From positions 8,308,001 through 8,372,000 of the forward strand of contig CM034103.1 in NCBI GenBank assembly GCA_019914945.1: DNA of 64,000 bases. The letters run 5' to 3'. The DNA is from Typha latifolia (lineage: Eukaryota > Streptophyta > Magnoliopsida > Poales > Typhaceae). The notes under the pieces are model-generated. The model saw only the letters and a program-made list of their open reading frames with translations, had not been told where the DNA came from and searched no databases. Shown piece by piece: positions 1-64,000 of this stretch (the stretch's first letter is position 1; each line of letters begins with the position of its first letter). The position numbers were made by a program, and so were the translations under genes.

Positions 1-2225
1 ACATAATTCCAGTTTGATCATTATTTATTTAATTACCATCACTACTAGTATATCCACCAAAATATCACTTAATGATATCGGTATTCAGATCCAGAGACTA
101 TCTACTGAGTTCTACGAAGTAATCTAATAATCTCTTCAATATCTTGATAGATATAAAATTCAATTCATAATATTAATCCACTGCCACACAAATATTTACT
201 AATCTATCATATTTGATCTTTAAGAATACATAACACATCATAGACCAATCCACAAAATTATTGTACGTGAACTAAAGCTACTAAGATTAATCTCCAGAAT
301 TGGTAATGCTAATATGATCTGCTAATAAAATAACTGACACTAACTAATTCATATAGATTGGAGGACATCCAAAAATATAAATTATAACTTTCTCGCAACT
401 TTAACTTTGCAATTTACTAAAAGATCAAACTTTTACAAACTATAATAGAACCAATCATAAAGTCATTATCTTCCAATTATGAAATCATTATCTCCCAATC
501 AAATATCTTTATCTAAAGACTTAAATGTAACCTGTAAGTCTTTACAATCATTAAGATCAATCTCATCATTCTAAAATGTTCGCTCAATAATCTTCAGTAA
601 TAATCGAACATATAAGCCAACGGTTAAACAAATACTAACATAATCATCATTTTTTTTTTTGTATACATCATTATCTGTTTATCTTCTAGCAGTATAATAA
701 ACATCCATCGATACACTGTATATGAAATATCATAGTCCTCTATATTCCTTTCATTGCCGTCCTATGCAGCAATTAGTTCAACTTCCAAACCATCTCTAAG
801 TCATAACAAATGATCAAATCTATAGGCTCTATGAATAACTCTATCAAATTATCTCTCCAATTAGTATCCTCAAAACAACTAACATGTCAAAAACATATAA
901 TATCTCAATTTAACATCTGTACCAACATATCTCATTCCTAATTAAATCACTTAAACCTCTTATTTCTTCAAAAGTCTCAATTTAATATTCTATCACATCC
1001 TCTATACAAAGTCCATTATATATACTGCACAATTTAATCGTATAGTATCATCAGCATCCTTCTATAACATCGTTAATATCACCTAATAATCATAATAAAA
1101 TAAGTCTGTATATTTGTAATTAAAATTCATCACCCAACATACACGATCTTCAGGCTATAATATTCTTATCCTCTAAATCAATGTTCAAAACTAAACTAAT
1201 ACTCAAAATATACTTTCACTGTCATATATGCCATGAGATTATCAACTTAGTACTATCATCACCTTATATAATTTATTTCACTATCATACTTTCCATCTAA
1301 TCGTATTCACATAATTAGCAACTTCTAAACCAAACTTACTATCATGTCATCCAGAACTATATACCTTACGTCTTAACTACTGACATCACTCACAATCCAA
1401 TAACTGTATCCATGTCATATTTTTTATACCCATTATCCTATTTGGTAATCAACTCAAAGGTTTAAACGAGATGTTAATCCTCTAACAATATTGTTAGCTA
1501 CACATATCCCTACTAAATCACCCATCTTATCGATACAATCAAAATTTCACACCTAGTAACACAAATATCTTGCAAACATAATTTATCATACTAGTCATCC
1601 GAAAATTATTTTCTATATACAATCTACAATCATCTCTATCACAACACATAATTTCTTTTCCACTATACAAAATCATCATATGTCTTACTCATCCATCCAC
1701 AATCCATAATTATAACCCTCATAAAGATCAAAATAGTCTCTCTGCATATATATCTCTTTACATCAATCCCCTAATATCAAATATATCCATAAAAGATCAA
1801 AAATCCAAAAATATGCTATATCTGCTGAGAATAACTTCAAATCTACTTATAATAATCCTTCTGTACAAAATACATATCACCACATATTTACAAATTTCTA
1901 CACTTTATCACAACATATGAACAACTCTATATATCCAATATTATGCTCCACAGACTATGACACCTCAATATCAATATCAATGCATGATTTTAATAATACC
2001 TCTTCCCATTCATTAGTCGCTCAGATAAATTCTCAATATACCAATATCATAAATTATTTCTATCAATATCGACAAGTATCAAAACTTAATAATCTTAACA
2101 TCACAACCTAGATTCCTATCTCAACCAATTCATATCAAATTCATCGAGATCGACTACTAGCGTAACCCTAAACCAAATTGACGACTACTATACTTGATGG
2201 TTTGCCAGATCATCCTTAAACCTAA
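1..2225 (-). mobile_element. Non-coding internal domain of a LARD-like LTR retrotransposon (partial)
   Basis: This AT-rich stretch lies downstream, on the minus strand, of a long LTR and its PBS. It holds no reading frame of useful length on either strand and no gag or pol motif. It is the reverse complement, with substitutions, of 60209-61905 near the right end: 1621-1742 pairs with 60209-60330, 1301-1380 with about 60586-60665, and 1-100 with about 61805-61905. The right copy continues a further 0.8 kb to a polypurine tract and LTR, so the full interior is about 3 kb and non-coding. Long LTRs with a non-coding interior is the definition of a LARD (large retrotransposon derivative), which moves with enzymes from autonomous relatives. 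The element leaves the window at position 1. Confidence 0.72.
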
Positions 2226-2237
2226 GCTCTGATACCA
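2226..2237 (-). promoter_or_regulatory. Primer binding site (tRNA-iMet type) of the left LARD
   Basis: On the minus strand this reads TGGTATCAGAGC, the standard plant PBS complementary to initiator tRNA-Met. It sits 7 bases past the LTR end (GCGTTACA). It fixes the element's orientation as leftward and identifies 2245-5364 as its 5' LTR. Confidence 0.85.
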
Positions 2238-2244
2238 CCTGAAC

Positions 2245-4979
2245 TGTAACGCCCCCCCACGGCACGTGCACGCCCACGCGCCCACACGGCATGCACGGCG
2301 CACGTGACAAGTCGGGCGAGGCCCGTCACGCACAAATACTCTCCTGAGCACATATAATCATGACATCATCGAAAAATATCCTCGCTAACCTATTCATGAT
2401 TACATAATCCATCGCCAAATAAATCATACTCTTAACCAAATAAACCTGTTAACATATGAATATCAAAGTCCACAATAATATACACTAGACTCTACACAAT
2501 GCGGCGGGGCCCACACAGCCACAACAAACCATCAAGATACCATTAAACAACTGATACAAGAGTACACTATGATTCGACCTGTATTATACAAATCATCGTC
2601 TAATACAAAAGAGTACAAATATCAAATACTAGTACAACTTAATTCCTATATAAACCACCATCTATACCATCTCGCATCTATAGCTCACCTCATCATCACT
2701 CTAAAATATCTTCTCAAGATATCTCAGGTTGCTATCACGTACCACAAACCTGAGGGGTTAGAAAAGAAATAAAGAGAGTCATGAGCAAAAGGCTCAGTGA
2801 ATAGACCTTACCCCGAATCAGTGATGCCAAACAGAGAGTAAATCATATACTGGATAATATGAATTAGAAAGCAACATCATGTCATGAATGAGTATATGAA
2901 TGCATCCTCAATAATACATAATTGAAAAGTAGATAATATGTCATACTGATAAAAGTATACAATCTTCGACAATGAATAAATAAATCTCCATGTCATATGA
3001 TCATCATAACTCTCTATCAAATATGCCGACCATGATCATGCGATGATACCAAATGCAACCATATATGATATATATTGACCCCTCAATAATCAGTTATGTC
3101 GATAAAAAATAAAATCATATGCATTTCTCAACATCACGATCATCACCGACATCTCGGTATAGTATCATCATACTAGACCACTGTGCACAGTCAACACACG
3201 GTACCCGATCTCAACATCATGCCCGAAGGCTCAGAGCATACTCTGCCATCCGCAAGGAGTATCTCAAATATAATCATACCCTGCCATCCGCTAGGGTATC
3301 AACATCCATCCAGACCGGGCACACACATAGTTGATAGAAACCTCGTGAGGATAACTCGCCACATATGCCCTGGCGAACGGCATGTGTCCGAATGTCTGCT
3401 GCGCACACAGACTAACGACCTCAGACGTAAGGCCAACATGATCGCGACCATGTCGAGCGATCAATCATCCACCAAGCGCGTCCTAACCCTCGCGCCCACT
3501 CGGGTATCCTCACGCTTTCTATCAACTATCCTATCAATCACATTTCATGCTTTTCTTCTAAATGACAAATCATATGCATATATCTAGTACGATAACAAGT
3601 CAATGCATAACAGAATTTAGGTGGAATAGGAATCAAGAGAAAATGATGCAATGTAGTCTCCAACCGTATCGTCAACACATGCATACTCATGCTAATCTAT
3701 TACATGCATACTCATGCTACGAGATCAACTCAAGAAACAATCATAACAAAGAGAATCATCTCTGATTATCTCTATATATATCACCAATGTACTCTTATTC
3801 TAAATCAGCGTAATCGAATGCATGATAAAATATGCTCGACTATAATCATCTCTAGATAAAATCATATAATCATGCTGGAGGTCAAAACATGCATATACAC
3901 AAATATATAATGTAACCTAATTTGAGAAAAGCGTCTAAAGGATAAGACTACTCACAGTCTGATAAGAAGACACAAACCACGCATCTCTCACGTCCGTTAG
4001 TCAAATATCAACTCATTGTCAGGATCCACGAGGTCTCACATAAGGGGTTCGGGGTCTGAAAATATTTAAATGATATGATGTCAGCCGTTTATCCCATTTA
4101 GAATTCATTGGTGTAAAATATAATAAATTATTTGATTTTATTAAATAACTTGATATACATTATATATATATAATTATGATAACCTTATTCAATTATTTGG
4201 CAATTATTACTTTTACTTAACTAGTTACTAATCATACATATATTAATCATTATTCATAAATTCAAAAGTAATTATCTGAGCTCAGCATTTTATTGCATAG
4301 AAAATAATATATAATAATAATAAGGTGCTAGAAACACATTGAATACTCAAATGTATTAAATATATGCATGTATAAGCATACATAAACGTTAATAGAAACT
4401 TATAAAATTTAATTATTTTTAATAGAACTAACTATATAAAATATAAGATTATTATCAATACGATTACATGTATTAATCTAATAAATAGTGGCAAAACTAT
4501 ATATAATCATATGTAAGTACGTATAACTATAATTAATAAATTATTATACTAATAATACTTAGCTAATACTTATGTTAGTGAGTATAAATTATCAAAATAA
4601 TCAATCATTTAGATAACTGATTTACCTATATTTTAGAAACTAAATCATATAATTAATATAAACAAATTAAAAAAAAAGGGAGCAATCCCTTGTCATAGTG
4701 CTGGGCTCGGCACTACCGCTCTGATCTTTGGGCCGAGCCTAGCACTATTGCAGAAGGAAAGAAAAACTGAGGAAGATGAAGAAGAAGAAAGAAGGAGGAG
4801 AAAGAAAGGAAGAAGAAGAAGAAGAGAAGAGAAGAGAAGAAAAGAGAAGAAGGGAAGAAGGAGGAGGGAGGTGCGGACCCGGGTCGGCGGGGAGGGCACC
4901 GGCAGCTGGTGGCCAGCCAGCTGCCGACCTCTCGCCGGTGGCTCAGCTCCGACGGGCCCGAGCCCAAGGTAAGAAAAAA

Positions 4980-5013
<34 letters not shown>

Positions 5014-5364
5014 TAGTGAGAGAGAGAGAGAAGAAGAGAGAAGAGGAGAAAGAGCTCACCGACGCTCGTGGAGGTGGTGGCGACGGCGATAGTCCGGCCT
5101 CCGCGAGAGAGAGGGAGGGAGAGAGAGAGAGAGAGAAATTTAAAGAGAGAGAGAGAGGGCGGTGGGAGGTTGGCGGTAGCTGTGGCGGCGCTGGGCCCGC
5201 CGCTGCCTGACGGCCGCAGCCGGTTGGCTGCGGCGACGCGAGGGGGGGTGCGTGGCACCAGCCCCACGCAGCCCCACTGCATGGGCACGAGGCCGGTCAC
5301 ACTGTGGCCGGCCATGTCGTGCCCATGCAATTTTTTTTTTTTTTTTTGGGATTGGGTTGTTACA
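2245..5364 (-). repeat. 5' LTR (3.1 kb) of the left LARD-like element
   Basis: On the minus strand it begins TGTAACAACCC at 5364 and ends GGGGCGTTACA at 2245, a TG...CA LTR with matching terminal inverted bases, directly followed by a PBS. Its first part (5364 to about 4690) is homologous to 62717-63700 at the right end, including the pyrimidine-rich leader and the segment preceding the GA repeats. Length of about 3.1 kb is typical of Tekay/LARD-type LTRs. No protein is encoded; apparent frames at 4713-5465 come from purine-rich repeats. The 3119-3587 stretch is GC-richer but carries no recognisable domain. Confidence 0.75.
4983..5158. repeat. (GA)n microsatellites inside the LARD LTR
   Basis: Two GA-dinucleotide runs, about 4983-5035 and 5107-5158, separated by GC-rich sequence, with a further purine-rich AAG/GAG tract at 4776-4870. 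The right-hand LARD copy has CT and CTT runs in the equivalent region (63261-63296 and 63524-63572). They produce spurious low-complexity reading frames. Confidence 0.9.
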
Positions 5365-5370
5365 TTCACA

Positions 5371-5880
5371 ATCACAATGAAAGATGGAATTTTGAAAATT
5401 GCATTGGGAATTCGAGTTGTGATGAAAGGCCTTCGGAAAATGAATTTGTATTTTTTGCAGGGCAAGATTGTGATAGGCAGATATGGTCATGGATCACAAA
5501 GCCCAAATTTGAAGAATGAGGTCTCCAAGAGAATTGTAACTTTTGGAGAGTCTTCTAGTTTGAATCAGAAGAATTTGCAGAATGGCATAAGCAAAGACTT
5601 TTCGCAGCAGGTGGAGAATGAAATCCTTGGTGCTCCGCCAAAGTCTACCAATTTGGATGTAGAAGACTCAAGTTTGCATAAGGTGAAGACCTCAACTCAG
5701 AAAATTTTGCAGAAAGGAAAATCGATTGTAGTTAGTAGACCGAGAAGAAAGGCCCAGAAGTTTGCACGGTGTACTAACAGAATGGCATATGCACTTTTGA
5801 TTGTTCATGACGTCAGTGCAGTTGTGACTGGGGTCAAGGTCCAACATTGCTTGGACTTGATCAAGTATTTGCATGTTTGA
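5371..5880 (+). pseudogene. Ty1/copia polyprotein remnant (C1): pre-integrase strand fused to the post-integrase linker
   Basis: The frame is open from inside the LARD LTR to a TGA at 5880. About 5378-5485 reads as the end of a copia GAG-pre-integrase domain (motif MKGLRKMNLYFLQGK). It then jumps to sequence typical of the linker between integrase and reverse transcriptase (VTFGESS at about 5540, SIVVSRPRRKAQK at about 5725, then MAYAL). The whole integrase core is missing between them, so this is an internally deleted relic with no catalytic residues. Frame continuity through the fusion suggests an old deletion of a multiple of three, or chance. The copia assignment rests on motif recognition; the lineage is uncertain. 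Confidence 0.6.
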
Positions 5881-6170
5881 CTACTTGGCATTGGCATGGT
5901 GCACTCACTCGCTTTGCATTGGTGGAGACAGTTGTTTGGCATCTTTGAAGTCTCATCATATTTGCTTGCATTTGGTATTTGGAGTGGTGCACTCACTTTG
6001 CAATGGTGAAGACCATTTGGAGTTTATTTTGGATTTGTTTGCAGAAATTGTTTGCATTTGGTGTCTTTTGACGCAAATTTGCAGGCGGTGCAATTTTGGG
6101 ATTTGCAGTCACTTTGCAGTGGTGGAGAGTGTTTTGGTGAAGTTGTGAATTTGTCGCCAAGGTGGAGAAT
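5881..6170 (+). mobile_element. Non-coding 3' tail and polypurine tract of copia remnant C1
   Basis: No frame is conserved here. The stretch contains short imperfect repeats of a GCACTCACTTTGCA-type unit (about 5898, 5990 and 6105). It ends in AAGGTGGAGA at 6159-6168, the usual copia polypurine tract, directly before the LTR start TGTTAAAA at 6171. Confidence 0.6.
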
Positions 6171-6225
6171 TGTTAAAAATTGGCTCAAATTTAGTTTCAG
6201 CAAAATATCAGCATTTCTGTGCCGC

Positions 6226-6441
6226 GCGTTCGAACGGGCCCTGGGGACGTTCGAACGCGGGCTCCAGACAGAGTCCAGTCTGTGATGCAGGCGTTCGAAC
6301 GGCCCCAGCCGCGTTCGAACGCGAGCCAACCCGAGAGCAGCAGTTTCTGCAGGCGTTCGAACGGGGCTTTGGCCGTTCGAACGCCAGTCTGCATTTGCAC
6401 TAGGCGCGTTCGAACGCGCCCCGAGGGGCGCGTTCGAACGC
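6226..6441. repeat. Palindrome array, GCGTTCGAACGC type, in the C1 LTR U3
   Basis: Eight copies of GTTCGAAC occur in 216 bases, grouped as four pairs: near 6228/6249, 6293/6312, 6354/6373 and 6407/6431. Within a pair the spacing is about 19-24 bp; between pairs about 53-65 bp. Exact 12-mers are at 6311-6322, 6406-6417 and 6430-6441. The array ends about 33 bp before the TATA box, which is where an upstream activating region would lie; function is inference. Confidence 0.85.
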
Positions 6442-6473
6442 GACGCGGAAAAAACCCAATTCTGAACCGGGCC

Positions 6474-6481
6474 TATAAATA
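6474..6481 (+). promoter_or_regulatory. TATA box of the C1 LTR promoter
   Basis: TATAAATA lies in a GC-rich context just downstream of the palindrome array. Transcription would be expected to start about 30 bp further on, near 6505-6515, defining the U3/R boundary. Confidence 0.6.
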
Positions 6482-6925
6482 GAAATGTTGTGTTTTAGGG
6501 TTGAGTGTGGGCATTTTGCAAGAGAGAAAAGCTTGTAGGGGAGAGCCACCATTGTTTAGAGAGAGATTAGAGTTGTAATCTCTTTGTATTTGAAGATTTG
6601 CATAGTGGATTGAAGATTGCTCCGCCCGTGGACGTAGGCACATCGCCGAACCACGTAAATCGTGTCTCTCCCTCTTTTCTCTTCATGGTTTGCATTGATT
6701 TGGTGTTCATGTTTGTGATTACCTTGGGTATTTGAAGTTCTCTACAACTAGCATCTTGCATTTGGAGTTCTCACATAGATATTGATATTAACTTTGCTAA
6801 TATTTGTTTTGCCCCAAATTATTGCTATTCCACTTGGATTTGTTTGAGGGTGAAGGGTATTGCTTCCGCTTCCTTCACCCATTTGAGTATTTTGCACAAC
6901 AAATACTTGGAAATTAACTAGACAA

Positions 6926-8130
6926 GTTGGAGGCAGACAAGGCTGAGGCCTTAGTTGTTCCTTTCAGTGAAGAGTAGATTCGAAATGCAGTTTTTTCTAT
7001 GGTAGCAAATAAAGCTCCTGGTGGTCTAAATGGAATGTTGTTGATGGTCCCTTGTCTCCTTATCTTTTTATTTTCGTTGCTGATGGTCTTAATGGAATGT
7101 TGAATAATGCTAGAAAGCATGGTTTGCTCACTGGATTGGGGACTAATGTGTTTGAGAAGGGTGTTATTAACCTCCCATATGCAGATTATACGCTTTTGTT
7201 TCTGAATGCTAATCACAGAGAGGTGATGATCTTGAAATGCTTACTTTATGGCTTTGAAGCTATTTTTGGTCTGAAGATAAACTTTGAGAAGAGTTCCTTG
7301 GTGTATCTTGTAAATAATAAAGAGAAAGGAAATGAATCGGCTAACCTTTTGAATTGTAAAGTAAAGGAACTGCCTACAAAATATTTAGGTTTACCTCTTC
7401 ATGACAGTAAGTTGAAGAAAAAGGACTGGAATCTGGTAATTGAAAAGGAAGAAAAGAGACTTGCAGGTTGGAGGGGTAAACTACTCCCCTTTGGTGGTCG
7501 GATTACTCTAATAAACTCTGTTTGGGTCTGTAAGAAGATTGATAAGTTGAGAAGAGAATTTTTGTGGCATGGAACAGCTGAGACAAAAAAGGTTATGCTT
7601 TAGTTAACTGGAACAGAGTGTACCGCAAAAAAGAATTTGGAGGTATGGGGATTGTCACTCTGCAGGAAATAAATATTTCCTTGTTAGCAAAATGGTGGTG
7701 GCAGTTAACTCTGAGAATCAACAGTGGGCTTCAATTGTAATGCAGCGATATTATAAAAGAGTGAAAGCTCATTCTTTTAAGCTGGTGAATTCCAGCAGAG
7801 TGTCACCATTTTGGAGGGGAGTGATTCAAACAGGTACAATATTCAAAATTAGTTTGAAATGGGAAGTTCATAATGGAAAAAAGATAAAATTTTGGACAAA
7901 TATTTGGGTTGGAGAATGCTCTCTCGCAACTAGGTTCCCTAATTTGTTCAATGTGGTTTGGGATGAGGAGGTCACAGTGCAGGATGTTTGGCCGAGTAGT
8001 GGGATTTAAAATCTGCATTACTGCAGAATGCTTTCTGCGAGTATGATTGACGAGGAGCAGCAAATAAAGAATTTTGTAACTGAATACAGTGCTCTTACCT
8101 AGAGGTTTGAAAATAATGGTATTTTTGTAA
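6926..8130 (+). pseudogene. L1-type LINE reverse transcriptase fragment
   Basis: Non-LTR reverse transcriptase of the plant L1 class. Recognisable pieces are an FSEE..IRNAVFSM..NKAPG start (about 6965-7020), SPYLFIFVADGLN (about 7055), and the active-site strand LPYADYTLLF at 7172-7201, where the expected YADD has become YADY. C-terminal motifs such as KYLGLPL and AGWRGKLLPFGGR (to about 7505) and RVSPFWRGV (about 7797) follow. Much of the palm is deleted between NKAPG and SPYLF, stops occur at 6975-6977, 7601-7603 and 8007-8009, and frames change near 7600 and 7740. Endonuclease and poly(A) tail are absent. It is a dead 5'-truncated fragment squeezed between the C1 LTR and a gypsy element. 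Confidence 0.8.
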
Positions 8131-8142
8131 TTAAATCCCTTT

Positions 8143-9904
8143 AGAGGCTCCTTAAGAAGATTGGGCTCGAGTCGAAACCCACAGAAGGGTTCGATGTGAT
8201 GATTGGAGATGGCACCACATTGCGAGCGGATTTTATTTATGGAGGTGTGGAATTGAAGTTGCAAGGCCAAACTTTCACATTGGATCTATATCCGTTGGCC
8301 TTGCGAGGTGCTGGCATTATTTTGGGGATTCAATGGCTTCGAAACTTGGGGCCCGTGACATTTGACTTTACAAACCTCTCATTGACATTTTGGAGGAATG
8401 TCCAGAGAGTGTTGCTGGATGGAAATCAACAGCTGATTGAACTTCCAAGCGTAGGGGACGCAAGTGAGCTCGTCTCTTTCTCAGCACCCATATTTCCTTG
8501 TTTTCTCAGATCTGCGGAGAGCTAGCGCAGGGGATAGTGAACTAGTCTGACTCATGGAGGAGCTGAGAGAGAACCCATCAAGCCACCTCGAGCATGAGGA
8601 GCGCAACGAGTTGGTACTCGAGCGCGAGCGGATCAAGGTACTCGCAGACGATGAGCTACGGAGACTATTAATGGCACACTTCCATGATACTCCTATAGTA
8701 GGCCATGAAGGGATCTTACGTACCTATAAGCAGCTGGCCCAAAATTGTACATGGACAACGATAAAGTCGAACGTGAAGAAATATGTGCGTGAATGCCAAA
8801 TCTTCTAACGAGTCAAATCGGAGACGCTCAAACCCAGCGTGCTGTTGCAATCACTGCCTATACTGGAGCATATTTGGCAGCATATCTCCATGGACTTCAT
8901 CGAAGGGCTGCCGGAGGTCCGAGGGCAATCGGTGGTGTTTGTTGTGGTGGATAGGCTGAGCAAATATGCTCATTTCATAGCATTATCTCACCTATTTTCA
9001 AAGAAAAAGGTTGCTGAAATTTTTGTTCGGGAAGTGGCGTGCCAGCATGCGATGCCTAGGACGATCGTGTCAAATCGGGATGCAACTTCATCAATGAATT
9101 TTGGTCCGAGTTCTTCAGATTGCAAGGGACTCGAATCAACCTTAGTTCAGCTTATCACCCCGAGACGGATGGCCAAACCGAGGTGGTGAATCGCGAACTT
9201 GAGCAATACTTGCGATGCTTTGTGGCGGACCGACCAAATGATTGGGTCAAATTCCTTCCATGGGCCGAGTGGTCATACAATACCGCTCATCACTCGAACA
9301 TCGCATGACCCCCTATAGACTCGCAGCGGGAGATAGAATCGAGCTCGACTTGGAATTTGTAGATCGAGATGAAACATTGTGATGGCTCAAGATTCACCTA
9401 ACAATAGCCCAAAATTGCATGAAGCAAACTCATGACAATGGCTGGCATGAGCGAGAATTTGAGGTGGATCAATGGGTGTTCGTTCGAGCTCAACCGTACC
9501 GGCAATCCATATTGAGGCCAATTTTGAACCAGAAGTTGGGTTACAAGTACTATGGTTCGTACTGAGTGCTACAATGAATCGATCCAGTAGCTTACCTGTT
9601 GGACCTACCTGAGAGAACTAGGATACATTCAGTCTTTCATGTATCGGCATTGAAGGCCCAGATTAGACCTAACCATGTGGTGGGTTCTGCCTTGCCCAAA
9701 CTAATGGAAGAAGATGGCCCAATTGAACTGGTCCGAGTCTTAGGCTGCAGGAGAAGATGCCATGGATCCAAATTGGAGACCGAAGTGCTGATCGAGTGGC
9801 TTGGCAAACCAACTGACGAGTCTACATGGGAGCTAGAGTAAGATATCATGGATCGCTTCCCAAATTTCAAAACTTGAGGACAAGGTTGCAGAAACGTGGT
9901 GGAT
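8143..9904 (+). pseudogene. Ty3/gypsy chromovirus remnant (G1a): protease C-terminus, integrase, chromodomain; RT/RNase H absent
   Basis: 8143-8390 encodes the C-terminal part of a retropepsin-like protease (FDVMIGDGTTL, then GIQWLRNLGPVTFDF); the DTG active site is cut off. At about 8440-8460 the sequence passes from just after protease (LLDGNQ) straight to the stretch before integrase (ELVSFSAP), so reverse transcriptase and RNase H are missing. Integrase follows at 8554-9308: zinc-finger residues H-H-C are present but the last Cys is lost to a stop at 8806, and the first catalytic Asp is in SMDFIEGLP. The second Asp has changed (VSNRD) and a frameshift follows near 9080; QTEVVNRELEQ carries the last catalytic Glu. 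A chromodomain at about 9735-9870 (LIEWLGKPTDESTWELE) marks it as a chromovirus. The same RT/RH gap is seen in the element at 36213-40612. Confidence 0.82.
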
Positions 9905-10730
9905 TGATACGATTCGGACTTCACCAATGTCATCTCGAGCACTGATACACTTTAGGGGTGTCTTTGTTTCTTTTTTTAATGTTTAATTCTTAAGAAAGTA
10001 AGTTTTCTATAAGTCGCATTCGAATGCGGGTGGAGTGCGTTCGAACGAGGTTGTGAAAGCTTGCATCACGTCTAGAGAGTGTGAATTGTGTGTTCGAACG
10101 CCGCGTTCGAACGCTCTATGAACGCCTACATTGCGTTCGCAAATCTAGACAAGTGGGAAACAAGTGCGTTCGGTCGCCGTTCAAACGCCTGCATCGCGTT
10201 CGCAAATCCAAAGAAGAGCGAACTAGGTGCTTTCGAACGCGGTCGGCAAAAATGTACTGTTTAGGGTTAATTTTGAATTGTTTGGTTAGCCTCTAAAAGA
10301 TGTGGATAGCAACCATAGAGTCATTATTGATGAAGTGTGGCCCTCTCCTCCCCCTTCTTCTAATCTATCCAATACTTGCCCTAACCCTTCCATTAGCTAT
10401 AACCCTTCCACCACCACTTTTCATCGGTGCCACATTATTAATGCCGGTCCACCTCCAACCACCATCATCCTAGGATCTCGTGCCTCCATCCACGGATCCT
10501 GATCAGACCCCCTGACGTTCGTCCACTAATCGGACGATATCTCGAGATCCCCACATCCGATTTGCCTGAAACTTGATTTGTTGGAAAACTGGGGCTACAA
10601 TATAGCCAAATTTCACATCGATCCGACGACGGCATCTTTCAGGATCTATTTACAAAGTTCCGTGTCAGATCTAGTCCAGATCTGAGAATTGGAAGAGATC
10701 GAACCTTAGCCAAAAGGGGAGATCGTATCA
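9905..10730 (+). repeat. 3' LTR of G1a
   Basis: It begins TGATACGATTCGGACTTCACC just after GTGGTGGAT (polypurine-like) and ends GAGATCGTATCA, so the ends are inverted TGATACGAT...ATCGTATCA. It is 826 bp. Palindromes of the GTTCGAAC kind lie at 10020-10240, then a decayed TATA-like CTCTAAAAG near 10291. The family signature CTCGTGCCTCCATCCACGGATC follows near 10480. The next element's integrase end begins immediately at 10731. Confidence 0.85.
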
Positions 10731-11310
10731 GGCTGAGGTTGATATGGAATTGATGGATTGCGATGCTATTCTCAGGAGGTTGTCGGTGCATCTAAGAGCG
10801 GCCAAGAATTGGATGAAGCAAATGAATGATCAACATCATCGTGAGGAGTTTAGTGTGGGCAATATGGTGTTTGTACGAGTCCAACCCAATCGTCAAGTCA
10901 TCTTGCACACTATTCAAAACCAAAAATTGACATTCAAATTTTTTGGTCCATTTTGAGTTTGTGAGTGCATTGGACTAGTCGCCTACAAGCTTGAGCTACC
11001 AGAGGGGACCAGATACACCTAGTGTTCCATGTTTCATTACTCAAAGTGAGGATTGCACCAGATCAAATGGCAGGGTCGGTTCTACCTGAACCCGAGGAGG
11101 ATTTGCATCAGGTGGAATCGATACGAGTACTAGCATAATGAAGGAGGCGACATAGCTCGAGGTTAGAGACTAAGATCTTGGTTGAATGTTTGGGCAAACA
11201 ATCTGACGAGTCGTCATGGGAAATCGAAGTCTATGATCGTCGATCAATTCCTCAACTTCACATCTTGAGAGCAAGGTGGGGGAAGCGAGGTGGGCTAATG
11301 ATTCAGCTAG
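10731..11310 (+). pseudogene. Ty3/gypsy (G2-like) integrase C-terminus and chromodomain fragment
   Basis: Reads like 56110-56660 of the better-preserved G2 copy: EVDMELMDCDAILRRL (about 10739), KNWMKQMNDQHHREEFSVG, then VFVRVQPNRQVIL and FGPF ending at a stop at 10954-10956. After frameshifts, remnants of YKLELPEGT (about 10985) and of the chromodomain (SDESSWEIEV, about 11205) follow, then a polypurine tract near 11270. The 5' part of this pol is missing; the G1a element abuts it exactly at its LTR end, consistent with insertion or rearrangement there. Confidence 0.65.
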
Positions 11311-12755
11311 ATTTCTAGTAGTCCCATTTGAACGCCAGGAAGTCGCGTCCGAATGCGTCATTCGAACGCTTGCATACGTTCGCAAATACAGAGATTAGAG
11401 CGTTCAAACACCTGCACACATTCGCAAAGACAGAGAACAAATTTGGATGTCGTCTCCTTCCTCCTTCAATCTGACCATGCCCCCTTGACTCTCTAGGATC
11501 AATCCACCCTCTTCCCCTTCGTCCTTAATGCTCTATCCCACCATCACTGCCATTGTCTCCCCCAATACCTAACCATTATTTCCTCTACCATTAATCACAT
11601 CCATCACACCAACACCTGACCAACATTCAGTATTTCCCTAATAACTTCTGACCTACACATACGATCGACATGATTTCAGTTTTGTTAGATCCCTTACTTT
11701 AAGAGGAACAAACTTTTAAAGTTTAAGATCTATCAGATCGCTAGATCATCCATAGTTCTCCATGAAAATTTTGCCTTAGATCGGAATTGGGACTGATTTT
11801 GAGTTTTTTTTGCAACATCATTAAGCCGGATCGTAAAAGGCATTCTCGGCCTCTTCGGATTCACTCTCAACAATGTGGGAATCTTCGGCACTCACTGATT
11901 CATGAGAGAGATGAGTAAAGTGAACCTAGCTTCTACTAAGCGTAGCTAGTCCCAACGGACCTAATAGACAGACCACTTACTTTGAGGAATCTATTGTCAG
12001 TCCATACCCAGTACATAACTCGGTGATTAAGATCTCGAAACACAAACTCCACTGGTGTCATGTTACGGTTCAGCTTGATATAGCTTGGACTTGACTAAAC
12101 TGCCTTGAAAGTAATGATTTTTATTTTTAAAGAATAAGACATTCTAGCTTGGGCGTTCGAATGCTTGAAGGGCCTGTTCAAAGCCCTGTTCGAATGCCTG
12201 GATAGTGTTCGCAAAATTTAAGAGGCAATTTTGGCCATACACCTGGCTCACGAGGTCGTTCAAACACCCCATGACAAGGATGCATTATTTAGGGTTATTT
12301 TTTATTTGTTTTGCTTGTCAGCCTCTAAATATGTGGAAGGCAACCTTATTGAGTCTATCAATGAAAAATTAAAGTTTTTACTTCCTAACTCCGTCTCTTC
12401 CTCCCAAGGCGTCCATCATCGGACGACATCTTCATTTTCCTTCAATTCTACTAAGCCCCCTTGCTTTATCCCCACTATCACTGCCATTGGCACCTTCCAT
12501 TGCCCTAACCATTATTTCATCTTCCACTAATCATGACCATTCCACCACCGTCTAACTATAGGTTAGTATTTCTCTCATAACTTCTGATCTATGTGATCAT
12601 TCTAGTTGTGTTGAATTCCTTACTTCAAGACGAACAAACCATCAAATTCTAAGATCTTTTGGTAGCTAGATCACTCGTAGTTGTTCTCAAAACTTTCGCC
12701 CAAAATCAAAATCAAGTTGATTGATTGTATCTCTCAATAGAAGCCCCACTAACCT
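11311..12755 (+). repeat. Degenerate gypsy LTR sequence, probably two LTRs in series; no gene
   Basis: No coding frame with known motifs. Palindrome-derived copies (GTTCGAA, GTCCGAATGC, GTTCAAAC) cluster at about 11325-11430 and 12150-12265. Each is followed by a C/T-rich leader (CTCCTTCCTCCTTCAATC near 11455; CCGTCTCTTCCTCC near 12393) and by an AACTTCTGA(C/T)CTA stretch (about 11643 and 12580), so the same LTR type seems present twice. 11830-12110 matches neither and I do not recognise it. The second copy runs to a PBS-like TGGTATCAAAGA at 12756. Confidence 0.5.
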
Positions 12756-13330
12756 TGGTATCAAAGATAGGCTGACCATGGAGGCACCATTAATGGTGAT
12801 GACTAGAGCTATGGCTGCTAGAAGGAAAATGGAAGATCCAAAATGCATCGAACAAAGGTGCAAAAATGGAAACACCAAGGTGTGAAGCATGAAGAACGGA
12901 TCTTCTTTTGGAAAGTCTACTGACCACAGAAAGGTTGGTGAAGGCTAGTGATGAAAAGAAGGAAGACCACCATGCCAATTACGAAGTGATTCACAGTTTG
13001 ATGTTTGAACAAGGCAATACCTCAACACGTGACATCAACCATCAATTTCAGCTAGCCTTATCGTGGGCCACATCATCCACAATAATGATTTGCTCCTTCC
13101 ACACCCCATGGCACGAGAGACCATGGCTACTCCTAGGCCGATGCAACTGGAGGAGATCCCTAGGGCACGAATACAAACTTTACATGGAGATGATGAGGAG
13201 TGGCTGGAGTACGACGAGATGGAACACCGGCGTAATTTCATGCAACGGAGGAGAGATGCATACTGACAACAACCACACCCTCCCGTGGCTTGGCCGAGTC
13301 AAGGCTATGATCCCAATAATGACTTCGGGT
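12756..13330 (+). pseudogene. PBS-like site and gypsy gag remnant
   Basis: TGGTATCAAAGA (12756-12767) is a decayed tRNA-iMet primer site, followed by an ATG at 12778 opening a short basic start (MTRAMAARRKMED within it), as in other gag openings in this window. A later stretch, frame 13063-13263, reads RPMQLEEIPRARIQTL and EEWLEYDEMEHRRNFMQRRR, an acidic then basic gag spacer. Stops and frame changes are frequent, the capsid domain is not recognisable, and the sequence jumps to reverse transcriptase near 13330. Confidence 0.5.
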
Positions 13331-14835
13331 GATAGAAGAGTTGTTGCATGAGTTGTCAAAGGCTTCTTATTTCAACAAATTGGACCTTAGAGCCAAATAT
13401 CATCAAATTTGAGTTCACCTCGTCGACATGCACGAGACCGCTTTTCAAACTCTTGACGATCATTATGAGTTTCAAGTCATGCCCTTTGGATTGACCAATG
13501 CTCCAGCAATATTTGAAAGACTAATGAATGACAATTTAGGCCACTCTTGCATTGGTACATGTTGGTGTTTTTGATGATATTTTGGTATATAGTGAAACTT
13601 TTAAAGATCATTTGAAACATTACATGAAGTGCTCAAGTTGCTTAAAGTAAATTCTTTGAAAGTCAAGATGTCTAAATGTTCGTGGTGTGAGAGAAAGGTG
13701 GAATATTTGAGGCATGTCCTTTTAGTGGAAGGTGTAGTGGCTAATCCAAGCAAGATGAAGAGCATGACTGATTGGCCGATTTTGAGGACCGTGGGCAAGC
13801 TATGTGGGTTTCTTGTGTTGACGAGCACTACTATCGATTTGTTGCTAGATATGACAAAATTACAATACCCCTTACTATCCTTTCGAGGAAGGATTCCTTT
13901 GTGTAGATCGACAAGACAATGACGACCTTTGAAGAATTAAAATCTGCTATAATTTCAGCCCCAGTTTTGGCATCGTCGGATTTCTAAAGAGAGTTTGTTG
14001 TAGAATGGGATACCTCCAGAGTAGGAACATGTGCTGTCCTAATGCAAGGGGGGCAGACCTATAGCATTTTTAGATAAAGCTTTGTCCGGTAGATCGTAGT
14101 AACTCTCAATTTATGAGCGAGAAATGTTGGCAATTCTTCGAGCTGTGACGAAATGGAGGTCATACTTCGTGGGACGCCAGTTCATCATCTGCACCAACCA
14201 AAGGATTGCCATATTTTATGAATTAGCGGATACACACACCACCACAACAACAATGGGTGATAAAGCTTTTGGGGTGCGACTACAAGATACAATACAAAAT
14301 GCGGAATGGAAAATCAGGCGACAGATGCTCTTTCATGCCAACCGATTGAAGCTAAATTGATGGATTTTTCCATGCCTTCTTTTCCCTTCCTCGAGAAATT
14401 GAGTGCATGTATCATTGACCCATGTGTTAGAGGGTTATTGTCGGAGATTAGAGCTGATCTAGAGAGCCATCACAATTTGGAGGATCTAGATGAGCTATTG
14501 CTTGACTGCGGGTGCATCCAGGTGCATGCGGATGCGTCGTTGTGGTCCAAGCTACTAGAGCACTTCCACAACACTCTAGAAGCGAGTCATAATGGTGTGC
14601 TAAGGACTTACAAGAGACTATCTTATAGCTGTACCTAGCCTGAAATGAAGAAGGTTGTCAAGGAACACGTGAGGGCGTACGCGACGTGTCAACGACGAAG
14701 ATAGAGACTTTGAAGCCGGCCGGACTTCTTTAACCTTTGCCCGTGCCGGATCATGTTTGGGAGGACATCTCTATGGATTTCATAGGGGGATTGCCGTTGA
14801 TATGTGGGTAATATTCGGTAATCTTTGTTGGGTGG
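13331..14835 (+). pseudogene. Ty3/gypsy reverse transcriptase, RNase H and integrase N-terminus, degenerate
   Basis: RT signature strands are FNKLDLRAKYHQI (about 13371), [15 protein letters not shown] (about 13467) and a DDILVYSE catalytic strand (about 13573) in shifting frames. RNase H follows: FKREFVVEWDTS near 13987 has lost the first catalytic Asp (ECDAS expected). The integrase approach (LLEHFHNT at about 14553, NGVLRTYKRLSYSC near 14590) and DHVWEDISMDFIGGLP (about 14750) come next before it breaks off into LTR-like DNA at about 14836. At least six stops or frameshifts; not functional. Family resembles G2. Confidence 0.7.
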
Positions 14836-15276
14836 ACATATGATATGATATAGTTCCCTAACCACTTATGATTTTTGTTGCTTTGGTTTTGTGGTATTTA
14901 TTTGCTTGTTTGGTGACATAATAAATAATGTGTGGGCATTCAAATGCCAGAAGGCCGTTCAAACGCCTATATAGCATTCAGAAATTTTGAGAGTTTGTTT
15001 TAGCCATTTGAATAGCTTCGCAAAGGCGTTTGAATGTGAGATGTAAGAAGACTTGCCTATAGTATTTATATTCTAGTCCTTTGATATGTTATTTGCTTAT
15101 GAGTCATTAGTTAGTGGAGTTGGACCACACAATAGTTGTGGTGCGCACCTGATTAGTCATCTTTGGAAATTGAATCAATTCTTCTTCTTGTTCATCTATC
15201 TACTCCCTCAACCTCCCTTAATCTAGCCAACCACCGTTGTTGAACAAGCTCCTCCCCCTTCCGTTTGGTCGTCTCT

Positions 15277-16226
15277 TGATACGATTCGGACTTCACCGAC
15301 GTCGTCTCGAGCATGGATTCACTTTAAGAGTGTTTTTATTTCATGTTTTAGTGTTTAATTTCCATTGAAATAAGTTTTCTGTAAGTCGTGTTCGAACGCG
15401 GGTGGAGTGAGTTCGAACGCGGTTTGTGAACGGGGTTGTGAACGTGGTGAAGAGAATGTACTGTGCGTTCGAACGCGGTGCGTTTGAACGCACTGTGAAC
15501 GCCTGCATCGCGTTCGCAAATACCGACAGGCGCATTCGATTGCGCGTTCGAACGCCTGCATCGCGTTCGGAAATCCAGAAGAGCGAACTCGGTGCGTTCG
15601 AACGCGGTCGGGCGAGTTCGAACGCGGTCGACGAAAATTGGTTTTTAGGGCTAATTTGAGTTGTTGGTTAGCCTATAAAAGGATGTGGTAGGCAACCAAA
15701 TTGATTATTGATTATTGAGAATGAGTTTTGCCTTGCCTCCTTCGTCTTCTTCGCTCCCGTTCTCTCAATCCCCGGCGACGCCGCTTCTAAGCTCCCTCGT
15801 CCGGCTAATCACCCTAGTCCCTTAGGGGTGGCCCTCTTCTCCCCTTTCGTCCAATCTATCCCACACTTGCCCTAATCCTTCCATCAACCACAACCCTTCC
15901 ACCATCACTTTGCACCGGTGCCACCACATTAACGCCGGTCCTCCACCAACCATCATTACCTAGGATCTCGTGCCTCCATCCACGAATCCAAAACAGAGCA
16001 TTCTGATGTTCGTCCACTAATCGGACGGTATCTCGAGATCCACAACTCCGATTCGCCTGAAACTTGATTTGTTGGAAAGCTCTTTTCTAGGGCGACAACA
16101 TATCAAATTTCACATCGATTCACAGCGGAATATTTTGGGATCTTATTTCAAAGTTCCGTGCCAGATCTAGTCCAGATCAAGAATTGGAAGAGATCGACCC
16201 TTTACCAAAAAGGCGTGATCGTATAA
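15277..16226 (+). repeat. G1 solo LTR with target site duplication TCTCT
   Basis: It starts TGATACGATTCGGACTTCACC and ends GTGATCGTATAA (last CA decayed to AA); 950 bp. TCTCT flanks it on both sides (15272-15276 and 16227-16231), a perfect 5-bp target duplication, and no gag or pol adjoins it, so it is a solo LTR made by recombination between the two LTRs of a former insertion. Palindromes cluster at 15390-15635 and the TATA box TATAAAA is at 15674-15680, followed by the C/T-rich leader. This is the best copy for reading the G1 promoter layout. Confidence 0.88.
15674..15680 (+). promoter_or_regulatory. TATA box of the G1 LTR
   Basis: GCCTATAAAAGG, 38 bp after the last palindrome copy. The same GTTAGCCTATAAAAG context is found on the minus strand in the young G1 LTRs (about 36800 and 40460), so it is the conserved family promoter. 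Confidence 0.65.
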
Positions 16227-16470
16227 TCTCTCTCAACCATGAGAAATGACCCACTTCTCTGCCTTGTGCAGCATCTCGACCTATCTTACATCTCCATTAA
16301 TTTACTTACCTACACCAACCTTAGCCAAGTTTCCTACCACTACCATTCGGACACCTTCTCGCCAATCTATTTCGATAGATTCGATCCTCCACCCTAGATC
16401 TATCAAACCTTAAAATACTTTTATGATCTGACCATTGAAAGCAAAGGCCTTTCACTCTTCGCTCCTCCAC

Positions 16471-16980
16471 CTAGGTAGGTGTGATAGTTCGAATGGGGGG
16501 TCTTATGCCTCCTCTAACATTGGAAGAATGTCTCAAAGGTGGTCGTGGCCTAGTACTCACAACCGCTGTTTTTAAAATCGCAGAATTTCCAACTGGCGTT
16601 CTAGGTGCAAACCGCCCATCTAGATTGCCCCAATTGGTTTTTGCTGCCATCATTAGAGCCTTATGTGTTTGCTCCATCCTCACGGCCTTCTCAAAGGCCT
16701 CCTCAAGAGTAGTAGGACATAGAGCATGAACATCCTCTTGTATCTCATCCCGCAGTCCTGAAATAAATGTACTCATCAATGTCCGTTCGGGTCACGGTGG
16801 CTCACAACGACTACTGACTGTTTCAAACTCAGCTTGGTACTCTAATATGGTTGTCCTCTGGACCATCTTTCTTAATGTAGCAGCATTAACCATTAATGGA
16901 GGTCATCATGGATAGAGTCCTCCCTTGTCAGTGTGCTCTCCATATGTCTCCTTGTTGATGTCAACTTCCTTGTATCAACC
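16471..16980 (-). pseudogene. Ty3/gypsy gag fragment (minus strand)
   Basis: The minus-strand frame 16779-16471 reads STFISGLRDEIQEDVHAL, then TTLEEAFEKAVRMEQTHKAL, the C-terminal helical part of a Retrotrans_gag capsid. It matches the equivalent region at 38692-38928 (STFISGLRGDIQADVRAL). The preceding VSSRCEPP-type segment is at about 16800-16850. The zinc knuckle and protease are cut off at 16471. Upstream on this strand lie the PBS array and LTR of the same element, so it is a 5' truncated half-element. Confidence 0.7.
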
Positions 16981-16994
16981 ATTAATAGAGGTCT

Positions 16995-17086
16995 GAGGTT
17001 CGCTTGCTCTGATAATACCAATTTGATCAGCTCTGATACCAATTGATAGGGCTCTGATACCACTTTGTTAAGCTTTGATACCAATT
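16995..17086 (-). repeat. Serial PBS-like copies between LTR and gag
   Basis: On the minus strand four variants of TGGTATCAGAGC follow the LTR end within about 90 bases: TGGTATCAAAGC (about 17073-17084), TGGTATCAGAGC (17051-17062), another TGGTATCAGAGC (about 17032-17043) and TGGTATTATCAGAGC (about 17009-17023). Each is preceded by an LTR-end-like TATCAAT or equivalent. One PBS is expected. Confidence 0.75.
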
Positions 17087-17758
17087 TGATAAAATATGGA
17101 ACCAAAGATGAGCTATGCAATAATTCCTTCAAGATCTAAATATATTATAGGAATCAGTCTGCGCAACTATGGGAAAATATTTGTCAAATATTATCCTTTA
17201 GTCAGAAAATTTCGAACCCAATTGGGTTAGATCTGTTACGTCCTGATCTACAACTTTTGATTGACGCCCTTCGCAGATTCTAAATGTAGCAGGGACCAAA
17301 ACATGAAATAACGTGGGTGATGATGGTGGTGATGGGTGAAGTGGATGTTAGGGTTATAAATGGATATGGAAGTGAAGGTGGATGGCGGATGTGATTAATA
17401 ATCCACTTTCATAATAAAGTTGGCTACTATCCACATATTTATAGAGGCTAGCCAATAAGTCCTAAAATAATATGAAATCCTAATTGTAGAGGATTCTCTT
17501 CGATCGCATTCAAATGCGTCCGATCGCGTTCCAACGCACCAAAAGATGTTCTCTGTATGTGCGAACGTGGGCGTTGGAACTTGCTCGATCGCGTTCAAAT
17601 GCACAATGTGTGTTCTCTGTATTTACAAACTTGATGCAGGCATTCGCAAGGGCGTTCGAACATGATCCCTCATGCGTTCAAATGCGACTTACATGAATTT
17701 TATTTTAATAAAAATAAACTCCTAATGCAATAAGAAAATATCCTAACTAAGTGTATCA
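17087..17758 (-). repeat. G2-type LTR (minus strand)
   Basis: On the minus strand it starts TGATACACTTAGTTAGGAT at 17758 and ends TTTTATCA at 17087; 672 bp. Palindromes with decay (GATCGCGTTCAAATGC and similar) lie at 17505-17690, with a promoter-like region on their 17400 side (TATAAATATGTGGAT on the minus strand near 17443). It is the 5' LTR of the gag fragment at 16471-16980. Confidence 0.75.
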
Positions 17759-17809
17759 CACATCCACAATCCACCTTCATCTCCACACCCATCCATAACC
17801 CTAACATTC

Positions 17810-19355
17810 TGATATGATCTCTGCTCTAATACCAGCTTGATACGATCCACCTTCATCTGGACACGATTTGACATGGAAATTTGGAAATAGATCCCAAAGG
17901 ATGCCGCCATCAGATCGACGTGAGATATTGAAATGTTGAAGCCCCAGAAAAGAGCTTTCCAATAAATTAAGATTCAGGCGAATGAGATGTTGGGATCTTG
18001 AGATATCGTCTAATTAGTGGATGAATGTCGGAGAATCTGTCTTAGGATCCGTGGATGGGAGCATGAAATCCTTGGTGATGGTGGCGGTTGGTGGACGAGT
18101 GTTAATGGGGTGGCACCGGTGAATAAATGGTGATGGAAGGGTTATGGGTCATGGAAGTGTTAGGCCAAAGTGATGGATAGATTGGAAGGAGGAGGAGGAG
18201 TGGGCCGCCCCTAAGGGACTTGGGTGATTGGCCGGTCAAGGGAGGCTAGAAGCGGCAACACTAGGGAACGAGAGGATGGAAAAGAAAAAGACGAAGGAGA
18301 CAAGGCCAAAACTCAATTTATTCAATAATAATGTCATGGTTGCCATCCACACCTTTAGAGGCTAACCAAACAATTCAAAAATGGCAATTATTAACCCTAA
18401 AATAGTAGATTTTTGCCGACAACGTTTGAATACACTCAATCGTGTTCAAACGCACATTTTGCATTATCTATATGTGCGAACGTGATGCAGGCGTTCGCAG
18501 GCGCGTTCGAATTATCCCGATTTTCAGATCTAGACAAGATCTAACACGGAAATTTGGAAATAGATCTCAAAGGATGCCACCATCAGATCAATGTGAGATT
18601 TTGATATGTTGTAGCCCCAGAAAAGAGGTTTCTAAAACATCAAGTTTTAGATTAATCGGATATTGGGATCTCGAGATATCATCTAATTAGTGGATGAGCA
18701 TCGGAGAGTCTATCTTAGGATCTGTGGATAGAGGCACGAAATTCTTGGTGATGGTAGAGGTTGGTGGACTGGCGTTAATGGGGTGGCACCAGTGAATAAA
18801 TGGTGGTGGAAGAGTTTTGGGTGATGGAAGGGTTAGGGCAAAGTGATAGATAGATTGGAAGGAGGAGTGGGCCGCCCCTAAGGGACTAGGGTGATTAGCT
18901 GGTCGAGGGAGGCTAGAAGCAGCAACACCAGGGAACGAGAGAATGGGAGAGAAGAAGACGAAGGAGACAAGACCAAAACTCAATTCATTCAATAATAATT
19001 CCATGGTTCCATCCACAACTTTAGAGGCTAACCAAACAATTCAAAAATGGCAATTATTAACCCTTAAACAACAAATTTTCGTCGACCGCGTTCGAACGCG
19101 CCTGATCACATTCGAACACACATTTTGCGATCTCTGTATGTGCGAACGCGATGCATGCATTCGCAGGCGCGTTCGAACGCAGCGTTTGAATACGGCGTTC
19201 GAACGCACATTTCGCACTCTCTAGATGTGTGAACATAATGGAGGCGTTCACAAGAAATATATTTTTTTAAGAATTAAACACTAAAAGAAGAAACAAAGAC
19301 ACCCCTAAAGTGTACTCATGCTCAAGATGACATCGGTAAAGTTCGAATCGTTTCA
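17810..19355 (-). repeat. G1 LTR insertion (minus strand) with internal tandem duplication
   Basis: On the minus strand it starts TGAAACGATTCGAAC at 19355, ends at about 17810, and has no coding DNA. The flanks CATTC (17805-17809) and CATCC (19356-19360) are a 4/5 match for a target duplication, and removing the insert restores the G2 LTR reading CCCTAACATCCACTCCACC seen intact at 57318. At 1546 bp it is far longer than its relatives, because a unit of about 670 bp is present twice (17868-18510 resembles 18531-19200). A PBS-like TGGTATTAGAGC (minus strand, about 17821-17832) lies inside its distal end. Confidence 0.75.
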
Positions 19356-19546
19356 CATCCACTCCACCTATCACCACCACCATCACTCACGTTATTCCAT
19401 ATTTTTGTCCCCGTTGGAGTTCGAATCTGCGAAGGGCATAAATACAAAATTTGTAGATCAGATAGTTATGAATCTCATCCAATTTGTTTCGTAATTTTCT
19501 ATAACCTATGTTTTGGTATAAGAACCAATCAATTTGGTATCAGAGC
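19356..19546 (+). repeat. G2 LTR 3' end and PBS
   Basis: This continues the G2 LTR begun at 17759-17809, interrupted by the G1 insertion. It contains CATCCACTCCACC, the CACCACCACCATCAC stretch and AACCAATCA end also seen at 57318-57583, followed by TGGTATCAGAGC at 19535-19546. A decayed extra PBS-like TGGTATAAGAACC lies at 19514. No gag follows. Confidence 0.65.
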
Positions 19547-19572
19547 ATATCTTTTGGTACCATATCCCATCA

Positions 19573-19712
19573 ACCAAACAGAGAGTAAATCATGTAATGA
19601 ATAATATAAATTACATAGGAGTATCATGTCATGAATGAGTACATGAATGTATCCTCAATATTATATAATGAAATGTAGATACCATGTCATAACTAATTAA
19701 GTATATAAATAC
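19573..19712 (-). repeat. LARD LTR fragment
   Basis: From CCAAACAGAGAGTAAATCAT onward this follows 2826-2955 of the left LARD LTR in the same direction, including ATCATGTCATGAATGAGTA and CATGAATG. It is a third trace of that element family, about 140 bp, wedged between a G2 PBS and a copia LTR. Confidence 0.6.
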
Positions 19713-19728
19713 AATTGTGTACAAAATC

Positions 19729-19976
19729 TGTTAGGTTTTTAATTATTGGCAATTGTGTACAAAATATTCTAAGTGTATTTTTACATGTATATGAGCTTTA
19801 TACAGTTCTAAAATATCTCTAGTTTGAAGAATTTTAAAATTATTGGAGAAAAGCTATTGAGTTCAGACCGCGTTCACAAACGCGTTCGAACGCAGTGCGT
19901 TCACAAACGCGTTCGAATGCGGGTACTTGCGTTCACACAGACCGAGAGCTGCATTCACAAATGCGTTCAAACGCGG
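19729..19976 (+). repeat. Truncated 5' LTR of Sirevirus-like copia C2a
   Basis: It starts TGTTAGGTTTTTA as in the complete C2 LTRs at 47317 and 51935, with AATTGTGTACAAAATAT and ATGTATATGAGCTTTA. It contains the palindrome cluster at 19869-19976 and then switches, inside a decayed palindrome copy, directly into gag. The rest of the LTR, its promoter, the PBS and the gag start are missing. Confidence 0.75.
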
Positions 19977-21120
19977 GTATGGAGGAGAATGAGACATTTG
20001 ATGAGTTCTATGCAAAGCTGAGTGATATAGTCAACTCCAGTTTCAACCTAGGAGAGAAAATTCCTGAAAACAGAATTGTCCGTAAGATCCATAGGTCTCT
20101 TCCAGAGAGGTTTCAGGCAAAAGTTACAGCTATTCAGGAAAGTAAGGACATCGATTCTATGAAAGTTGAACAATTGGTAGGAAATCTACAAACATTTAAG
20201 TCTAGTCTTTCAAAACCGAGGAAGTCCAAAGGGATTGCTCTATCCACAGTTGAAGAAATTATAGAGGAGTCTGATGATGAAGGTGATTTAGATGTTGAGA
20301 TGTTGGTCATGTTCGTCAAAAAGTTTAATAAATTCTTTCGGAAGCCAAACAAGTTGAATGCTGAAAAACTTGAGAAAAGCAAAGCCTTTGTGAAAAAGAA
20401 GAATACTGCGAGTTCGAATATAGGTGTGAGCAACAATAGTGTCAAACAAAAAAATAAGAATTCTAAGAATAAAGTTCGATGTTTTGAATGTTCTGGTTTT
20501 GGACACATATCACAAGAATGCCCTAATCGCCTTAAGAAGAAGGGTAAAGCTATGAAAGTTACTTGGGATGACTAAGATGAATCTGATGATGATTATGGAA
20601 AAGACAAAGAAAACTTTGTTACTTTTGCCTCTTCTCTACTTAATATTGATTCTGTTGTTGATACTGATAGTACAGATAATCAAGATATGTTACCAGCTGA
20701 AGAAGATGAATCTGAAATTCAAAAGGCATATAATGACCTGTACTTGGAGTCGTTTAAACTCAAGAAAAGCAATCTTAGACTAGATCAACGACTCAAGGTA
20801 ATTGAACTAGAAAGAATTCAATTTGAGGAGAAGTACAAATTGAAACTTGAACGTGTCAAAGACCTTTCTGAACAACTTGACAATGCAAAAAATAAAATGA
20901 AGGCTGATGAAATTGAACTAGAGCGACTGAATAAGGAAGTGACATTTCTAAAAGGGAAGAACAAACTTGACGAGATTCTAAAGGCTCAGATCTCTGGAAA
21001 AGACAGGTATGGTGTTGGATACACTAGTAATTCAAATAATAATAAACTGTCTTCGTTTTTGCAGGTATACAAAAGGAAGAATATATGAAGTCATCAACCG
21101 CATTTACAAAGCAATCCTAG
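19977..21120 (+). pseudogene. C2a gag: capsid part, zinc knuckle, coiled coil
   Basis: Sirevirus/SIRE-like copia gag. MEENETFDEFYAKLSDIVN near 19980 and LPERFQAKVTAI near 20100 belong to the UBN2-type capsid; a lysine-rich spacer leads to a CX2CX4HX4C zinc knuckle (CFECSGFGHISQEC) at about 20477-20520. A stop (TAA, 20574) interrupts the acidic stretch after VTWDD. A long charged helix follows at about 20740-20990 (LERVKDLSEQLDNAKNKM and onward), a predicted coiled coil typical of Sirevirus gag. Another frame break occurs near 21040. The N-terminal quarter is missing compared with 48386-48990. The frame ends at a TAG at 21118. Confidence 0.78.
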
Positions 21121-22425
21121 ATGAATGCTTCTAAACTGAAGGTGAATCTACAAACTGGTGAATCATCAACGACACCAAAGGTAAACTTTAGTCACACTCC
21201 TCGACAAAAGGCGAGTAGAAAAGGGTTTGTTCCGACATGCTATCATTGCGGCATTCTAGGGCATATTCGACCTCATTGCAAATTTTTGCAAAAACTTAGA
21301 ATTGCTTTCATTTATGGGATGAAAACAAAGGCCATATGGGTCAAGAAAAGTGATTTGAAATGTTATATTGTGCATACAGCTTTGAAAGCTTTAAATTCTG
21401 ATTTGTGGTATTTAGAAAGTGGCTATTCAAGACATATGTCGGGTGACAAGTCGTTATTTTCTAATCTTGAAAAACATGAAGGGGGAGTTGTGACATTTGG
21501 AGATGGTAATTCATCCAAGGTAATAGGTAAAGAAAAGGTAAGTTCTTCGGGGGTTCCTATTCTTGAAAATGTTTTTATGTTAAGGGCTTGAAAACAAATG
21601 TTCTGAGCATCAGTCAATTTTGTGATGAAGATTATGAGGTAAAATTTTCCAAAAATTATTGTACTATTCTAGATCATGGTGGTAATGTTATATGTTATGG
21701 ATCTAGAACATCGGATAATTGTTATCTTGTTGGAATGTCACATAAACTGAAATGTAACAGTGTCTCTTTCGACATTGCAGATCTTTGGCATCAACGTCTT
21801 GGACATGTGAATCACAAGGAATTATTTACCCTGTCCAAACAAGAAGTGGTAAGAGGAATATCTAAGATGAAAGAAATGTCAAAAAGAGTGTGCGGTTCAT
21901 GTCAAATTGGAAAACAAATTCGGATCTCACACAAGAAGGTAAATGCAGCTTCCACCGACCGTTTGCTTCAATTAGTTCACATGGACTTGATGGGTCCAAC
22001 AAAAATGGAAAGTCTTGGAGGTAAACGGTATATATTCTTAATGGTCGATGATTACTCCAGATATACCTGGGTTGCCTTTCTACGTGAGAAGTCTGAAACC
22101 TTTGAAGTTTTTAAATCACTATGCTTAAAATTGCAGAATGAAAAATTTACAACCCTAGTTAGGATTCGTTCTGATCATGGTAGAGAATTTGAAAATGAAA
22201 ATTTTTCTATATTTTGCGATTCTCTTGGTATTCAACATGAGTTTTCAGCTCCTATAACTCTACAATAAAATGGAATTGTTAAAAGAAAGAACCGAGTTGT
22301 GCAGGAAATGGCTAGGGTTATGCTTCACGCTAAAAAGGTTACTTAAAGGTTTTGGGCAGAAGAGGTCAATACAGCGGTACATGTGATAAACCGTGTTTAT
22401 CAAAGACCAGGTACAAAAAAGAAAC
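21121..22425 (+). pseudogene. C2a second zinc knuckle, protease and integrase
   Basis: A CX2CX4HX4C knuckle, CYHCGILGHIRPHC, lies at about 21238-21279. The protease site reads WYLESGYSRHMSGD (about 21408): the catalytic Asp of DSG is Glu here, whereas the minus-strand copy keeps WYLDSGC. A frameshift near 21580 precedes the pre-integrase domain (LWHQRLGHVNHKELF at about 21782; CGSCQIGKQ zinc Cys pair at about 21893) and the integrase core with HMDLMGP (first Asp, about 21980) and RIRSDHGREFEN (second Asp, about 22162). The glutamate position (GIVERK expected) reads GIVKRK after a stop at about 22267. Catalysis is therefore lost at several points. Confidence 0.8.
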
Positions 22426-22894
22426 AGCAACAACTTTATCCAAGTCTACGATCTCGGTATCCCCTTGCATTATGCACCAAGCTTTCTTCGTAGCTTCCTC
22501 ACACTGGATCCCTGCCGAGCAAAGGAATAAAGTGGTCACCTTGTGAGAAAAGGCTTCATAAGTTCGTTCTGATTATGGTAGAGAATTTGAAAATAAAATT
22601 TTTTCTATATTTTGCGATTCTCTTGGTATTCAACATAAGTTTTCAGCTCCTATAACTCCACAACAGAATGAGATTGTTGAAAGAAAGAACCGAGTTCTGC
22701 AGGAAATGGCTAGGGTTATGCTTCACGATAAACAGGTTACTCAAAGGTTTTGGGCGGAGGCGGTCAATACAGCGGTACATATGATAAATCGTGTTTATCT
22801 AAGACCAGGTACAAAAATGACTGCTTATGAAATCTGGAAAGGTAAGAAACCTAGTGTTAAATATTTTTGAGTTTTTGGTAGTAAATGTTATATC
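22426..22894 (+). pseudogene. Filler DNA and duplicated integrase segment in C2a
   Basis: 22426-22561 does not match the C2 element; I do not recognise it. At 22562 the element restarts at TTCGTTCTGATTATGGTAG and repeats about 250 bp already present at 22166-22425, this time with the intact GIVERKNR-like end (EIVERKNRVLQEMARVML) and continuing into TAYEIWKGKKPSVKY. So a partial tandem duplication of integrase carries a 135-bp foreign spacer. Confidence 0.7.
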
Positions 22895-23897
22895 TTGCGT
22901 GATCGAGAATATTTGACTAAATTTGACACTAGAATTAGCGAAGGCATCTTCTTGGAGTATTCGAATAATAGTAGAGCCTACAGAGTATTTAATCTTGACA
23001 CTTCTACTGTTATAGAATCTGCTAATGTTATGATAGATAAATCCACGACTGATTTAACTGAAGCTACTCCTATTTCTGTTTCTGCAGATACATATGACGA
23101 AGAAATAGGAAAAGAGCTTGATCTGGAAATTGAGAATCTGGACGAGGACAAAGTTGAAATGAACAAAGATGACTGCAACATACCATAACCATCTGCCAGA
23201 GTGAAATCAAATCATCTACTGTCACAAGTGATCGGAGACGTGAATGAACCAATTAAGATAAGACGACAAATCCAAAGTGAGGTATCATTTACTTGTTATA
23301 CATCTTCTTTTGAACCTAAAAATGTGAAGGAAGCATTGTTAGACGATTCTTGGGTTAATGCTATGCATAAGGAATTAGAGCAATTTTCTAGGATGTTAAA
23401 AGTGCTTTCTTGAATAGTACTCTAAATGAAGATGTTTATGTGGAACAACCGAAAGGGTTCGAAGATCAAAATTTTCCTTCTCATGTGTTTAAACTGAAAA
23501 AGGCTCTCTACGGGCTATAACAAGCTCCAAGAGCTTGGTATGAGAAGTTGACCACTTTTTTAGTGGATGCGGGGTTCACTAGAGGGGGAGTGGACAAGAC
23601 ATTATTCATTAGATGGTCAAACAAGAGTTTAGTTGTGGCACAAATATATGTGGATGATATTGTCTCCGAGGCAACGAGTCGATCATTAGTTAAGGAGTTT
23701 GTAGATCTTATGCATAGTCATTTTGAGATGAGCATGATGGGTGAGTTGAAGTTCTTTTTGGGACTTCAAATTACTCAGTTGGAAATAGGAATATTTATCG
23801 CTCAAACCAAGTATGCTAAGGATCTTGTGACTAAATTCGGTTTAGAAAATACAAAACATGCTAAAACTCCTATGAGTATACAACTACCAAACTAGGT
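22895..23897 (+). pseudogene. C2a integrase tail and reverse transcriptase
   Basis: The integrase/RT linker (GIFLEYSNNSRAYRVFN, about 22945; then an acidic stretch to 23185) is followed by the RT N-terminus (ALLDDSWVNAMHKELEQF, about 23332). Roughly 80-100 residues of the RT fingers are deleted at about 23394 (EQFSR joins [10 protein letters not shown] with a frame change). The palm is retained: [23 protein letters not shown] then a stop where Arg/Lys should be, and the catalytic strand QIYVDDIV at about 23641-23664. GELKFFLGLQI and a YAKDLVTKFGLE helix follow before the stop at 23893. Confidence 0.8.
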
Positions 23898-24590
23898 AAG
23901 GATATTTCAAGAAAAAGTGTTGAGCAGACACTATATAGGAGCATGATTGGCAATCTTTTGTACTTAACTGCTAGTAGACCTGAAATTGCATTTAGCGTCG
24001 GTTTGTGTGCTAGGTTTCAGTCTGAACCTAAGTCGACACATTTGTATGCTGTGAAATGTATCATAAAATATGTCGGTGGCACAGTTGACTTAGGTATCTG
24101 GTTTACTTATGACTCGGGAGCTATCATATCTGGATACACGGATTCTAATTGAGCAGGTTCATGTGATGATAGAAAGAGTACATCTGGTGGATGTTTTTAT
24201 ATTAGAAACAATCTGGTTGCTTGACACAGTAAAAAACAAAACTAGATATCTTTATCTACTGCGGAGGCCGAGTACATTGGAGCGGGAAGTTGTTGTTCTC
24301 AATTACTATGGATGAAACAGATGGTCAAAAATTACGGCATTGAACAAGATACTATGGTGCTTTATTGTGACAATATGAGTGATATTAATATATCGAAAAA
24401 TCGTGTTCAACCTCGTGTACAAAACATATTGATATCCGACATCATTTTATACGCGAGTTAGTTGAAGACAAAACAATAGCACTAGAACATGTTAAGGCAG
24501 AGAAACAGTTTGGTGATCTATTTACAAAACCTTTGAATTACAGAGATTTGAGTATCTTCGTACTTCTTTAGGGATTTGTGCTTTGGATTG
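23898..24590 (+). pseudogene. C2a RNase H and end of pol
   Basis: GNLLYLTASRPEIAFSVGLCARF (about 23949) and the RNase H core (first Asp in YTDSN, about 24135; STAEAEYI near 24253; YCDNMSD at about 24364) are recognisable, with frame breaks at 24150, 24225 and 24410. The C-terminal FEYLRTSLGICALD-like end is frameshifted near 24530-24590. A T-rich tail leads to the palindromic junction at 24631. No 3' LTR is present. Confidence 0.75.
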
Positions 24591-24630
24591 ATTTTTTTTT
24601 TGGTTTGGTTTGTGTGTTTCTTTTTTTAGT

Positions 24631-24660
24631 ATCCCATTGGTTTAGCTAAACCAATGGGAT
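24631..24660. repeat. Perfect 30-bp palindrome at the copia/gypsy junction
   Basis: 15 bases (ATCCCATTGGTTTAG) are followed immediately by their reverse complement. The right arm is genuine G1 gag sequence (codons for AKPMGS); the left arm is an inverted copy of it, joined to the C2a tail. It marks the breakpoint between two element remnants. Confidence 0.85.
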
Positions 24661-26800
24661 CGGTGATGCTAATAGATGGATTGGAGGATGCGGAGGATGA
24701 GTTTTCAGCTAAAGATGAAGGTGTGGCTGGACATCAAGGAGAAGTAGCTGAGGAGCAACCCGTGGAGGACATGATAGCCGAAATCTCCCTCCACGCCTAT
24801 TTGGGGACAGCTGCGCCAAAGACTTTGCGGGTAAACAGTGTAGTCAAGAAAACCACAGTAAAAATCTTGATCGACACAGGGTCCACCCACAATTTCATTG
24901 ACAAGAGGCTACTTAGGAAGATTGGGCTCGAGTTGGAACCCACGAAAGGGTTCGATGTGATGGTTGGAGATGGCACCACATTGCAAGCAGATTTTATTTA
25001 TGGAGGTGTGGAATTGAAGGTGCAAGGCCAATGTTTCACATTGGATCTTTATCCGTTGGCCTTGCAAGGTGCCGACGTTGTTTTGGGGACCCAATGGCTT
25101 CAAAGCTTGTGGCCCGTCATTTGATTTCTCAAACCTCACATTGTCATTTCGGAGGAATGATCGAAGGGTGCTGCTGGATGGAAATCAACTGCGGCAAGCG
25201 CCGACATTGCAACCGCTTGTGGGCTTTCCTTGTGCAGGGGACCGAGCTCTATTATTGCAAATGATTGTTGCTGAACCAGAACATCCACCACCAAGGGAAA
25301 TAGCCACTGACCTGCAAGAGCTACTGCAGGAGTTCAAGGATCTCTTCGAGGAATCTCGAGGACTGCCACCGACCCATCGGAACGACCATTGCATTCAGAT
25401 CATTCCAGGGGCTGAAGTAGCAAATGTTTGGCTCTATCGGTACCTGCATGTCCAGAAGTAAGAGATTAGCAAATTGGTGGTGGAAATGCTCGAGCAAGGG
25501 ATTATTCAACCGAGTAGAAGTGCCTACTCATGCTAGTTCGAAAGAAAGACGGGAGTTGGCAATTTTGCATCGACTACCGAGTCTTGAATGCAATTACAGT
25601 CAAAGACCGGTATCCAATACCGGTGATCGAGGAGTTGCTAGATAAACTCACAGGGTCGGCTTACTTCAGCAAACTTAACTTAAGAGCGGAGTACCATCAA
25701 ATCCGCATCGACCCGGAAACAAAATGGCGTTCCGAACTCTTGATGCCACTATGAGTTCCGAGTCATGCCTTTTGGGCTCACCAATGCACCAGCCACCTTT
25801 GAAGGGCTGATGAATGATCTTTTTCACCCGCTCTTGCATCGGTACGTGCTCGTCTTCTTTGACGATATTCTAGTGTATAGCAAGAATTGGAGCGAGCACT
25901 TGCAGCATGTGCGTGAGTTGTTGAATATCTTGCGACAAAACTAGTTAAAAGTCAAGATGAGAAAGTGTCTTTGGGGAGAGCCACAAGTGGAGTACTTAGG
26001 ACATATAATCTCAGCAATAGAAGTTGAAGCCGATCCAAGAAAGATCAAGAATATGGTGGACTAGTCGATTCCTGCTAATCAGCGGGAATTGAGGGGATTA
26101 CTTGGGTTGACGGTGTACTATCGGCGATTCATTGCCAACTACGACAAAATTGCTGCTCCGCTGACCTCCTTACTCATAAAAGGTGGGTTTCAATGGACGG
26201 GCAAGGCGACGGAGGCCTTCGAAGCCTTAAAAACAGCTATGTCTACCGCTCCAATTCTAGCACTACTGGATTTCAGCAAGCCCTTTGTGGTGGAATGTGA
26301 CGCTTCGGGTGAGGGCATTAAAGTAGTTTTGATGCAAGAGGGCAGACCCGTGGCATATATGAGCAAGGCATTGTCAAACCAGTCACAACAGCTAACCACC
26401 TACGAGCATGAAATGTTAGTGATTCTACATGCCCGTCACCAAATGGCGACCCTACTTGATCGACCAACGGTTTACTATCCGCACGGACCAGCGTAGCTTA
26501 CCCTACTTTATGGAGCAACGTGTGCACACCCCAGCCCAGCAATGGTGGGTCATGAAACTCCTTAGGTATGACTACGAATTAGTCTACAAGAAGGGGATCG
26601 AGAATTGAGTGGCCGATGCCCTTTCACGCCAACCAAACACAAGTGAGCTCGCCTCTTTTTCAGCACCAACCTTTCCTCTAATTTCAGATATGTGAGGAAC
26701 TAATGCAGAAGATCAAATCATGGAGGAGCTAGAGTCAGATATTACAGATCGCTTCCCAAATTTCAAACCTTGAGGACAAGGTTGCAAAAGCGTGGTGGAT
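24647..26800 (+). pseudogene. G1b Ty3/gypsy protease, reverse transcriptase and RNase H; integrase deleted
   Basis: The frame 24654-25121 gives MGSVMLIDGLED, then protease with KILIDTGSTHNFID (DTG active site at about 24869) and GDGTTLQADFIYGGVEL. A frameshift near 25118 leads to the protease-RT linker (LLDGNQ; LLQEFKDLFEESRGLPP, about 25324). RT shows FERKTG frame breaks at about 25530, the strand [25 protein letters not shown] (about 25750) and the catalytic [14 protein letters not shown] (about 25848). RNase H shows FVVECDASGEGI (about 26287) and YEHEMLVILHA. Integrase is almost all missing: soon after ADALSRQPN-like sequence (about 26615) the end of the chromodomain region (TDRFPNFK) and a polypurine-like GCGTGGTGGAT appear. 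This copy supplies exactly the RT/RH block absent from G1a and from 36213-40612. Confidence 0.82.
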
Positions 26801-27761
26801 TGATACGATTCGGATTTCACCGATATCGTCTCGAGCATGGATTCCCTTTAGGGGTGTCCTTGTTTCTTGTTTTAATGTTTAATTCCTAATAAAATAAGTT
26901 TTCTGTAAGTCGCGTTCGAATGCGGGTGGAGTGCGTTCGAACGCGGTTGTGAACGCGATTGTGAACGCAGTTGTGAACGTCTGCATCACGTCCAGAGAGT
27001 GTGAATTGTGCGTTCGAACGCCGCATTCGAACGCGTTGTGAACACCTGTATCGCGTTCACAAATCCAGAGAAGTGGGAAATAAGTGCCTTCGGTCATGCG
27101 TTCGAATGCTTGCATCGCGTTTGCAAATCCAAAGAAGAGCGAACTAGGTGCGTTTGAACGCGGTAGACGAAAATATACTATTTAGGATTAATTTTGAATT
27201 GTTTGGTTAGCCTTTAAAGGATGTGGATGGCAACCATAGAATTATTATTGAAGAATTGAGTTTTGCCTTGCCTCCTTCGTCTTCTTCACTCTCGTTCTCT
27301 CGATCCTCGGCTACGCCGCTTCTAACCTCTCTCGACCGGCTAATCACCCTAGTCCCTTAGTGGTGGCCCTCTCCTCCCCTTTCTTCCAATCTATCCAACA
27401 CTTGTAATAACCCTTCCATCAACCATAACCCTTCCACCACCACTTTTCACTGGTGCCACCCCATTAACGTCGGTCCACCCCCAACCACCATCATCTAGGA
27501 TCTCGTGCCTCCATCCACAGATCCTGATTAGACCCCCTAATGTTTGTCCACTAAGCAGACGATATATCCAAATCCCTACATCTCATTCGTCTAAAACTAG
27601 ATTCGTTGGAAAGCTCTTTCTGGGGCCACAACATATCAAAATTTCACGTCGATCTGACGACGGCATCTTTCGGGATCTATTTACAAAGTTCCATGCCAAA
27701 TCTAGTCTAGATCTAAGAATTGGGAGAGATCGAACTTTAGCCTAAAAGGGAGATCGTATCA
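26801..27761 (+). repeat. 3' LTR of G1b
   Basis: TGATACGATTCGGATTTCACC start, GAGATCGTATCA end, 961 bp. Palindrome cluster at 26910-27165 including short tandem GTTGTGAACG units (26945-26985), promoter region near 27200 (TTAGCCTTTAAAGG in place of TATAAAAGG) and the C/T-rich leader. It abuts G2c integrase at 27762 with no G1 sequence beyond. Confidence 0.85.
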
Positions 27762-29060
27762 GCATGCCATGTAACCGAGCAATATTTCTAACAAAAATTT
27801 CAGCCACCGATTTAGTTGAAAACGAATGTGACAATGCTGAAATGTATGCATACTTGCTTAATCTATCAACCACCACAAAGATAACAGAATAACCACGTAC
27901 TAGCGGAAGACCCTCTATGAAATCCATAGAAATGTCTTCCCAAACACAGTCTGGTATAGGTAAAGGCTGAAGTAATCTAGCCGGTTTCAATGTGTTTGCC
28001 TTAGCCCTTTGATAGACTTCGTAAGCATGGGCAAATCTCCTCACATCCCGTCTCAATCCTGGCCACGTGCAACTTTGAGATATCCTCCTATAATCCTCAA
28101 GACACCCTCATGACCACCCTCTGGAATTTGGTGGAAGTGCTCCAACAATTTTTGCAGCAATCCATCCTTTGCGGGCACCCAAATGCATCCGTAGTCCAAC
28201 AGCAAACCGCCTTAGTTTTCAAACTCTAGATGGCACTCTAGATCATCCATCACCTCCTACAACAATCTCAAAATATCTGGGTCAGATGTACATGCATACC
28301 TCAGCCCATCAAGAAAGGGGAAGGTAGGAGCATAATAGACTGCAAGCTAGGCGGTATCGGGTTGGCACGATAGTGTATCCGCCACTCTATTTTCCTTTCC
28401 CTTTTTGTATTATATTTCATAATCATACTCCAACAATTTTGTGACCCATCTCTGTTGTGCCGGAGTGTGTATACGCTGTCCCATAAAGTATGGAAGGCTT
28501 CTTTGATCAGTTCGGATAATGAATCGCCTACCGATCAAATAAAGCCTCCACTTTATCACTGCATGCAGAATTGCTAACATCACTATTTCATAAGTCGATA
28601 ATTGCTGAGATTTTTTTTATAAAGCCTTGCTAAGATAAGCAATGGGATGTTCTCCTTGTATTAGTACAACTCCTATGCAAACTCCCGACGCATCACATTC
28701 TACAATGAACTCTTTGTTGAAGTCCGGTAGCGCTAAAATGGGTGCCGTTGTTATTGCTGTTTTTAGTTTTTCAAAAGCTGTAGTGGCTTCAACCATCCAT
28801 CTAAAAGAGTCCTTCAACAAAGAAGTGAGAGGAGCAGCGATCTTGCCGTAACCAGCGATGAAATGGCGATAGTATCCAGTTAGACCCAAAATCCTCTCAA
28901 TCCGTTGATAGTAGTAGGAATAGGCCTCCACTATTATGCATGCAACCTTTTGAGGATCCGCCGCTACACCAACCGTTGAAATGATATAGCCTAAATTCTC
29001 CACTTGTGGTACTCCCCCTAGGCACTTGGACTTCTTGATATTCAATTGATTTTGCTTCAA
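27762..29060 (-). pseudogene. G2c Ty3/gypsy RT thumb, RNase H and integrase (minus strand)
   Basis: Reading leftwards from 29060: RT thumb (QNQLNIKKSKC, VENLGYIIS, LGLTGYYRHFIAGYGKIAAPLTSLL), RNase H first catalytic Asp in FIVECDASGV (about 28700), then decayed RNase H and integrase zinc finger (LLEHFHQIPEGGHEGVL, about 28140). The integrase core begins with WEDISMDFIEGLP (about 27935) and DRLSKYAYIS, and breaks at 27762 at the G1b LTR before the second catalytic Asp. Many stops between 28060 and 28610. Fingers and palm of RT are missing (see gag entry). Confidence 0.78.
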
Positions 29061-29740
29061 TAAAAACTAGCCTATTCGGTAAATCCTCCACCACGAATAA
29101 CCGATCTATACCAATGCAATGCCGTTCCTTAGAGGTGAAAGCTTTCCATATGGACGTTTGCATCTTCCGCTATACCTTGACAATCAAAATATTATTCAAC
29201 TTGAAACACCCAATATGTTGGATCACCGCCTTGGAATTTTGGAAAGTCCAAACATGTGGTTCTCCCCCGAATAGCATTGTTGTGTTCGCGAAAGATCCTT
29301 GGTTCAAGTCTAAGCCTTTGTGCATGTTGATCACCTTCTCTAAATCCTCGAGCACGTCCATCATCATCTCCAAAGGGATCAACCTCATCCTCAAAGTGTC
29401 AATCCTCCTCATCGACGAAGCGCACTGGTGCCATTTGCCTCTCGGGTTCCACCACTACCGGTCTTGGGTTTTGTAACGGAGTTGGGGGATGATGCATAGG
29501 AATAGGTAAGAGGGGATCATTGACACTCACATGACACACCTAGACCTGTGGGGTATCGGTTTGATGAGGTCCCACTAGTAGTCCTTCTTGAGGCTCCGAT
29601 CGTCGTCGAGGAGATGATGAACCTAATCGGTTCATGACATATTCCTTAAAATCATTGTGATTCTTTTGAATTGCGTCAACTCTATGCAGCAATATTTGGA
29701 ACATGCCCATAAGTTCATCCGCCAAGCCCATATTCCCTTG
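29061..29740 (-). pseudogene. G2c gag remnant fused to the RT thumb
   Basis: On the minus strand, frame 29731-29540 begins GLADELMGMFQILLHRVDAI, a gag N-terminal helix, followed by a proline-rich spacer. A capsid start with LDFPKFQGGDP-like sequence (about 29255-29225) and KMQTSIWKAF (about 29160) follows in broken frames. At about 29070 it passes into the RT region, removing the zinc knuckle, protease and RT fingers/palm. It sits between the PBS array and pol, as expected for gag. Confidence 0.6.
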
Positions 29741-29816
29741 TCGGTGTGCTCTCCATAGGTCTCCTTATTGATGTCATCTTCCTTGTTTCAACCATTAATG
29801 GAGGTCCGAGGTTCGC

Positions 29817-29919
29817 CTGCTCTGATACCAAATTTATGGATTCTATGCTAGAAAAAGATAGGCTCTGATACCAGATTGATGGATTCTATGCTACTAAAAG
29901 ATGGGCTCTGATACCAGAT
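29817..29919 (-). repeat. Three serial PBS-like sites of G2c
   Basis: Minus strand: TGGTATCAGAGC at about 29905-29916, 29861-29872 and (TTTGGTATCAGAGC) 29818-29829, about 44 bases apart, separated by near-identical spacers containing ATAGAATCCATCAAT. The spacers resemble the LTR end, so the unit repeated is LTR end plus PBS. Confidence 0.78.
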
Positions 29920-30769
29920 TGATGGGTTCCTGTACCAAAAGATCAGCTATGGAACGATTCCTTCAAGATCTGGATTTAGTACAAGAATCAATCTGCACAA
30001 CTATAGAAAAATATTCATCAAATATTCTCCATTTAGTAATAAAATTACGAAACTAAGTGGATTCGATTTGTAACTTCTTGATCTACAACTTTTGTATTTA
30101 CATCCTTCGCAGATTCGAATTGCAATAGGGACGAAAACACAGAATAACATGTGCGATGGTGGTGGTGACGGGTGGAGTGGATGTTAGGGTAATGGATGGG
30201 TATGGAGATGGAGGTGGATAGTGGATGTGATTAAGGTATATAGACGAAGCGAACGAAGTGGTTGAAATCCCAAAGAAGAGGGGTGACTCGACAATCAAGG
30301 GAGATTAGAAGTTAGGAGAACCTTGCCAATGGTAGAGGTGGAAGGATAGTGAAGAAGGAGGAGGGAGAGAGTTTAGGAGGCAAGAAATCAATATTCCAAT
30401 AGCATAATGAATTTGGCTGCCATCCACATATATATAGAGGCTAGCCAACAAGTCCTAAAACAATAAGTAATCATAATTTTATAGGATTCTTGCCGATCGC
30501 ATTCGAACGCGCCCGATCGCGTTCAAACGCACAAAAGACGTTCTTTGTATGTGCGAACGCGATGCAGGTGTTCGAGCACAGGTGTTCGAACTCGCCTGAC
30601 TGCGTTCGAACGCATAATATGCATTCTTTGTATTTGTGAACCTATTGCAGGTGTTCGCAAGGGCGTTCGAACGCGACCCCTCCTGCGTTCGAATGAGACT
30701 TATAGAAATTTTATTTTAATAAAAATACACAACTAATGCAATAAGAAAAGATCCTAACTAAGTGTGTCA
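29920..30769 (-). repeat. 5' LTR of G2c (minus strand)
   Basis: Starts TGACACACTTAGTTAGGATC at 30769 and ends GGAACCCATCA at 29920; 850 bp. Palindromes at 30495-30700, promoter-like TATATATATGTGGATG on the minus strand near 30437, then the leader. G2-type by its start and by the repeated CTTTTGATCTACA-like and TTCGTAATTTTATT stretches shared with 57400-57480. Confidence 0.78.
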
Positions 30770-31640
30770 GAATGGTATAAGAAATTACCCAAAGGCAAAT
30801 GAACGACGACTCTTTATTCAGCTGTTTAGTTTATCATTTAAATGGAGCGTTCTAATGCACTCTGAGTCGTTCGAACACACCCTATAGTCATTTATAGCGA
30901 GTTCACATATTAAGAGAATATATTTTAGTCATGAATGAGATCGCAGAATTTTCATAAAATCTGCTAATTTGTGAAAAAATGATCTCACTACAGCCTTTAA
31001 AGATGATGTCCTTGGAGTGATCTCATCAGGTCACGGGCTAGGGGGAGCTTTTTGGAAATCATTAATCTCTAGCTATGGATTAGAGGGGCATGTTTTCATG
31101 ACTTTACATTTAGACCCTTACTATTAGATTTTATTGATGTATCATCAAGTATTCTGGATGGATGTTTTGGTCGAATTTGATTGATATATGCTTTTGGCCT
31201 AATCGAATTTCATGTAATTGATTTACTTAAGTCATTTAAGGGTGATTTCTATTATTTTATGTTTTTAGTGTAATTTTATGTCATGATAAATTCATGAACA
31301 CAAAACACTTTGAAATATGTTGTGCAATCTAAATCGCTTATATGTATTAGAGAAATTATTATATATAACTGCTATTAAAAATAATTTCGCTAAATATAGA
31401 AGGATGCAATAAACATTTTATGGGCATCGTATGATTCTTGATCTAGTCTAGTATATCCGTAAATGTTATATCTATTTCAACCAATGAAACAAACAAATCA
31501 TAATTGCTTTATTCATTCGATATTATAGTGCTTGCAAAGCTATTCCAGAACCATTATTGACATATATAATATTTTCCAGAACCCTCACCCTCACATAATT
31601 TATTTTTCACACTTTCACTCATGAAGATCACAACAATTGA
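30770..31640. repeat. LTR scrap and unidentified non-coding DNA
   Basis: 30840-30925 has two decayed palindrome copies (GCGTTCTAATGC, TCGTTCGAACAC) in a context like the third LTR type at 40980-41200. The rest, to the protease gene, is AT-rich with no frame, element end or motif that I recognise. Confidence 0.4.
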
Positions 31641-31688
31641 ACTCGCACACCACATATGGGGATCAAGTATTTGGTACACATTTTCTTC

Positions 31689-33156
31689 TCACAACGTGGG
31701 ATATGAGGCCAGCATTGCAATTCCACACAACCCTTCAGGTGCAGCTATGTCCTTTTGCATCAAAATATAACCGTTGTCGCCCCATCCTTTGCCCCATGAG
31801 TTCTTCACTATCCAATACTTTGTTCGTTTGCTATCTATCCCATAACCAACAACTGTAACTCCATGATTTAGACTAGTCCCACAACTACCTCTGAAGACAC
31901 CAGAATGATAGAATTGGAAATCATAACCACCAGCATCTATTCCAACTGACACTGGTTGTCTCGCAATGGCTCTCATGAGTGCCGGTTCACTATTGCGAGG
32001 CACCTCTTGGTAGCGTCTAATGGTCGCTACGTGATTCAGCAATAGGTTCCTCACGTTGCAATTGCTTTGATATCCTTGATATGGATAGTTTGATTCAGAA
32101 TCGATACCTCTGTTTAGTATGACGAAGTTGAATGCATTGTCCATTAAGCCACCATTACATCCAGAATCAAAGAAGTCGCAATCCACTAGTTCTTGCTCTG
32201 ACAAAGAGATTAGATTTCCTCTCCTGATTTTAAATATTCCTTCAATTGCTGCTACTGCAGAAAATGCCCAACAAGATCCTATATGTATTTTATAGAAAAG
32301 CAACATTTAGCATTAGCACGAGATATAGACTCAAATACTAATTAACCAATAAACTTTCTTCTATGGCATGCATGATTTAACTTACAAGAAGGTCAACAAA
32401 GTTAAAACGTTATATATATTATAACAGATATATCTGAGACTACTGTATAGTTTTTAACTAAGAGGAGGAAATGCACCGAGTAACTAGTGCACGTTGAAGG
32501 AAAAGAATAATAATGAATGATATTTCTCAAATAAACAGGAAGAAAAAGATGAATTGAGGAACATTTCTGAAACAAGAAAAGAACAGAGAATTTGTAATGT
32601 GTAAGGATCAGCTCATAAGAAACCAGCAGTACATATTGGAGGGTAAACCAAATTTATATATAAATCAGTTTGTTAGCTCTGAAGAACTGGGGGAATAAAA
32701 ATAAAAGAAAAGAAATTGTTCGGCAGATTGCCTTACCACATGATCCTTGGTTCTTAACTTCAGTCACTGCACCTCTGAGCCTCCAATCTACCTAGGTGGT
32801 GCAGAAAAGTTTGCGTACATAAACGACGTCGGTTGCCTGGAAGCATTTGTGACCTTTAGTCCGCCATGAGTGACCATGAATTCCTCATTGGTTAAGTCCG
32901 CAAACTGGTTTACAGTCAGATTGTAGCTCTGTCCAGGTTTATTATTTGAGGACTCAATGTATTCAACATTGCTCTTAAACACCCGGAAACGACGTTGCTT
33001 CTCCTCCGCATTGGTGTAGACTCGCTTATATTGAGCCATCCATTGCTCATGCCTCGCTTTCATAGCTTCGTCATAGCTGCCATCGGAGACTACTGGACCT
33101 GCAAATAACGTGCAAATAACAAGGAAAAGAGAAAAGAAATAGAGCCAAGAAGCCAT
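31689..33156 (-). CDS. Papain-like cysteine protease (SAG39/senescence type), two exons, apparent frameshift in exon 1
   Basis: A secreted or vacuolar C1A endopeptidase. Exon 1 (33156-32737) starts at ATG 33156: signal peptide (residues 1-24, hydrophobic [14 protein letters not shown]), then an I29 propeptide with the ERFNIN pattern ([21 protein letters not shown]) and [11 protein letters not shown]. Exon 2 (32278-31689) contains [12 protein letters not shown] with the catalytic Cys (codon split around the intron gives the preceding Gly), SEQELVDCD, the catalytic His in [11 protein letters not shown] and Asn in KNSWGKGWG; the oxyanion Gln is in NQGSCG at the end of exon 1. At 32786-32790 the frame hits TAG after APPR, just where the mature enzyme should start (DWR...GAVTEVKNQ continues in the next frame), so one base appears to be missing. 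The exons total 1010 bases against 1011 needed for 336 residues, normal for the family. No retroelement overlaps it. Either a young pseudogene or a sequence error. Confidence 0.88.
32279..32736 (-). other. Intron of the cysteine protease gene
   Basis: Minus-strand donor G|GTAAGG at 32736 and acceptor ATATAG|GATC at 32279; 458 bp, AT-rich. Joining rebuilds the family's QGSCGSCW motif exactly, which confirms both sites. The position, within the codon before the catalytic Cys loop, is the usual intron site for this protease group. Confidence 0.88.
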
Positions 33157-33234
33157 GATCGATGCTCCAACTGTATTAAGAGTAGAAGGATTATTTCTTT
33201 TTTGGCGATATTGAACTCGTTAGGATAAGGTGCG

Positions 33235-33242
33235 TTTATATA
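33235..33242 (-). promoter_or_regulatory. TATA box of the protease gene
   Basis: TATATAAA on the minus strand, about 80 bases before the ATG, which leaves a 5' leader of roughly 50 bases. No other start signal is closer. Confidence 0.6.
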
Positions 33243-33249
33243 GTGCTTG

Positions 33250-36212
33250 GAGGATAGACTTGATCAATATTTAATTTGCGATATGCATTCTGTCAGCCAA
33301 TATATAGCCCGGTCTTCTATGTAGCTGGGCAGCAATTTATACGTAAAGATGCTTGCAATGAAATATTAAATATGCTAAAATTTCAATCCCGTTTAATTCC
33401 TTCTAATCCATTCCCAAGAAACTCCCTCTTTTAGTTAGATTTACATCCACTCGGTCCACACCTACGTCACCAAGCTAGCTATATGAAGTAGCACCAGCCA
33501 CCAGGTCATATATGATTAGAAAACGTTGCCACATAGTTCTTAAAAGAATTAGCAAATTAAGCAAAACGCGGTTATTTTCAGATATTAAACAACAAAGAGA
33601 TACATAATATCACTGTCGTTATATGTACTTGCAAAAGCAAGACATATATAATATCTTCCATGCTGTACGCGCAGCTGTGTACAACAACAGCATAACGAAA
33701 ACTTTTACGTCGTAACTTCTTTTGCTTCACAAAAAAAAAAAATTCGAACTTTGACCCTCTAAACTATTAAATAACGCGACCTGTGATTTTCTTTTTTGAA
33801 CACATAAACCCTCTAAACTATTTAGAGATCTCTCAAATTTCTCTTGGATAAATTCCACTTAGTCTTTAGGTTACTTATTAGTTAATATTACTATACAATA
33901 TATTAGAGGAAAACACAATATTTTCAGAAATAATATAAACAAAAAGAATTCCAAATTATCAAACGCCACAACAAGCCCTAAAATAAATATTGAGTTTATA
34001 ATAATAAGATAAATAAAAGAACTAAAAGTAATCCAAGCCAACTCCTTCACAAAATCCGAATCATAACGGCTAACCTAAAAATATTTCTACTAAAAGGTAG
34101 TGAGTATAAAGCCCTCCTAATTTTCACCTCTATATTCTAAAAGCCAAAATTATTGGAACTGGACCGAACTAGGTGATTGTACAAGTGAACCGATGAACTG
34201 ACCACCAAACCAATTTGGTTTTGTTATCAGGTTGGATAAGCAATCAACTAGGTAAAAACGGATTAACCTAGTGGTTAAACTAGTGACCTATGCCACTCGG
34301 CTAATTTATGGCAAATTGGTCGGGTCAACTGTTTTTACAAAATTACAAAATTATCTTTAATGTTTAATTATTCTTTTCTATATCATAATAGTATTTTTCT
34401 AAAATTTTGAAAATATTTAGTTTACAACATATTTGGTGTTTTGAAATTAGGTTTCTTATAGGTATACCCTTAAAAAGTTCTTTATTCGCTTGTATGTCTA
34501 TCTAAAGTTTATATTTACATATATATCTCTCAAAATCTAAAAATTTGGAAGGAAATCTTTTAAAATCTTTATTTTTTGCATGAATACCACTTGGAGTAAA
34601 CTACCATTAAAATTTAAATAATTTAAAATGTAAAAGGATAAAAATATCCTTAATTTTGTTTTCAAGTATTTCTCTTAGTTAATAATATTTTTATCTTTTT
34701 ATATTAAATGACTTAATTTGAAACTAATCATGAGGATATCTATATAAATAATATATACATACATACAATTATACTGAATTGTTAGGTATTTTTTTAATTT
34801 TGGAATTATTTCAATCTATCTATATTTTATTTAAATATTTTAAGAAAACTAGTCATTGACTAGGTGAATCACTAGTTGAACCAATAAACTAGTAATCCAA
34901 CCCCTGATTGGGTCAATGTCCATTCCGATTCTAATAACTATGCTAAAGTGGTGTAAAAAAGTATGCAACATGTTATATATATGTCATGCATTATCACAAT
35001 AATACGTCTATAAAATATGCTTATATCTACGGCTCACATGGTCGTCGGTGTGGTCGAAGTCCCATGCATTTCATTTTTTTATTCTTCTGTACTCGGTTGT
35101 CACAACTAGTTCTAAAAAATCAAATAAGAATCAAATACTTAGAAATCAAAACCAATTAGAAAATCTAAATCATACTCTAATAAAGAAATAGAACTGATCA
35201 ATTTAGTGAAAGAAAATCCGAGTAAGAGTAAAACAATGCAAATCGAAAAAAATGTCATAGTGCTTAAACCTCTTGAATATGATCCAAAAAGATTGCCTCT
35301 GATTAGCACTCATGTGACAAATCAATCTTCTAAAGTGTGTGTGTTGATGTGATTGATGTCGATGAATGTTTCAGTTCCCTACTAAAATATCCTTAGTTAT
35401 TGCACAAGCAATTTGAGAACGGTAAAAGTCTCATCACTAAAAGATGGAATATTAACTCTGTGAGGAAGCTAGATAACTCATCTAAGTTGAAAGTAGAATT
35501 TCCTGAGTCTTATTTACACCGCATCTTTGACGATTTTGTAATCTGACCCCTCATTTTCAATAATTCTCATTTATCAACCCGACGTTATTTTAACTAATTG
35601 ACATATAGACTAAATTACTAAAAATATCTTCACCACTATTTTTCCTCCTCTCTACTCTTTCTCTAAAAAAGGCATGAGTAATTTAAGTATTTAGAAATTA
35701 TTTTATATATTATAACAAAATATTTCTTTGTTGGTACCTTTTAAATTACGAAATATGTTAAATGAGAATTATAAGGAAAAAGTAGGAGTGAGGTTATAAA
35801 ATCTCAATAACGAGTGTGAATCACAAAGTAGATAAAATATAGGGTATGATTTGTAAAATTTTCTTCTTTTTGATTGACAAGGTATGCCTAGTGAGATTTG
35901 AACTTATAACCTCTTGCATTGATACCATGTTTAAGGATTCTTGTGCCGTTGATATGGGGGGTCAGCACAGCACCTGCAAATACATCGTTCCTACAGCAAG
36001 GAAGAAGAAGTAACCAAAATAGAATAGAGGAGAGAAGTATAGAGGAAGCGTAAAAGAATGGGAGAGAGAAAGGACCTACCACCATTGGATCATTATCAGC
36101 CCTATTTCTTCCTCTGACCAATGGTTTCCCTTCATAATTTAGTCCATCAATGTATGAGAAGAAGAGGAGGTAGAGCAGATCATGAAAATTAAAAGATCTG
36201 CTTAATGGATTT
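33250..36212. other. Intergenic AT-rich DNA upstream of the protease; no gene seen
   Basis: Contains the protease upstream region and old repeat debris. A short frame at 36121-35888 (-), 77 codons, has one hydrophobic segment and no known domain; I do not support it as a gene. 34147-34944 may be a MITE-like element (separate entry). 35881-35931 on the minus strand reads TGGTATCAATGC followed by GTTCAAATC, resembling a decayed PBS plus tRNA-like T-arm, so it may be the edge of another element. Confidence 0.6.
34147..34944. mobile_element. Possible non-autonomous DNA transposon (MITE-like)
   Basis: The left end TTATTGGAACTGGACC and the reverse complement of the right end TTATTAGAATCGGAATGGAC are imperfect inverted repeats. 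Sub-terminal GGTTGGATAAGCAATC, GGTCGGGTCAACTG and, near the right end, AACCAATAAACTAG and TGGGTCAATG recall common plant hAT-like non-autonomous repeats. No clear target duplication and no coding sequence. The interior is very AT-rich. Confidence 0.4.
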
Positions 36213-36950
36213 TGATACGATCCTTCCTCGGCTATAGGCTCTGATACCAGCTTGATACGAACCCTCTTTTGGTGCTATGGCTCTGATACCAGATTGTTAC
36301 GATCTTGCACGGAACTTTAAGATAAGATCCCGAAATATCCCGCCGTTGGATCACTGTGAAATTTTGATATGTTGTAGGCCCGGAAAAGAGCTTTCCAACG
36401 GATCTAGTTTCAGGCGAATCGGAGTTGGGGATCTCGAGATATCGTTCGTTTAGTAGACGAACGTCAGGATACTCTGTTTTTGGATTCCGTGGATGAAGGC
36501 ACGAAATCCTGGGTAATGGTGGATTGTGGAGGGCCGGTGTTGATGGGGTGGCACCGGTGTAAAAGTGATGGTGGAAGGGTTATGGATGATGGAAAGGTTA
36601 GGGATAGCGATGGATAAATTGGAAGAAGGGGGAGAAGAGGGCCACTCCTAAGGGACTAGGGTGATTGGCCCGTCGAGGGAGATTAGAAGCGGCGTCGCCG
36701 GGGAGATTGAGGGAACGGGAGCGAAGAAGACGAAGGAGGCAAGGCAAACTCAATTCTCAATAATCAATTCCTAATTTTGGTTGCCCTACACATACTTTTA
36801 TAGGCTAACCAACAACTCAATCTTATCCTAAAACACAATCTTATCCTAAAACTCAATCTTATCCTAAAACACAATCTTATCCTAAAACTCAATCTTATCC
36901 TAAGGTAAATCCAAGCTCGAGACGACGTCGGTGAAGTCCGAATCGTATCA
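36213..36950 (-). repeat. 3' LTR of G1c
   Basis: Minus strand: begins TGATACGATTCGGACTTCACC at 36950, ends GGATCGTATCA at 36213. The promoter GCCTATAAAAG is near 36800, preceded by five copies of an approximately 18-bp unit containing AATCTTATCCTAAAAC (plus-strand 36815-36901) instead of the palindrome cluster. The distal 82 bp carry two PBS copies. Confidence 0.93.
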
Positions 36951-37420
36951 ATCCACCACGCTTCCGCAACCTTGTCCTCAAGGTTTGAAATTTGGGAAGC
37001 AATCCATGATGTCTGTCTCTAGCTCCCATGTAGACTCGTCGGTAGGTTTTTGCCCACCACTCAATCAGCACTTCAGTCTCTAATCTGGATCCTTGGCGTC
37101 TTCTCCTACGACTTAGGACTCGAACCGGCTCATTGGAGCCATCTTCCTCCATTGGTTCGGGTAAGGTCGAACCCACTACATGGTTAGGCCCGATCTGGGC
37201 CTTCAATGCCGAGACATGGAAGACGGGATGTATCCTGGTTCCTTCAGTAGGTCCAATCGGTAAGCTACTTTGGACCGATTCGTTGTAGCACTCGGTACGG
37301 ACCATAGTACTTGTATCCCAACTTTTGGTTCAAAATTGGCCTCAATGTGGACTGTCGATACGGTTGAGCTCGAACGAACACCAATTGATCCACCTCAAAT
37401 TCTCGCTCACGTCTGCCTTT
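36951..37420 (-). pseudogene. G1c integrase C-terminal linker and chromodomain
   Basis: After LRAYDRL and a helix at about 37530-37440, the integrase tail (YRLDLLKEPGYIP-like, VFHVSALKAQIGPNHVVG at about 37210) and a chromodomain (LETEVLIEW, then DESTWELETDIMDCFPNFK-like sequence in another frame, about 37080-36980) follow. A frameshift lies at about 37060 and others near 37300-37400. A chromodomain would guide integration to modified chromatin; it cannot act here without an integrase core. A polypurine tract GGAAGCGTGGTGGA precedes the LTR. Confidence 0.75.
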
Positions 37421-37421
37421 G

Positions 37422-38003
37422 TCATGCGTTTGCTTCATGCGGTTTTGTCTTTGTGGCTAGGTGAGTCTTGAGCCGTCTCAATGTTTCATCTCGATCAGCA
37501 AGCTCCAAGTCAAGCTCAGTCCTATCCGTCGCCGCGAGTCTATCGTAGGCACGCAAGACGAGGGTGCGCCCATAAACCGCCTCCGATTTGGCTCGTTGGC
37601 AGATTTGACATTCACGCACATACTTCTTCACGTCCGTCTTCATCCCAGTCCAAGTACAGTTTTGGGCCAGCCGCTTGTAAGTACGTAATACCCCTTCATG
37701 ACCTGCTATAGGAGTATCATGGAAGTGTGCCATCAATAGCCTCCGTAGCTCTTCGTTTCGGGGTACCTTGATTCGCCCGTGCTCTAGTACTAACCCATTG
37801 CGCTCCTCGTGCTCGGGGTTGCTTGAGGGGTTCGCTCTCAACTCCTCCATGAGTCGGACCAGATCACTATCCTCTGCACTGGCTCTTCGTAGATCTGAAA
37901 AGAAAGGAAAAGTGGGTGCCGAGAAAGAAGCGAGCTCCCTTTCTTTTGAAAGTTCAAGCGGCGGTTTACTTCCATCCAACAACACTCTCGACCATCTCTC
38001 CAA
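37422..38003 (-). pseudogene. G1c protease-to-integrase fusion: integrase zinc finger without catalytic core
   Basis: The minus-strand frame begins RVLLDGSKPPLELSKERELASFSAP, joining the end of the protease linker to the pre-integrase region; RT and RNase H are missing at about 37940. The H-H-C-C zinc finger (HFHDTPIAGHEG, C in NCTW..., then CQICQRAK) is complete at about 37590-37740. At about 37580 it jumps from QRAKSE to AVYGRTLVLRAYDRL, which in full-length elements comes after the DDE core, so the catalytic domain is absent too. Frame is open across both deletions, which is unusual in this window. Confidence 0.85.
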
Positions 38004-38027
38004 AAGGTCAATGTGAGGCTTATAAAA

Positions 38028-38762
38028 TCAAAGGTCACGGGCCCCAAGCTCCGAAGCCATTAGGTCCCTAAAACAATATCGGCACCTTGCAAGGCCAATG
38101 GATAAAGATCCAATGTGAAAGTTTGGCCTTGCACCTTCAATTCTGCACCTCCACAAATAGAATCTCGCTCGCAAGGTGGTGCCATCTCCAATCGTCACAT
38201 CGAACCCTTCCGTGGGTTCCGACTCGAGCCCAATCTTCCTAAGGAGCCTCTTGTCAATGAAGTTGTGGGTGGACCCGGTGTCAATCAAGATTCTCACTGT
38301 GGTCTTCTTGACTACTCCGTTCACCCGCAATGTCTTTGGCGCCGCCGTCCCCGAATAAGCGTGGAGGGAGATTTCAGCTATCACGTCCTCCACGTTTTGC
38401 TCCTCAACTTCTTCTCCTCGATGTCCAGCCACATCTGCGCTTTCAGCTGCAAGCTCATCCTCCGCTTCCTCCAATCCATCGATGAGCATCACCGATCCCA
38501 TCGGTTTAGCACAACGATGCCCTGGTACAAACTTCTCATCACAACGGAAGCATAAGCCCTTGGCTCTTCTTTCTTCTACTTGGACAGGTGTGAGTGCTCG
38601 CCCCGGACCTCTAGGTGCGTACTTCACATCTTGGGATGGCTTCAAGGGTGCTCGAGGAGGTATCAATGCAAGAGCAGCTCTTGGTACTCCGCTAGTGTTT
38701 CCCGCCGCTATGTTTGGTAGAGCTTGATTGCGGCTTCCTTGGCTTGTCCAACTCGCTTCCAA
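38028..38762 (-). pseudogene. G1c gag C-terminus (zinc knuckle) and protease
   Basis: A basic/proline-rich region, a zinc knuckle CFRCDEKFVPGHRC (about 38552-38511), AKPMGSVMLIDGLEE, then retropepsin: RILIDTGSTHNFIDKRLLRKIGL with DTG at about 38285. At about 38170 one extra base shifts the frame (GDGTTLRARFYLW, where GGVEL is expected). The protease is thus intact to its active site but not to its C-terminal strand. Confidence 0.85.
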
Positions 38763-39833
38763 AGTGTATCTTCATGGCTCTATGCTTGTCTTCCATAAGC
38801 ACCGCATCTTGGAAGGCCTCCTTTAAGGTTCTAGGCCTTAAAGCCCTCACATCGGCTTGTATGTCACCCCGCAGCCCGGAGATGAAGGTGCTTTGCGAAG
38901 TTGCCGATCCGTCCATGGTGGATGACATCGGCTACTAATCCTCTCAAATTCTTCTTGGTATGACCCAACCGTGGTCTTCTGAACCGTCTTTGAGAGGAGA
39001 GCATCAAAGTCTTCATAGCCCGATACTCCAAATCGCCGTGTGATATCGGCGCAAAATTCAGCCCAAGTTTCGATGGCCTCAATGGCATTGGCTGATCGAA
39101 ACCAATGAAGCGCCGCATCCTCAAGGTGGAAGCTTGCAAGCGTCACCTTGTATTCTTCCGCCGTACCTTGGTATGCAAAGAATTGCTCCGCCCTATACAA
39201 CCAATCAATTGGATCGCCACCTTTGAACTTGGGGAATTCGAGACGCACGACTTGTCCACGAATGCCGTTGTCTCGTTCCGGATCATGCCCAACTCCTTGT
39301 CTAACCGGCGGAGGATGCACCATGAAGGGTTGATGATCCCTCCTTCGGTTTAGATCAACTCGCCGTGGTTCCGGATCGTATCGGCCCGCCCATGGATCTT
39401 GATCTCCAATGTGGTCTCCATGGTGATTCGCTCGTCGGATGGGTTCACCCGCAACTGGTCCTGGTGTAACCATCCTTGCTTGCCTCTGCCCATAGGGTGG
39501 TGGTAGCAGCGGCTCTTGTGGTTGCAAAGGCTGAACCGGTGAGGATTGATTCAAGGGGGTGGACTCGCGTCGTGGGGTCGATGGTGCCTTCCCGTTAGAC
39601 ATTGCTTCCCTTGGCGCCCGTAGTTCCCGCATCATCTCCATCATCATCTGGTGGTTGATGGCCATCTGCTCTGAAATAGACCCCAACATGGATAGAACGC
39701 TAGGCTCTTCCGTATTCCGATTAGATCGGATGGTTCCGCGGGTGGAAGTCCCCGCAATCGTCTCTTCCTCCTCTATTGGGAGAATCTCTTCTTCATCATC
39801 ACGCCGTGCAGCCATGGATCTGGTGGTCGTCAT
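38692..39833 (-). pseudogene. G1c gag (capsid), frameshifted
   Basis: ATG at 39833 opens MTTTRSMAARRDDEEE, 100 residues of acidic/proline-rich leader, then the Retrotrans_gag capsid VRLEFPKFKGGDPIDWLYRAEQFF (about 39240) through FGVSGYEDFDALLSK (about 39020) to SRCHPPWTDRQLR. One extra base near 38894 sends the frame astray; capsid continues as STFISGLRGDIQADVRALRP in frame 38928-38692. A second one-base change near 38750 joins it to the zinc-knuckle frame. The capsid motif style is Reina-like chromovirus (inference). Closely matched by the minus-strand copy at 57954-59307. Confidence 0.85.
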
Positions 39834-39858
39834 TGGAAGCGCTTGTCCGAGGAACGGT

Positions 39859-39956
39859 GGCTCTGATACCAGATTGATACGATCCTTCCTCGGCTATAGG
39901 CTCTGATACCAGCTTGATACGAACCCTCTTTTGGTGCTATGGCTCTGATACCAGAT
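39859..39956 (-). repeat. PBS of G1c and the two extra PBS copies in the LTR end
   Basis: The functional PBS (minus strand TGGTATCAGAGCC, 39859-39871) lies 3 bases beyond the LTR end. Two more copies lie within the LTR's last 82 bases, at about 39899-39911 and 39941-39953, each preceded by CGTATCAAGC or CGTAACAATC. The LTR end thus contains three successive LTR-end + PBS units. Confidence 0.88.
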
Positions 39957-40612
39957 TGTTACGATCTTGCACGGAACTTTAAGATAAGATCCCGAAATAT
40001 CCCGCCGTTGGATCACTGTGAAATTTTGATATGTTGTAGGCCCGGAAAAGAGCTTTCCAACGGATCTAGTTTTAGGCGAATCGGAGTTGGGGATCTCGAG
40101 ATATCGTTCGTTTAGTAGACGAACGTCAGGATACTCTGTTTTTGGATTCCGTGGATGAAGGCACGAAATCCTGGGTAATGGTGGATTGTGGAGGGCCAGT
40201 GTTGATGGGGTGGCACCGGTGTAAAAGTGATGGTGGAAGGGTTATGGATGATGGAAAGGTTAGGGATAGCGATGGATAAATTGGAAGAAGGGGGAGAAGA
40301 GGGCCACTCCTAAGGGACTAGGGTGATTGGCCTGTCGAGGGAGATTAGAAGCGGCGTCGCCGGGGAGATTGAGGGAACGGGAGCGAAGAAGACAAAGGAG
40401 GCAAGGCAAACTCAATTCTCAATAATCAATTCCTAATTTTGGTTGCCCTACACATACTTTTATAGGCTAACCAACAACTCAATCTTATCCTAAAACACAA
40501 TCTTATCCTAAAACTCAATCTTATCCTAAAACACAATCTTATCCTAAAACTCAATCTTATCCTAAGGTAAATCCAAGCTCGAGACGACGTCGGTGAAGTC
40601 CGAATCGTATCA
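39875..40612 (-). repeat. 5' LTR of G1c
   Basis: Same structure as the 3' LTR; 738 bp. TATAAAAG on the minus strand near 40460 with the 18-bp repeats at 40475-40562 upstream of it. GATTT follows directly at 40613. Confidence 0.93.
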
Positions 40613-40617
40613 GATTT

Positions 40618-41780
40618 AACTTATACTAAACGATTATCAGCTCATTTTAAGTTAGATCAATTAAAAGGGAAGTTTAAGAGGCGGTACAATTGTCTTCCTA
40701 ACACATTCCAACAACTTCTTCACCCTCCACCCTTTGTTGCTGCCACTATTCCCCTCTTCTATCCCTCCGCTGTCCTTCCGCTACCATATATTCCCTTGTC
40801 TGTCCTTCTTCTACCATGAATTGCTGTTAGAAGAAGGAAAAGGTGGGTGCACGCATATTTACTAGATCCTCTCAAATTTGATTGTTACAGTTCTTAATTT
40901 AGATGCAAATTGGACACGATCAAACCACTTCAAATTGTATCATTTTCTTTCTTTTTAAAACAATAAGATAACTTCTAACAGGTGCGTTCAAACACAAGTA
41001 GAGTGTTCAAATGCGACATTTGAACGCCTGATTCGCGTTCGCACATATAAAGTCCTATTTTTGGGCGTTCGAACGCCTGAACAACGTTCACATATGCAAA
41101 GCATGGTTTTTGGTTATTCGAACGCGATCAAAGTGCGTTCAAACGCCTAAGTTGCGTTCGCATATCTAAAGCCCTGTTTTTAGCCATTCGAACACACGCT
41201 CGATAAATTGTTTCGTATTAGGATTCGTTTAGGATTTTTAGATAATTAGCTAGCCTCCAAATATGTGAAAAAGTAGCCAACTTTGGATTTTTGAAGATTG
41301 AACTTTGTTTTACTTCTAGGCTTGAGCCAAATTCTCCCTCCTTCCTCTCCCTCGGTATTCAACCTGAGTTTTCGTCTACGCTCAAGGTTAATCCTCTGTC
41401 GCTTCTCCCTTCTCACTCCAGCGATCAGCTATACCTGAAAACTCCCTTCTCTCACCTTATCTTGTTTAAGATATTAATCCATTCACCATAGCCATCATCA
41501 TCTTCCAAACCCTAAACATATCATCCACATCCATTCTGTCACCTCCTAACCTTTGATCATTGTTCCCTTCATAACTTTTGATCTACTAGCCCGATCGACG
41601 AGATTTTGATTGCGTTAGATTTCTAACTTCTAAAGAAACAACATATCCAAATCTCAGATTGTTCCAGCGATTGGATAGACAATCATCTTCCTCGAAAGCG
41701 ACCATAACATTGATGTTCTTTCAAGTACTTTTACTCTTCATATCTTATGTGAGTAATATGAATTTCTTACATCTCTATCA
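40618..41780 (+). repeat. Degenerate LTR-like region with palindrome copies; no gene
   Basis: After the G1c target site, non-coding DNA runs to a palindrome cluster at 40983-41200 (TGCGTTCAAAC, GGGCGTTCGAACGCC at about 41063, ATTCGAACGCGATC and others) and a leader near 41220-41460. It closes with a CATAACTTTTGATCTA stretch near 41569 shared in type with 11640 and 12580. A third gypsy-type LTR family is likely; ends are not defined. Confidence 0.5.
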
Positions 41781-43489
41781 TTTTTCTTAAAAAATAGTTT
41801 GAAATTGAAAAGGTCGACACAATGGGGTAGTATGACCGATACAGCCAAGAAATATCATTTCTTTCAGCCAATACACCTATCAATATTTAGAACCTTGAAC
41901 CCTAAAGACGTACATAAATATTTGAAGCACAGTTTTAACTAAGATAGACATAGGACATCTTGTTGGATTCATTATTTCTCTATGTTATGGATAGAGAACT
42001 CATTGACTAAAAAACTTACAAAAAAGATGGGTTTAGCATTTGACATACATTGAAGGAGCCTAGAAGGATAATTGCTGCTACACCAAATGTCAAGGAAGGG
42101 TATAAGGTTGGAGGATACCTAGTTGTTTATTGGAGACCCCATCAAGGATTTCATTAAGGAAGCATAGACCGGAGATTATCCTTATATAGTGACAGCCTAG
42201 GATGAGAAAACATGTTTATATGAAAAGAAAAAAAAACGTACGAAAGTACATAGATCCATCCATAAGGAGAAAAGATAGAGCCTCCAAGTTCAGTTTCATA
42301 CTACAATGTCTAAATAGATAGAAAAGATAGAAAATAACTCACCAAGTCGTGGGATAAGAAGATCAACCCACCTGACATGTGGGAGAAGAAGAAAGCCCAC
42401 CTAGATTGTAAATGAAGTGTGAAATCTATCACAAGTGAGATGAGGAAGGAGAAGAGCAAGGAGAAAACAAGAACGATAATTTTAGTTTTTCATTTTTTTG
42501 TTCTTCATTTTCGAAATTCCCATCACCTCTGTACATAAAGATGCGGAGATTACATCAAATCACAACTTAAACTTAATAGAATCCTTTCTAATCTAATCTA
42601 TAACTAAACTAGGACGGGTTTAACTCAAAACATCAACCAAATCTTAACAAAACTTATCCCAAAATAAATTAACAACCAAACGACTTAGATTTTAGAGTTT
42701 TAACTAAATAAGACACTTCAATAATAAATCCAAATTTTATACAAGAAATGCATCCGAAAATAAAAAAAATGGAAACCTAATTCTCAGGTAGGATGCCTAT
42801 TTATAGTCAACAACAAACCTACACTAGAATACACTGACCTCCAACCAACATTTCATTTCTTCTTATTCTCTCTTTTTTCTCCTTTCAAATTGTGTACAGC
42901 TCAGAATTGGAAGGTGAGTTAACCATAAATTGTTCCTTCCCAATGTGGTGTGGTTTAATAATTCGCATGCACAACTTTGCACCTCATAATAGAGCACCAC
43001 TGCTCATGTCAACCTTGCCATGTTCTGACTTTTATCTTGAAGCTTAATAGATTAATTCAACACATGCGCCATTGATTCCTAACTTCTTATGTAGTTTAAT
43101 ATGATCGAATAATTGTTATTATCTTTATATTGATACTAATACTAATACTTTTCCTCACTTATCGTCTTGAGGCACTTTGATATGGCCATGAAATGGACTT
43201 AATTTAAATGGGTAAAAATTTTATATTTTAAGACAAAGATGAGCTTATAACATATTAACTCTTTATTTTAAAAGCTTAAGCTTTTAGAGACCGGTAGTTT
43301 TTTAATTTATATTCTACCAGTTATATAGACACTGATTGCACCAAAATACTAGGTCTGTATAATCAGATTATGGCTGGACACCACCGCTACCAAAGCTGCT
43401 ATAATCATGCTGCCGCCATTACCATAATGGCTAAACCATGGTGGACGAAATAAACCTTCCTTGAGCATATGCTATCGTAGATGACCTCA
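41781..43489. other. Unidentified non-coding DNA
   Basis: I see no gene. 42520-42900 has an LTR-like look on the minus strand (GACTATAAATAGGCATCC, a TATA context, near 42800) but no matching ends or partner. The rest is AT-rich with no recognised motif. Confidence 0.4.
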
Positions 43490-43944
43490 AGAAAGGCCTC
43501 ATGGATGCATGAGGGGCCATTTCTGAGGAAAATAAGGTGATCAAAGCTGTCAATCAAACTAGCTATTTAAAAGAATTTCATGATGTCATGCTCACTCAAG
43601 AATATACACACGTTATGAGTGCATTAATTTCAGTATAATTATCATAGAAGTCGAGAGAGTGAATAAATCAGAAATGATACAATATACTACAAGATGACAA
43701 AATTGACTATAATAACTCATAATCAAGAGAAAAATCATATTTATATGTCAAGATATATTATTGAATCTAGGAGTGCATCAATTTTTTTTTATATGACAAA
43801 AACTCTCGACAAATCTAAAACTAAAACCAAAGAAAATTTCAGAGAAAAGAAAACCTAAAAAGAAACGAAAAGAAATAATAAAAATAAAACATGCAAACCA
43901 AAACACGCAAACCAAAACAAAAATCAATCCAAAGCACAAATCCC
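43490..43944 (-). mobile_element. 3' non-coding tail of copia C2b (truncated)
   Basis: On the minus strand this follows the end of pol and matches 50240-50640 of C2c: a poly-T/G-rich stretch, TTGATGCACTCCTAGATTCA, and AATGCACTCATAACGT. The match fades at about 43560-43490, and neither polypurine tract nor 3' LTR is found. Long tails after pol are usual in Sireviruses. Confidence 0.65.
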
Positions 43945-44388
43945 TAAAGAAGTACGAAGATACTCAAATCTCTGTAAATCCAAAGGTTTTATAAATAGAT
44001 CACCCAACTGTTTCTCGGTCTCAACATGTTTTAGTGCTATTATTTTGTCTTCAACTAACTCGCGTATAAAATGATGTCAGATATCAATATGCTTTGTACG
44101 CGAGTGTTGAACAGGATTTTTCAAAACTATATTGCCATGTTCATCACTTTTATTCTTGTAAATCCATTTTGTTCCAATGACGTTCACATTCTTAGGTCTA
44201 GGAACTAAATACCAAACATCATTCCTAGAAATTTACTCTAATTCCTCATGCATAGCATTAACCCAAGAATCGTCTAACAATGCTTCCTTCACATTTTTAG
44301 GTTCAAAAGAAGATGTATAACAAGTAAATGATACCTCACTTTGGATTTGTCGTCTTGTCTTAATTGGTTCATTTACGTCTCCGATCAC
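43945..44388 (-). pseudogene. C2b reverse transcriptase start and RNase H end, joined by deletion
   Basis: Minus strand: the RT N-terminus (EALLDDSWVNAMHEELE, then a stop; VWYLVPRPKNVNVIGTKWIYKNKSDEHGN at about 44220-44135) jumps at about 44130 to the C-terminal end of pol (KNPVQHSRTKHIDI and, later, LDLQRFEYLRTSLGICALD at about 43990-43945). The palm with YVDD and nearly all RNase H are missing. Confidence 0.75.
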
Positions 44389-45050
44389 TTATGACAGTGG
44401 ATGATCTAATTTCACTTTGGCAGATGGTTCCGGTACGTTGCAGCCATCTTTGTTCATTTCAACTTTGTCCTCATCTTGATTCTCAATTTCCAGATCAAGC
44501 TCCTTTCCTATTTCTTCGTCATATGTATCTGCACAACTCGGTTGTTTTTTTTCCATAATCCCATTTTGTTGTGGAGTTATAGGAGCTGAAAATTCAAGTT
44601 GAATACCAAGAGAATCGCAAAATATGGAAAAAAATTTATTTTCAAATTCTCTACCATGATCAGAACGAATCCTAACTAGGGTAAAAGATTTTTCATTCTG
44701 CAATTTTAACCATAGTGATTTAAAAACTCCAAAGGTTTCAGACTTCTCACGTAGAAAGGCAACCCAGGTATATCTAGAGTAATCATCGACCATTAAAAAT
44801 ATATAACGTTTACCTCTAAGACTTTCCATTTTTGTTGGACCCATCAAGTCCATGTGAACTAATTGGAGCACACAGTCGGTGGTAGCTGCATTTACCTTCT
44901 TGTGTGAAATCCTAGTTTGTTTTCCAATTTGACACGAACCGCACACTATTTTTGACATTTCTTTCATCTTAGGTATTCCTCTTACCACTTCTTGTTTGGA
45001 CAGAGTAAACAATTCCTTGTGATTCACATGTCCAAGATGTTAATGCAAAA
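44389..45050 (-). pseudogene. C2b integrase (minus strand)
   Basis: NHKELFTLSKQEVVRGIPKM and CGSCQIGKQ zinc region (from 45027), the catalytic core with HMDLMGP (about 44850), DDYSRYTWVAFL and RIRSDHGREFEN (about 44670). At about 44560-44545 it passes from NGIMEKK directly into DTYDEEIGKELD of the integrase/RT linker, so the last catalytic Glu region survives but the integrase C-terminus is deleted. The frame is open for 212 codons, better preserved than in C2a. Confidence 0.8.
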
Positions 45051-45714
45051 GATCTGCAATGTCAAAAGAGGCACTGTTACATTTCAGTTTATGTGATGTT
45101 CCAACAACATAGCAATTATCATATGTTCTAGATCTATAACATATAACATTACCACCATGATCTAGAATAGTACAATCATTTTTGGAGAATTTTACCTCAT
45201 AATCTTCATCACAAAATTAACTGATACTCAGAAAATTTGCTTTCAAGCCCTTAACATAAATAACATTTTTAAAAATAGGAACCCCCGGAGAACTTACCTT
45301 TCCTTTACCTATTACCTTGGATGAATTACCATCTCCGAATGTCACAACTCCCCCTTCATGTTTTTCAAGATAAGAAAATAACGACTTGTCACCCGACATA
45401 TGTCTTCAACAGCCACTGTCTAAATACCACAAATAAGAATGTAAAGCTTTCAAAGCTGTATGCATAACATAACATTTCAAATCACTTTTCTTGACCCATG
45501 TGGCCTTTGTTTTTATCCCATAAATAAAAGCAGTTCTAGGTTTTTGCAAAAATTTGCAATGAGGTCGAATATGCCCTAGAATGCCGCAATGATAGCATGT
45601 CGGAACAAACCATTTTCTACTCACCTTTTGTCGAGGAGTGTTACTAAAGTTTACCTTCGGTGCCGTTGACGATTCACCAGTTTGTAGATTCACCTTCAGT
45701 TTAGAATTATTCAT
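45051..45714 (-). pseudogene. C2b second zinc knuckle and protease
   Basis: CYHCGILGHIRPHC (about 45599-45558) is followed by LWYLDSGC with the catalytic DSG retained (about 45432-45409), a stop at 45406-45408, then MSGDKSLFSYLEKHEGGVVTFGDGNSS and GVPIFKNVIYVKGLKANFLSIS. A stop at about 45217 and others towards LWHQ separate it from integrase. Confidence 0.78.
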
Positions 45715-46790
45715 CTAGGATTGCTTTGTAAATGCGGTTGATGACTTCAGATATTCTTCCTTTTGTATACCTGCAGAAACGAAGACAGTTTTATTATTAT
45801 TTGAATTATTAGTGTATCCAACACAATACCTATCTTTTTCAGAAATCTGAGTCTTTAGGATCTCGTCAAGTTTGTTCTTTCCTTTTAGAAATGTCACTTC
45901 CTTATTCAGTCGCTCTACTTCAATTTCATCAGCCTTCATTTTAATTTTTGCATTATCAAGTTGTTCAGAAAGGTCTTTGACACGTTCAAGTTCCAATTTG
46001 TACTTCTCCTCAAATTGAATTCTTTTATGTTCGATTACCTTGAATCGTTGATGTAGTCTAAGATTGCTTTTCTTGAGTTTAAACGACTCCAAGTACAGGT
46101 CATTATATGCCTTTTGTATTTCAGATCATCTTCTTCAGCTGGTAACATATCCTGATTATCTGTACTATCAGTATCAACAACGGAATCAATATTGAGTAGA
46201 GAAGAGGCAAAATCAACAAAGTTTTCTTCATCTTTTTCAGAATCATCATCAGATTCATTTGAGTCATCCCAAGTAACTTTCATAGCTTTACCCTTCTTAA
46301 GACGATTAGAGCATTCTTGTGCTATGTGTCCAAAACCAGAACATTCAAAACATCGAACTTTATTCTCAGAATTCTTATTTTTCTGTTTGACACCGTTGTT
46401 GCTCACGCTTGTGTTTGAAGTCGCAGTATTCTTCTTTTTCACAAATGCTTTACTTTTCTCGAGTTTTTCAGCATTCAACTTGTTTGGCTTCCGAAAGAAT
46501 TTATTGAACTTTTTGACGAACATGGTCAACATCTCAACATCTAAATCACCTTCATCATCAGACTCCTCTATACTTTGTTCAACTGTGGATAGGGCAATCC
46601 CTTTGGACTTCCTCGGTTTTGAAAGGCTTGACTCAAATGTTTGTAGATTTCATACCAATTATTCAACTTTCATAGAATCGATGTCCTTACTTTTCTCAAT
46701 AGCTGTAAGCAACGGTTCACAACGGCAAACCATACTCATTCATCTATAGACTTCAGGTAAGCTCTCATCCTAGCTTTGCAATATCCACTC
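45715..46790 (-). pseudogene. C2b gag with coiled coil (minus strand)
   Basis: From about 46790: remnant of ARMRAYLKSIDE, then a deletion joining to the segment SKDIDSMKVE, EESDDEGDLDVEML, KKFNKFFRKPNKLNAEKLEKSKAF, the zinc knuckle CFECSGFGHIAQEC (about 46354-46313), an acidic spacer, and the coiled coil ELERVKDLSEQLDNAKIKM (about 45995) to KGKNKLDEIL. Frame changes at about 46110 and 46630; stop at 45715. Confidence 0.78.
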
Positions 46791-46792
46791 GT

Positions 46793-47316
46793 TCGCCCTA
46801 GACACAAGTATGTATCTAAATACTAGGTAATGATATCACTCGTTCGCTTAACTAAAAGTCCGTAGAAATATTAAGAACAAAACCAGAGATGAAGGCCAAG
46901 ATTTTAACGTGGAAAAACCCAAACGAGAAAAAACCACGGATCCAAACTCAGATCAAAACCAATTACTAGAATAGTAGCAGTTACAATACTGACTCACAAA
47001 ATAACCCATCGATCCAAACGACTTTGTTCTTCTCAGTTTTGCTCGCTAGAACCCACGATTCACTACTTCTCGTGATTGAAGTCCAACCTCAGTAACCCTC
47101 GAGATTGATCTTTCGTCTAGGTAACCCTTAAGATGAAAGATTAACTTTTTTAATAATGAGTGGAACCTTGTTAGTTGAAGAACCGATGTAGCCTCAAGAA
47201 GTCTCCTTCAATAATGCTTCTTCAACCACCCTCAAGATAGGGTTTCACAATCCTTATATATGATCTCCAAGATAGAGCCAAATCCAAGTCTTATTCGTAA
47301 TCACGAAAGTCCAATT
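46793..47316 (-). repeat. C2b 5' LTR, inner part
   Basis: Reverse complement of the R/U5 part of the C2 LTR (for example GTTGAAGAAGCATTATTGAAGG, CCACGTTAAAATCTTGGC). It is contiguous with 52945-53396 once the 47317-52944 insertion is removed. Its far end is truncated about 35 bases before the normal LTR end, and no PBS remains. Confidence 0.82.
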
Positions 47317-48336
47317 TGTTAGGTTTTTATTTGTTTGCAATTGTGTACAAAATATACTAAGTATATTTTTTCATGTATATGAGCTTTACACAAGTCTAAA
47401 ATATCTATGTTTTGAAGAATTGCAAGATTATTGGAGAAAAGCCGTCGAGTTCACACCGCGTTCATAAACGCGTTCGAACGCGGTGCGTTCACAAACGAGT
47501 TCGAACGCGAAATCTGCGTTCACACAGACAGAGAGTCGCGTTCACAAACGCGTTCGAACGCAACCTGAAGAATTCAAGCTGTCGCGTTCGAACGCACTTG
47601 AGCCCGTTCGAACGCACCAACAAAGTTTAAGAATATTCGACTTTCGTGAGTACGGATAAGACTCGGATTTGACTTTATCTTGAAGATCGTGAGTACGGAT
47701 AAGATTTGAATTTGGCTCTATCTTGAAGATCGTGAGTACGGATAAGATTTGGATTTGGCTCTATCTTGTACTTTTGTGAGTACGGATAAGATTAGGATTT
47801 GGCTCTATCTTATACTTTCGTGAGTACGGATAAGATTGGGATTTGGCTCTATCTTGGAGATGATATATAAGGATTGTGAAACCCTATCTCTAGGGTGGTT
47901 GAAGAAGCATTATTGAAGGAGACTTCTTGAGGCTACATCGGTTCTTCAACTAACAAGGGTTCCACTGATCTACAAATCTTAATTTTTCGTCTTAAGGGCT
48001 ATCTAGACGAAAGATCAATCTCGAGGGTTACTGAGATTGGACTTCAATCACGAGAAGCGGTGAATCGTGGGTTCTAGCGAGCAAGACTGAGAGGAACAAA
48101 GTCGTTTGGATCGATAGGTTGTTTTGAGAGTCAGTCTTGTAACTGCTACTATTCTAGTGATTGGTTTTGATCCGAGTTTGGATCCGTGGTTTTTTCCCGT
48201 TTGGGTTTTTCCACGTTAAAATCTTGGCGTTCATCTCTACTTTCGTTCTTAATATTTCTACGGACTTTTACTTAAGCGAACGAGTGATATCATTGCCTAG
48301 TATTTAGATACATACTTGTATCTAGGGATTTTTTCA
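47317..48336 (+). repeat. 5' LTR of C2c
   Basis: U3 with palindromes at 47453-47615, then five tandem copies of a 38-46-bp unit around GTGAGTACGGATAAGATT (47647-47850), then TATATAAGG (about 47867), the expected TATA box. R/U5 runs to 48336. It differs from the 3' LTR by scattered substitutions, one tandem unit and a 34-bp inverted insertion present only in the 3' LTR. Confidence 0.9.
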
Positions 48337-48338
48337 AT

Positions 48339-48350
48339 TGGTATCAGAGC
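48339..48350 (+). promoter_or_regulatory. PBS of C2c
   Basis: TGGTATCAGAGC two bases after the LTR end, unduplicated. An apparent reading frame starting here at a TTG is not the gag start; the first ATG in frame is 48386. Confidence 0.9.
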
Positions 48351-48385
48351 AGGTTCTCTCACCCTTTGAGAGAGATCAGATAGGC

Positions 48386-49513
48386 ATGGATTTTCATAGA
48401 GATGGACCATCATCTATTAGACCTCCTATCCTAGACGGATCAAATTATGGATATTGGAAAGCTAGGATGAGAGCTTACTTGAAGTCTATAGATGAACGAG
48501 TATGGTTTGCCGTTGTGAACGGTTGGAGTCCACCAATGTACATGGTGGATGATAAACTTGCTGATAAACCGATAGAGTCATGGGATAGGTCAGACTATGA
48601 AAAAGTTGGATGGAATAGCAAGGCAATAAATGCAATTTTTAGTTGTGTTTCCTCGGAAGAATTTAGAAGAATTTCCACTTGTGAGATAGCAAAAGAAGCT
48701 TGGACGATCTTAGAAACTACTCATAAAGGAACTATGGCTGTCAAACTTTCTAAATTTCAGAGGTTGACTACTAGTTTTGAAACTCTACGTATGGAGGAGA
48801 ATGAGACATTTGATGAGTTCTATGCAAAGCTGAGTGATATAGTCAACTCCAGTTTCAACCTAGGAGAGAAAATTCCTGAAAACATAATTGTCCGTAAAAT
48901 CCTTAGGTCTCTTCCAGAGAGGTTTCAGGCGAAAGTTACAGCTATTGAGGAAAGTAAGGACATCGATTCTATGAAAGTTGAACAATTGGTATGAAATCTA
49001 CAAACATTTGAGTCCAGCCTTTCAAGACCGAGGAAGTCCAAAGGGATTGCCTTATCCACAGTTGAACAAAATTTAGAGGAGTCTGATGATGAAGGTGATT
49101 TAGATGTTGAGATGTTGACCAAGTTTGTCAAAAAGTTCAATAAATTCTTTCGGAAGCCAAACAAGTTGAATGCTGAAAAACTTGATAAAAGTAAAGCCTT
49201 TGTGAAAAAGAAGAATACTATGAGTTCAAATACAGGTGGTACAAACAACAATGTCAAACAGAAAAATAAGAATTCTGAGAATAAAGTTCAATGTTTTGAA
49301 TGTTCTGGTTTTGGACACATCGCACAAGAATGCCCTAATCGCCTTAAGAAGAAGGGTAAAGCTATGGAAGTTACTTGGGATGACTCAGATGAATCTGATG
49401 ATGATTCTGGAAAAGACGAAGAAAACTTTGTAGCTTTTGCCTCTTCTCTACTTAATATTGATTTTGTTATTGATACTGATAGTACGGATGATCGGGATAT
49501 GTTACCCAAATGA
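48386..49513 (+). pseudogene. C2c gag (capsid, zinc knuckle), with premature stop
   Basis: ATG 48386 opens MDFHRDGPSSIRPPILDGSN, the DUF4219/UBN2-type capsid start of SIRE-like copia (YGYWKARMRAYLKSIDE, KEAWTILETTHKGT, LPERFQAKVTAI). TGA at 48992-48994 replaces GGA of the sister copy (VEQLVGN) and ends it at about 200 residues. The remaining frame 49112-49510 gives KKFNKFFRKPNKLNAEKL and the knuckle CFECSGFGHIAQEC (about 49290-49331). This is the only copy here with a complete gag N-terminus. Confidence 0.85.
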
Positions 49514-50242
49514 AGAAGATGAATCTGAAATTCAAAAGGCATATAATGACCTATACCGGAGTCGTTTAAACTCAAGAAAAGCAATCTTAGACTACATCAA
49601 CGACTCAAGGTAATTGAACCAGAAAGAATTAAATTTGAGAAGAAGTACAAATTGGAGCTTGAACGTGTCAAAGACTTTTCTGAACAACTTGACAATGCGA
49701 AAAATAAAATGAAGGCTGATAAAATTGAACTAGAGCGATTGAATAAGGAAGTGACATTTCTAAAAGGGAAGAACAAACTTGATGAGATTCTAAAAGCTCA
49801 GATCTCTGGAAAAGACAGGTATGGTGTTGGATACACTGGTAATTCAAATAATAATAAAACTGTATTTGTTTCTGCAGGTATACAAAAGGAGGATTACCTG
49901 AAGCCAACAACCGCATTTACAAAGCAATCCTAGATGAACCCTTCTAAACAGAACTTGAATATACAAACTGGTGAATCTTCGACGGTACCAAAGGCAAACT
50001 CTAGTCACACTCCTCGACAAAAGGTGAGTAGAAAAAGGTTTGTTCCGACATGCTATCATTGCGGCATTCTAGGGCATATTCGACCTCATTGCAAACTTTT
50101 GCAAAAACCTAGAAGTGCTTTTATTTATGGGATGAAAACAAAGGCCATATGGGTCAAGAAATGTGATTTGTTTACAAAACCTTTGGATTTACAGAGATTT
50201 GAGTATCTTCGTACTTCTTTAGGAATTTGTGCTTTGGATTGA
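49514..50242 (+). pseudogene. C2c coiled coil, second zinc knuckle and fusion to the pol C-terminus
   Basis: The frame shifts near 49510 and 49550. The coiled coil (LERVKDFSEQLDNAKNKM, about 49655) continues to a TAG at 49931. Then 49934-50242: knuckle CYHCGILGHIRPHC (about 50051-50092) and VKKCDLFTKPLDLQRFEYL, which runs straight into the pol C-terminus LRTSLGICALD and its stop. Both parental sequences have GTGAT(T/C)T at the joint, so microhomology of 6-7 bases explains the deletion of about 3 kb. Confidence 0.85.
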
Positions 50243-51934
50243 TTTTCTTTTTGTTTTGGTTTGTTGAGTTTTTTTTCGTTTCTTTTTAGGTTTTATTTTA
50301 CTCTGAAATTTTCTTTGCTTTTAGTTTCAGATTTGTCGAGAGTTTTTTTTTGCTAAAAAAAAAAAAAAAGGAAAAAAATTGATGCACTCCTAGATTCAAT
50401 AATATACTCTTGACATAAAAATATGATTTTTCTCTTGATTATGAGTTATTATAGTCAATTTTGTCATCTTGTAGTATATTGTTTCAATTTTGATTTTGTC
50501 ACTCCCTCGACTTCTATAATAATAAAAAGTTTAATGCACTCATAACGTATGTGTATTATTATGTGAGCATGATATCATGAATATTTTTTTAAATAGCTCA
50601 CTATTAACTTTGATTTGCACAGTTTGACCTCATGCTTAGTCATAAAAAATATGTTCATAAAAGATCAATGAAAAGGGCTACAATGAGTTAGTGTGAAAGC
50701 CGTCTTGTTTCGAGTCCAGTTTGACTCAGTACATTATATGGAAATTCAAAAAAAAAATATATATTTGGATTTCTTCTTGCACTTTGTTTGATTTGTATTA
50801 CAAGAAAAGGGCTACCTACTCATGTGTGAAAGTCTTCATTGCACCTATATTGGTTTATGTATAAAAAATAATACAGGAAAATTCCTGTTATGTTATGGTG
50901 AATAAGTCGAAAAGTGAAAAATTTCAATACTAAGTAGGTTTGACTACTGTGTTGCATCATTGTTTATATAGAAAAGTTTGTTTAAAAAGATTGGTTCATG
51001 TTATCTATGCTCATCTTGCATATGCATATCGTTATGATCAATCAAGATTAATTTAATTTTGAGTGATGCATTAGAATTGATTATAATATGCTCTTGATGA
51101 TTTGATTGATCTGTGCATGACTTTTTCATATGATTGTCATATTCTATGTCTTGAATCTATTTTGAATTTTCTAGAAGTGCATCTCCAAAAAGATTTTTGA
51201 TTTGTTTTCGTTTAAATTTTAAAAAAATCCAAATCCTCAAGATCTTCATCTTTTTCATCAAAATTTTCACTTCAAACCCTTTTAAAGTCTTTTGGCCGAA
51301 ACTTCAAGATTTTCTTCACTTTTTGCGAGGTATGATCATTCATCAATTTTCTTATTTTTTATTCAATTAAGTCTCTTGATCTTGATTGATTTCATGCGGT
51401 TTCGAGTTTTGATCATGTTAAAGTTAATATCTTGATGTTTCTTGTGCGATTGAATGTGATATCTTAGCGTTTTCAAGTGAAAGATGGGTTTCAATTAGGG
51501 CATTCATGGTTTCTTCATCGTCAGTTCCCTCCGAGTTCCTAGTCTTTGGCATTTGTGTCAAAAAGGGGGAGAGTGTCTAGTGTGTGTCGTGTGTGGTGCG
51601 AGTTTAAAGTTTTAGAGTTTACGTGTGTAGGGGGGGAGCAAGGCAATAGTGGGAGTTTATTAGAGTCTTTCTGTCTTTCTAATCTTGCTTATAACTTTGC
51701 CTGGAGATATTGTGAACTTTGTCTGTTTAAGTACTTTTGAACTTATGCTCCATTGATAACTTGTGGTTGGATTGTTTATTCATTTCAAGTTATTTTCACT
51801 TGATCTTGGATTGATATATGTTTATTTACAGGGATTGATGTGCAAAATATTCTAGTCTTGTTGATTGCTCATTTGAAGTCTATGTAATATCTTGTAACCT
51901 AGGTGTTTTGTCACAAATTGCCAAAGGGGGAGAT
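50243..51934 (+). mobile_element. Non-coding 3' tail and polypurine tract of C2c
   Basis: T-rich start, an A-run at about 50356, then 1.5 kb without a conserved frame. An envelope-like gene, found in some Sireviruses, is not recognisable. AAAGGGGGAGA at about 51923-51933 is the polypurine tract; a similar sequence AAAAGGGGGAGAG lies at 51560-51572, an extra polypurine tract of the kind reported for Sireviruses. Confidence 0.65.
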
Positions 51935-52944
51935 TGTTAGGTTTTTATTTGTTGGCAATTGTGTACAAAATATACTAAGTATATTTTTTCATGTATATGA
52001 GCTTTACACAAGTCTAGAATATCTCTATTTTGAAGAATTGCAAGATTATTGGAGAAAAGCCGTCGAGTTCACACCGCGTTCACAAACGCGTTCGAACGCG
52101 GTGCGTTCACAAACGAGTTCGAACGCGAAATCTGTGTTCACACAGACAGAGAGCCGCGTTCACAAACGCGTTCGAACGCAACCTGAAGAATTCAAGCTGT
52201 CGCATTCGAACACACTCGAGCCCGTTCGAATGCGACAGCTTGAATTCTTCAGGTTGCGTTCGAACGCACCAACAAAGTTTAAGAATATTGGACTTTCGTG
52301 AGTACGAATAAGACTCGGATTTGGCTCTATCTTGAAGATCGTGAGTACGGATAAGATTTGGATTTGGCTCTATCTTGTACTTTTGTGAGTACGGATAAGA
52401 TTAGGATTTGACTCTATCTTGTACTTTCGTGAGTACGGATAAGATTGGGATTTGGCTCTATCTTGGAGATGATATATAAGGATTGTGAAACCCTATCTCT
52501 AGGGTGGTTGAAGAAGCATTATTGAAGGAGACTTCTTGAGGCTACATCGGTTCTTCAACTAACAAGGTTCCACTGATCTACAAATCTTAATTTTTCGTCT
52601 TAAGGGCTATCTAGACGAAAGATCAATCTCGAGGGTTACTGAGATTGGACTTCAATCACGAGAAGCGGTGAATCGTGGGTTCTAGCGAGCAAGACTGAGA
52701 GGAACAAAGTTGTTTGGATCGATGGGTTGTTTTGAGAGTCAGTCTTGTAACTGCTACTATTCTAGTGATTGGTTTTGATCCGAGTTTGGATCCGTGGTTT
52801 TTTCCCGTTTGGGTTTTTCCACATTAAAATCTTGGCGTTCATCTCTACTTTCGTTCTTAATATTTCTACGGACTTTTACTTAAGCGAACGAGTGATATCA
52901 TTGGCTAGTATTTAGATACATACTTGTGTTTAGGGATTTTTTCA
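51935..52944 (+). repeat. 3' LTR of C2c with a 44-nt inverted duplication
   Basis: As the 5' LTR, but with four rather than five GTGAGTACGGATAAGATT units (52297-52470). It also has a perfect inverted repeat of 44 nt (52168-52211 and 52224-52267, 12-nt loop) bounded at each arm by the GTTCGAAC palindrome. TATATAAGG is at about 52471. Confidence 0.9.
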
Positions 52945-53396
52945 CAATTTTATCAAATTTCGTTGGTGCGTTCGAACGCGGCCCGGGTGCGTTCGAACGG
53001 CATTTCTTGAACTCAGGTGCGTTCGAACGGGCCTGAGTGCGTTCGAATGCGACAACTTAAATTCTTCAGGTTGCGTTCGAACGCGTTTATGAACGCAGCT
53101 CTCGGTCTATGTGAACGCAGTACCCGCGTTCGAACGCGTTTGTGAACGCGGCTCTCTGTTTGTGTGAACGCAGTGCCCGCGTTCGAATGCGTTTGTGAAC
53201 GCGGCTCTCTGTCTGTGTGAATGCAAATTCCGCGTTCGAACGCATTTGTGAACGCGGTGTGAACTCGACGGCTTTTCTCCAATAATCTTGCAATTCTTAA
53301 GACCAGAGATATTCTAGACTTGTGTAAAGCTCATATACATGAAAAAATATACTTAGAATATTTTGTACACAATTGCCAACAAATAAAAACCTAACA
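52945..53396 (-). repeat. C2b 5' LTR, outer part, with 53-bp tandem repeats
   Basis: Minus strand: starts TGTTAGGTTTTTATTTG at 53396 and runs to the CAATT insertion site of C2c. 53073-53265 holds nearly four copies of a 53-bp unit consisting of the GCGTTCGAACGC palindrome, a GTGAACGC half-site and a GGCTCTCTGT-like spacer; C2c LTRs have about two. More palindromes at 52965-53050. Confidence 0.88.
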
Positions 53397-54770
53397 CATT
53401 GTGTGCATATGCTCATCGATTCGTTGAGTACACACAACTTTCTAGACGAGAAGTTAGTTAGAAAATTGGGTTTGGATGCCGAGCCGACCACGGGATTTGA
53501 CGTTGCTATTGGAGACGGCACGAAGCTTAGGGTGCAGAGCTTGTGTCGGCAGGTCAGTATACGGGTGCAAGAACACGACATCATTGTGGGCTTATATCTG
53601 TTGGCGTTACGAGGAGCGGACATTATCCTTGGTGATTAGTGGTTACAAAGTTTGGGACCCGTCACATTTGATTTCCGAAGCATGTGGATGAAATATAATC
53701 AAGGAAACAAAGATGTGCAACTTGATGGTGTTTGGACTTCGTCGATTCTTGCAATGCAGCGTATGGTGGGGCTACTTGGTGCGTATGATTTGGCCTATCT
53801 TCTTCAATTAGGACCAGCTGGAGATGAACCTCAAACGAGTTCAGGTATTATAATTGAATTGTTCAATTTATTAGATAACTTTTTTGGACTGTTTGAGGAG
53901 CCGCAAGAGTTGCCACCGAGGAGAGCGGCGGACCATCGTATAGAGATTGTATCCGGCGCTGCACCGACGAACGTGAGGCCATATCGGTCTCCACATGTGC
54001 AAAAACAAGTTATCTCAAAGATAGTAGCCGAGATGTTGGAGCATGGTCTCATACAACCAAGTCATAGCTCATACTCATCCCCCGTGCTTTTGGTGTGAAA
54101 AAGGATGGGACATAGCGTTTTTGTGTCGACTATCGAGCACTAAATGCTATTATCGTCAAGAACTGGTATCCTATTCCGGTTATCGAGGAGTTGCTGGATG
54201 AGGTTGTAGGAGCGACTATATTTAGTAAGCTTGACTTAAGGGTCGGGTATCATCAAATTAGAGTTCACCCAGCGGATGTGCATAAAACTATATTTTGGAC
54301 TCCGGATGGGCATTACGGGTTCCGAGTGATGCCTTTTGATCTCACCAATGCTCCAGCTACCTTTCAAGGCCTCATGAATGATATATTTCGACCTCTTTTG
54401 CAAAGGTATGTCTTGGTATTTTTTGACGATATTGTGGTGTATAACAAGATTGAATTGGAGCAATAGCGACATTTGGAGAACGTGCTGAATTTGTTTGAGC
54501 AAAACCAATTGAAGATCAAGAAGTCCAAGTGCCTATGGGGAGTACCAAAGGTGGAGTATTTAGGCCGCATCATTTCAACGGATGGTGTAGCGGCGGATTC
54601 TCAAAAGATTGCATGTATGACCGCTTGGCCTATTCCTACTACTACCACCGAATTGAGAGGATTTTTGGGGCTGACTGGTTATTATCGTCAATTCATCGAC
54701 GAATATAGCAAGATCACTGCTCCTCTCACTTCTTTGTTGAAGAAGGACTCTTTTAGATGACAGATGAAGC
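53397..54770 (+). pseudogene. G2d Ty3/gypsy protease and reverse transcriptase
   Basis: Protease from STHNFLDEKLVRKLGLDAEPTTGFDVAIGDGTKL (about 53424), the DTG itself altered (DSLST) next to the C2b insertion point, to WLQSLGPVTFDF. RT follows: NLLDNFFGLFEEPQELPP (about 53865), NVRPYRSPHVQKQVI, a frameshift at about 54095, then [49 protein letters not shown] and the catalytic [13 protein letters not shown] (about 54412). Thumb: NQLKIKKSKCLWGVPKVEYLG to LTGYYRQFIDEYSKITAPLTSLL. A stop at 54466 (TAG for CAG) and a frameshift at 54757 break it. This is the best-preserved G2 pol in the window. Confidence 0.85.
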
Positions 54771-55376
54771 CACTTCAGCCTTTGAAAAGTTAAAAACAAC
54801 AATGACGACGTCACCCGTTCTAGCGCTATCGGACTTCACCATAGAATTTATTCTAGAATGTGATGCGTCGGGTGTTGGCATAGGAGCTGTACTAATGCAA
54901 GAAAGACATCCCAGTGCCTATCTTAGCAAGGATTTATCACAAAATCCTCAGTTTTATCGACTTATGAGAGAGAGATGTTGGCAATTCTGCATGCGGTGAC
55001 AAAGTGGAGGCGTTATTTGATTGGTAGACGATTTATTATCCGAACCGATCAAATAAGCCTTCCATACTTTATGGGACAGCGCATACACATTCTGGCACAG
55101 CAGAGATGGGTCATAAAATTACTGGGGTATGATTATGAAATTCAATACAACAAAGGAACGGAAAGTAGAGCGGCGGATGCACTATCACACCAATCCGATA
55201 CCGCCAAGCTTTTAGCCTATTCATCTCCTACCTTTCCCTTCCTTGACGAGCTGAGATATGCATGTACATCTGACCTAGATATTTTGAGATTGTTGCAGGA
55301 GGTGATTGATGATCCGGAGCGCCATCCCGAGTTGGAGAATCGAGGTGGTTTGCTGCTAGATCGCAGATGCATTTGA
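54757..55376 (+). pseudogene. G2d RNase H
   Basis: EATSAFEKLKTTMTTSPVLALSDF leads to the RNase H strand FILECDASGVGIGAVLMQ (first Asp, about 54861). After a frame change at about 54975, AILHAVTKWRRYLIGRRFIIRTDQ carries the last Asp; then LLGYDYEIQYNKGTESRAADALS and a long helix to a TGA at 55374. The glutamate helix (YEREMLAI expected) is at the frameshift (LMRERCW). Confidence 0.82.
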
Positions 55377-56069
55377 GTGCCCACAAATAACAGTTGCGGC
55401 CAGAAATTGTTGGAGCATTTCCACCACACTCCAGAGGCTGGTTATGAGGGTGTCTTGAGGACTTATAGGAGGATATCTCAGAATTGTACGTGGCTAGGAT
55501 TGAGATGGGATGTGAGGAGTTTTATCCGTGCTTGCGAAGTCTATCAAAGGGTTAAAGCAACCACCTTAAAACCGGCCGAATTACTACAACCTTTACCTAT
55601 ACCGGATCGTGTTTGAGAGGACATTTCAATGGACTTCATATAGGGTCTTCCACTGGTACATGGTTATTCTGTTATCTTTGTGGTGGTTGACAGATTGAGC
55701 AAGTATGCGCACTTTTCGACATTGTCACATCCATTTTCAGTTAAGATGGTGGCAGAAATTTTTGTTAGAGATATTGCTCGATTATATCGCATGCCAAGCA
55801 CGATTGTCTCAGATCGTGATTGTGTATTTATGAGCGACTTTTGGATTGAGTTTTTCAGATTGCAGGGCACTCGATTAAACGTCAGTTCGGCCTACCATCC
55901 ACAAACGGATGGCGAAATCGAGATGGCTAATCGAGGCAATGAGCAGTATTTGAGGTGCTTTGTTGGAGAGATGCCGAGACGATGGTTGGAGTTTTTACCG
56001 TGGGCGGAGTGGTCTTATAACACCGCCTACCATAGTAGCATTGGCATGACTCTATTTGAGGTGGTGTAA
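55377..56069 (+). pseudogene. G2d integrase
   Basis: Zinc finger LLEHFHHTPEAGYEGVLRTYRR: the second His is Tyr here and the last Cys (CEVYQR) is also Tyr. Core: stops at 55614 (EDISMDFI preceded by TGA for TGG) and 55641. The first catalytic Asp is in SMDFI, the second in IVSDRDCVFMSDF (about 55802) and the Glu in DGEIEMANRGNEQYLRCF (about 55910). It ends at NTAYHSSIGMTLFEVV and a stop. The catalytic triad residues can all be seen, although the frame is broken. Confidence 0.85.
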
Positions 56070-56685
56070 GGACGCACGGCTCCGACGTTACGCGCCTATG
56101 ATCCAATGGCATCGGCAGATTGGACGGAGGTGAACTTAGCATTGATGGATAGAGACACCACATTGAGGAGGTTGCGCGCTCATCTTAAACTTGCTCAAAA
56201 TTGCAAGAAGCAAGTTTATGATCGTAGCCATAGGGAGCAGGAGTTCGACATCGGCAGTTGGGTGTTTGTGATGGTGCAACCGTATTGTCAGGTGACCTTA
56301 CGTCCAATGCGAAACTAAAAGTTAGCACATCGCTACTTTGGTCCGTTTTGGGTGTTGGAGCGTATTGGTCCGGTTGCATATCGTTTGGAGCTGCCGAAGG
56401 GGTCGAGAGTGCACCCTGTCTTTCATATTTTATTGTTGAGAGAGTGCATTGGAGATCATGAGATTGTAGGATCGGTTCTACCGGAACCATTAGAGATAGA
56501 TCGTAGAGCCAGTTCGAGTACTTGCTAGAAGCCGACGAAGACATGGTACTAGATTGGAGATGGAGATTCTAGTTGAGTGGCTTGGCAAGCCATCTAATGA
56601 GGCAACATGGGAGTTGGAGACTGATATCTTAGAGCGTTTTCCTGACTTTTCATCTTGAGGGCAAGGTGGGAGAAGCGTTGTGAGC
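56070..56685 (+). pseudogene. G2d integrase C-terminus, chromodomain and polypurine tract
   Basis: TLRAYDPMASADWTEVNLALMDRDTTLRRLRAHL, VYDRSHREQEFDIGSWVFVMVQP, then after a stop at 56318 RYFGPFWVLERIGPVAYRLELPKGSRVHPVFH. The chromodomain, in frames changing at about 56525 and 56560, reads EILVEWLGKPSNEATWELETDILERFPDF. The polypurine tract GCAAGGTGGGAGAAGCG (56661-56677) precedes the LTR. Confidence 0.8.
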
Positions 56686-57583
56686 TAATACACTTAGTTA
56701 GAATCTTTTCTTATTGCATTAGGTGTTTATTTTTATTAAAATAAAATTCCTATAGGTCGCGTTCGAACGTAGGTGGAGTCGCGTTCGAACGCCGTTGTGA
56801 ATACCTTGTGAATGCCCGCGTTCAAATGCCTTATGAATGCCTTGTGAACGCCTTATGAATGCCTTATGAACGCCCGTGTTCGAACGCCTTATGAATGCCT
56901 TGTGAATGCCTGCGTTCAAACGCCTGTGTCGCATTCGTGAATCCAGAGAAGGGGCTTTTTGAGTGCGTTCGAACGTGATCGGGTGCGTTCAAACGTGATC
57001 AATGGGAATCCTATAGAATTAGGGTTTCATATTATTTTAGGACTTGTTGGCTAGCCGCTATAAGTATGTAGATGGAAACCAACTTCAGAAGGCTATTGGA
57101 TTATTGATTTCTTGCCTCCTATCTTCTCTCTAGACTTCTCCCTCCTCCTTCTTCACCATCCTTCCACATCTACTATTGGGCAAGGTTTCTCTTTGCTTCT
57201 AATCTCCCTCGACTATCGAGCCACCCCTCCTCTTTGGGATCTCGACCACTTCGTTCCCTTCGTCTACTACCCTTAATCATTTCCACAATCCACCATTATC
57301 TCCATACCCATCCATAACCCTAACATCCACTCCACCCGTCACCACCACCATCACCCACGTTATTCTATATTTTTTCCATGCTACAGCTTGAATCGGCAAA
57401 GGGCGTAAATGCGAAAGTTGTAGATAGGAAGTTATGGATCCAACCCAATTGGTTTCATAATTTTCTGACTACCGGAGAATATCTGACAAATATTTTCCCA
57501 CGGTTGCACGGACTGCTTCTTGCAATAAATTCAGGTCTTAAGGAATTGTTTCGTAGCCGATCTTTTGATTCTAGAGCCTATCA
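56686..57583 (+). repeat. 3' LTR of G2d
   Basis: Starts TAATACACTTAGTTAG (TGATACAC in sister copies) and ends AGCCTATCA; 898 bp. Palindromes and half-sites at 56757-57000, including short GAATGCCTTGTGAA units (56800-56910), then the promoter region GCTATAAGTATGTAGATGG near 57058, leader and U5. Confidence 0.82.
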
Positions 57584-57769
57584 ATTGGTATCAGAGCCTA
57601 TCAGGTCTTAAGGAATTATTTCCCACGGTTGCGCGGACTGCTTCTTGCAATAAATTCAAGTCTTAAGGAATTGTTCCGTAGCCGATCTTTTGATTCCAAA
57701 GCCTATTAATTGGTATCAGAGCCTATCAATTAGATATCAAAGCCTATCAATTGGTATCAGAGCCTTCAG
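57584..57769 (+). repeat. Serial U5-end + PBS duplications after the G2d LTR
   Basis: TGGTATCAGAGCC at 57586-57598 directly follows the LTR. 57601-57711 repeats the last 80-odd bases of the LTR with a few changes (AGGAATTGTTCCGTAGCCGAT again at about 57667), followed by TGGTATCAGAGCC at about 57712. Then a decayed copy (AGATATCAAAGCC, about 57732) and a further TGGTATCAGAGCC (about 57753). No G2 gag follows; G1 sequence begins at about 57770. Confidence 0.82.
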
Positions 57770-57953
57770 GTCTCATAATAGATGTCTCGATTATACCGTT
57801 CACCCGTAAAGTCCTTGGTGCGGCTGTCCCGAAATAGGCGTGGAGGGAGATCTCGATCATCATGTCCTCCATAGGTCGCTCCTCAGCTACTCCTCCTTGA
57901 TGTCCAGCCACACCCCCATCTTCATCTACAATCTCATCCTCAGCCTCCTCAAA
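57770..57953 (-). pseudogene. G1d protease N-terminal fragment
   Basis: Minus strand, continuing from gag: EISLHAYFGTAAPRTLRVNGIIETSI, which matches the region just before the DTG of the G1 protease (38330-38370). The element is cut here, before the active site, at the junction with the G2d PBS array. Confidence 0.65.
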
Positions 57954-59307
57954 TCAGTCGATTAGCATCACCGATCCCATTGGTTTAGCACATTGATGTC
58001 CGGGTACAAACTTCTCATCACAACGAAAGCATAGGCCTTTGGCTCTTCGTTCCTCCACTTGAGCAAGTGTGAGTGCTCGTCCTAGACCTCTAGGTGCGTA
58101 CTTCACATCTTGGGATGGCTTCAGGGGTGCTTGAGGAGGCACCATTGCAGCAACGGTTCTTGGTACTCCAGTAACATTTCCTGCCGCTATAGTTGGTAGA
58201 GCTTGATTGCGGCTTCCCTGGCTCATCCAATTCTATTTCAGGTGTAACTTCATGGCCCTATGTTTTTCTTCCATGAGCACCGGATCTTCGAAGGCCTCTT
58301 TAAAGTTGTAGGCCTTAAAGCCCTCACGTCGACTTGTATGTCCCCCCACAGCCCGGAGATGAAGGTGCTACGAAGTTGCTGATCCATCCATGGGGGTTAA
58401 CATCGGCTACTTATCCTCTCAAACTCTTCTTGGTATACTCCAACCGTGGTCTTTTGCACCGTCTTTGAAAGGAGAGCATCGAAGTCTTCATACCCCGACG
58501 CTCCAAATCGCCGCATGATATCGGCACAAAATTTAGCCTAAATTTTGGTAGCCTCATTGGCATTGGCTGCTCGAAACCAATGAAGCGCCACTTCTTCAAG
58601 GTGGAAGCTCGCAAGTGTCACCTTGTATTCTTCCGTCGTACCCTAGTATGCGAAGAATTGGTCCAACCTATACAACCAATCGATCAGATCGTTACCTTTA
58701 AACTTGGCGAATTTGAGATGCACGATTTGCCCACGGATGTCGTTGTCTCAATTCGGACCATGTCCAAGTCCTTGCCTAACTAACGAAGGATGTACCATGA
58801 ATGTTTGATGATCTCTCCTTCAATTTTGATTAACTCACCGTAGTTCGGGTTCGTATTGCCCCGCCACGAATCTAGATCTCCAAGGTGATCTCCATAATGG
58901 TTCGCTCGTCGGATGGCTTCACCTACAACTGGGCCTGGTGGAACCATCCTTGCTTGCCTCTGCCCGTAGGATGGTGGCAGCAGCGGCTCTTTTGGTTGCA
59001 AATTTTGAACCGGTGGTGACGGGTTCATGGGAGTGGACTCGCATCGTGGGTTTGATGGTGCGTTCCTGTTTGCCATGGCTTCCCTTGTCGCCTGTAATTC
59101 CTGCATCATCTCCATCATCATCTAGTTGTTGATGGTCATTTGTTCGGAAAGAGACCCCTACACGGCTTGAACACTAGGTTCTTTCGTATTCCGATTAGAT
59201 CAGGCGGTTCCACGGGTGGAAGTCCCCGCAATCGTTTCCCCCTCCTCTATTAGGAGAACCTCTTCTTCATCATCTCACCGTGCAGCCATGGATCTAGTTG
59301 TCATCAT
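57954..59307 (-). pseudogene. G1d gag (minus strand)
   Basis: From the ATG near 59307 (TTRSMAAR then a stop), through the proline-rich leader (frame 59121-58783: QPKEPLLPPSYGQRQARMVPPGP) and the capsid in broken frames (about 58740-58390), to SQGSRNQALPTIAAGN and the zinc knuckle CFRCDEKFVPGHQC (58044-58003). In-frame with KPMGSVMLID, then a stop at about 57954. It aligns along its length with G1c gag and shows, at 58235-58250, the undisturbed frame that G1c has lost. Confidence 0.78.
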
Positions 59308-59347
59308 AGGAAGCGCGTGTCCGAGGAACCTGGCTCTGATACCAGCT

Positions 59348-60208
59348 TGATACAATCTCCCCTTTTTGGGCCAAGGCTCGATCTATTTTGATTTTTAGAT
59401 CTGGACAGGATCTGATATGGAACTTTGAAAATTGATCCCAAAAGATGCCGACGTCGGATCGACATGAGATTTTGATATGTTGTAGCCTCGGAAAAGAGCT
59501 TTCCAACAAATTATTTTAGGTGAATCGGATGTAGGGATCTTGAGATATCGTCCGATTAGTGGACGAACATCACAGGGGTCTGTCTTAGGATCCGTGGATG
59601 GAGGCACGAGATCCTAGATGATTGTGGATAGTGGTGGACCGGCATTAATGGGGTGGCACCGATGAATAAGTGGTGGTGGAAGGGTTATGGGTGATGGAAA
59701 GGTTTGGACAAGTGATGGATAGATTAGAAGAAGGGGGAGGAGTGGGCCGCTGCCCCTAAGGGACTAGGGTAATTGGTCAGTCGAGGGAGGCTAGAAGCAG
59801 CGTCGTCGGGGATCGAGAGAACGGGAGCAAAGAAGACGAAGGAGATAAGGCAAAAACTCAATTTATCAATAATGACTCCATGGTTGCCATCCACACCTTT
59901 AGAGGCTAACCAACAATTCAAAAATAATCCTAAACAGTGCATTTTTGCCGACTGCGTTCGAACGCACTTGATCGTGTTCGAACGCACATATTTCTCACTT
60001 CTCTGGATTTGCGAACACGATGCAGGTGTTCACAGGTGCATTCGAATGCACAATTCACACTCTCTGGATATGCGAACCTGATGTAGGCATTCGAACGCAA
60101 CATACAAAAAATTTATTTTTTTAGAATTAAACTTTAAAATAAAAGACAAATATATCCCTAAAGTGTATCCATGCTCGAGACGACATCGGTGAAGTCCGAA
60201 TCATATGA
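59348..60208 (-). repeat. 5' LTR of G1d
   Basis: Minus strand: TCATATGATTCGGACTTCACC at 60208 (usual start TGATACGATTCGG, first bases decayed) to GGGGAGATTGTATCA at 59348; 861 bp. PBS TGGTATCAGAGCC at 59332-59344. Palindromes at 59955-60100. It adjoins LARD internal sequence at 60209, so G1d probably inserted into, or recombined with, the right LARD. Confidence 0.8.
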
Positions 60209-62716
60209 AGAGACTAGTATGATTTTTTTTACGGTTATGATTATTGATTGTGCATAGATGAGTAAGACATATGATGATTTTGTATAGTGAAAAAGATATT
60301 AGATGATGTGATATAGATGATTGTAGATTGTATATAGAAATTTTTTTTTGGAATGACTGGTATGATAAATTATATTTGCAAGATACTTATGTTAGTAGGT
60401 ATAAAATTTTAATTGTATCGGCAAGATAGATAGTTTAATAGGGCTATGTTTGTCCAATAATATTGTTAAAGATTAATGTCTCTTTCAAATTTTTACGTTG
60501 ATGATTACCAAATAGGGTAATGAGCATAGGAAATATGGCATGGATATAGTTATTGAATTATAAATAATTTTAGTAGTTGAGACGTAATGTATATATTTCT
60601 GGATGACATAATAGTAGGTTCGGTTTAGAAGTTGCTAATTATGTGAATATGATTAGATGAAAAGAATGACAGTGAAATGAATTATATAAGGTAATGATTA
60701 CTAAGTTGATAGTCTTATAACATATTTTGTATGACACTGAAAATATATGTTGACTATTAGTTTAGTTTTGGACTTTGATTTAGAGGATAAGAATATTATA
60801 GCATGACGATCGTGTGTTTTGAGTGATGAATTTTGGTTACAAACATACAGACTTATTTTATTATAATTATTAGGTGATATTAATGATGTTATAGAAGGAT
60901 TTTGATGATGCTATAAGATTAAATTGTGCAGTATATGTAATGGACTTTGTATAGAAGATGTGATAGAATATTAAGTTGAGACTTTTGAGGAAATATGAGG
61001 TTTAAATTATTTAATTAAAAATGAGATATGTTGGATTTTAATCATGGATGTTAAATTGAGATATTACGTGCTTTGACATATAGACTTGATTAATTATTAT
61101 GACTGATAGATGATTTGAAAGTTGAACTAATTGCTTCATAGGACAGTAATGAAAGGAATACAGAGGACTATGATATTTCATATATAGTGTATCGATGGAT
61201 GTTTATTATACTGCTAGATGATAAATAGATAATAATGTATAGAAAATTGATTATATTAGTATTTATTTAACTGTTGGCTTACATGTTCGATTATTACTAT
61301 AGGTTATTGAGCGAGCCTTTTAGAATGATGAGATTGATCTTAATAATTGTAGACTTACAAGTTTGCATTTGAGTCTTAAGATAAAGATATTTGATTGGGA
61401 GATAATGATTTCATGATTGGTCCCATTATAGTTTGTGAAAATTTGATTTTTTAATGAATTGCAAAGTTAAGGTCGCAAGTTGATCTAAAGTAAAATGGAA
61501 GATATACTAGTAAGGTTGTAATTTATATTTTTGGATGTCTTCTAATCTATATGAATCAGTTAGTGTCACGTATTTTATTGGCAGATCATAATAGCTTGAC
61601 CAATTTGGGAGATTAATCTTAGTAGCTTTAGTTCATGTACAATATTTTTCTAGATATGTCTAAGTCATGTTTATGTATTCTTAAAGATCAAGTATATTGG
61701 ATTAGTAAATAGTTCTGTGGCAATGGATTAATATTATAAATTGAATATTATATCTGTCGAGATATTGAAGAAATTATTGGATTACTTAGTAGAACTTAGT
61801 AGATAATCTTTGGATCTGAATATCGTTTTCATTAAGTGATATTTTGATGGATATACTAGTAGTGATAGTAATTAAATAGATAATGATTAAACTAAAATTA
61901 TATGAATCAAGGAATAAATAGTTTGGATACAGAAAATGATTGATAGAAAGATCATTATAAAGTTTATCATATATGTTTCTTGAGATAGTTTGAATTTAAT
62001 CTTTCATATATCGATTTATTTAGTAATCTGTATAATGGTTTAAGAATAAAAGAGTTTGTGCTATCGCTTAAATTTTATGAGGATATCGGATGATGCATTC
62101 ATATTTAAATTAGTGACATTATTTGTCTAGAAAGAGAAGCATGAGTTAAGTATTTCAGATGTTTTTGAAATAACTTGTATTTATTGTTCTACCTAGTAGT
62201 AGTGATAGTATTGAGGAATATACATTCAGTAGATTGGAGTTAATTTATTTACATTCAGTAGATTGGAGTTAATTTATTTAAATAGGTTGTATTGTATTAT
62301 CATAGGTGATTATAGCATTACATTGTTATATTGTTAAAGTTAGCAAAAAAAGTGATAGATTCGGACAGTTTGAGATATTTAGGAATAGAATATGATTCAA
62401 TTAATAGATGACAACACTTTTTATATTGTAGAATAAATGTATTATTTCTTGCAGACTAGTGGTATCATTGATGTCTATAGAGATAGTATGATTACCTGAC
62501 TGACCTAGATCTAGAAATTTTATTTTTGTAAGGTAGTGTAATGTTAGGAGTTAATGAGTAAACTAGTAAACGAAGTATAAGTTATAGATATGAAAAAGTG
62601 ATATTGCACAATTATCGATTTGATTATAAGGTAGTGGAATTAAATGTGGGAATTTTCTTACAACACAAATGTGATTTAAAATTCGGGGTTGAAATTTTTA
62701 TAAGGGGGAAGGAAAA
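60209..62716 (+). mobile_element. Non-coding internal domain of the right LARD-like element, and polypurine tract
   Basis: AT-rich, no frame of note on either strand. 60209-61905 is the inverted counterpart of 1742-1; 61906-62716 has no partner in the window because the left copy runs out. A 30-odd-base unit is repeated in tandem at about 62219-62282 (ACATTCAGTAGATTGGAGTT). It ends in AAGGGGGAAGGAAAA (62702-62716), a good polypurine tract, so the following LTR is the 3' LTR and the element points right. The 5' half, including its 5' LTR, is missing at the G1d junction. Confidence 0.72.
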
Positions 62717-63258
62717 TGTAACAACCTATCCTTTAAAAAAAGTTAATTCATTAATTATTTTTTTTTGCTTGGCACGGCATGGTCGGCCACACCATACTGG
62801 GGTGGCACGAGCTAAGGGTGCCACGCACCCCCAACCGCCGGCTTGGCCAGCCAGGTCGAGCCAGCTAGCTTCAGTGGGCCCGCCGGCGCCGCAACCGTAG
62901 CGCTGACGTCCCAACCACCTCTCTCTCTCCATTTAAATCTCTCTTTCCGTCCCTCTCTCTCTCTCTCGCCGAGGCTATATTGCCGCCGCTATACATGGAA
63001 ACCACCGCCGTCACCTCCTCAAGCGTCGATGAGTTCCTCTCCCTCCCTTTATCTCTCTTTGTCTATTTCTCTCAGACCCGAGCACGGGCTTGTCGGAGGC
63101 GTGGCCGGCCTCGTGCCATGACTACTAGCGCGGGCTAGGAGTGCCATGACTATGAGCGCGGGCTAGGGGTGTCAGGCCGGGCAAACTAGCTCCGGTGGGC
63201 CCGTCGGCGCCGCAATCGTAGCGCCGACGTCCCTACCGCCTCTCTCTACCCCTTTATA

Positions 63259-63299
<41 letters not shown>

Positions 63300-64000
63300 C
63301 TCTCTTTCTCTCTCTCTCCCACTGTTATTGCCGCCATGTCACCCTTAGAAACCACCGCCGCCACCTCCGCGAGCGACGGTGAGCCTCTCTCTCTCTCTCT
63401 CGCTAACACCCGAGCTCGGGCTCGTTGGAGCTGAGCCACCGGCGAGAGGCCGACAGCTGGCTAGCCAGCAGCGGCCGGCGCCCTCCACGTCGGCCCGGGT
63501 CCGCACCTCCTTCCCCTCCTCCCTTCTTCTTCTTCTTCTTCTTCTTCTTCTTCTTCTTCTTCTTCTTCTTCTCCTCCTCCTCTTTCTTCCCTTCTTTCCT
63601 CTTGGACTTCACCCTGCAAGTGGTGCTGGGCTCAGCCCAGCGCCTTGCTGTGCATGGTGCTGGGCTGAGCCCAGCACTAGTGACATTGTTTTATTATCTA
63701 CTTTATTTTATATTTATTTATTTAGGTATTACTTCCTTAAGTAATGTAGATAAATTATCTAGACATTAATTATTTTAATAATAATGTATATTCTTCAACA
63801 TGATGATTATTAATTATAATTAGTATAATTAATGATTAATTAGGTTATAAATTGGATTTATGTACTGATATTCATAATATATGCAATTTAAGTAATCTTA
63901 ACAATTTATTATATACTATCATGTGTAGAATAAGATACTAGTCTTATTAATTAATTAATTATTTTGCATAATTAAGTAAATACTATATAACTTCTAATTA
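62717..64000 (+). repeat. 3' LTR of the right LARD (runs out of the window)
   Basis: Starts TGTAACAACCTATCC, matching the minus-strand start of the left LTR at 5364 (TGTAACAACCCAATCC), then a T-run, GGCACGGCATGGTCGGCCAC and GTGCCACGCACCCCC, which parallel 5322-5245 read in reverse. Includes CT runs and the hairpin at 63651-63679. 1284 of an expected 3.1 kb are visible. Confidence 0.78.
63261..63572. repeat. (CT)n and (CTT)n microsatellites in the right LARD LTR
   Basis: A CT run at about 63261-63296, shorter ones at 63301-63320 and 63384-63400, and a CTT run at about 63524-63572, counterparts of the GA/AAG tracts in the left LTR. They generate poly-Phe/Leu/Lys frames which are not genes. Confidence 0.9.

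Follow-up and report, generated by a model that had tools for sequence, protein, structure and literature searches.

The 64-kb window, the whole stretch of Typha latifolia DNA that we analyzed, holds LTRs and LTR-like segments of several retrotransposon families, with arrays of the palindrome GCGTTCGAACGC (core, GTTCGAAC) or of its decayed forms:

6171..6900, plus strand: C1 (classic Copia, non-autonomous), LTR start to beyond U3; array 6226-6441 with eight exact cores, TATAAATAG at 6474, TATA box; PPT/att AAGGTGGAG-AAT-TGTTA
9905..10730, plus strand: G1 Gypsy 3' LTR (TGATACG...CGTATCA); array 10020-10240; follows Gypsy pol DNA at 8143-9900
11280..12760, plus strand: T4 and T5, two old segments of LTR-like form; both arrays decayed (11325-11430, 12150-12265)
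15277..16225, plus strand: G1 LTR, end approximate; array 15390-15635, TATAAAAGG at 15674
17301..17760, minus strand: G2 LTR fragment; array 17505-17690, mostly decayed
17851..19362, minus strand: two segments derived from G1 LTRs; one array at 19085-19250, the other (18420-18510) decayed
19721..19979, plus strand: C2 LTR start; array 19869-19976; joined to C2 gag DNA
26801..27761, plus strand: G1 LTR; array 26910-27165
29940..30775 (about), minus strand: G2 LTR; array 30495-30700
36212..36950, minus strand: LTR of a young Gypsy (G1-like) subfamily; array of the 18-bp GGATAAGATT replaces the palindrome array; partner LTR 39874-40612
40960..41700, plus strand: third LTR-like type (T3), class putative; array 40983-41200
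47316..48336, plus strand: C2 Sirevirus Copia 5' LTR; array 47453-47615, 43-bp GGATAAGATT repeats 47639-47856, TATATAAGG at 47864
51934..52944, plus strand: C2 3' LTR; array 52077-52280, GGATAAGATT repeats 52288-52467, TATATAAGG at 52473; PPT AGGGGGAG-AT/TG
52946..53405, minus strand: truncated C2-type LTR; array 52965-53265 in 53-bp units
56684..57595 (about), plus strand: G2 3' LTR (presumed Gypsy); array 56757-57000, then TGGTATCAGAGC PBS-like repeats
59348..60215 (about), minus strand: G1 LTR; array 59954-60100

Typing by Pfam domains identified the carriers as Sirevirus Copia (C2), classic Copia (C1), and Gypsy (G1), and G2 is probably Gypsy as well. From its sequence features, C2 is a Sirevirus: the PPT AGGGGGAG with AT/TG occurs exactly at 51564 and 51925, with near copies between, and the LTR/PBS junction reads CA/ATTGGTATCAGAGC, as in the CA/ATTGG-PBS feature of Sireviruses. 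The C2 5' and 3' LTRs (47316-48336 and 51934-52944) match at 94.2%. By eye, no C-rich integrase signal was seen in the final 67 bases of LTR 47316-48336; this signal near the LTR end is described for 17 Sireviruses and is not universal (PMC2829016). G1 was assigned to Gypsy/Ty3 by RVP_2, Integrase_H2C2, and rve ahead of the array in locus L014, and Retrotrans_gag was found in a G1-related, palindrome-free copy (window 38847-39890); RT and RNaseH were not seen in L025. Upstream of the G2 3' LTR, DNA at 55677-55963 shows a 71% match to G1 integrase DNA. A C1-related locus (L066) carries a Copia-type gag, with Retrotran_gag_2, Pol_BBD, and zf-CCHC between two array-bearing LTRs. L027, L028, L029, L036, L038, L045, and T3 to T5 are LTR-form repeats not tied to coding DNA, and "Gypsy" is a presumption for them.

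The first-pass annotation had proposed that the palindrome exceeds chance and clusters in almost every LTR of the window. The excess was clear. The exact 12-mer occurs 28 times in the window and not once in 100 dinucleotide shuffles, and the core with at most one mismatch occurs 107 times versus 21 expected; our counts rest on exact or one-mismatch cores. Genome-wide (214 Mb), we found 14,944 exact copies and none of the reversed control, and 37,692 palindromes with at most one mismatch versus 109 for the control. In this genome, one host gene shares 97% identity with a Typha angustifolia gene. The clustering was also borne out, since all 28 12-mers and 49 of 50 exact cores fall within the 17 intervals that had been named (3,194 bp; tolerance, 2 bases), but four of these (11325-11430, 12150-12265, 17505-17690, and 18420-18510) lack an exact 12-mer and hold decayed forms only, one with a single exact core. 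"Almost every LTR" had to be corrected: one young Gypsy copy has two LTRs (36212-36950 and 39874-40612, 99.5% alike) that are free of the palindrome and carry the 18-bp GGATAAGATT repeat in its place. The palindrome is thus dispensable rather than essential. The GGATAAGATT repeat is also arrayed in the Sirevirus C2 LTRs. Enrichment over other DNA was confirmed on a small sample, as 20 random 10-kb stretches from genome sequence C1 (not the C1 family) held five exact copies, all in one stretch with Gypsy pol.

Array structure was analyzed in 38 arrays, comprising 21 of the 23 loci in order along genome sequence C1, 16 window copies, and L025, so that the families are unequally represented; L026, L040, and the decayed window segment 14900-15270 were excluded. 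The observed/expected CpG ratio, which is not the output of an island caller, was 1.80 in the arrays versus 0.57 in the 300 bp downstream. The idea that variants are mostly CpG decay did not hold, as CpG transitions account for 41 of 86 single-mismatch 12-mers. The two end letters are changed in 30 of the 86, suggesting that the working core is nearer CGTTCGAACG. In agreement with the placement of the array upstream of the TATA box, a scan confined to the downstream side found a TATA-like match for 24 of the 38 arrays and none for 14; a few of the 24 matches are probably not TATA boxes.

We found a marked preference in the distance between palindromes. Genome-wide, exact-core pairs, which include many copies of the same families, number 5,907 at 19 to 22 bp centre to centre, compared with 354 at 15 to 18, 84 at 23 to 26, and 831 at 30 to 33 bp. 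Within the 38 arrays, 64 of 192 adjacent distances are 19 to 22 bp and none is 16 to 18 bp. After similar spacers were merged within each lineage, 25 of 85 distances remained in the 19- to 22-bp class, and they were found in all three lineages. Of the 78 plus-strand pairs listed (from the 5,907), 67 have their centres 20 or 21 bp apart, and the spacers are of 20 different kinds. Outside this class, phase is weak (Rayleigh p ~0.015, nominal). Since the 19- to 22-bp excess comes with many unrelated spacers, the basic unit seems to be a protein-binding pair of palindromes, two helix turns apart and on the same face. Cores also outlive spacers between related LTRs: the 8-mers kept in cores versus spacers were 27/69 versus 338/3023 for G2, 23/46 versus 281/1652 for G1, 74/141 versus 555/4082 for C2, and 16/16 versus 64/225 for C1, figures that are inflated for the cores because alignment can be drawn to repeated cores. 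CpG-bearing spacer 8-mers of C1 are also well conserved (32/49).

The presence of one module in both superfamilies was confirmed, C2 and C1 Copia as well as G1 Gypsy LTRs carrying the palindrome. The accompanying claim that flanks do not match between superfamilies stood for C1 but not for C2. We compared spacers from 5 of 10 C2, 16 of 25 Gypsy or Gypsy-like, and 2 of 3 C1 arrays; none of 100 spacer shuffles reached the observed C2-Gypsy similarity, whereas 15 and 20 of 100 reached that of C1-Gypsy and C1-C2, respectively. Homologous spacers were therefore rejected for C1, which has only the palindrome and its spacing in common with C2 and Gypsy. In contrast, C2 and Gypsy arrays have spacer sequence in common, including a second module made of a GCGTTC half-site and RCAnAnACAGAGA (868 + 818 = 1,686 exact copies; control, 0), often in the same 19- to 20-bp register with one half-site. 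The two-turn spacing rule and this second module are additions to the earlier observation. Exchange and convergent recruitment had both been offered as origins, and each fits part of the data. The shared spacers and second module make exchange likely for C2 and Gypsy, whose arrays are probably in part of common descent through exchange of U3 sequence. The sharing seen in C1 is as expected of separate recruitment or of an exchange too old to see, and one recent chain of recombination, with flanks that match, fails to explain this family, whose spacers are not above shuffles.

Because the same palindrome occurs in unrelated families, often paired two helix turns apart, the data suggest that different genomic parasites use one shared DNA-binding protein. 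We consider it likely that a dimeric, sequence-specific protein binds the palindrome and that the arrays are U3 control regions common to several Typha LTR lineages, acting as upstream activating (enhancer) or anti-silencing regions. Palindromes 20 to 21 bp apart would place two dimers on one helix face and allow cooperative binding, and the bound array would increase transcription from the downstream TATA box or keep the LTR accessible in the face of silencing. U3 sequence would have been exchanged between Gypsy and Sirevirus C2, and classic Copia C1 would have recruited the site separately or acquired it by a very old exchange. We hold more tentatively, at just short of even confidence, that these elements form a shared regulon. 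In this reading, one protein of host or transposon origin would recognise the two-turn palindrome pair in the U3 regions of Gypsy, Sirevirus, and classic Copia elements alike; the superfamilies would have handed arrays on to one another, and the young Gypsy subfamily would now be replacing its array by GGATAAGATT. The few papers of the motif and transcription-factor literature that were searched for GTTCGAAC yielded no plant factor. One of them reports, from microarray data, that a bZIP protein from Phytophthora infestans, an oomycete, binds this 8-mer, which makes dimeric bZIP proteins a lead to the factor, no more. In the others, GTTCGAAC occurs in primers (two papers) or in gene sequences (one).

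Other explanations account for part of these observations. The arrays might be bound by a transposon-encoded, VANC-like protein that strips methylation from all array-bearing elements. Indeed, VANC targets are tandem, fast-changing arrays in non-coding transposon DNA (PMC5735166), and the Typha arrays are CpG-dense in several families. We nevertheless regard this as unlikely, since the VANC21 motif is reported to be rare outside one family (PMC5735166) while several lineages share the Typha palindrome, and since a scan of 10 protein pieces, covering a minor part of each element, recognised no gene for a regulatory DNA-binding protein; one C2 piece gave a sub-cutoff SSB match (21.5 bits; cutoff, 26). 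Slightly less probable is that neighbouring palindromes fold into hairpins in RNA or single-stranded DNA and feed small-RNA silencing or a step of the element cycle, as put forward for the palindromic regions of maize Sirevirus LTRs, whose clusters show a small-RNA excess (PMC10760457, PMC5311732). Any two palindrome copies are complementary, but spacings of 15 to 18 bp are 17 times rarer than those of 19 to 22 bp, although shorter loops should fold at least equally well, and spacings of 23 to 26 bp are 70 times rarer. Among dimers with both arms changed, a complementary change was found at 10 of 60 variant positions (8 of 64 dimers had one; raw counts), so that hairpins with strongly compensating arms were rejected. 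GC-rich palindromes could act through hairpins as well.

Spread of the array by recombination or template switching, with persistence only through recent copying and no function, is a still weaker contender. It would explain the spacers common to C2 and Gypsy, the alignment of a C2-lineage LTR (L003) with a Gypsy one (L030) over 81 columns, and the G1 element nested inside a C2 array with a 5-bp duplication, TTCAC (L025). It is at odds with C1 spacers that match neither C2 nor Gypsy, with a 19- to 22-bp rule kept among unrelated spacers in all three lineages, and with the survival of cores over spacers. The nested element would also suit insertion into palindromes as the way in which arrays gather elements, and a weak preference of LTR elements for palindromes has been reported (PMC6911290). 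However, the 150-bp stretches upstream of 20 G1 LTRs, some of which are 3' LTRs with the element itself upstream, were all free of array motifs; targeted integration was thus rejected in this sample and seems very improbable. Equally remote is the proposal that the palindromes are sites for TFIIIC, or Pol III B boxes. GTTCGA is similar to the core of the B box, whose consensus is GWTCRANNC, but in arrays that hold 131 exact cores this consensus is matched six times, both strands counted, and the TATA-like matches downstream of arrays also speak against it; the B-box reading was rejected.

Descriptions of LTR retrotransposon control regions usually treat one family at a time. If a single dimeric protein does read the Typha arrays, unlinked parasites would depend on it at about 15,000 exact copies in Copia and Gypsy, and that factor could activate or shut down a large share of the mobile DNA in the genome simultaneously. 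The spacing rule gives a binding geometry that can be tested directly, and it could help to track the factor down. Judged by title and abstract start, no report of one palindrome common to Copia and Gypsy was found among the matches listed, and, by title, none of those listed for the exact 12-mer had a transposon topic. The U3 enhancer repeats of the Tnt1/Tto1/ONSEN type are tandem transcription-factor sites upstream of TATA, as the putative Typha sites would be, but they are known as family-specific, whereas the Typha site and its spacing are common to two superfamilies.

The VANC21 YAGTATTAY arrays likewise consist of tandem sites that are densely packed and evolve fast within the non-coding DNA of transposons; they differ in belonging to a DNA transposon, in serving its own encoded protein, in being mainly confined to one family, and in their non-palindromic motif (PMC5735166). 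A 2016 study described clusters of the palindrome CACCGGACnnnGTCCGGTG in LTR regulatory regions of Copia elements, together with small-RNA data (cited in PMC5311732, PMC10760457), and palindromes of this type are also reported in Helitrons (PMC10760457). The location of the clusters is the same, but the Typha palindrome is another one. The closest known system is the repeated-motif (RM) boxes of Sirevirus LTRs, described as palindromic, CpG-island-forming, and Sirevirus-specific, with a CGG-CCG core and at least eight copies per element (Bousios et al. 2010, PMC2829016). Like RM boxes, the Typha palindromes are repeated many times, lie in the LTR's upstream half ahead of the TATA box, are CpG-island-like by the ratio given above, and have divergent surroundings. 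A palindromic cluster upstream of TATA is found in the C2 LTRs at 47316 and 51934, each with three exact 12-mers and more sites when decayed and half sites are included, and in others, although 14 of the 38 arrays lack a TATA-like match. The Typha core is CGTTCGAACG rather than CGG-CCG, a core that one published RM, Tnd-1, also lacks (PMC2829016). Unlike RM boxes, in whose available description we found no such rule, the Typha sites follow a two-turn pairing rule, and, unlike these Sirevirus-confined boxes (PMC2829016), the Typha palindrome is also carried by Gypsy G1 and classic Copia C1.

The palindrome pattern is real, strong, and partly new. The 12-mer GCGTTCGAACGC has 28 exact copies in the window and none in shuffled window sequence, and its core, GTTCGAAC, is by far the most frequent 8-base palindrome there (50 exact copies versus 13 for the runner-up). 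Across the genome (214 Mb, 62 contigs), we counted 14,944 exact 12-mers and no reversed string; allowing up to one mismatch, the counts were 37,692 and 109, respectively. One of its host genes, for an acyltransferase, shares 97% identity with a Typha angustifolia gene, which marks the genome as that of a cattail. Twenty random 10-kb stretches of contig C1 (distinct from LTR family C1) contained five 12-mers, every one of them in L014, which also holds Gypsy protease and integrase. We also picked 23 loci for holding the 12-mer, in order along contig C1 (L001, L003, L004, and L026 to L045). One of them, L001, is a solo LTR that shows a TATTA duplication; the other 22 are members of dispersed repeat families that stay similar past the array. 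Sixteen of these 22 loci match the C1, C2, or G2 LTR families (L003, L031, and L032 only distantly), and the other six (L027, L028, L029, L036, L038, and L045) lie in LTR-like families without a tie to coding DNA here. By eye, among 40 scored copies each, the best-scoring G1 and C2 copies are concentrated in one stretch per contig, for example at 5.5-7.3 Mb of contig C9, and family C1 copies are more widely scattered.

As to the carriers, C2 is a Sirevirus. Its PPT, AGGGGGAG, precedes AT/TG and has a further exact copy upstream. C2 also has the junction CA/ATTGGTATCAGAGC and a Copia gag, and a related copy contains a Copia integrase; the C-rich integrase signal reported in many Sireviruses (PMC2829016) was looked for by eye and not found. 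An array-bearing C2-type LTR remnant (L003 875-1560) is flanked by two gene copies that by eye look glycosyltransferase-like. Family C1 is a classic Copia, different from C2; one copy, whose two LTRs both carry the array, codes for Retrotran_gag_2 and Pol_BBD. G1 is Gypsy: L025 is a full-length G1 element with the array in both LTRs, and L014 has protease, H2C2, and rve domains ahead of an array. We infer that G2 is Gypsy as well, because the DNA upstream of its LTR matches G1 integrase DNA at 71% and because of the order of parts; one ORF of that upstream stretch (53643-54095) has no Pfam match. In the amplified G1 family, protease runs directly into integrase (L025 1300-4720; L014 1455-3323) and L025 showed no reverse transcriptase motif, so that this family probably moves with a partner's enzyme. 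L014 has a single YLDD, at 7470, outside its protease-integrase part. The G1 element of L025 (283-5770) interrupts the palindrome array of a C2 Sirevirus and shows the duplication TTCAC. Several Gypsy LTRs are adjoined by tandem repeats of a primer-binding-site sequence:

29819-29943, 39858-39966, 57590-57765, and L025 1235-1335: tandem repeats of TGGTATCAGAGC or a close form

We next turn to array anatomy. In 38 arrays (21 loci along contig C1, 16 window copies, and L025), with one mismatch allowed, 64 of 192 distances between neighboring cores were 19 to 22 bp, 53 of them being 20 or 21 bp, while none fell at 16 to 18 bp and two at 23 to 26 bp. Two turns of B-DNA span about 21 bp. When each lineage's spacers of equal length and similar sequence were merged and distances of up to 70 bp were considered, 25 of 85 were 19 to 22 bp (C1, 6/16; C2, 8/23; Gypsy and Gypsy-like, 11/46), with a binomial probability of about 2e-10 against an even spread over 12 to 70 bp, a crude model. 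Genome-wide, exact-core pairs numbered 5,907 at 19 to 22 bp, 354 at 15 to 18 bp (among those listed, nearly all 15 bp and of one form), 84 at 23 to 26 bp, and 831 at 30 to 33 bp (among those listed, mostly one C2 form). Among the 78 plus-strand pairs listed of the 19- to 22-bp class, 20 spacers differed by more than 40%. Past this main class, the preference for 10.5-bp multiples is weak.

A TATA-like match, in a few cases probably not a true TATA box, lies within 350 bp downstream in 24 of the 38 arrays, and 14 have none in that interval. Measured from where the last site begins, the distance is 36 to 56 bp in the three C1 arrays, 53 to 54 bp in two G1 arrays, 40 to 84 bp in five C2 relatives, and 211 to 317 bp in four C2 copies; in both C2 LTRs of the window, the array and the match are separated by a 43-bp GGATAAGATT repeat. 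CpG observed/expected is 1.80 in the arrays (1.58 without exact palindromes) versus 0.57 in the 300 bp downstream.

In ordered pairs of related LTRs, exact cores versus spacer 8-mers of the same array were kept in 27/69 versus 338/3,023 cases in G2, 23/46 versus 281/1,652 in G1, 74/141 versus 555/4,082 in C2, 16/16 versus 64/225 in family C1, and 2/6 versus 14/222 in the L029/L038 pair. Retention of downstream LTR 8-mers lay between cores and spacers in all of these except C1, where it was below the spacers; CpG-bearing spacer 8-mers were also well retained in C1 (32/49). Core conservation is support rather than proof, since repeated cores may draw the alignment.

A second module, GCGTTCRCAnAnACAGAGA, occurs 868 + 818 times in the genome (reversed control, 0), as CGCACATACAGAGA, the form found in Gypsy arrays, and as CACACAGACAGAGA, the form found in Copia C2 arrays. 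The first-pass annotation had held that flanks do not match between the superfamilies. With spacers shuffled 100 times and palindromes and half-sites held fixed, C2 and Gypsy arrays were alike above every shuffle (0/100; mean score, 36.7; top null, 31.3), and remained so with the module tails randomized (34.7 versus 30.9). In contrast, C1 arrays were not alike above the spacer shuffles with either Gypsy (15/100) or C2 (20/100) arrays; Gypsy-Gypsy, the positive control, was. The statement is therefore true for C1 only and fails for C2 versus Gypsy. Mean scores from an initial set of 60 shuffles agreed with this picture; its best C2-Gypsy alignment (L003 with L030, 81 columns) scored 63 against a largest shuffle maximum of 65 and is thus not decisive alone.

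The palindrome array is lost in a young Gypsy subfamily. The window copy (36212-40612), whose two LTRs are 99.5% alike, has in its place an 18-bp GGATAAGATT repeat directly ahead of TATAAAAG, indicating that the palindrome is replaceable. Forty LTR copies, scored of 3,292 candidates and including the window's two, are 96 to 100% identical to 36212-36950 over 738 to 739 of 739 bases, array included. The 10-mer GGATAAGATT also lies within the second repeat of Sirevirus C2:

47639-47856, 52288-52467: GGATAAGATT tandem repeats, Sirevirus C2
36814-36903, 40476-40565: GGATAAGATT tandem repeats, young Gypsy

Genome-wide, GGATAAGATTnGG, a pattern matching the C2 form and not the Gypsy form, gave 335 + 357 versus 7 + 9. 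Two motifs, the palindrome and GGATAAGATT, form U3 arrays in both superfamilies, Gypsy GGATAAGATT being known from the young subfamily only.

The best fit is an array of predicted sites for a dimeric DNA-binding protein, because of the palindromic core, the dimer-like symmetry, the two-turn pairing, the place ahead of the promoter, and the independence from spacer sequence; such a function is suggested by anatomy. CPP/TSO1/LIN54 proteins, which prefer TTYGAA, would match the palindrome center and offer a lead to a candidate factor. GTTCGAAC is also an 8-mer reported to be bound by one Phytophthora infestans bZIP protein (PMC11267843), a possible second lead.

Palindromic repeated motifs are described in Sirevirus LTRs, where they lie ahead of the TATA box as CpG islands; they mostly have a CGG-CCG core and are called Sirevirus specific, and no common factor is reported for them (PMC2829016). 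Maize palindromes have been tied to small RNAs (PMC5311732, PMC10760457). Among the open-licence papers listed by our searches, we found no report of a palindrome common to Copia and Gypsy. The Typha arrays may work like the Sirevirus repeated-motif (RM) boxes as these are described there, but they differ from them in having another core sequence and in occurring outside Sireviruses as well.
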